Positions 1 through 28,959 of a stretch of DNA of 28,959 nucleotides are shown here, in pieces (the stretch's first letter is position 1; every line of letters begins with the position of its first letter). Under the pieces are notes generated by a model. That model was given only the letters and a program-made list of their open reading frames with translations, did no database searches and was not told where the DNA came from. This stretch comes from Deltaproteobacteria bacterium (lineage in GTDB: Bacteria; Desulfobacterota; JADFXK01), in NCBI GenBank assembly GCA_015233285.1, contig JADFYA010000004.1, forward strand, positions 1 through 28,959. The letters are read 5' to 3'. The position numbers and the translations under genes are program-made.

Positions 1-1
1 C

Positions 2-691
2 GCCAATTTCACCGTTTACGACGTTTGTAAGGCTTGTGGCGTTGAAAGCGAGAATAGCCGCATGCTGGCCGGGAGCGCCCTAGACTACTTCGTCGGCAAC
101 CCCAATATACCGCCCCATGTGGATAAGCTCTATGCCTGGAAGGTGGCGCGGGACTGCAAAGGAGATCCCCACTGCACTACGGTCTATACCGGCGGCTGTC
201 CAAGTTGTACTCCGGCCGGGACCGACAATTGTCCAATAGGCATCGAGAAGAACGGCCAACTGTTCATCGGATTCAGGGCCTACGTAGAACCGGCCACCAA
301 AATCGGACCGGCGTTTACCGAGATCATCTTTGACCGGGTGATTCGCTTTAGCCCCACCGGGCCGGTGGTCAGTAACATTGCGGTGGCTTCCAAACCATTC
401 GTCCCGACCGATCCCCTCCCGTTCGTTCCGGCCGGCACTCCGGTCAACATCGCATTCCACGTGGGCAGCGCCGAAACTTCCAACAGCACCTGGACGGCGA
501 CCCTAAAGACCGACGACGGATGCGGAGTGCTGACGCCAACCTCCGGATTCGTAACCGGCGGCAGTGGTGACGTGTCCTTCACGATAACCCCTCCGCCCAC
601 CCAGAAGACCACTCTCACGGTGTTTCTTGACGCCACCGACGGCAAGGGGCGGCGGGCCAAAACCCGCGGAGTCCAGGTACAGTTCAAATAG
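2..691 (+). CDS. Secreted Cys-rich protein with C-terminal Ig-like domain, 3' part only
   Basis: The reading frame is open from the left edge, so the true start lies outside the window; the first internal Met is at base 62. The visible 229 residues begin with a Cys-containing segment (CKAC, then several Cys between bases 150 and 240, including a CPSC pair), which suggests disulfides in an exported protein. No CXXCH haem motif is present. The last ~110 residues alternate short hydrophobic strands with Pro/Thr/Gly/Ser turns, as in bacterial Ig-like or fibronectin-like beta-sandwich domains. I do not recognise the family. It converges on the minus-strand gene ending at 769, and a hairpin lies between them. 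Exported location and beta fold are inference; function is unknown. Confidence 0.7.
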   Translation, partial: ANFTVYDVCKACGVESENSRMLAGSALDYFVGNPNIPPHVDKLYAWKVARDCKGDPHCTTVYTGGCPSCTPAGTDNCPIGIEKNGQLFIGFRAYVEPATKIGPAFTEIIFDRVIRFSPTGPVVSNIAVASKPFVPTDPLPFVPAGTPVNIAFHVGSAETSNSTWTATLKTDDGCGVLTPTSGFVTGGSGDVSFTITPPPTQKTTLTVFLDATDGKGRRAKTRGVQVQFK

Positions 692-709
692 GAACATTAT
701 CTTTGAAAA

Positions 710-749
710 ACCGGCGGCCGTAGCACGGTACAACGCTGCGGCCGCCGGT
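710..749 (-). terminator. Rho-independent terminator for the leftward PEP-synthase-like gene
   Basis: A perfect 11-bp GC-rich inverted repeat (ACCGGCGGCCG at 710-720, CGGCCGCCGGT at 739-749) is extended inward by an AGC/GCT pair. Read on the minus strand it is followed by five U residues (complement of AAAAA at 706-710), so it should stop transcription coming from the gene that ends at 769. On the plus strand no T-run follows, so it is not obviously bidirectional. Confidence 0.8.
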
Positions 750-768
750 CACGGTTGGGGCTGACGGC

Positions 769-3378
769 TCACATGTCATGGCCGTAATTGCCGATTAAGA
801 AATTATTTTTCACCCTCTCGATACTGGCCTCATCACTCATCAGCATGTCCATCTGCCTGGTGAACAGGAGCAATCGGCCAATTGCTTCCAGCCGGTGCTT
901 TATAAAGTTTTGTTGATACTTTTGAAGCCTGGCCCCCACCCGGTCCTCCACCGCTTCCACCGTAAAATCAAGTTCCGCCAGGATGGCCGCAATGGCCCGG
1001 CAGCGCCGGTTTTTCCGGACGTCGTCGGCCGCCCCGCCCTTAAAAGTGAAGGTAATGTAATTCTTGTTCATCGTCTCACCGCAGTAGGCGTCTAACACAC
1101 TGTAATGATAACCGACCCGGGAACTAAAATTGAGATATTTGTCGGAAATAATGGCATAGCTGCGGTCGCCGAATCGTTCAGAGGCAAGGTTGGGCGGAGC
1201 CATCATCTGCTGCGAAACTACGGAGAAAAATCCTCTTAATTCTATGGGCTTAGGTTCATGCTGGCGGCTCAGTTGCTCATCCGTCATTCCGGCCAGCAAA
1301 GCCTGGAAAGGAATGCTGGCAATCTGGTCCGTCGTCACCTTGCGGGCCTTTCCGGTCAGGCCGGTGATTCCGCCACCCAGATCGATAACATGTAAATCCA
1401 ACGGCAGGGATGCTTTTAATTGAAGTGCTCCGCCGCCGCCTTCGGAAACAACGTCGCTTAGTTTAAACATCTCGCCGTAAGAGAGTTCATGGACCAGCCG
1501 CATGATGTCGTGGACCGTCTCGCAGTATTCCGCATTGAAATTAGGGGCGGTTGGGTCCAAAAGATGTAGCGGGACGATAAACCTGGCCAATTGTTTCAAT
1601 GTCTCGTATACCGGTGTCCCCTTCATCTTGGGTTTGTGGATCCTCTCCAGAGAGAGGAGTTCCGGGACTCGTCCTTCGTAAACTCGGCAACTATAGGCGT
1701 CAACCGTAACCTCTTGCCCTTCACGCAATGTTTTGGTCGCCTCTCCGGCATTTAGAATAGTCGGGATTTCAAACTCCCGGGATAGAGAGGCCATGTGGCC
1801 GGTGGCCGAACCGAAGTCGGTGATAATGGCGCCGGCCTTGGACATTAGAACTACGAATTTGGGTGAAGAGTGCCGGGCCACCAATACGCCGCCGTCAGGG
1901 AAGCTGACCAGGTCGTCTTCCGATCTGATCTGGTAGACAAGGCCGTATCCCACACCGGGAAAAGCGGCGTTACCACCTTCGAGCAGCAACTGATATTTTT
2001 CCAGACCTTGAATCTCTTGAACAGAGGGAATGTTCGCTTCAATCTGGGGAAAATTTAAGGGACGGGATTGGAGGATAATCAGATTCCCCTCCTGGTCTAA
2101 AGCCCATTCCATATCTTGGGGGCCGCCGTAGTGCTCCTCCAACCGCTGGGCGTACCGGGCCAGGGTGATGATCTGGTCTGAGGACAGCGCCGGGGCGTCT
2201 TGTTTCTCTGAAGGGACCGGGACCTCCATCAGGCCGCCCAGGGGATTGATGACCAGTTGCACCGGCTTATGGGAGATTTGTTCTTCTATAATAGTCTGCC
2301 GGCCGTCTTTTGCCACCTTATAAGTATCGGGAGTGACGATGCCGTCCACGGCGTAGGGGCCGAGACCCCAGACCGCGGTGATGATGATATTGTTCTCCTG
2401 GGGATGCAAAGGATCGCAGGAATACATCACTCCGCTGGCTATGGATTCAACCATCCGGATGCAGGCCACGCTCATGGCCACATCTTCCACCCGAATTCCT
2501 TTATTAAACCGGTATGAAATGGCCCGCGGGGTGAACAAGCTGGCCACGATGACTTTATAGGTGGAAATAAGTTTATCCCTGGTCACGTTTAACACCGAAA
2601 CGTACTGACCGGCAAAGGAGAGTTCGCTGTCTTCACCGATGGCGCTGCTGCGCATGGACACCCGGAGTTGCGGCGGTTGTGCCTCGGAGTCCGGGACGGT
2701 AGCCGTCAGGTCATCAAAGGCGGCTAAGACGGCCTGTTCCAACTCCGAAGGTACTGTGGCTGTAAAGATCAGTCGTTGGATGGCTTCGCTGCCCTCATGG
2801 ACGGATTCTGAGTCCTGGTCTCCCATTTCCACTTTGTATTTATTGATCTGGTCCGTCAGGTCATTGCTGTCTAGAAAAAGACGAAAAGCCCTGGTGGTGA
2901 TGGCGAATCCCTCAGGTACGGGCAGCCCCACCCGATTGCGCACCTCCCCCAGGTTGGCGTTTTTGCCGCCGACCCAATCGGCCATTTCTTTATTAACCAG
3001 AGCGTAAGGCAAAACCAATTCCGGAGGGTCTTCCCGTTCTTCTTCGCGAAGCACATTATTGATCTCAGCGTTAATTTTTTCCAGGGTTTGGTAAAAGGCC
3101 ATGTGCCTTTGACCGGAAAGCACATTTAAATTCTTGATCATCCGAATGGTGTGAAAGGTAAGCAAGGCTGTCTGCGAGCGGACATAAGACATGCCGAAAG
3201 GCTGGTACCCGTGCAGTTTGTCGCTGATATCCGACATTATCTTGGCAAGCTGGGCGTTGGAATCCAGCAATTCTTTGAAGCTGGTGTATTTCAACTGGAA
3301 TAAATCCGACAGTGTTCTTTTTGGAGTTTCGGCCGTGGGCTGCTTGCGCCACTTGAACAACTTAGAGATGTCGAACAT
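769..3378 (-). CDS. PEP-synthase-like protein: ATP-grasp + phosphohistidine domain, no PEP barrel (paralogue A)
   Basis: 869 residues. Residues 1-125 are a helical region with no family I recognise. Residues ~128-445 match the PPDK_N / PEP synthase ATP-binding fold: GGKNANLGE at 137-145, MRSSAIGED at 242-250, and the closing DMEWALDQEGNLIILQSRPL at 422-441. Residues ~490-570 are the swivelling phosphohistidine domain, with the presumed catalytic His528 in TGHMASLSREF. True PEP synthase or PPDK then has a ~300-residue PEP/pyruvate TIM barrel. Here residues ~585-869 are instead a different conserved domain, with SSRVGYHY, NYITFTFKGGAAD and TRQMDMLM motifs shared with the paralogue at 15704. The known enzymes move phosphate from ATP to this His and then to a substrate; the acceptor here is unknown. 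The gene follows the sigma-54 regulator by 122 bp and is probably co-transcribed. The ATG has a weak AGGGTGG ribosome site. Confidence 0.85.
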   Translation of the reverse strand: MFDISKLFKWRKQPTAETPKRTLSDLFQLKYTSFKELLDSNAQLAKIMSDISDKLHGYQPFGMSYVRSQTALLTFHTIRMIKNLNVLSGQRHMAFYQTLEKINAEINNVLREEEREDPPELVLPYALVNKEMADWVGGKNANLGEVRNRVGLPVPEGFAITTRAFRLFLDSNDLTDQINKYKVEMGDQDSESVHEGSEAIQRLIFTATVPSELEQAVLAAFDDLTATVPDSEAQPPQLRVSMRSSAIGEDSELSFAGQYVSVLNVTRDKLISTYKVIVASLFTPRAISYRFNKGIRVEDVAMSVACIRMVESIASGVMYSCDPLHPQENNIIITAVWGLGPYAVDGIVTPDTYKVAKDGRQTIIEEQISHKPVQLVINPLGGLMEVPVPSEKQDAPALSSDQIITLARYAQRLEEHYGGPQDMEWALDQEGNLIILQSRPLNFPQIEANIPSVQEIQGLEKYQLLLEGGNAAFPGVGYGLVYQIRSEDDLVSFPDGGVLVARHSSPKFVVLMSKAGAIITDFGSATGHMASLSREFEIPTILNAGEATKTLREGQEVTVDAYSCRVYEGRVPELLSLERIHKPKMKGTPVYETLKQLARFIVPLHLLDPTAPNFNAEYCETVHDIMRLVHELSYGEMFKLSDVVSEGGGGALQLKASLPLDLHVIDLGGGITGLTGKARKVTTDQIASIPFQALLAGMTDEQLSRQHEPKPIELRGFFSVVSQQMMAPPNLASERFGDRSYAIISDKYLNFSSRVGYHYSVLDAYCGETMNKNYITFTFKGGAADDVRKNRRCRAIAAILAELDFTVEAVEDRVGARLQKYQQNFIKHRLEAIGRLLLFTRQMDMLMSDEASIERVKNNFLIGNYGHDM

Positions 3379-3500
3379 AACACCACCCTGGATATGTGTT
3401 TTTAGTGTTTAAACCGCCCGATCGAGATTACACAGCTTAAATACAATCATCTGCGTTCTCTTTCTTTTCTCCCTGCCCCCGACAGTTATGGTTTCTTCGT

Positions 3501-6014
3501 TCAGGCGTTCGGATTGATCTCCTTGACCAGACAATAGCGCGTGGCGGGACCATGCCCCGTCCTTTTCAGTATCCCCTTCTTGACCATATCTTGCAGGTCG
3601 TTCAACGCGGTGCGAGAGGGGAAACCATTGCCCACGGCTTGCTGGTACTCCACCCGGGTAATCTCTCCCTTCTCGAAGAAAATTGAAAAGGCTTTTTTCT
3701 GTCTTTCGTTTAGATCCAGGTCGAGTGGAATAGAAGGCTTTTCTTCGGCCGATGGGCCGGACACAAATACTTCTGTCGGCAGATGAAACGGCTCAACTGC
3801 CGGGGGAGTCCTTTCCTCCTCCAGTCGGATATCATTAATATAAATCAGTTGTCCTTCGGCCATAGCCACGGCTCGAATAATACAATTCCTTAATTCCCTA
3901 ACATTTCCAGGCCAAATGTGAGCCAACAGTTTTTCCAGGGCGCCCTGGGTTAAGGCGACGTATTCTTTTTCCATTCGGATGGATGCCTGCCTGAGAAAAT
4001 GATTGGCCAGGGTGGGAATATTCTCTTTGTGATCCCGCAAGGCCGGAGTCCGAATGGTAATGACGTTGAGCCGATAATAGAGGTCTTCCCGGAAGCGCCC
4101 TTTGTCAACCAATTCTTTGAGCTCTTCGTTGGTCGCAGTAATGACCCGGACATCCACATCGAATTCGCGGTCACTGCCTAAGGGCGTGACTTTTCGGATG
4201 GACAAGGTTCGCAGCAGGGCCTGTTGGACTTTGGGGGAGGCGGTCCCGATTTCATCTAAGAACAGAGTTCCGCCATGGGCGGCTAAAAAAGCTCCCTTGC
4301 GGTCGGTCTTGGCCTCGGTGAATGCCCCTTTGGTGTGGCCAAACAAGGAATCCAACAACAGATTCTCATCTAAGGCACCGCAGTTGATGGAAATAAAGGC
4401 CTTGGCCGCTCTGACGCTGTATTTATGCACCGCTTCGGCGGTAAGTTGCTTCCCCGTACCCGTTTCTCCGATAATCAAGACGTCCGCATCCACCGACGCG
4501 GCTTTGAGTATCCCTACTTTGAGGGATTCGATCACTGGTCCGGAACCGATAATGTCACCGACATCGTGGGCTAATAATAAAGTGTTGGTCGGCGGCCGGT
4601 CCTCCTCCAAAATTGCCGGTCTTCCTTGCGTTACCTCCTGGATGCTGACATCTTTAAGCCGGATCTCTTCGAGCTGGTTCTTAATGGTATTGATCATGTT
4701 GTTGATGGAAAATCTGAGAAAATTTGTCTCAAAATCATGATTCTGCAATACTATTTCTCTTAACTCTCCGGTCTCCTGAATACGATTCACCGCCGCGGCC
4801 AGATCAAATATAGGTCGGGTGATCACCCGGCTGAGAACATAAATAACAAAGGCAATCATGATCATCGTAAACAGGCTGACGACGAAGATGACATCCACCT
4901 GCCGGTATCCGGCCCACAACCCCAGCCTGCTCCGGTCAACAAAGGCCACCCCGGCGTAGTTATCGGCCTTGCGGTCCAGTCCGGCTTTAAACCGGACGGG
5001 TGCGTAACCGATATTGACCAGATAGGCTCCAGTAGAGTAACCGGAATCATCAGACTGGATGGTTATCAAGCCTGGTTTCCCCGACTGTAAACTGCCGACC
5101 ATTTGCCAGAATTCGTTATGTTTAATATCAGGTTTAAACGCCCTTTCCAGTCCCGGTTTGCCGAAAATCCCGGAAAGACCTGTTCGGGCCGTTTCGGCCG
5201 ACAATTCCTTTGGTTTGTCATCTAATTCCTCGGACTGAAACAACATCCAGCCGTCCTTATCGAACATGTAGCAATACCTGACTTCCGGGCTTCTAACATA
5301 GGCAAAAATCGGGGACTGGGGTGAATTGTATAATGACAGGATATCCCGGACGCGGTGGGCATCCACACCGAGCATTAAGACCCCCTGGAGACGGCCGTCT
5401 GGTTTCCATAACATTACCGAGAACCTAATGATTTTGCGGACTGTGTTCCGGCCCAACAGTTTTCCTGAGGGCAGGGGATAGATCCCCTCGACGACGGGGG
5501 AGATAAGGACCTCGTCTCTGCCCAGTTTTTGCAAGTCCGCCAAAACGTCCGCAGTAGAAGGACGGATAAAAGGAATCTCGGGCGGAGGCACCTGGACCAG
5601 TTTATCGTCAATGCCGGCGAGGAAGATGGAGTTATCATTGGTGGGAGCGATAAAGGCGACTTCCGTATAGCTCCAACCGCGCATGTGTTGGTGCACGGTC
5701 CAGAACTGCTCTAGAGAAATTGCGGACATAGGTAATTGAGCCAACTCCAGCAAGTCCTCTTGGCATAGATTCAGGAACCCGCTGATCTCATGCGCTACGG
5801 CCAGGGCTTGAATGCGGACGCTTCTCTCCACGGCTTCATTCAGAAACTGTTTGGAGTACCAGTTGGTGACGTACCCGGTGGCGATCAAGATCAAGATAGT
5901 CGATGGGATAAGTCCCATGAGCAACTTAGTCCTGATATGGAAGGACCGGATGTTGGCCAGATCGAACCAGGCTAGTTTAAAGGTATCATCAAGGTACCTG
6001 ACGAGACGCAACAT
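3501..6014 (-). CDS. Membrane-bound sigma-54-dependent activator with winged-helix C-terminus
   Basis: 837 residues. TM1 is at ~32-52, an extracytoplasmic sensor (double-Cache-like size) at ~53-374, TM2 at ~375-398, and a HAMP-like linker to ~450. The sigma-54 AAA+ domain spans ~485-715, with Walker A GETGTGKQ at 516-523, the sigma-contact loop GAFTEA at 563-568 (canonical GAFTGA; acidic variants are known), Walker B GGTLFLDEI at 581-589, and WPGNVREL near 701. The C-terminus (~765-830) does not look like the usual Fis-type HTH. It resembles a winged helix, with ERQKKAFSIFFEKGEITRVE followed by a helix and wing. So it senses a periplasmic ligand directly and activates sigma-54 promoters from the membrane. 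The start is supported by CAGGAGG nine bases upstream. A sigma-54 promoter lies just upstream, suggesting positive autoregulation, and the divergent TauE operon is the obvious target. Confidence 0.93.
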   Translation of the reverse strand: MLRLVRYLDDTFKLAWFDLANIRSFHIRTKLLMGLIPSTILILIATGYVTNWYSKQFLNEAVERSVRIQALAVAHEISGFLNLCQEDLLELAQLPMSAISLEQFWTVHQHMRGWSYTEVAFIAPTNDNSIFLAGIDDKLVQVPPPEIPFIRPSTADVLADLQKLGRDEVLISPVVEGIYPLPSGKLLGRNTVRKIIRFSVMLWKPDGRLQGVLMLGVDAHRVRDILSLYNSPQSPIFAYVRSPEVRYCYMFDKDGWMLFQSEELDDKPKELSAETARTGLSGIFGKPGLERAFKPDIKHNEFWQMVGSLQSGKPGLITIQSDDSGYSTGAYLVNIGYAPVRFKAGLDRKADNYAGVAFVDRSRLGLWAGYRQVDVIFVVSLFTMIMIAFVIYVLSRVITRPIFDLAAAVNRIQETGELREIVLQNHDFETNFLRFSINNMINTIKNQLEEIRLKDVSIQEVTQGRPAILEEDRPPTNTLLLAHDVGDIIGSGPVIESLKVGILKAASVDADVLIIGETGTGKQLTAEAVHKYSVRAAKAFISINCGALDENLLLDSLFGHTKGAFTEAKTDRKGAFLAAHGGTLFLDEIGTASPKVQQALLRTLSIRKVTPLGSDREFDVDVRVITATNEELKELVDKGRFREDLYYRLNVITIRTPALRDHKENIPTLANHFLRQASIRMEKEYVALTQGALEKLLAHIWPGNVRELRNCIIRAVAMAEGQLIYINDIRLEEERTPPAVEPFHLPTEVFVSGPSAEEKPSIPLDLDLNERQKKAFSIFFEKGEITRVEYQQAVGNGFPSRTALNDLQDMVKKGILKRTGHGPATRYCLVKEINPNA

Positions 6015-6069
6015 ACTTTACTCTGCCTCCTGAAGGATGGGATCATTTTTTTGGTAAACACTATAGCAT

Positions 6070-6085
6070 AGCAAAGGTCATGCCA
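6070..6085 (-). promoter_or_regulatory. Sigma-54 promoter of the activator gene
   Basis: On the minus strand the sequence is TGGCATGACCTTTGCT. The -24 GG is at 6083-6084 and the -12 GC at 6071-6072, separated by exactly 10 bases. It differs from the TGGCACRNNNNTTGCW consensus only at C to T in the -24 box. Transcription should begin near 6059, giving a ~45-nt leader before the ATG at 6014. Confidence 0.75.
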
Positions 6086-6235
6086 TATCGTCGCGTCCGG
6101 CCTTAACGGCTATTTATCGAATTACTCGCCATGAATCAATCATCCCCCGGCCTTGATGAGGCCACCAGGGTCGAGCCATATGTCAGTTTTGTTTACACGA
6201 TGTAAAGACCGGCGGTTTGTGGGGCGGGATGCCGA

Positions 6236-6246
6236 ATCTCGCCAAC
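6236..6246 (+). promoter_or_regulatory. Candidate activator box 1 (ATCTCGCCAAC)
   Basis: Identical to box 2, with starts 34 bp apart (about three helical turns). It lies ~150 bp upstream of both sigma-54 promoters, the usual range for an enhancer. Assignment to the neighbouring activator is inference. Confidence 0.5.
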
Positions 6247-6269
6247 GGGCGGTCCGATCAAATCTAGAG

Positions 6270-6280
6270 ATCTCGCCAAC
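6270..6280 (+). promoter_or_regulatory. Candidate activator box 2 (ATCTCGCCAAC)
   Basis: Exact repeat of box 1. It is followed ten bases later by TGGCG (6289-6293), giving a CGCCA-N10-TGGCG dyad that could be a dimer site. Confidence 0.5.
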
Positions 6281-6379
6281 CGGCTAAGTGGCGGCCAAGC
6301 CTGGTGGCCGACCTGGGACATGTTAATCTTTTGTGTAAAGATAGTAATTGATATTCAAGATGTTGCAATGTCATGCCGG

Positions 6380-6435
6380 ATCTCGCCAGATTTTTTGGCA
6401 TAGCCCTTGCAAGAATTACGGGCAACTGGCGAGAT
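6380..6435. promoter_or_regulatory. Inverted CTCGCCA boxes bracketing the plus-strand sigma-54 promoter
   Basis: ATCTCGCCAG at 6380-6389 and its exact reverse complement CTGGCGAGAT at 6426-6435 are centred on the sigma-54 promoter at 6396-6411. Sites this close to a promoter more often repress or fine-tune it than act as distant enhancers, so they may give negative feedback at high activator levels (inference). Confidence 0.5.
6396..6411 (+). promoter_or_regulatory. Sigma-54 promoter of the TauE operon
   Basis: TGGCATAGCCCTTGCA: GG at 6397-6398 and GC at 6409-6410 with the obligatory 10-base gap, one mismatch to consensus (C to T in the -24 box). It has the same TGGCAT element as the divergent activator promoter. 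The predicted start is near 6422, leaving a ~140-nt leader before the first gene. Confidence 0.78.
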
Positions 6436-6563
6436 TTTTGGTCGGCCGGATCCGGTTCTTTAGTCGATGACCACGTGTAAGGGTATCGATCAGACATAAG
6501 ACGAAAAGAAGACTAGAAAGCAACTTTTTCATCAGGTAAAACCTTTAAGGGAGGTAATGATTC

Positions 6564-6863
6564 ATGAGAGCTTTGTTTCGTAGGATTTTGGCCTTTTGCT
6601 CCGTCATCTCCGTGCTTGTCCCGGCGGCGGTGTGGGCGGCGGGAGAAAAAGCGGCCATGCTGGTGGTTGTGGCCGACACCCGTAGAGTGACAAGCGACAT
6701 TGGAAAGTACTTTGCCGACCTGTATAACACCAACATGTGGCTGTTCGCCGTCTGGGCCGTAGTTCTGACGGCCGGGTACGGCGTGTTTTTGGGTTTTACG
6801 ATGGACATGATTATGTCCCGGACCGGTCTTGATCTCAAATCCCGCAAGATTATCGAGCATTAA
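6564..6863 (+). CDS. Small exported single-pass membrane protein, first gene of TauE operon
   Basis: 99 residues. The N-terminus is a clear signal peptide (RALFRR, then a hydrophobic run, with likely cleavage after AWA near residue 25). A ~30-residue mature segment follows, then one transmembrane helix at about 58-80 and a short basic tail. A ribosome site (GGGAGG) sits ~9 bases before the ATG. The gene is 30 bp ahead of the TauE/SafE permease and under the sigma-54 promoter, so it is probably an accessory subunit or stabiliser of that permease. I know of no characterised function. Confidence 0.8.
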   Translation: MRALFRRILAFCSVISVLVPAAVWAAGEKAAMLVVVADTRRVTSDIGKYFADLYNTNMWLFAVWAVVLTAGYGVFLGFTMDMIMSRTGLDLKSRKIIEH

Positions 6864-6893
6864 GATATATCTGAATCGAAGGAGGAGTAAACA

Positions 6894-7943
6894 ATGGAAC
6901 ATTCGTTTTGGTATTTACACATGCCCATTGCGGGCGTGGAAATATTCTGGCCGGGTCTGGTATTAATCGGTTTTTCCGTTGGGACCATCGGCGGCTTCTT
7001 CGGCATGGGCGGGGCCTGGATGGTGACGCCGGGTCTGAATATCTTGGGCTTCCCCATGGCCTTTGCCATCGGCACCGATATTGCCCATATCGCCGGCAAG
7101 TCCATGGTCTCCACCATGCGGCATTCCAAGTTCGGCAACGTGGATTACAAGCTGGGCTTTGTCATGCTCTTCGGAACCATGTTCGGGATCGAGATCGGGG
7201 CGCAAATGATCATGTGGTTGGAGCGCCTCGGCAAGGTCGGTCCGATAGTCCGGTGGGTCTATGTCGGCTTCCTGGCCCTGATCGCCTTCATGGTCTTCTA
7301 CGACTATTATAAAGCCGACAAGGCCAAGAAAGCCGGCGTGATCTCTGGAGATAAAGGGGCGGAAGGGATTACCTGGTACAAGACCTTACACAAGATCAAA
7401 CTCGCTCCGATGGTTCATTTTAAGACGGCCGGTTTCACCTGTTCGGCCTGGTTGCCCATCGGTGTCAGCTTCATTACCGGCATCCTGGCCGGTTTCCTCG
7501 GAATCGGCGGTGGCTTGCTCCGCATGCCGGCTTTGGTCTACTTGATCGGCTGTCCGACCCACATCGCCGTGGGAACCGACCTGTTTGAAGTCATGATCTC
7601 CGGACTTTACGGAGCCTTCACTTACACCCTGAAAGGCCGGATTGAACTTGTGGCCGTTTTCGTCATGCTGACCGGCGCCGCTATCGGGGCCCAGATCGGC
7701 ACAGTGGCGACTAAATACGCCAAGGGGTACGGCATCCGAATTGGCTTCGGGTGCGCCGTCGTGGCCTGTATGGTCTCCATCGTTTTAAAACAGTATGGCT
7801 TCGACGTCGCCGCCGCAGTGGTTATCTTGGGTGCTATCTCGGCCATCTGCGTCTATATTATCTCCATCATGTTCAAGGGTGCGGCTGCGGAACTCCGGGA
7901 TAAAAAAGCACGGGAACGCGCCGCTGCAGCTTTTCAGAATTAA
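6894..7943 (+). CDS. TauE/SafE-family anion permease (copy A)
   Basis: 349 residues, strongly hydrophobic, with the two-fold repeat typical of TauE/SafE (COG0730) carriers. Each half has a Gly-rich helix-breaking motif followed by a GTD motif: GGFFGMGGAW at 33-42 with GTDIAH at 60-65, and FLGIGGGLLR at 201-210 with GTDLFE at 227-232. A charged cytoplasmic loop at ~140-175 separates the halves, and the C-terminal tail is charged. Characterised relatives move sulfite, sulfoacetate, taurine-derived or related small organic or sulfur anions; direction and substrate cannot be deduced. An excellent AAGGAGG site precedes the ATG. The gene lies in a four-gene sigma-54 operon with exported and membrane partners on both sides. 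Confidence 0.92.
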   Translation: MEHSFWYLHMPIAGVEIFWPGLVLIGFSVGTIGGFFGMGGAWMVTPGLNILGFPMAFAIGTDIAHIAGKSMVSTMRHSKFGNVDYKLGFVMLFGTMFGIEIGAQMIMWLERLGKVGPIVRWVYVGFLALIAFMVFYDYYKADKAKKAGVISGDKGAEGITWYKTLHKIKLAPMVHFKTAGFTCSAWLPIGVSFITGILAGFLGIGGGLLRMPALVYLIGCPTHIAVGTDLFEVMISGLYGAFTYTLKGRIELVAVFVMLTGAAIGAQIGTVATKYAKGYGIRIGFGCAVVACMVSIVLKQYGFDVAAAVVILGAISAICVYIISIMFKGAAAELRDKKARERAAAAFQN

Positions 7944-7958
7944 GGAGGAAATATCAAA

Positions 7959-8294
7959 ATGAAGAGAAATCCGGTTTTCTGGTGTGTCACCCTTCTTTTC
8001 CTGGTCTTTTGTTTTGGCCCGGCCTGGGCTGCCGAAGTTAGCCAGGGAAACTGCATCAGCGTCAATGACAAGGACAAAACTTTGACCATTGAGGAATATG
8101 ACCTCAATTTCACCAAAGATAAGCCTTACGGCCATCCGACGGGGAAGAATTCCACTTATAACATTGCAATGGCCTTGATCGGCATCCCGCCGGCAAAAGG
8201 GGATGTGCTCAGGATATCCTACGACGTCAAAGGGACCGAGAGGATCGCTCTCAAGATCATGAATGTGTCAAAACAAGATTTGAAGAAGAAGTAA
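7959..8294 (+). CDS. Small periplasmic protein of TauE operon
   Basis: 111 residues with a strong signal peptide (cleavage likely after AWA at residue ~24). The mature ~87-residue domain is rich in short beta strands and ends in a basic KKK tail. No lipobox or transmembrane segment follows, so it should be soluble in the periplasm. It begins 15 bp after the permease stop with its own AAGGAGG site. A substrate-binding or gating role for the permease is possible but unproven; I do not recognise the family. Confidence 0.8.
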   Translation: MKRNPVFWCVTLLFLVFCFGPAWAAEVSQGNCISVNDKDKTLTIEEYDLNFTKDKPYGHPTGKNSTYNIAMALIGIPPAKGDVLRISYDVKGTERIALKIMNVSKQDLKKK

Positions 8295-8481
8295 GCGGAT
8301 GTGGGCGCAGAGTCCCGGGGGGTAACCCTCTCCCGCCTCCCGGCTCTGTCCCCCCGTCCGGTTCACCGCCGGGGATCAGGAAATAGAATTGTCCGTTCCA
8401 AAGACTGCCCCGGAAACGGTATACCCAAACGACACCATCAGGACCATGGGGATATAGCCTCAGGCCAGAGAGGAAACCTGT
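8295..8481 (+). other. Intra-operon spacer with GC-rich foldable segment
   Basis: 187 bp between the periplasmic protein and the small membrane protein. G- and C-runs can form competing hairpins, for example CAGAGTCCCGGG (8308-8319) with CCCGGCTCTG (8339-8348), or CGGGGGG (8316-8322) with CCCCCCG (8350-8356). No T-run follows, so it may attenuate or protect the upstream mRNA rather than terminate. Confidence 0.35.
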
Positions 8482-8712
8482 ATGAGCACCCAACAGAAAA
8501 TTGTTGTAGTCATCTTTGATTTGCTGCTTCTAGCCGAGCTGGCTTTCAGCATTTACTTGGGGCGGCATGATCGTGAGGAGATGGCCGGAATGTTCATCCG
8601 GACCTTTGTTCCCCTGCTTGTGGTGACTGTAATATCTTATCGGTATGCCATGAGAAAACTTGATCCTCCGGAACCGGCAACCGAAACCTGTCCCGCACCG
8701 GACCAGAATTAA
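8482..8712 (+). CDS. Small two-helix membrane protein
   Basis: 76 residues. Two predicted transmembrane helices (about 7-25 and 37-55) are joined by a short charged loop (GRHDREE), followed by a Pro/Glu-rich polar tail with one Cys. GAGAGGAAA lies upstream of the ATG. It is the last gene before a 426-bp gap and lies on the same strand as the TauE operon, so it may be a fourth operon member. No known family is recognised. Confidence 0.65.
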   Translation: MSTQQKIVVVIFDLLLLAELAFSIYLGRHDREEMAGMFIRTFVPLLVVTVISYRYAMRKLDPPEPATETCPAPDQN

Positions 8713-9138
8713 TATATTTTCGGTCAACTAACCCCCTAAATTGTGTCCCCGCTTAGACCCCCCCGGTCGAGAGCAGCATTATTAACATATATCCGCCAGG
8801 CGGATGAGATTCAGATAGGTCAGGGTCTCATCCGTCCGGCGCCAAGTCCACCTTTCCCGCTTCACCCTCCGGCCCTTCCATTTACACCTCGTAAAAAAAG
8901 CTGACACTTCAAAACTAAGGACGCGCCCTCAGGCCAAACCCGGCGACCGATTTATCTAATTCTTTTAAATTTGTTCCGGTCACCCTGAGTTGGTGCGAAC
9001 ATTGCTTACAAGCTTATATTAGACCATGGGACCAAAGGATGGGGGCCCGGAATGGTCATCGATTCCTGAAGTTCGGACCCGGCAGTTACAAGGTCTTGGC
9101 GTCGGGTGGGCATACTCGCAATGAGGGAGGTCGATTCC
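8713..9138 (+). other. Intergenic region with long hairpin and possible sigma-54 promoter
   Basis: The region holds an imperfect 15-bp stem (8795-8809 with 8826-8840, 13 of 15 paired, 16-nt loop) not followed by a T-run, and a sigma-54-like site at 8991-9006. No gene is seen. Confidence 0.5.
8991..9006 (+). promoter_or_regulatory. Possible sigma-54 promoter for the receiver gene at 9139
   Basis: TGGTGCGAACATTGCT keeps GG (8992-8993), a 10-base gap and TTGC(T), but the -24 element is TGGTGC rather than TGGCAC. It is weaker than the two promoters in the divergent region. Confidence 0.45.
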
Positions 9139-9546
9139 ATGAATGATCGGTTCACCATCTTGGTAGCTGATCGAAACCGATACGTCCGAGATTTTCTCCG
9201 CCGTGAATTTGCCGCAGCCGGATACCGGGTGGTGGTAGCCAAAGACGCCATCGAGCTACGGCGGCTTATCCAACGGTGCCGGCCACTTCATCTTCTCGTT
9301 TTAGATTTGGAGATTCCTTATATGGGCGGGGTTACCGTGTTGGAACAAATCAGGCTGGAGTACCCCTCCTTGCCCGTAATTCTTCATATGTTCATGACGG
9401 AGGAGATGAGCCATCCCGCTTTCCAAGATGTTGCGGCAGTGGTAGAAAAGAGTGGCAATCCTGATGAATTGATGCGGACGGTGAGCCAGGCTTTGCGCCG
9501 CCGGTATCCTCAAGACTTTGTGGCGGAGCATGCAGAAGTGCTGTAA
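9139..9546 (+). CDS. Single-domain response regulator (receiver only)
   Basis: 135 residues from the ATG at 9139, chosen because GGGAGG lies eight bases upstream; a longer frame from 9106 lacks one. It is a receiver domain with no output domain: LVADRNRY (one acidic residue instead of the usual pair), phospho-acceptor Asp in LVLDLEIPYMGG, and Lys in VVEKSG. The Thr/Ser switch position after strand 4 is replaced (LHMFM). It may act as a phosphate sink or bind a partner protein. It sits between the two TauE modules and has no adjacent kinase on its own side; the kinase at 10067 is the nearest candidate. Confidence 0.82.
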   Translation: MNDRFTILVADRNRYVRDFLRREFAAAGYRVVVAKDAIELRRLIQRCRPLHLLVLDLEIPYMGGVTVLEQIRLEYPSLPVILHMFMTEEMSHPAFQDVAAVVEKSGNPDELMRTVSQALRRRYPQDFVAEHAEVL

Positions 9547-9550
9547 TGGC

Positions 9551-9655
9551 GTTACGGGTTACGGGTTCCGAGTTGGAGGTACCCCCCCGGTTAGCCGAGT
9601 AAATTGTTATCGGCTAGACCCTCCAACTCGTAAACCGCAACTCGTAAACCGCAAC
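9551..9655. repeat. Facing heptamer arrays forming a long hairpin (locus 1)
   Basis: 9551-9578 reads as four consecutive 7-mers: GTTACGG, GTTACGG, GTTCCGA, GTTGGAG. 9621-9655 reads as five complementary-type 7-mers: CTCCAAC, TCGTAAA, CCGCAAC, TCGTAAA, CCGCAAC. The arrays pair with each other, and an inner exact repeat TAGCCGA (9592-9598) / TCGGCTA (9610-9616) extends the structure. It starts four bases after the receiver stop. Confidence 0.7.
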
Positions 9656-9656
9656 C

Positions 9657-10032
9657 CAATGTCATTGATTTAAGCGGGCGAACAATCGTGCTAACTTTTT
9701 TAAAATAGTTCATTCTGAATAAGCCCCAACGGGGCGCTTTATGTTAGCCCAGGGCAACGCCCTGGGAAATACGGCAGGTTACGTGTCAGCAGGATGGTCA
9801 GGAGGTCGGCCGGCTCCCAAAGTCATCTCCTTTTAATGGGATATCCAGCTACGGCTGAGGTGCTGGATTGCCAAGGATTTTATGTGGGCATTATAGGTTA
9901 TTTTGTATAGTCACAGCCTATACCCAGAGCGTTGCCGCTGGGCTAACCTAGAGCGCCCCTTCAGGGCTTAATCGGAATTGACCATTTATTAGATAGGATC
10001 CGATGCCCCTGCACCTTAAGTCAATGACATTG
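9657..10032. mobile_element. 376-bp MITE-like fold-back element
   Basis: The ends are an 18-bp terminal inverted repeat with one mismatch (left arm 9657-9674 starting CAATGTCATTGA, right arm 10015-10032 ending TCAATGACATTG). A 10-bp direct repeat AACCGCAACC flanks it (9647-9656 and 10033-10042), as expected for a target duplication. Inside, a second pair of arms (about 9718-9766 and 9922-9972) is inverted and contains nested hairpins such as CCCAGGGC-AAC-GCCCTGGG. There is no ORF or transposase. The insertion appears to split a heptamer array. Confidence 0.6.
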
Positions 10033-10066
10033 AACCGCAACCGGCAACTTGCAAACTGAGCAGGCA

Positions 10067-11866
10067 ATGACGAAAGAACAATACTATTCCTTATTAACCA
10101 GAAGAATGATTCTAATCGTGATGTTGGTGTCGTTTGCCCCGCTCGTCCTGATTATGGGCCTAACCGGTTATAATTTCCATACATCATATAAAAACAAGGT
10201 TATCGACCACTTAGAAGAAATCGTCAGAAAGCATAAACAGCATGTCGACGATTTTCTAATGGAAAAATTAGCTGATCTCAATGTGCTGGCCTCTTCATTT
10301 AGTCCTGAGGTGCTGAGCCAAGAAAAATTTCTGCAGGAGTTGTTAGGCCATCTTAGGAAGGGGGGCGGCGGCACTTTCTCTGATTTAGGCCTGGTGGACG
10401 AACAGGGTATCCAGGTGGCTTATGCCGGGCCGTTTAATCTGGGCCGGGCCAATTACATGGCCGCCGAGTGGTTTATTGAGTCTAAACGAAGTAGTTACTA
10501 TATCAGCGACGTATTTTTGGGCCTTAGGGGCATCCCTCATTTTGTCATCGCGGTTAAGAAAGACTGGCAAGGCCGGCAATGGATATTTAGAGCCACCATT
10601 GATTTTGACTCTTTTAACCGGTTGGTGGAGAATATTCACATCGGAAAAACAGGCATGGCCTTTATCATTAGTAAGGCTGGCGCCTTCCAGACCAAACCGC
10701 GGATGGATATCCGGGCCGAAAAAGACATGCTTTTAGATTTTATCCGGAAACAAAAAATCGGGACGGAAGGAAAGCCGCCTAAAGAAGACCGTCTTGATGC
10801 TCCAATTTTAGCTCAGAACAATTTCGCGGCCGGGGATGTGCTGGTCGTTTCTCCCGATCAGCAGCCTTTGAATCAACATATGATTTATTTTATCTCGCCA
10901 CTCAAAAATGGAGAATGGTTTTTAATCTACCGGCAGGACGAAGGTGATGCTTTTTCGGATTTATATCGGGCCCGGACACTGGCTTTCGGTATTTTTTTGT
11001 TGGGTGGTCTGGTTATTACAGTTACGGCATTTCTTTTGTCTAAGCGAATGGTCAATCGGATCGCCCGGGCTGACCGTGAAAAAGAGATGATGAACGAGCA
11101 GGTCATCGAAACAGGCAAGCTGGCTTCGTTAGGTGAATTGGCCGCCGGGATCGCCCATGAGATAAACAATCCGGTGGCGATCATGGTTGAGGAGGCGGGA
11201 TGGATTCAAGACATGCTGGAGGCGGATGAGTTTAAGCAGAGCGAGGATTATGAGGAGATGCAGAGGGCGGTTAATCAAATCCGGACCCAGGGAGGGCGAT
11301 GTAAAGAGATCACCCACAAACTCCTCAGCTTTGCCCGGCGGACAGATCCGGCCGTGAAAGAAGTTCAACTGAACTCTATGGTTAACGAGATGGCCGATTT
11401 CTCAGAGCAACGGGCCAAGTATTCGAATGTCGTGTTTCAGCTTGATTTAGCTCCGGATATACCTCCGATTGCCGCTTCTCCCTCTGAGATCCAGCAGGTG
11501 TTGCTGAATTTCGTTAATAACGCCATCGATGCTATGAACGAAAAAGGTGGCGTTTTAACTATGACTACCCGCCGTGAAAACGATTTCATTGTCCTAAACG
11601 TGTCCGATACCGGTCAGGGGATCCCCCAGGCGAATCTGCAGCGCATTTTTGATCCTTTTTTTACCACCAAGCCGGTGGGCAAGGGAACCGGCCTCGGCCT
11701 GTCTATTTGCTATGGAATTATTGAAAAAATGGGCGGTCGAATCAGCGTCAACAGCGCGGTCGGAGTGGGGACCACATTCCACATTCACCTCCCGGTGGTC
11801 AGGGAAGAGGACGATGAGGAGGAAGAACCGCAGGCCGATTCAGCGACATATACATACTTTGACTAG
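10067..11866 (+). CDS. Membrane sensor histidine kinase
   Basis: 599 residues from the ATG at 10067. A TTG 18 bases earlier is in frame but lies inside a heptamer repeat, so I reject it. TM1 is at ~13-36, an extracytoplasmic Cache-type sensor at ~37-300, and TM2 at ~304-324. HisKA has the H-box [14 protein letters not shown] (His364 in this numbering). The HATPase_c domain has the N-box [11 protein letters not shown]1 [10 protein letters not shown]-box FDPFFTT and G2 [10 protein letters not shown], ending in an acidic tail. All residues for autokinase activity are present. Three receiver proteins follow directly, then the second TauE permease, so this is the likely sensor for module B. Confidence 0.92.
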
Positions 11867-11895
11867 TTTATTTGGATACCCGGGGAGGAAGTCAC

Positions 11896-12330
11896 ATGAA
11901 CAAGACGTTGGTCTTGCTGGTCGATGACGAAGTTCCTTTTGTAGAGACGATGAGCAAACGTTTGACCAAGAGAGAGTTGGACGTCCTGACCGCATTCAGC
12001 GGTCCTGAAGCCTTAAAACAACTCGACGAACACCCCGACGTGGACGTGGCCGTTTTGGGGGTCAAGATGCCCGGAATGGACGGGATTGAGACCCTAAGAG
12101 AAATAAAAAGACTTCATCCTTCGGTGGAAGTGGTCATGTTGACCGGCTACGGGACTATCGAAAGCGCCATCGACGGGATGAAACAAGGGGCCTTTGATTT
12201 CATGGTCAAACCCTGCGATATGGACCTGTTGATGAACAAGATTAAGGAAGCGAAGAATAAAAAGACCCAGCACGAACAAAAAATAATTGAAGCTAAGAAT
12301 CTGGAAATTATTTTGCGAAAGGGCAATTAG
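11896..12330 (+). CDS. Receiver-domain protein lacking the phospho-acceptor Asp
   Basis: 144 residues from the ATG at 11896 (GGGGAGGAA upstream). The fold is a normal receiver: acidic pair Asp10-Asp11, MLTGYG with the switch Thr, and MVKPCD with the conserved Lys. At the phosphorylation site the sequence is AVLGVKMPGMDG: Gly55 (codon GGG at 12058-12060) replaces the invariant Asp. It therefore probably cannot be phosphorylated normally and may be a decoy or fixed-state binding protein. The C-terminus is a Lys/Glu-rich helix. It starts 29 bp after the kinase gene. Confidence 0.85.
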   Translation: MNKTLVLLVDDEVPFVETMSKRLTKRELDVLTAFSGPEALKQLDEHPDVDVAVLGVKMPGMDGIETLREIKRLHPSVEVVMLTGYGTIESAIDGMKQGAFDFMVKPCDMDLLMNKIKEAKNKKTQHEQKIIEAKNLEIILRKGN

Positions 12331-12340
12331 GGATAGGCCT

Positions 12341-12763
12341 ATGAATTCCCTTAAGATTGATCCTCATGAGCCCATCCGGTTGTTGTTAATTGATAATGAT
12401 ATTAATTACTTAAATGTTTTGGCCCGGAGGCTTGGCCGGCGGAATATGAGCGTCGTCCCGACGGTCAGCGGAAGCCGGGGTATTCAGGTCCTCCGTAAAG
12501 AAGATTTTGACACCGCGGTCGTGGACCTGAAGACAGAAGATGTGGATGGGCTTGAATTAGTAAAGATATTTAAGAAAATGGCGCCAGCGATGCCGGTCAT
12601 CCTGCTCGCCGGTCATGGTTCGGAACATGTGGCCCGGCAAGGCATGATTTTGGGGGCCGTTGATTACCTGACTAAACCATGTGAATTGGGAGAGTTGGTA
12701 GAGAAAATCCGGCAAGCGGCCGCCGGTGGAACCGGTTCGCAGGTAGGGCGGATGAAGGATTGA
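12341..12763 (+). CDS. Single-domain response regulator
   Basis: 140 residues from the ATG at 12341, ten bases after the previous stop. A longer upstream frame overlaps the previous gene and is less likely. It is a receiver with LLLIDNDINY (acidic site), phospho-acceptor Asp in TAVVDLKTEDVDG, LLAGHG in place of the usual Thr-containing switch, and YLTKPCE with the conserved Lys. The usual MPGMDG loop is altered to TEDVDG. There is no DNA-binding domain. It is the second of three receivers behind the kinase at 10067. Confidence 0.83.
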   Translation: MNSLKIDPHEPIRLLLIDNDINYLNVLARRLGRRNMSVVPTVSGSRGIQVLRKEDFDTAVVDLKTEDVDGLELVKIFKKMAPAMPVILLAGHGSEHVARQGMILGAVDYLTKPCELGELVEKIRQAAAGGTGSQVGRMKD

Positions 12764-12875
12764 ACAGCGTACGTTTTTAAGAAGATTTGTATACGGTAAT
12801 TTAATGTGGCCTGGAGCCGGGGCGATAGAGCAAAGCTGGGTGGGATGCCGACCCGGCAAGTGGAGGTAAGCCGAA

Positions 12876-13292
12876 ATGGAAGGGATGAAAGTATTGTTTG
12901 TTGACGACGAAGTAGAGTTTTTGGACACCCTGCTGAAGCGGATGCGAAAGCGCCATGTTGATGTCACAGGCGTTAACAACGGCGAGCAGGCCTTGGCCGC
13001 CTTGACCCGGAATCCGGTGGACGTGGTGGTGCTCGATGTCAGAATGCCGGGAATGGACGGCATCCAGGTGCTGGGAGAGATCAAAAAAAGCTGGCCCCTG
13101 ACCGAGGTGATTATGTTGACCGGCCATGCCTCGCTGGAGGTGGCGAAAGAGGGAATGGAAAGCGGGGCTTTCGACTATCTGATGAAGCCGATCAATATTG
13201 ATGAGTTACTTTACAAGCTGCAAGATGCTTTTCAGAAGAAATCCATACACGAGAAGAAAATCAAAAATATAGAGGAGGTGATCAGGACCTGA
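12876..13292 (+). CDS. Canonical single-domain response regulator
   Basis: 138 residues, with GGAGGTAAG ahead of the ATG. All receiver signature residues are present: FVDDE acidic pair, phospho-acceptor Asp in VVVLDVRMPGMDG, MLTGHA with Thr, and YLMKPIN with Lys. A short Lys-rich helical tail (KKSIHEKKIKNIEEV) follows; there is no output domain. It is the best phosphorylation target of the three receivers, and closely resembles the one at 11896 except for that protein's missing Asp. It lies 214 bp before the TauE permease of module B. Confidence 0.88.
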   Translation: MEGMKVLFVDDEVEFLDTLLKRMRKRHVDVTGVNNGEQALAALTRNPVDVVVLDVRMPGMDGIQVLGEIKKSWPLTEVIMLTGHASLEVAKEGMESGAFDYLMKPINIDELLYKLQDAFQKKSIHEKKIKNIEEVIRT

Positions 13293-13311
13293 CTTCTAAT
13301 TGACGGTAATC

Positions 13312-13331
13312 CAGGTTATCCTGATAACCTG
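13312..13331. promoter_or_regulatory. 20-bp perfect palindrome upstream of TauE copy B, candidate operator
   Basis: CAGGTTATC at 13312-13320, two bases CT, then GATAACCTG at 13323-13331. A 2-base centre is too tight for an RNA hairpin loop without opening the stem and no T-run follows. A dimeric repressor or activator site is more likely than a terminator. It lies ~175 bp before the permease ATG. The rest of the 13293-13506 spacer shows nothing else clear. Confidence 0.5.
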
Positions 13332-13506
13332 TCGGTATTTGTCGGAACGAGCGAAAAGCCTTGCATCGGGGCAAAGATTCAGGCCATTCAGGAGGTTAGG
13401 AGCCAGGCCGGGATTCAAACTCTGAGCCGTTCAGCCGTCAACTAATTAATCAGTGGCGCGTATTTCTTTCAAGAGTCAATAACTAATCAAAAGGAGTGCC
13501 AAAAAA

Positions 13507-14790
13507 ATGAATTTCTTCAAACAATGGGGCCAATTCATGATGATGGGCGCCAGAGCCCATGCCAAGTGGGAACTGGAGATGTCCAATAACATAATGAAAG
13601 ACCGCAAGCGACTTTTGATATTAGGGCTGTTGCTTGTACCTATTCTTTTAGGGGGGATTGCTTTTGCCGACCAACTCGGTGACGCCATTCCGAAAATGAT
13701 AGGAGATAAAAAGGCTTATAGCCCGGCATTCTTTACCGCAGGCATTTTTATTGCTTCCATCCTGATCGGCCTGGGGGCCGGGCTCATTACCGGCTGTATC
13801 GGCGCCGGCGGCGGATTTATCATCGCTCCGGCCTTGATGAGCGCCGGGATCAAAGGTATCTTGGCCGTGGGGACCGACTTGTTTCATATCTTCGCCAAGG
13901 CCATCATGGGGAGCGTCATCCACCGGAAGTTAGGAAATATTTCAGTGCCTCTGGCCTTGATTTTTCTCTTAGGAGCCATCGTCGGGGCCACCACCGGCGG
14001 GGTCATCAACCGTTGGTTGTATGATTTGAACCCGATCGCCAGTGATGCTTTTATTACCACGATTTACGTCTTGATGTTGGGTATCCTGGGCTGCTATGCT
14101 CTGCTCGACTTCCTCAAAGCCAGTAAGGCTCCCGGAGGTGGGGGTAGCGCCCACGGCGGCAAGGACGAAGGAGCCCAAATGGGCTCGCTCCCGAAAAAAC
14201 TCCAATCAATGACCATTCCGCCGATGATCACTTTTGATCAAGGTCTGGTTCCGGGTGGCCGCCGCATCTCCGCCTTGTTCCTGGTCTTGAGCGGTGGCCT
14301 GGTCGGTCTATGTGCATCCATCATGGGCGTTGGTGGCGGTTTCCTAACCTTCCCCATTTTTGTTTATGTCTTGGGTGTGTCCTCTATGACCACGGTGGGC
14401 ACCGATATCTTTCAGATTATTTTCACCGCCGGTTACGCCGCCATCTCTCAATATGCCATTTTTGGGTTTATCTTCTACACTCTGGCCATGGGCATGCTCC
14501 TGGGGTCTTTGCTGGGCATCCAAATTGGGGCCTTGGTCACCAAAGTGGTTAAGGGAATTACCATCCGGGGATTTTATGCCATGGCCGTCTTGGCCGGTTT
14601 CGTTAATCGAGTTTTTGCCTTGCCGACCAAGCTGGGGGAGATGGATATTATCCCCATTTCAAAATCAACCGGAGCGGTTCTTGAGTCCATCGGTGTTTAT
14701 GCCTTCTTCATCGTCATCGGCATATTCGCGGTCTGGGTAATCGGCACCTTCCTTAAGAATATTCCCCTGCTCAAGGGAGAGGAGGCTTAA
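13507..14790 (+). CDS. TauE/SafE-family anion permease (copy B)
   Basis: 427 residues, longer than copy A because of an N-terminal extension. Residues 1-35 are polar and amphipathic with several Met; a hydrophobic helix follows at ~36-54 and an extracytoplasmic stretch to ~74. The two TauE repeats carry GCIGAGGGF (96-104) with GTDLFH (122-127), and IMGVGGGFL (272-280) with GTDIFQ (298-303). A Gly-rich charged loop (~205-250) lies between the halves. AAAAGGAG precedes the ATG. The next gene starts two bases after the stop, so the two are translationally linked. Family transport chemistry is as for copy A; substrate unknown. Confidence 0.92.
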   Translation: MNFFKQWGQFMMMGARAHAKWELEMSNNIMKDRKRLLILGLLLVPILLGGIAFADQLGDAIPKMIGDKKAYSPAFFTAGIFIASILIGLGAGLITGCIGAGGGFIIAPALMSAGIKGILAVGTDLFHIFAKAIMGSVIHRKLGNISVPLALIFLLGAIVGATTGGVINRWLYDLNPIASDAFITTIYVLMLGILGCYALLDFLKASKAPGGGGSAHGGKDEGAQMGSLPKKLQSMTIPPMITFDQGLVPGGRRISALFLVLSGGLVGLCASIMGVGGGFLTFPIFVYVLGVSSMTTVGTDIFQIIFTAGYAAISQYAIFGFIFYTLAMGMLLGSLLGIQIGALVTKVVKGITIRGFYAMAVLAGFVNRVFALPTKLGEMDIIPISKSTGAVLESIGVYAFFIVIGIFAVWVIGTFLKNIPLLKGEEA

Positions 14791-14792
14791 TC

Positions 14793-15482
14793 ATGATTGC
14801 GCACAAAAAAGAATTTTTTGGTGGAGTTGCGTTGATGGTCGCCTTTTTGGTGGTGTTGCTAATCTTCTTTCTACCGATTTACGGCGGCGGCAAAAACGGA
14901 CTAGACTACTTAGATTCGCTATATAATTCCATTTCAAAGGGGTCGGCCTATTATATCCCCAAAGTAAAAAAAGACAACGAACCATTTAAAGCCAAGAATA
15001 TCGAGTTGATCTTGACCATGGTTAGCCCCAATCAGGCTCAGGAATCCGTCGGTCTGTTGGCCAAATCCGGAGCGACCGCCACGGCTATGGGAGATAAATT
15101 GACCATCGGCGGGAGCCTGGGAAAGATCTTGGCCAATTGTCTGGATGATTCGGATGACATGTTCCATAACAACGGGGCCAAGGTCAAAGACAAATATGGA
15201 TATGATGAAAAAAAGGTCCTATACAATTGGTACACAATGTTGAAGTCGATGGATAAGGAAATGAAAAAGACAGGCCTTTACCCCGAAGCCAAGTTCGTCA
15301 CCACGGTTTCCAAACGGGCGGTCGAATGCTCATTTAATTATTACAAAATTGAGCCGCAGAGCATCTCCAGCAAGATGGGGATGGTCATTTTTTCCCTGCT
15401 TTTCTATGTCATCTATACCCTGTGGTATGGTTACGCCATCATGTTTATGTTTGAAGGATGGGGGCTCAAGTTGGGCCACTAA
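14793..15482 (+). CDS. Two-pass membrane protein with periplasmic domain, TauE partner
   Basis: 229 residues. TM1 is at ~11-31, an extracytoplasmic domain of ~160 residues (Lys/Asp-rich, with Cys in LANCLDDSDD and AVECSFNYY that could pair) follows, then TM2 at ~197-218 and a short C-terminal tail. The start is two bases after the permease stop, with GAGAGGAGG inside the end of the permease gene. Tight coupling suggests a permanent complex with TauE copy B, comparable to the small membrane and periplasmic proteins beside copy A. No known family is recognised. Confidence 0.82.
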   Translation: MIAHKKEFFGGVALMVAFLVVLLIFFLPIYGGGKNGLDYLDSLYNSISKGSAYYIPKVKKDNEPFKAKNIELILTMVSPNQAQESVGLLAKSGATATAMGDKLTIGGSLGKILANCLDDSDDMFHNNGAKVKDKYGYDEKKVLYNWYTMLKSMDKEMKKTGLYPEAKFVTTVSKRAVECSFNYYKIEPQSISSKMGMVIFSLLFYVIYTLWYGYAIMFMFEGWGLKLGH

Positions 15483-15493
15483 CTGATTCCGGC

Positions 15494-15525
15494 CTGGGCC
15501 GTTTTCCTTAATGGAGGCGGCCCAG
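15494..15525 (+). terminator. Hairpin after the TauE copy B operon
   Basis: CTGGGCCG (15494-15501) pairs with CGGCCCAG (15518-15525), beginning 12 bases after the stop codon. The following bases are not a clean T-run, so termination strength is uncertain. Confidence 0.5.
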
Positions 15526-15681
15526 CTTGTCACTTGTTGCTTGTCACTTGTTGCTTGTTACTTGTTGCTGGTTGGATATTACCCAATTTTAATTTAAATA
15601 GCCCTATAGTCATCGAGCACAAACTAACGACGTGTAACTTGAAACGTGTAACTTGAAACGAGCAACCAGAAACCAGAAACC
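15526..15681. repeat. Facing heptamer arrays (locus 2)
   Basis: 15526-15574 is seven consecutive 7-mers (CTTGTCA, CTTGTTG, CTTGTCA, CTTGTTG, CTTGTTA, CTTGTTG, CTGGTTG). 15630-15681 is seven more in the opposite sense (ACGTGTA, ACTTGAA, ACGTGTA, ACTTGAA, ACGAGCA, ACCAGAA, ACCAGAA, then ACC). The 55-bp spacer is AT-rich. The second array ends 22 bases before the gene start chosen at 15704. Confidence 0.8.
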
Positions 15682-15703
15682 TTTTTTGCCGCATAGAGAC
15701 GTT

Positions 15704-18319
15704 ATGGGTCTAGTCCAAAGCCTGGTGAATACCTTCTGGCCTAAGAGGCAACAAAGAGATGCGCAAGAAGTTGAAGAACTGCGGATTGATTTTAAGGCGC
15801 GGTATCACAACTTCAAGCTACTTTTGAGTGCCAACAACAGGTCGTTGGAGATCATGGCCGAGATGGAGCAGGCGCTGCAAGGAGACCGTCCTTTTGGGAT
15901 GAATTTTATCAAAGCTCATTCGACCGCTGTTTCAGTTAATGTTTTCCGCATGATAAAGAATTTGAACGAGATCGCTCACGGAAAATATCAGGATCTATAT
16001 AAGAGTTTCGACGCCATCCAATTTCAAGTGGAGAATCTTCTCACCCGAAAGAAGTCTGTTTCGGACGAGAGACTGGTCATTTACCTGGATGAGGTGGATA
16101 AAGATCTGGCCGACCTGGTGGGAAATAAGATGGCCAACCTGGGTGAGCTGAAGAACAAGGTCAAGGTGGCCGTGCCTGGAGGCTTTGCCATCACCTCATA
16201 CGCGTATCAAAGGTTTCTAGAGCATAATAACCTCCAGGCAGAGATTGACAGCCGCTTTCAATCTGCCGGGGTGGAAGACATAGAACAATTGTATTCCTTG
16301 AGCGCCGAGGTTCAACAGTTGATCATCCGCTCCAAGTTACCCCAAGACCTGGAGGAGTCCATCATGAATTCCTTTCTCCGCCTGGAAGCCGAAGCCGGGA
16401 GGAGAATCACGGTGGCTTTGAGAAGCAGCGCCCTGGGGGAGGATTCGGGTGAAAGCTCATTTGCCGGCCAGTACCGGTCCGAACTAAACGTCAGCGTCGA
16501 GAATATCATTGAGGCCTACAAAGAGATCATCGCCAGCAAGTACAGTCTTCCAGCCATAACATATAGACTGAACAAGGGATTCAAAGACGAAGATATTTCC
16601 ATGTGTGTCGGCTGCCTGGTCATGGTCGACGCCGCGTCCGGTGGTGTCACTTATTCCCGGAACCCGGTGGATATCAACGATGACTCAGTGTTCATCAACT
16701 CGGCCTGGGGTCTACCCAAATCGGTGGTTGACGGGAGTGTCAATTGTGATCTGACCGTGGTGTCGCGAAAAAAGCCAATGACGATCATTCGACGGGAGAT
16801 TAAGGATAAGGACGTTAAGTTTGTCTGTTACCCCCAAGAAGGCTTGTGCCGGGTGGAACTGACCGGCGATGTCGGCCGGGCGTCCTCGGTAGATCCGGAT
16901 CAGGCCCTTGCCTTAGCCGAATTGGCCATATTAATTGAAGATCATTATGGTTGCCCCCAAGATATTGAGTGGGCGGTGACCTCCGACGGGGAGATCAAGC
17001 TCCTCCAATGCCGTCCGCTGCAACAGATGCCCGGAAAAGAAACCGACTCTCCAGGAGATGTCCAAGATGACGACGACACCGCTCTGGCTAGAGGCGGAAT
17101 CACGGCCAGTTCCGGGGTTGCTTGCGGCCAGGTTTTTCTGGCGGATAGGGCGGTGGATATCTTGCAGTTTCCGCCGGGAGCGGTTCTGGTCACGCACCAG
17201 GCATTGCCCCGCTGGGCCTCTTTACTCAACCGGGCGGCCGCGGTCGTAACCGAACAAGGGGGATTTGCCGGTCATCTGGCCAATGTGGCCCGCGAGTTCG
17301 CTGTTCCGGCCCTATTTGGCGTTGCCGGCGCAGTGGAAAAGCTTAGACACGAAGAGTTGGTTACGGTTGATGCCGGTGGCCGGGTGATCTACCGGGGGCG
17401 GATTGAGGATTTGTTGCTCAAGGCCGATAGTAATGGCAAGAAAAACTTGATGGAAGGCAGTCCGGTGTTTGACACCCTCAAGGACGTCAGCCGGCACATC
17501 ATCCCCCTAACCTTGATAGACCCGGATGCCAAAGAGTTTGTCCCGGCGAATTGTACAACCTTTCACGATATTACCCGCTATGTCCATGAAAAGTCCGTTC
17601 AGGAGATGTTCAATTTCGGGAAAGAGCATAATTTTTCGGAGAGGTCAAGCAAACAGCTTTACTATCATGCGCCCATGATGTGGTGGATCCTGAACTTAGA
17701 CGATGGTTTCAAAGAAGAAGTAACCGGAAAATATATTAAAATAGAGAATATTGGGTCAAAGCCGATGTTGGCCCTCTGGGACGGAATCGTGGCCATCCCT
17801 TGGGATGGGCCGCCCCCCATAGATGGAAAAGGACTCATGTCGGTGATGTTTCAGGCTACCCAAAATACTTCCCTGAACACCGGGGTGAAGTCTAAATACA
17901 GCGAACGAAATTATTTTATGATTTCAAAAAATTACTGCTGTCTTAATTCCCGGCTGGGATTTCATTTTTGTACTATTGAGGCGCTGATCGGGGATCGGCC
18001 GAGCGAGAATTATATCAGCTTCCAGTTTAAAGGCGGTGCCGCCGACTATGACCGGCGGCTTAAGCGGGTCATATTTGTGGGTGAGATATTACAGGAATAC
18101 GGGTTCAGAACAGAGATAAAAGAGGACACCATGATTTCCCGCTTAGAAGGGCATGACCAGGAATTCATGATAAGCCGCCTTAAAATTATCGGTTACTTAT
18201 CCATCCATACCCGGCAGTTGGATATGATCATGACTCACAGCGGTAAGGTGACCTATTACCGGAACAAGATCAAAGAAGATATCAAGACCATACTGGCCCA
18301 GCCGGCCGGCCGCGCCTAG
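15704..18319 (+). CDS. PEP-synthase-like protein, ATP-grasp + phosphohistidine domain, no PEP barrel (paralogue B)
   Basis: 871 residues from the ATG at 15704. An in-frame TTG at 15653 would add residues encoded by heptamer repeat, so I reject it. The architecture matches the 769-3378 protein. There is a helical N-terminus with the shared PFGMxFI/V and FRMIKNLN segments, and an ATP-binding domain with VGNKMANLGEL, LRSSALGED (239-247) and DIEWAVTSDGEIKLLQCRPL. The swivelling domain has its presumed phospho-His at residue 524 in GFAGHLANVAREF. The C-terminal ~300-residue domain carries NSRLGFHF, NYISFQFKGGAAD and TRQLDMIM. The PEP/pyruvate TIM barrel is absent. It follows the TauE copy B pair by 221 bp and probably serves the same pathway; whether it phosphorylates a protein or a small molecule is unknown. 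Confidence 0.87.
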   Translation: MGLVQSLVNTFWPKRQQRDAQEVEELRIDFKARYHNFKLLLSANNRSLEIMAEMEQALQGDRPFGMNFIKAHSTAVSVNVFRMIKNLNEIAHGKYQDLYKSFDAIQFQVENLLTRKKSVSDERLVIYLDEVDKDLADLVGNKMANLGELKNKVKVAVPGGFAITSYAYQRFLEHNNLQAEIDSRFQSAGVEDIEQLYSLSAEVQQLIIRSKLPQDLEESIMNSFLRLEAEAGRRITVALRSSALGEDSGESSFAGQYRSELNVSVENIIEAYKEIIASKYSLPAITYRLNKGFKDEDISMCVGCLVMVDAASGGVTYSRNPVDINDDSVFINSAWGLPKSVVDGSVNCDLTVVSRKKPMTIIRREIKDKDVKFVCYPQEGLCRVELTGDVGRASSVDPDQALALAELAILIEDHYGCPQDIEWAVTSDGEIKLLQCRPLQQMPGKETDSPGDVQDDDDTALARGGITASSGVACGQVFLADRAVDILQFPPGAVLVTHQALPRWASLLNRAAAVVTEQGGFAGHLANVAREFAVPALFGVAGAVEKLRHEELVTVDAGGRVIYRGRIEDLLLKADSNGKKNLMEGSPVFDTLKDVSRHIIPLTLIDPDAKEFVPANCTTFHDITRYVHEKSVQEMFNFGKEHNFSERSSKQLYYHAPMMWWILNLDDGFKEEVTGKYIKIENIGSKPMLALWDGIVAIPWDGPPPIDGKGLMSVMFQATQNTSLNTGVKSKYSERNYFMISKNYCCLNSRLGFHFCTIEALIGDRPSENYISFQFKGGAADYDRRLKRVIFVGEILQEYGFRTEIKEDTMISRLEGHDQEFMISRLKIIGYLSIHTRQLDMIMTHSGKVTYYRNKIKEDIKTILAQPAGRA

Positions 18320-18345
18320 CTTCAGGAACCAGGCTCCGGTCAGTG

Positions 18346-18499
18346 CCGTTGAATTAAGGCACGACCTGACTATCCTCGGATGTGATAGGATTCCTCGCTT
18401 CGCTCCGAATGACAGATTGACACCGCCATTCCGAATGACCCACTTGTCTGTCAGTTCGAGCGAAGCGAGAAATCTTGACTTCGTTGTTTTTTTCAACGG
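18346..18499 (+). mobile_element. Fold-back element, family 2, copy 1
   Basis: The ends are CCGTTGAA (18346-18353) and TTCAACGG (18492-18499). Interior arms include CCTCGCTTCGCTCCGAATGACA and, nearer the right end, the inverted CTGTCAGTTCGAGCGAAGCG. The whole unit aligns end to end with the reverse complement of the element at 22680-22830. It has no coding capacity. It fills most of the gap between paralogue B and the CBS gene. Confidence 0.6.
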
Positions 18500-18554
18500 T
18501 ATTGTATATTGCTGTGGAATCCAGATCTAAAGGTTCAATTATGGACGGCCCGAA

Positions 18555-19835
18555 ATGTTAAAATATAACGTAATTGAAATATTCACCAGTGAGGAAATCC
18601 GATGGCAAGGTAAACCCCTGGCTGAGGTCGTGATCCAGCATCTTTGCCGCTTGAAACCGGCCGCTCGCTGTATCGTCACCAGAGGGACGGATGGGTGTTA
18701 CGAGAACGGCGAAGTGGTCTCACAAAAGCTGGAGGCGCTCTCCTTCAACCTTCCGGTGCAGATCAAGATCATACTTCCAGACCGGGAAACGGACCAGGTC
18801 CTGACCGAAGTGGAAAAAATGGTGACTGACGGGATTGTAGCCGTGCGCGGCCTCGACGTGGTCAGTCATAAGGTCGGGAAGCATCTGATCCCCAGACAGC
18901 TTATGATCAAGGAAATGATGACCCTCTCACCGGTTAAGGTCACCGGTTCCACTTCGGTGGACGCGGTGGTCCGATTGCTTCTCTCGTCATATTTTTCAGG
19001 GCTTCCGGTGGTTGATAAAGATGACCGTCCCGTAGGCATCATTACCCAGGGAGATTTGATCTATCGCATGGGCCTGCCTATGCGCCTTGGTTTATTGGCC
19101 AAGTCTGATTCCGAGAAAATAGACGCTCTGTTAAATGTCCTGGCCCATCGGCGGGCTGAAGACGCTATGACCCGGCCGGCTGTGTGCATTGAAGAAACCA
19201 GGCTGCTGGCCGAGGCCGTTGAATTGATGCTTAGGCGCGGTTTGAAACGACTGCCTGTGGTTGATGCCGGAGGAAGATTGGTCGGAATGGTCTCACGGAT
19301 CGATGTCTTCCGGACCATTATGAAAGAGTCTCCCGACTGGTCCGCATTATCGGAGCAAAGCTTAATGGTCGGCAACCTGCGGTTTATCTCTGATATCATG
19401 CGTCGCGACATTCACACGGTTCTGCCTGAGACTTCTGTGGAAGAGGTCATCCGGATCATTGATACCAACGATATTCAGCGGGTTGCGGTGGTAGACGGTC
19501 AGGGCCGTTTTCTGGGTTTGATTTCAGACCAAGATTTGCTGGCCGTTTTTTCCGACCACCATCCCGGCATTTGGGACTATTTTGTGAAAAGAATCCCATT
19601 TGCCGAACGCGGCAGCCAACACCGGGAGTTTAGCCGGCAGCTTCAGGCTAAAACCGCAGTTGAGGTGATGAAGCCCGATGTGATCACCGTGCTCGAAGAC
19701 ATGCCCCTTGACGAAGCTATTAAACTGATGACCGAGAAAGGACTAAAACGGTTGCCGGTGCTTGATGCAACCGGTTTGTTCAAAGGAATGATCAGCCGGG
19801 ATTCCGTGCTGCGGGCGGGATTCGGGCATCCTTAG
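18555..19835 (+). CDS. DUF190 (PII-like) domain fused to four CBS domains
   Basis: 426 residues. Residues ~1-105 match the DUF190/PII-like family (FTSEEIRWQGKPLAEVVIQ, then a VTRGTDGCYENG loop and a closing GIVAVRGLDVV). Four CBS motifs follow at ~117-172, 201-256, 277-332 and 367-422, each ending in the usual G-hydrophobic-I/V-S/T-x-D pattern (GIITQGDL, GMVSRIDV, GLISDQDL, GMISRDSV). CBS pairs bind adenine nucleotides, and PII-like trimers report nucleotide state to transporters or enzymes. So this is probably a cytoplasmic energy-state sensor acting on a partner, perhaps the nearby transport module (inference). The ribosome site before the ATG is poor. Confidence 0.88.
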   Translation: MLKYNVIEIFTSEEIRWQGKPLAEVVIQHLCRLKPAARCIVTRGTDGCYENGEVVSQKLEALSFNLPVQIKIILPDRETDQVLTEVEKMVTDGIVAVRGLDVVSHKVGKHLIPRQLMIKEMMTLSPVKVTGSTSVDAVVRLLLSSYFSGLPVVDKDDRPVGIITQGDLIYRMGLPMRLGLLAKSDSEKIDALLNVLAHRRAEDAMTRPAVCIEETRLLAEAVELMLRRGLKRLPVVDAGGRLVGMVSRIDVFRTIMKESPDWSALSEQSLMVGNLRFISDIMRRDIHTVLPETSVEEVIRIIDTNDIQRVAVVDGQGRFLGLISDQDLLAVFSDHHPGIWDYFVKRIPFAERGSQHREFSRQLQAKTAVEVMKPDVITVLEDMPLDEAIKLMTEKGLKRLPVLDATGLFKGMISRDSVLRAGFGHP

Positions 19836-19863
19836 CGGCAACCGGCAACGAAAAACCGGCAAC
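19836..19863 (+). repeat. Short heptamer array (locus 3)
   Basis: It starts at the base after the CBS gene stop: CGGCAAC, CGGCAAC, GAAAAAC, CGGCAAC. It is the same NNGNAAC unit as at loci 1, 2 and 4. No facing partner is obvious. Confidence 0.55.
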
Positions 19864-19979
19864 AGATAAAAGTAGCCTCCACGTAACCATTACACTTGTC
19901 TGTTTAGGCATAATCTGTTAAAATCGTGATTGATGGCCAGACAACAGGGAACGTAATTGGTGATTATCGACATCTACGG

Positions 19980-20034
19980 GGGCCTGGCTCGGTTCGATTT
20001 CCACATCGTCCCTGTAACCAGGCCCGTTTTTTTT
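19980..20034 (+). terminator. Rho-independent terminator within an orphan Usp leader
   Basis: GGGCCTGG (19980-19987) pairs with CCAGGCCC (20018-20025), and eight T residues follow (20027-20034). The 30-nt loop contains a small CGAT/ATCG stem. An upstream ACAGGGA could compete by pairing with TCCCTGT inside the loop, so attenuation is possible. It most simply ends the CBS gene transcript. Confidence 0.65.
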
Positions 20035-20272
20035 GAAAAACTCAGCCGGTTTCAACAGAAAAGGAGGCGGTCGTAGGGGCCGGCAACTTTGTGGGGGATG
20101 TACTGCGGGAACAAGTTAAATGAACTCGACCTGAATAACTTTCACAAACTATTCAAGATTATTTTCACGACCTGTTTGACTGGCAGCCAAATCGTTCAGT
20201 TCTTTGTCAAGTAGCCACCCGCGGAACTAACTCTTCTGTATACCTACCTATATTGAAGGAGGCTGTTGACCA

Positions 20273-21187
20273 ATGAGCTCACATCTAAAAAGACTCCTGA
20301 TTGCGGTGGACAGTTCTGAACATGCTTTTAATACTGTCCGTTATGTGGCCGACCTGTTTCCGCCTGAGCACATGGAGGTGGTTCTGTTCAGCGTCAAACC
20401 CAACCCGCCGATGCTGGGAGTGGAGGCCTGGGATGGCGCCGCTGCCTGGGCGGAACAGCAAGAGAACGTCATCAATGACTTCATGGTTAAAGCGAGAAAA
20501 TTGCTCTTAGAGCGCCGATTTTCAGAGAGCGCCGTCACCATTACAGTGAAAGAGGTGAATAAGGGTGTGGCGCGGGACATCTTAACCGAATCCGCACAAG
20601 GCTATGATGCAGTATTGATGGGGCGCCGCGGCCTAAACCCGGTGTCCGAACTGGTGCTGGGCAGCATTTCCCACAAGCTGCTGCATAAGATGACCCATGT
20701 GCCCATCTGTGTGGTCGGTGGCGTACCCCGAATTAATAATTTCATTATGGGTATCGACTCTTCAGTGGGGGCCATGCGGGCAGTTGACCACGTCGGCCGT
20801 ATGTTCTCCGGAATTGACGCTACGGTGACCTTGTTGCACGTCATTCCCACTTTTGATTACCTGACCTCGGAATTTGAAGCGACACAAATTACCTCTGTCC
20901 AGGCGGAAATGGAAGAGGACCAAAAACGGGCCATGGAGCAAACCTTCGAGAAGGCGACCGCCGCCTTAGAACGCAGCGGCATTGCCCGGGACAGAATTAA
21001 GACTGAAATCGTTACCGGTACACACAGCCGGGCCGGGGCAATTGTTGACAAAGCTGAGGAATATGGTATTGGAACCATTGTGCTGGGCCGCCGGGGATTA
21101 TCCAATGTGGAAGAATTCCTGTTGGGCCGGGTAAGCAATAAGGTCATCCACCTGGCTAAGAACGAGGCCGTCTGGGTAGTGAATTAA
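20273..21187 (+). CDS. Tandem universal stress protein (two Usp domains)
   Basis: 304 residues, two Usp folds in one chain. Domain 1 (~5-148) has the ATP-binding signature GRRG-x9-GS (MGRRGLNPVSELVLGSISHK). Domain 2 (~155-303) begins NNFIMGIDSS and has GRRG-x9-GR (LGRRGLSNVEEFLLGRVSNK), with Arg in place of the usual Ser/Thr, so nucleotide binding by this half is less certain. A strong GAAGGAGG site lies before the ATG. Such proteins bind ATP or respond to energy limitation. The position after the CBS gene and before two single-domain Usp genes makes a small stress/energy island. Confidence 0.92.
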   Translation: MSSHLKRLLIAVDSSEHAFNTVRYVADLFPPEHMEVVLFSVKPNPPMLGVEAWDGAAAWAEQQENVINDFMVKARKLLLERRFSESAVTITVKEVNKGVARDILTESAQGYDAVLMGRRGLNPVSELVLGSISHKLLHKMTHVPICVVGGVPRINNFIMGIDSSVGAMRAVDHVGRMFSGIDATVTLLHVIPTFDYLTSEFEATQITSVQAEMEEDQKRAMEQTFEKATAALERSGIARDRIKTEIVTGTHSRAGAIVDKAEEYGIGTIVLGRRGLSNVEEFLLGRVSNKVIHLAKNEAVWVVN

Positions 21188-21297
21188 CATGTCCCTGTTG
21201 GGCCGGGTTCTTGATTAGGGGCCGGGCCCGGTGGGGATACCAAGCCGGGCAACCAGCCGAGATGGTTCGCTGCATATCTCGCTGGTTGCCGCTATAA

Positions 21298-21415
21298 GTT
21301 CCGTGTTCCGAGTTACGACTTTCGGGTTTAATGTTTCCGGACGCGGCTTGTCGGTATGACGAACTTGCGGTTTTCCCCAACGTCTAGCTATAACCCGCAA
21401 CTCGTAGCCCGCAAC
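21298..21415. repeat. Facing heptamer arrays (locus 4)
   Basis: 21298-21339 reads GTTCCGT, GTTCCGA, GTTACGA, CTTTCGG, GTTTAAT, GTTTCCG. 21395-21415 reads CCGCAAC, TCGTAGC, CCGCAAC. The two sets are inverted relative to one another, as at loci 1 and 2. Confidence 0.6.
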
Positions 21416-21453
21416 ACTACGTTGATCATCATTCACACTAAGAGTGCATTGTG

Positions 21454-21488
21454 CGGTCCGATTCTCACGTCGTCCCTGCAATCAGGCC
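21454..21488 (+). promoter_or_regulatory. Conserved Usp leader segment (second copy)
   Basis: This segment matches 19990-20024 at 29 of 35 positions without gaps. The likeness continues to the AAAAGGAG ribosome site. The first copy has a T8 terminator immediately after the segment; this copy does not. It may be a regulatory leader carried along with a duplicated Usp gene. Confidence 0.45.
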
Positions 21489-21535
21489 TACATCATAGAA
21501 ATATCAGATAGTTGTAACCAGAAAAGGAGACAGCC

Positions 21536-22000
21536 ATGAAGGCATTCGACAGAATAATGTTCCCCGTTGATCTTTCAGAATCTTCAGATAGAATTGTCCC
21601 CCGGTTAAAAGGTATTATAAAAAAATTTAATGCGGAACTCCATGTGGTATTTGTGGCTCGAATTTTCGGCCACTTTGCCGGGATGCATGTTCCTCACCCG
21701 GCGATTAAGAATTTTGAAGCAGAGATTGTGGAAGGGTCTAAAAAACGTCTGGCCGAATTTATTGATGTCTATTTTCCCGACTATCCCAAAGTCAAATCGG
21801 CGGTGTTATCCGGTGATATTACAGACCAGATGTTGGAATACATCGACAATAACAAAATAGACCTGGTCATGATGGGGACCCATGGCCGAAAGGGCCTGGA
21901 GAAAGTCATTTTCGGATCTGTGGCCGAGCGGTTTATGCGCATGTCCCCGGTCCCGGTACTATTAATCAATCCTTATCGTTACGTCAAAAAAACCAAATAA
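21536..22000 (+). CDS. Universal stress protein, single domain
   Basis: 154 residues, one complete UspA-type domain: FDRIMFPVDLSESS at the N-terminus (Asp of the ATP site), then MMGTHGRKGLEKVIFGSVAER, which is the G-x2-G-x9-G(S) nucleotide signature of ATP-binding Usps, and a VPVLLINP final strand. AAAAGGAG precedes the ATG. It is closely similar along its whole length to the next gene, so the two are a tandem duplication. It is cytoplasmic, and a role under stress or energy limitation is inferred from the family. Confidence 0.92.
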   Translation: MKAFDRIMFPVDLSESSDRIVPRLKGIIKKFNAELHVVFVARIFGHFAGMHVPHPAIKNFEAEIVEGSKKRLAEFIDVYFPDYPKVKSAVLSGDITDQMLEYIDNNKIDLVMMGTHGRKGLEKVIFGSVAERFMRMSPVPVLLINPYRYVKKTK

Positions 22001-22070
22001 AACGGAAGGGCTTAACTCGCTGGACTAGCCACCAGCCTAATTCATCTCCCAACGCAGAAAGGAGCGCGCC

Positions 22071-22526
22071 ATGGACGAGTTCAAAAAAATTCTTTTTCCC
22101 GTTGATCTTTCTGAATCTTCCGCCAAAATAGTGCCGTACGTGTTAATGACGGCGAAGCAATTCGAAGCCGAAATCCACCTTCTGTTTGTGGCCCGGGTGT
22201 TGGAATACTTTAGAGGTATCTATGTCCCGCAACCGTCCATCACTAAGTTCCAGTCGGAGATCGTCGGCGGAGCAAAAACGCGGTTGGCCGAGTTCAAGGA
22301 TGAGTATTTCCATTTGGTTTCCAATGTGGAATCGTCTGTCTTGACCGGCGACATTGCTGATGAAATTTTGAAATATATCGGTGAGGCGAAAATTGACCTG
22401 GTCATCATGGGTACGCATGGCCGCAAGGGCCTGGAAAAGGTCGTCTTCGGTTCCGTGGCCGAACGGGTGGTCCAAATGGCCCCGGTCCCCATTATGATGG
22501 TTAACCCCCATCGTGTTCAGGTTTGA
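22071..22526 (+). CDS. Universal stress protein, single domain (tandem copy)
   Basis: 151 residues, aligning without large gaps to the protein at 21536: FKKILFPVDLSESS, IMGTHGRKGLEKVVFGSVAERV and the closing VPIMMVNP. The ATP-site residues are intact. GAAAGGAG precedes the ATG, 70 bp after the previous stop, so co-transcription is likely. The leader seen before 21536 is not repeated here, which suggests the duplication covered the coding part only or the leader diverged. Confidence 0.92.
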   Translation: MDEFKKILFPVDLSESSAKIVPYVLMTAKQFEAEIHLLFVARVLEYFRGIYVPQPSITKFQSEIVGGAKTRLAEFKDEYFHLVSNVESSVLTGDIADEILKYIGEAKIDLVIMGTHGRKGLEKVVFGSVAERVVQMAPVPIMMVNPHRVQV

Positions 22527-23014
22527 TCGAGGTTGTTTTTTGTCCTGTCTCTTGTGGCTACGCTGCATCACCATGGCCTTGACGCCGGAGGCGGGGCGCG
22601 CAAGACGTCTTTTTTCTGGCTGAATCCATATCAACGCCGAAGGGACGCATGATACCAGCCCAGGGCTCAAGCCCAATGCTGTTGAATTCAGGACGCTGCG
22701 TTAAGATTCTCGCTTCGCTCGAAATGACAGAAAAGTGGACTCTGAAATAACGATGTAAAGTTGTCATTCCGAATGAATGTGAGGAATCTTATCATATCCG
22801 AAAATGGCCAAGCCATGCCTTAATTCAACACCTTTGCGGCTCAGGCCCTGGGTGATGTTATTGTTGGCCAAGATTTATTTAGGGCAAGCCTCAAGCAGGG
22901 TGGCCTGAAAAAGGCCCGAGAAGCTGTGGCCGAAACTGACGGCCGGAGTTGATGCGGCGGTCGAACGGCCTGCTCGGCCCGGAACTGGTGGAGAAATTGA
23001 GCAAGGAGTAATTG
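22527..23014 (+). other. Intergenic region with fold-back element and possible gene remnant
   Basis: 488 bp. The element at 22680-22830 occupies the middle. From ~22860 to 23011 the codons look protein-like but are interrupted by stops and a frame change, so it could be a decayed gene end. No intact gene is seen. Confidence 0.45.
22680..22830 (-). mobile_element. Fold-back element, family 2, copy 2 (inverted)
   Basis: The ends are TGTTGAATTCAGG (22680-22692) and CCTTAATTCAACA (22818-22830), 12 of 13 paired. The similarity between arms continues outward into CCCAGGGCTC on the left and its inverse on the right, so the terminal repeat may reach ~36 bp. Interior arms are TCTCGCTTCGCTCGAAATGACA and TGTCATTCCGAATG. 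It is the reverse complement of the copy at 18346-18499 over its length. Confidence 0.62.
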
Positions 23015-24667
23015 GTGAAGAAAATGATCGACCTGGTGGCGGCACACGAAGAATGGTTGCAGAACCGGGTGATGGATTATGTCCGGCAGCATGGCGGCGC
23101 CAGGGGTACGGCAGGTCTGCCGGAGGACTGGCGCCCAACAGCCTCCGAATTGTCGCGGTTATTGCTTATCCACCTAACTACTATAAATGATATTTCTGAG
23201 TTAACCTCGGATAACAACTTTGATAACGATCTTATGGCGGAATTTTGCCAAACCGGGATCAGGAGGCACCGGGACGTGACTCTGGGGGCATGGCTCTGCC
23301 TGTTCAAATATGTTCGCCAAAGTTATGTGGATCTGGTTCGGCAGGCCGGTTTTGAACCATCCGACCTGGACCGGTGTCTGGATAGGCTGCCCCGGGCTTT
23401 TGACCGGATGGAGGTGGGGTTTTGTTCGGCCTGGCCGGGAACCTCTTCTTCTGAACGCGAACGGGGCAAGAAGCAGCCGGAAACAGCCCGGATCATGGCC
23501 GACGCCGAGAGTGCCCCCCGGCTTGTTGACGGAACAGATAGCCATACCGACACAAGAGCCGGCGGCGATGATGGTAGCTTACGGAAGCGGGCGGAAGAAT
23601 CTTTACATGGGGACCGCCGGACGTTGCGGCTGTATGAACGGGCCGTGGAAAGCTCCGGCGACCTGATCGCTATTTTGGACAACCACTACGTCTACCATAT
23701 GGCTAACAGCGCGTATCTAAAGTATCTGGGACGACGAAAGGACCAGGTCATCGGTCATACCGTCTCGGAAGTGTTGGGCCCGGAAATCGAATCTACCGTC
23801 AAACCTAACCTCGACACCTGTTTGCAGGGCAAGGAAGTTGTGTACGAGGCGGTCCGCGACATCGGAAAATTGGGCAAGCGGCAGTTACAGGTGTCCTACA
23901 GCCCGCTTCGGGAAAAGGATGGCCGGGCGGTCGGCGCCTTGGCCGTGATAAAAGATATGACCAGTCAAAGGGACCTCGACCGGGAAAGGGAATTCGCCGT
24001 CAAGCTGCTCAGATTTGTCAATTCTACTAATCTTCTTCAGGAATTGGTGGGCGGAGTCGCCGAATTGTTCACAGAATTCTCTGGATGCCGGATGGTTGGC
24101 GTCCGCTTAGAAGACGACGAGGACTTCCCCTATTTCTATACTCAAGGTATGTCTGAGGCGTCTAGAAAATATCAACACGGACTGGGCATCCGGAACCGGG
24201 ATGGCCGGCTCCGTCGTGATCCGGACGGTAATCCAATTTTGGACTGTATGTGTGGAAACGTCATCCGGGGCCGACAGGACTTCCACCCGTTCTTCTTCAC
24301 CGATAACGGCACCTTTTGGACGAATAACCTGCCCGACATTATGGCCTCGAACGGACAGGCCGGCCGCGAAGTGTGGACCCGGAACTGTTGCACTAATGGC
24401 GGTTATCATTCCGTGGCCATGATCCCCCTGAAAACAGGAGAGAAGACCTTTGGATTGCTGCAACTCGGCGACCAGCGCCCCATGATGTTCACCCCCCAAT
24501 CATCTCTTTTCTGGAGCGGATGGCCGATAACCTGGCGGCTCGATTGGCCCGGATTTTTGCTCAGCGGGAGCTTAATCTCTTGTCGGAGGCGATCAATCAG
24601 TCCGACCAAAGTGTGGTCATCACCAACGCGTTGGGAAACATTCATTATGTCAATTCCGTCTTTTTAA
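23015..24667 (+). CDS. Hybrid histidine kinase, N-terminal part (frameshifted)
   Basis: The start is GTG at 23015, six bases after AGGAG; TTG at 23012 and ATG at 23024 are alternatives. Residues 1-140 are a helical RsbRD-like sensory region. A PAS domain follows at ~205-325, then a GAF domain at ~340-494 with a Cys set (DCMCGNVI and RNCC) shared by many PAS/GAF kinases of anaerobes. After FTP, at ~24494, the frame runs into unrelated residues ending at 24667, while the natural continuation (PIISFLERMADNLAARLAR) is in the next frame. The break is at a C6 run (24492-24497), and one extra C restores a single ORF to 26073 of ~1019 residues. Real mutation, sequencing error and slippage are all possible. 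Confidence 0.75.
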   Translation: MKKMIDLVAAHEEWLQNRVMDYVRQHGGARGTAGLPEDWRPTASELSRLLLIHLTTINDISELTSDNNFDNDLMAEFCQTGIRRHRDVTLGAWLCLFKYVRQSYVDLVRQAGFEPSDLDRCLDRLPRAFDRMEVGFCSAWPGTSSSERERGKKQPETARIMADAESAPRLVDGTDSHTDTRAGGDDGSLRKRAEESLHGDRRTLRLYERAVESSGDLIAILDNHYVYHMANSAYLKYLGRRKDQVIGHTVSEVLGPEIESTVKPNLDTCLQGKEVVYEAVRDIGKLGKRQLQVSYSPLREKDGRAVGALAVIKDMTSQRDLDREREFAVKLLRFVNSTNLLQELVGGVAELFTEFSGCRMVGVRLEDDEDFPYFYTQGMSEASRKYQHGLGIRNRDGRLRRDPDGNPILDCMCGNVIRGRQDFHPFFFTDNGTFWTNNLPDIMASNGQAGREVWTRNCCTNGGYHSVAMIPLKTGEKTFGLLQLGDQRPMMFTPQSSLFWSGWPITWRLDWPGFLLSGSLISCRRRSISPTKVWSSPTRWETFIMSIPSF

Positions 24668-26073
24668 ATCTTTTCGGGCGCAGCCGGGAAGAGGTCATGA
24701 ACCGTGATTTTTTTTCTATGATCAATAGGGATCAATCTGATCAGAGTTTTTACCAATCAGCGCGTGACGCCGGGATAAAAGGCGAGACCTGGAAAGAACG
24801 GCTGCAATTCATAGAACCGGACGGCGAAACGGTCGAGTTGGCCACATCCGTTTCCCCGGTCAAAGATGAAGCCGGGACAATTGCCAATTTTGTCGCCTTG
24901 ATGCGAGATGTCACCAACGAAGTCCAGATGGAAAAGCATCTCCGCCAGGCCCAAAAAATGGACTCCATCGGCACCCTGGCCGGAGGAATTGCGCATGACT
25001 TCAATAACATTTTAGGAGCTATCATCGGGTACGCCGAGATGGCCCGAGACGATGCCCGAGTGGGCGAAGTGGATCCGGTGAATCTCGACGAAGTCCTCCG
25101 AGCCAGCCAGCGGGCCAGGGAATTAGTCAGGCAGATACTAACGTTTAGCCGTCAGGCCGAACAGGAAAAGCATCCTATCCGGGTTAGTCTGATTGTCAAG
25201 GAATCACTTAAATTACTTCGGGCCTCTTTGCCCACGACTATCGAAATCAAGCAGGAAATAACCGATTCAGAGGCCGTGGTCATGGCCGATCCCACCCAGG
25301 TCCACCAGGTGATGCTGAACCTGTGTACCAATGCCTTACACGCCATGCCCGATGGCGGTGTGCTGGGAGTCAAATTGCTCGCAGCAAATGTTGATCAAAA
25401 ATCCCTGACCAGGTTTCCGGGTTTAAAGCCGGGCCCCTACCTCAAATTGGTGGTCAGTGACACTGGAACCGGGATGAATCAGGAGACCCTGGATAAAATC
25501 TTTGATCCGTTTTTTACCACTAAGAAAAAAGGTGAAGGGACAGGGTTGGGTCTGTCTGTCGTCCACGGGATTATCAAAGGCCATGGCGGGGCGGTGGATG
25601 TCAAAAGCGAAGCGGGCAAAGGAACCAATGTAGTCATTATGTTGCCGAAGATACAAAAAGAGATTCTCCAGACGGGAGAAGTGACCGAGACCGTGCCAAC
25701 GGGTTCAGGAACGATATTGTTGGTTGACGATGAAGCTATTTTAACCAAGGTCGGGAAGCAAATGTTGCAACGACAGGGCTTCCAGGTGGTCACCTGCAAC
25801 AGCAGCATTGAGGCCCTGGAGATATTTCGCCGCCGCCCCGACATCTTTGACCTGATCATCACCGACCAGACCATGCCCGGGCTGACAGGACTAGATTTGA
25901 CTAGAGAAGTTCTAACTATTAGACCGACCATGCCCATCATCATCTGCACCGGTTTCTCCGGGCGGGTTTCTGCTGAAACGGCCAAGGCGGCCGGAGCCAG
26001 AGAGTTCATTTTGAAGCCTTTAAGAAAAAAAGAACTGGTCGAGGCCATTAACCGGGCCCTGAGTTCAAACTGA
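24520..26073 (+). CDS. Hybrid histidine kinase, C-terminal part (PAS-HisKA-HATPase-REC)
   Basis: 517 residues from the ATG at 24520, but the frame is open further left and the true N-terminus is probably the 23015 frame joined across the C6 run. It has the end of the GAF helix, a PAS domain (~20-135), and HisKA with LAGGIAHDFNNILG (His159 here). HATPase_c has [38 protein letters not shown]. The C-terminal receiver has ILLVDDEA and phospho-acceptor Asp in LIITDQTMPGLTG, plus the ILKPLRKKEL Lys. All catalytic residues are intact. The kinase-to-receiver half is closely similar to that of the next gene, so the pair arose by duplication with exchange of the sensor half. Confidence 0.88.
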   Translation: MADNLAARLARIFAQRELNLLSEAINQSDQSVVITNALGNIHYVNSVFLNLFGRSREEVMNRDFFSMINRDQSDQSFYQSARDAGIKGETWKERLQFIEPDGETVELATSVSPVKDEAGTIANFVALMRDVTNEVQMEKHLRQAQKMDSIGTLAGGIAHDFNNILGAIIGYAEMARDDARVGEVDPVNLDEVLRASQRARELVRQILTFSRQAEQEKHPIRVSLIVKESLKLLRASLPTTIEIKQEITDSEAVVMADPTQVHQVMLNLCTNALHAMPDGGVLGVKLLAANVDQKSLTRFPGLKPGPYLKLVVSDTGTGMNQETLDKIFDPFFTTKKKGEGTGLGLSVVHGIIKGHGGAVDVKSEAGKGTNVVIMLPKIQKEILQTGEVTETVPTGSGTILLVDDEAILTKVGKQMLQRQGFQVVTCNSSIEALEIFRRRPDIFDLIITDQTMPGLTGLDLTREVLTIRPTMPIIICTGFSGRVSAETAKAAGAREFILKPLRKKELVEAINRALSSN

Positions 26074-26212
26074 AATCAGGTCTTGCGCCATAAATCTAAA
26101 ATAGATAATATCGGCTTTTGCGGAGAGGGCAAAACAGGGCATGTGAGATTTCGATTGGGGACGACCAAAACATCTTTTCATCGAAGCGGGTTGATTAACT
26201 TATTTGGTAATA

Positions 26213-28537
26213 ATGAAAATGAGTCCCATAAAAGACGGCAGAAACAATGGAGATCAAAGCAATACTACCTTCACCCTGGTTGTCGTGGGACTGTTGACTC
26301 TGGTGGCCATGCTGGTCTTTCAATGGTTGAAGCGATTGATTTATCCTGGGATTACTATATGGGAGTCAAATCTTGTCACCGTTTTTTTCGGCGCCGTAGT
26401 CGCGGTTGTCGCCACCTATCTCGGATTAAGCAAGTACCGGGCATTGTATCAGCAACTGTTGATAGAAATCAATGAGCGGTGGGAGACGGAAAGAAAGCTG
26501 CGCAAATCGTATGACGAACTGGAATTGCGCGTTTTGGAAAGAACCGCTGATATCGCCACGGCTAACAAGGAGTTGAGTTCGGAAATAGCCGAACGGTTGC
26601 AGATAGAAAACGAGTTGCGAAAAGAGAAGGACTTTACCGCCACCATCATCCAAAATTCCCCGACTTTTTTTGTAGCGATTAATGCCGCCGGCCGGACCAT
26701 CATGATGAACAAACTCATGCTCCAAGACCTGGGTTACACCATGGAAGAAGTGACCGGCCTGGATTACCTGTCCGTTTTTGTGCCCGAGGGCGACCGAGAG
26801 GCCCTTTCTGATATATTCAAACGAGTACTCGCGTCGAATGATTCCGTGACCTATGAAAACCGCGTCCTGGCCCAAGACGGCCGGGAATTCTTGATCGAAT
26901 GGCATGGCAACCGGGTGGTTAAGCCCGATGGGCAGGCGGACTTCATTTTTTTCGTAGGCATCGATATCACCGCGCGCCGGGCCGCGGAACAGGCGGCCAG
27001 AGAGTCTGAGGAGCAAAACCGGCTCATCATTGAATCTTCACCCATCGGTATTCGGATCGCCCGGGAGGGCTATTTTGCCTATGTTAATCCGGCGCTGGTC
27101 AAGATGTTAGGTTACACTCGCGGCGAGGAGATTATCGGCCTGCCGGTGGAGGCCATGTATGTTCCCGAAGACAGAGAGATGTTCCGGCAACGGCAAATAG
27201 ACCGACAGGCCGGCAGATTCATTCCCCCGTCGTACGAGGTGGGCTGGGTGAAAAAGGACGGTGACCGCTTAGATACGGTCATCTGGTCGACTATCATTGA
27301 TCATCGAGGGGCTCCGGCTGTCTTGAGTTTCGTGGTTGACGTCAGCTTGGAAAAGGCGCTGAAAACGCAACTGGTTCAAGCCCAGAAGATGAAAGCCATC
27401 GGTACTCTGGCCGGAGGCATTGCCCATGACTTCAATAACATCTTGGGGGCGATTTTTGGATATACGGAGATGGCTCTAGATGACGCCAGGGAAGGCCGGG
27501 TTAATCCCGAAGATCTCGAAGAGGTGATCAAGGCTTGTGACCGGGCCAGAGACCTCATCCGGCAGATCTTGACTTTCAGCCGTCAGGCCGATCAAGAACG
27601 GAAACCACTCCGGATAGGCTTAATTATCAAAGAAGCGCTCAAACTGCTCCGGGCATCGCTTCCGGCCACCATTGACATTCAAGGTGAAATCGGCGCCACC
27701 GAAGCCGTAGTGGAAGCAGATCCGACTCAAATTCACCAGGTCCTGATGAACCTCTGCACCAATTCGGCCCAGGCCATGCCCACCGGCGGCATCCTCAAAG
27801 TAAACCTCGACGAGGTCTACCTGGGCCAATCCGAAGCGGCCCTTTACCCCGACTTGAGCCCTGGATCTTATCTCGAGTTAACCGTGAGCGACTCAGGAGA
27901 GGGCGTGGACTCCGGTATTCTTGACCGTATTTTTGAACCATTTTTTTCCACCAAGAAGAAAGAAGGCGGCACCGGTATGGGCCTGGCCGTGGTCCATGGG
28001 ATTGTCAAGAGCCATGGGGGCATGGTTAAGGCGAAAAGTGAGGTGGGTCTGGGGACCACGTTTGCCGTTCTTTTGCCTACCGTGGATAAGCCGGCGGAAG
28101 TGGTGGCTGATGCTGATTCCGTGACTCCTATAGGTTCAGAAAGCATCCTCTTTGTTGATGATGAAAATGAATTGGTCAAGATTGGAAAACAGGTGCTCGA
28201 AAGGCTCGGTTACCGGGTGGAAGCCGTGTGCAGCAGCTTAGACGCCATGGATTTATTCCGGGCCCATCCCGACTCCTTTGACCTGGTCATTACTGATCAG
28301 ACCATGCCTCACATGACCGGCGCCGAGCTGATCGCGGAGATGATCCAGATTCGGCCCGATCTGCCCATCATCCTATGCACCGGTTTCAGCAGTCTGATCA
28401 CGCCGGAGAAAGCCAGAGCCATCGGGGTCCGGGAGTACATCCTGAAGCCATTGAAAAAACAGGAATTGGCCGAGGCCATCCGCCGGGCCCTGGGGCCTAA
28501 ACCAACTTATCCTGAGTTCGACGAGTCTATTAATTAA
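26213..28537 (+). CDS. Membrane hybrid histidine kinase (2 TM, PAS-PAS-HisKA-HATPase-REC)
   Basis: 774 residues from the ATG at 26213; TTG at 26204 and ATG at 26219 are in frame and no clear ribosome site decides. Two transmembrane helices (~19-41 and 52-72) have almost no periplasmic loop, then a coiled coil (~80-135) and two PAS domains (~138-255 and 265-380). HisKA has LAGGIAHDFNNILG (His405). HATPase_c has NLCTNSAQAM, VSDSGEGV, FEPFFSTKKKEGGTGMGLAV. The receiver has ILFVDDEN, Asp in LVITDQTMPHMTG, and ILKPLKKQEL. The sensor is membrane-anchored but probably senses through cytoplasmic PAS domains. No output regulator lies next to it. Confidence 0.9.
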   Translation: MKMSPIKDGRNNGDQSNTTFTLVVVGLLTLVAMLVFQWLKRLIYPGITIWESNLVTVFFGAVVAVVATYLGLSKYRALYQQLLIEINERWETERKLRKSYDELELRVLERTADIATANKELSSEIAERLQIENELRKEKDFTATIIQNSPTFFVAINAAGRTIMMNKLMLQDLGYTMEEVTGLDYLSVFVPEGDREALSDIFKRVLASNDSVTYENRVLAQDGREFLIEWHGNRVVKPDGQADFIFFVGIDITARRAAEQAARESEEQNRLIIESSPIGIRIAREGYFAYVNPALVKMLGYTRGEEIIGLPVEAMYVPEDREMFRQRQIDRQAGRFIPPSYEVGWVKKDGDRLDTVIWSTIIDHRGAPAVLSFVVDVSLEKALKTQLVQAQKMKAIGTLAGGIAHDFNNILGAIFGYTEMALDDAREGRVNPEDLEEVIKACDRARDLIRQILTFSRQADQERKPLRIGLIIKEALKLLRASLPATIDIQGEIGATEAVVEADPTQIHQVLMNLCTNSAQAMPTGGILKVNLDEVYLGQSEAALYPDLSPGSYLELTVSDSGEGVDSGILDRIFEPFFSTKKKEGGTGMGLAVVHGIVKSHGGMVKAKSEVGLGTTFAVLLPTVDKPAEVVADADSVTPIGSESILFVDDENELVKIGKQVLERLGYRVEAVCSSLDAMDLFRAHPDSFDLVITDQTMPHMTGAELIAEMIQIRPDLPIILCTGFSSLITPEKARAIGVREYILKPLKKQELAEAIRRALGPKPTYPEFDESIN

Positions 28538-28550
28538 CTATCGGAAATGT

Positions 28551-28639
28551 ATCCGCAGATTTCGCAGATGAACGCAGATGGAAAAGCCCCACAGACCTAT
28601 TTGGGCCCTAATCTGCGCAAATCGGCGCAATCTGCGGAT
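28551..28639. repeat. Fold-back repeat of CGCAGAT units
   Basis: The left arm 28551-28579 has ~10-bp spaced units (CCGCAGATTT, CGCAGATGAA, CGCAGATGG). The right arm 28610-28639 is the inverse (AATCTGCGCA, AATCGGCGCA, ATCTGCGGAT). It starts 14 bases after the kinase stop and lies between convergent genes. CGCAGATT-type intergenic repeats are common in several bacterial phyla. Confidence 0.65.
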
Positions 28640-28667
28640 TGAATTTAACTTAAGGTCGATGTGGCAT

Positions 28668-28959
28668 TTATTCCACTTCCCAAAGACGAGGATGCAGGTT
28701 GCGCCGGGCCAGGGACACTCCCTTTTGGCTCAGGTACTCCAGATTTACAGTATCTTCCCGATTGTAGGCGACCAGCGTGTCTAAGGCCGCGGCATCACCG
28801 CGCTGATAAGCCTCCCACAGTATGACCGCCTGAAAGCCATCCATTCCGGCCACGGTCGCCGGCCTGGCCAGGCCCAGGTGTTGCTCAATCCGTTTTAGCC
28901 CGCCGGAGTAGCCCAACCTTTTATACAGGTACATCAGGTCCAGATGCCCCTGGGGCAAG
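28668..28959 (-). CDS. RNase H-like (YprB-type) exonuclease-domain protein, 3' part only
   Basis: The frame runs off the right edge; the leftmost possible TTG start at 28958 is only where the window is cut. The visible 97 residues match the end of the YprB-type ribonuclease H-like domain: HLDLMYLYKRLG, then SGGLKRIEQHLGL, GMDGFQAVILWEAYQRGD, and the closing YNREDTVNLEYLS, whose Asp is one of the DEDD metal ligands in this superfamily. A short tail follows. It is converged upon by the hybrid kinase, with a fold-back repeat between them. Substrate (DNA or RNA end) is not known for most of this family. Confidence 0.8.
   Translation of the reverse strand, partial: LPQGHLDLMYLYKRLGYSGGLKRIEQHLGLARPATVAGMDGFQAVILWEAYQRGDAAALDTLVAYNREDTVNLEYLSQKGVSLARRNLHPRLWEVE

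What the first reader, a model, noticed from the sequence alone, without database searches (positions are those of the whole stretch)
769..18319. Two 'PEP synthases' with the PEP barrel replaced by an unknown domain, each next to a TauE permease
Both proteins (769-3378, 15704-18319) keep the ATP-grasp domain and a His in the swivelling domain. They lack the TIM barrel that makes or uses PEP and instead share a ~300-residue C-terminal domain with NYI(T/S)F-x-FKGGAAD, SR(V/L)G(Y/F)H and TRQ(M/L)DM motifs, plus a shared helical N-terminus. Known barrel-less relatives such as rifampicin phosphotransferase pass the phospho-His group to a different substrate held by another domain. Here each copy sits with a permease, small membrane partners and phospho-signalling genes, so a transport-linked or signalling phosphotransferase is plausible.
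Basis: partly seen in the sequence, partly recalled or inferred. Interest (0 to 1): 0.8.

Follow-up and report, generated by a model that had tools for sequence, protein, structure and literature searches.

The report
Barrel-less PEP-synthase-like kinases beside permeases
Two bacterial proteins that look like the enzyme making phosphoenolpyruvate have lost that enzyme's business end and carry an undescribed domain instead; they belong to a very large, mislabelled family that often travels with anion-transport genes and may control them by passing phosphate groups.

Summary
P0001 (15704-18319, +) and P0002 (769-3378, minus strand) share the ATP-grasp and phospho-His swivel domains of PEP synthase. 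Neither has a PEP/pyruvate-barrel match. Instead they share a roughly 300-residue C-terminal domain with no Pfam or NCBIfam match and no convincing fold match, plus a helical N-terminus. Searches found 3,038 related protein clusters, often named 'pyruvate, water dikinase'. In 169 distinct long members the swivel His is kept in 166 and four C-terminal residues in all.

The TauE link is real: 53 of 129 family ORFs have TauE within 3 kb (about 1.6% expected). One clade sits beside, or is fused to, a dual-specificity phosphatase. One such locus has the gene order of the published 'nitrate cluster' of Desulfovibrio, where insertions in the TauE, receiver and dikinase-like genes gave nitrate resistance (PMC4001038). 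The authors read this as blocked anion entry.

Best reading: an ATP-dependent His phosphotransferase with a new acceptor domain that controls anion permeases. Architecture and gene linkage are shown here, the genetics are published; the phosphotransfer, its target, direct action on the permease and membership of DVU0246 are inferred. New variant of a known kind.

The parts
15704..18319 (+). PEP-synthase-like phosphotransferase A (P0001, 871 aa): helical N-terminus 1-120, ATP-grasp 137-446, phospho-His swivel 489-557 (His524), new C-terminal domain about 570-871
17396..18316 (+). new C-terminal domain of protein A (residues 565-871); invariant Asp622, His754, Arg788, Asp840
769..3378 (-). PEP-synthase-like phosphotransferase B (P0002, 869 aa): ATP-grasp 135-443, swivel 493-563 (His528), new C-terminal domain about 571-869
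772..1668 (-). new C-terminal domain of protein B (residues 571-869)
3501..6014 (-). sigma-54 activator with a weak HAMP match and a long N-terminal part that looks membrane-anchored, directly upstream of gene B on the same strand
   Evidence: same gene pair in L084, L086, L100, L105, L107
6894..7943 (+). TauE/SafE permease B, divergent from the sigma-54 activator
7959..8294 (+). small protein with a signal-like start, weak match to the end of DUF4881 (below cut-off)
9106..9546 (+). receiver-domain protein
10049..11866 (+). dCache sensor histidine kinase
   Evidence: homologues upstream of the TauE-A operon in L007, L008, L010, L015
11872..12330 (+). receiver-like protein with Gly where the homologues have the phospho-acceptor Asp
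12287..12763 (+). receiver-like protein
12876..13292 (+). receiver-domain protein
13507..14790 (+). TauE/SafE permease A
14793..15482 (+). small protein, apparently membrane-bound, between permease A and phosphotransferase A; no Pfam family reaches its cut-off
18555..19835 (+). DUF190 plus four CBS domains, downstream of phosphotransferase A

Best explanation
These are dikinase-type phosphotransferases. The ATP-grasp domain splits ATP and phosphorylates the His of the swivel domain (His524/His528). The swivel then carries the phosphate not to pyruvate but to an acceptor held by the new C-terminal domain. The conserved His754, Arg788, Asp622 and Asp840 would hold that acceptor, or His754 itself would be the acceptor. 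The phosphorylated product switches on an inorganic-anion permease module: TauE with its small membrane partner here, other ion transporters in some relatives. Receiver proteins and sensor kinases feed the signal in, and in one clade a dual-specificity phosphatase acts on the same path. Shown here: architecture, conservation, gene linkage, phosphatase neighbour and fusion. Shown by others in Desulfovibrio: the permease, receiver and dikinase-like genes of a cluster with matching gene order are needed for nitrate sensitivity. Inferred: the phosphotransfer itself, the acceptor, action on transport rather than metabolism, and that DVU0246 belongs to this family (gene order only).
For: Architecture. 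Among 169 distinct genes of 700+ aa: swivel His in 166, ATP-grasp Glu246 and Arg437 in 168 each, Lys142 in 164; in the C-terminal domain Asp622, His754, Arg788 and Asp840 in 169 of 169. TauE within 3 kb in 53 of 129 family ORFs (128 genes), and in 41 of 87 with at least 5 kb on both sides, against about 1.6% expected; the usual form is TauE, one small gene, then this gene on the same strand. A small receiver is the adjacent gene in 51 of 129; two genomes hold only 11 and 12 such receivers (my count of its rows). Phosphatase: 35 of 40 phosphatase loci have a domain-bearing gene adjacent on the same strand or fused, 2 of them fused. Gene order of the nitrate cluster in L188, with phenotypes in PMC4001038. 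A PEP-barrel protein is encoded elsewhere in 16 of 18 genomes.
Against: No biochemistry exists. 22 of the 87 well-flanked ORFs had no TauE, no SLC13-type transporter and no phosphatase within 5 kb; L014, with 10 kb on each side, has no TauE. In the phosphatase clade only 10 of 35 loci have TauE and 11 of 35 PtxB within 9 kb. Two stand-alone C-terminal-domain proteins lack the ATP-grasp and swivel domains, and two long members have Arg at the swivel His, so the domain does not always need a phospho-His in cis. Two of 18 genomes (G012, G103) show no PEP-barrel protein at all. DVU0246 is placed by gene order only; its reported gene (2235 bp) is about 100 residues shorter than L188's protein. In D. 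vulgaris the phosphatase mutants (insertion and deletion) stayed nitrate sensitive, the sensor-kinase gene is annotated a pseudogene and gave little or no advantage, and pooled and single-mutant results for DVU0250 disagree. Rex mutants are also nitrate resistant, and Rex is reported, in a reference title only, to repress sulfate adenylyl transferase, so resistance need not mean blocked entry.
Confidence: 0.46

Rival explanations
1. Metabolic kinase: the C-terminal domain binds a small molecule, perhaps one brought in by the permease, and the enzyme phosphorylates it as rifampicin phosphotransferase does its drug. The phosphatase would act on the same compound.
For: The relatives with a known second substrate that score best are small-molecule enzymes; the C-terminal invariants look like a binding site; the phosphatase resembles DSP and, weakly, phytase-like families.
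Against: No nitrate use by these strains has been shown, yet loss of the dikinase-like gene protects like loss of the permease (PMC4001038), which fits control of entry better. The transporter types differ between loci.
Confidence: 0.26
2. Two-component accessory: the protein passes phosphate to, or is controlled by, the neighbouring receivers and acts on transcription only; the permease, or sulfate-reduction genes, are among the targets.
For: A small receiver is adjacent in 51 of 129; sensor kinases and a sigma-54 activator are neighbours; a transcription factor mutant (rex) gives the same nitrate resistance.
Against: Pfam finds no DNA-binding domain in P0001 or P0002; the permease and a small gene are frequent same-strand neighbours.
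Confidence: 0.18
3. Ligase of the PigC/RedH type that uses the phospho-His step to activate a carboxylate for condensation.
For: PigC and RedH models score over the ATP-grasp part.
Against: Those scores (187-221 bits) are far below cut-offs of 1300 and 1350; no biosynthetic cluster was evident among the neighbours that recur.
Confidence: 0.05
4. Ordinary PEP synthase or PPDK with a diverged barrel.
For: Database names 'pyruvate, water dikinase'; G012 and G103 show no other PEP-barrel protein.
Against: No PEP-utilizers_C match, no barrel enzyme of this family among the fold matches listed, mixed strands and helices instead of an alternating barrel in the model, barrel proteins elsewhere in 16 of 18 genomes.
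Confidence: 0.02

Closest known systems
PEP synthase (pyruvate, water dikinase) and PPDK
   Different: No PEP/pyruvate-barrel match; a new domain stands in its place; an extra helical N-terminus of about 120 residues
Rifampicin phosphotransferase (RPH)
   Different: In RPH the swivel is C-terminal and the middle domain binds the drug; here the swivel is in the middle and the last domain was not seen to match RPH in the domain search
Desulfovibrio nitrate cluster DVU0251-DVU0245 / Dde_0597-Dde_0605 (PMC4001038)
   Same: Gene types of Dde_0598-Dde_0605 as tabulated, in the same order as L188: TauE, hypothetical, PtxB, sensor kinase, receiver, PPDK_N plus mobile domain, dual-specificity phosphatase
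   Different: Around the window's copies no PtxB or phosphatase gene of these types was seen, and the copies lie on other branches of the family; the passages and section of the paper that I read do not mention the new domain
PTS enzyme I
   Same: Swivel His domain; a phospho-relay tied to transport (family knowledge)
   Different: ATP-grasp domain present, so ATP rather than PEP is the likely donor; enzyme I models score far below cut-off; no PEP barrel

Membership tests
PEP synthase | PPDK_N ATP-grasp domain | tested here: met
   E 2.1e-92 and 1.1e-95
PEP synthase | phospho-His mobile domain with the His | tested here: met
   His in 166 of 169 distinct genes
PEP synthase | C-terminal PEP/pyruvate domain (PF02896) | tested here: not met
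   no match at E up to 0.1 in either protein
PEP synthase | NCBIfam PEP_synth cut-off (739.75 bits) | tested here: not met
   339.3 and 363.4 bits
PEP synthase | TIM-barrel fold of the last domain | tested here: inconclusive
Rifampicin phosphotransferase | order ATP-grasp, drug-binding, swivel at the C-terminus | tested here: not met
   swivel at 489-557 of 871 and 493-563 of 869
Rifampicin phosphotransferase | NCBIfam RIF_Ptrans_rph cut-off (999 bits) | tested here: not met
   215.9 and 229.9 bits
PTS enzyme I | PTS_I family cut-off (341.7 bits) | tested here: not met
   23.4 bits for P0002; not listed for P0001 (24 families listed)
Desulfovibrio nitrate cluster system | gene order TauE-hypothetical-PtxB-kinase-receiver-dikinase-like-phosphatase in a family member's locus | tested here: met
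   complete in L188; L181 has it with TauE divergent; not in the window
Desulfovibrio nitrate cluster system | DVU0246/Dde_0604 carries the new C-terminal domain | not tested
   its sequence could not be fetched here; inferred from synteny
TauE/SafE permeases (PF01925) | Pfam cut-off (32.6 bits) | tested here: met
   137.3 and 119 bits

The most novel reading that the evidence does not exclude
An ATP-driven phospho-His relay that gates inorganic-anion permeases (TauE and SLC13-type): a transport-control system comparable to the PTS but working on oxyanions, present in a large share of Desulfobacterota genomes, with its own phosphatase in one clade, and hidden behind the label 'pyruvate, water dikinase'.
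Probability: 0.3. Interest if true: 0.87.

Novelty: new variant of a known kind. Interest (0 to 1): 0.67.

Why it matters
Thousands of protein clusters related to these two, many of them named after PEP synthase, appear to lack the domain that binds pyruvate and PEP. Correcting this affects metabolic reconstructions of sulfate reducers. If the regulatory reading is right, it gives a mechanism to a published but unexplained set of nitrate-resistance genes and links ATP-dependent phosphotransfer to anion entry, which bears on how nitrate limits souring. The domain has no model in the Pfam and NCBIfam copies searched, occurs alone and in a phosphatase fusion, and offers a ready set of residues to mutate.

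Tried and rejected

Sigma-54 promoter pattern in the window: 4 matches against 1.6 expected, and 5 of 100 shuffles reach 4; one at 6396 (+) lies about 0.5 kb upstream of TauE B and one at 6071 (-) just upstream of the activator. Too weak to claim.

I tried to reach DVU0246 itself. The third homologue search started from the phosphatase-linked protein of L151; the names shown were Desulfogranum, Desulforhopalus, Desulfopila and the like, with no Desulfovibrio name among the 120 listed of 737.

Genome-level co-occurrence (mean 7.1 TauE matches in 47 genomes with the domain against 2.4 in 71 without) is confounded by kinship and genome size and is not used as proof. The enrichment figures treat loci as independent although many are related; on a FastTree tree the TauE label (within 5 kb) needs 26 changes over 64 rows and the phosphatase label 2 over 35, of 155 rows. 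SLC13-type transporters within 5 kb in 15 of 87 well-flanked ORFs were not compared with a background. Distribution outside the phylum was not measured: the one attempt failed.

Selection: the 100 stretches L053-L152 were picked by me from the roughly 150 matches printed (its list was cut), and some printed matches were not fetched; of the 129 ORFs counted there, 42 have less than 5 kb on one side, one is a cut second copy of a gene already counted (L065/L129) and one pair shares identical blocks between two genomes (L066/L068). One search counted 195 ORFs for conservation; 26 of these were second copies or near-identical, so the report uses the 169. The 40 phosphatase stretches L163-L202 were picked from the matches printed, which searched 394 genomes and matched 65. 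The receiver background comes from two genomes only. The class of G001 holds one genome, so searches added little beyond.

Odds: after reading section 16 of PMC4001038 and the Rex reference I lowered the best explanation from 0.5 to 0.46 and the novel case from 0.33 to 0.30, and raised the transcriptional rival.
Full report
WHAT IS THERE. The two ORFs are real: 15704-18319 on the plus strand (P0001, 871 aa) and 769-3378 on the minus strand (P0002, 869 aa). They are 35% identical along nearly their whole length. Pfam gives each a PPDK_N ATP-grasp domain (137-446 and 135-443) and a PEP-utilizers mobile domain (489-557 and 493-563); nothing else reaches its cut-off, and the PEP-utilizers_C barrel is not among the matches up to E 0.1. 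NCBIfam PEP synthase models stop near residue 570-580 and fall well below their cut-offs. The PDB sequence search with P0001 agrees: matches to the three best PEP synthases end at residue 566-588.

THE NEW DOMAIN. Residues from about 570 on form a shared domain. Searches with that part found 3,038 protein clusters from P0001 (of 5,294 candidates) and 1,504 from P0002 (of 7,994 scored). The 120 listed in each of these and in a third search (737 found) carry only the two Pfam domains named above. Where a source gives a name, it is mostly a desulfo- or 'Deltaproteobacteria'/Thermodesulfobacteriota label, with a few that say only Proteobacteria or Pseudomonadota. One locus (L016, 4.6 kb) comes from a MAG labelled Thermoleophilia. 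A full-length AlphaFold2 model of P0001 has mean pLDDT 85.4 and pTM 0.72; the C-terminal part is mostly at 70-95, with weak stretches at about 641-650, 701-740 and the last residues. Its order of strands and helices does not look like an eight-fold alternating barrel. Folded alone the domain reached only pLDDT 71.9 and matched no solved structure convincingly. I therefore say 'no known fold found', not 'new fold'.

CONSERVATION. Of 195 ORFs of 700+ aa with the domain, from the fetched loci and the window, 26 are second or near-identical copies, leaving 169 distinct genes. Among these the swivel His is kept in 166 (two have Arg, one a gap), Glu246 and Arg437 of the ATP-grasp domain in 168 each, and Lys142 in 164. 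In the C-terminal domain Asp622, His754, Arg788 and Asp840 are invariant, with His621 in 166 and His628 in 168. This is the pattern of a working phosphotransferase and a working second site.

NEIGHBOURHOOD. In 118 genomes of the phylum the domain was found in 47. Of 129 domain-bearing ORFs in 100 stretches, 53 had a TauE gene within 3 kb and 66 within 5 kb; among the 87 with 5 kb on both sides, 41 and 51. With 2.02 TauE matches per Mb in the same genomes, about 1.6% and 2.4% are expected. The commonest layout is TauE, one small gene, then this gene, same strand, with a gap of about 0.6-1.2 kb. The small gene falls into at least two groups: the window's own type (15 loci) and another (17 loci) whose tested representative is Alph_Pro_TM (PF09608). 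Of the 15 named loci L006-L020, eight show TauE, the small gene and this gene together (L007, L008, L010, L011, L015, L016, L017, L020); most of the rest are short or begin near the gene, but L014 has 10 kb on both sides and no TauE. In L007, L008, L010 and L015 the kinase and receivers precede TauE as in the window. The B arrangement, with a sigma-54 activator beside the gene and a divergent TauE about 3 kb away, recurs in L084 and L086, and L100, L105 and L107 have the same activator beside the gene with TauE 3.2-3.4 kb away. SLC13/CitMHS-type anion transporters lie within 5 kb of 15 of the 87. A small receiver gene is directly adjacent in 51 of 129; G096 and G049 encode 11 and 12 receivers under 200 aa in 1.9 and 2.7 Mb, by my count of the rows. 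In 22 of the 87 none of TauE, SLC13-type transporter or phosphatase was within 5 kb.

NOT THE GENOMES' PEP SYNTHASE. Of 18 chosen genomes with the family or its phosphatase neighbour, 16 encode PF02896 proteins; 14 of the 18 have one in a frame of PEP synthase or PPDK size (816-967 aa), the others being enzyme I-sized or about 1,200 aa. G012 and G103 have none.

PHOSPHATASE CLADE. In one branch the next gene is a dual-specificity phosphatase of about 360 aa. Of 40 phosphatase loci fetched, 35 have a domain-bearing gene adjacent on the same strand or fused; of the other five, two end at the contig edge, two have a family gene within about 4 kb, and one has none in the stretch. Two genomes of one family carry both in a single ORF of 1259 and 1252 aa. 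The phosphatase label needs only 2 changes on the tree (35 of 155 rows). Two genomes carry a 393-aa protein with the helical N-terminus joined directly to the C-terminal domain, without ATP-grasp and swivel, next to the phosphatase (L172, L194). So the N-terminus and C-terminal domain can form a unit of their own. Within 9 kb, PtxB was found in 11 and TauE in 10 of the 35.

LINK TO PUBLISHED GENETICS. In L188 the order is TauE, a 212-aa hypothetical, a phosphonate-binding protein (PF12974), a HAMP/PAS sensor kinase, a 120-aa receiver, the family member (852 aa as listed) and a 362-aa phosphatase. This matches the gene types tabulated for Dde_0598-Dde_0605 / DVU0251-DVU0245, the nitrate cluster (PMC4001038; passages and section 16). 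There, D. vulgaris insertion mutants in the TauE gene, the small gene, the receiver and the dikinase-like gene grew equally with or without 100 mM nitrate, while the phosphatase-gene mutants stayed inhibited; results for the small gene differ between pooled and single tests, and the kinase gene is annotated a pseudogene in D. vulgaris. The authors hypothesise that the genes let nitrate in through a leaky thiosulfate transporter, partly from unpublished data. If the operon runs from TauE to the phosphatase, as the numbering suggests (the figure was not available), the dikinase-like mutant cannot owe its phenotype to polarity on TauE, and polarity on the phosphatase gene does not explain it either; that is my inference. 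Rex mutants are also resistant, so another route, through sulfate-reduction genes, is open. L151 adds a hint: a molybdopterin oxidoreductase-like gene and a ferredoxin-like gene, my reading of their sequences, lie on the same strand near the TauE cluster.

MECHANISM. Established chemistry of the superfamily (RPH paper, abstract and passages) is ATP to AMP and Pi with a phospho-His that swivels between two sites. The conserved residues say that the first half is kept. The second half must use an acceptor other than pyruvate if the barrel is indeed gone. The genetics suggest that the protein acts together with the permease and a receiver; the fusion suggests that a phosphatase acts on the same path. 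I therefore favour a regulatory phosphotransferase for anion permeases (0.46), ahead of a small-molecule kinase (0.26) and a purely transcriptional role (0.18).

NOVELTY. Ten paper searches ran. PMC4001038 is the only paper among their listings that I found to treat the cluster. PMC3431258 mentions DVU0251 once in a list of transcripts (passage); PMC6454106 cites the Rex and nitrate papers (passages); PMC5840216 says that TSUP-family (TauE-type) proteins are abundant in sulfate reducers and that predicting their function is not feasible (passages); PMC7531388, PMC4018673, PMC13099321 and the other titles were seen as listings only. None that I saw describes the domain; subscription journals are largely outside that library. 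P0001 and P0002 have no Pfam or NCBIfam match over most of this part, and the stand-alone form L194 matched no family in either. This is a new variant of the dikinase superfamily rather than a new kind of chemistry.

Noticed in passing
window 11872-12330: Receiver-like protein whose phospho-acceptor Asp position reads Gly (VAVLGVKMPGMDG); three homologues in L008, L010 and L015 have Asp.
   Followed up: partly
window 23012-26073: Two overlapping ORFs in different frames that look like one sensor kinase interrupted near 24500; could be a frameshift or an assembly error. Not mended.
   Followed up: no
window 20273-22526: Three universal-stress-protein-like genes downstream of the A operon (Pfam checked for the first only); such genes occur within 5 kb of 21 of 129 family ORFs.
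   Followed up: partly
L172 10277-11458 and L194 9808-10989: Stand-alone form of the new domain (393 aa) without ATP-grasp and swivel domains, beside a dual-specificity phosphatase.
   Followed up: partly
L178 6513-10292 and L196 1480-5238: Single ORFs fusing the phosphotransferase to the dual-specificity phosphatase.
   Followed up: yes
L080 7463-10150 and L081 4890-7637: Two long family members with Arg where the others have the swivel His; each lies in one stretch with a second family member that keeps the His.
   Followed up: no
L151 16443-19042: Ferredoxin-like and molybdopterin oxidoreductase-like genes on the same strand as a TauE/phosphotransferase/phosphatase cluster; possible thiosulfate or polysulfide reductase.
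   Followed up: no
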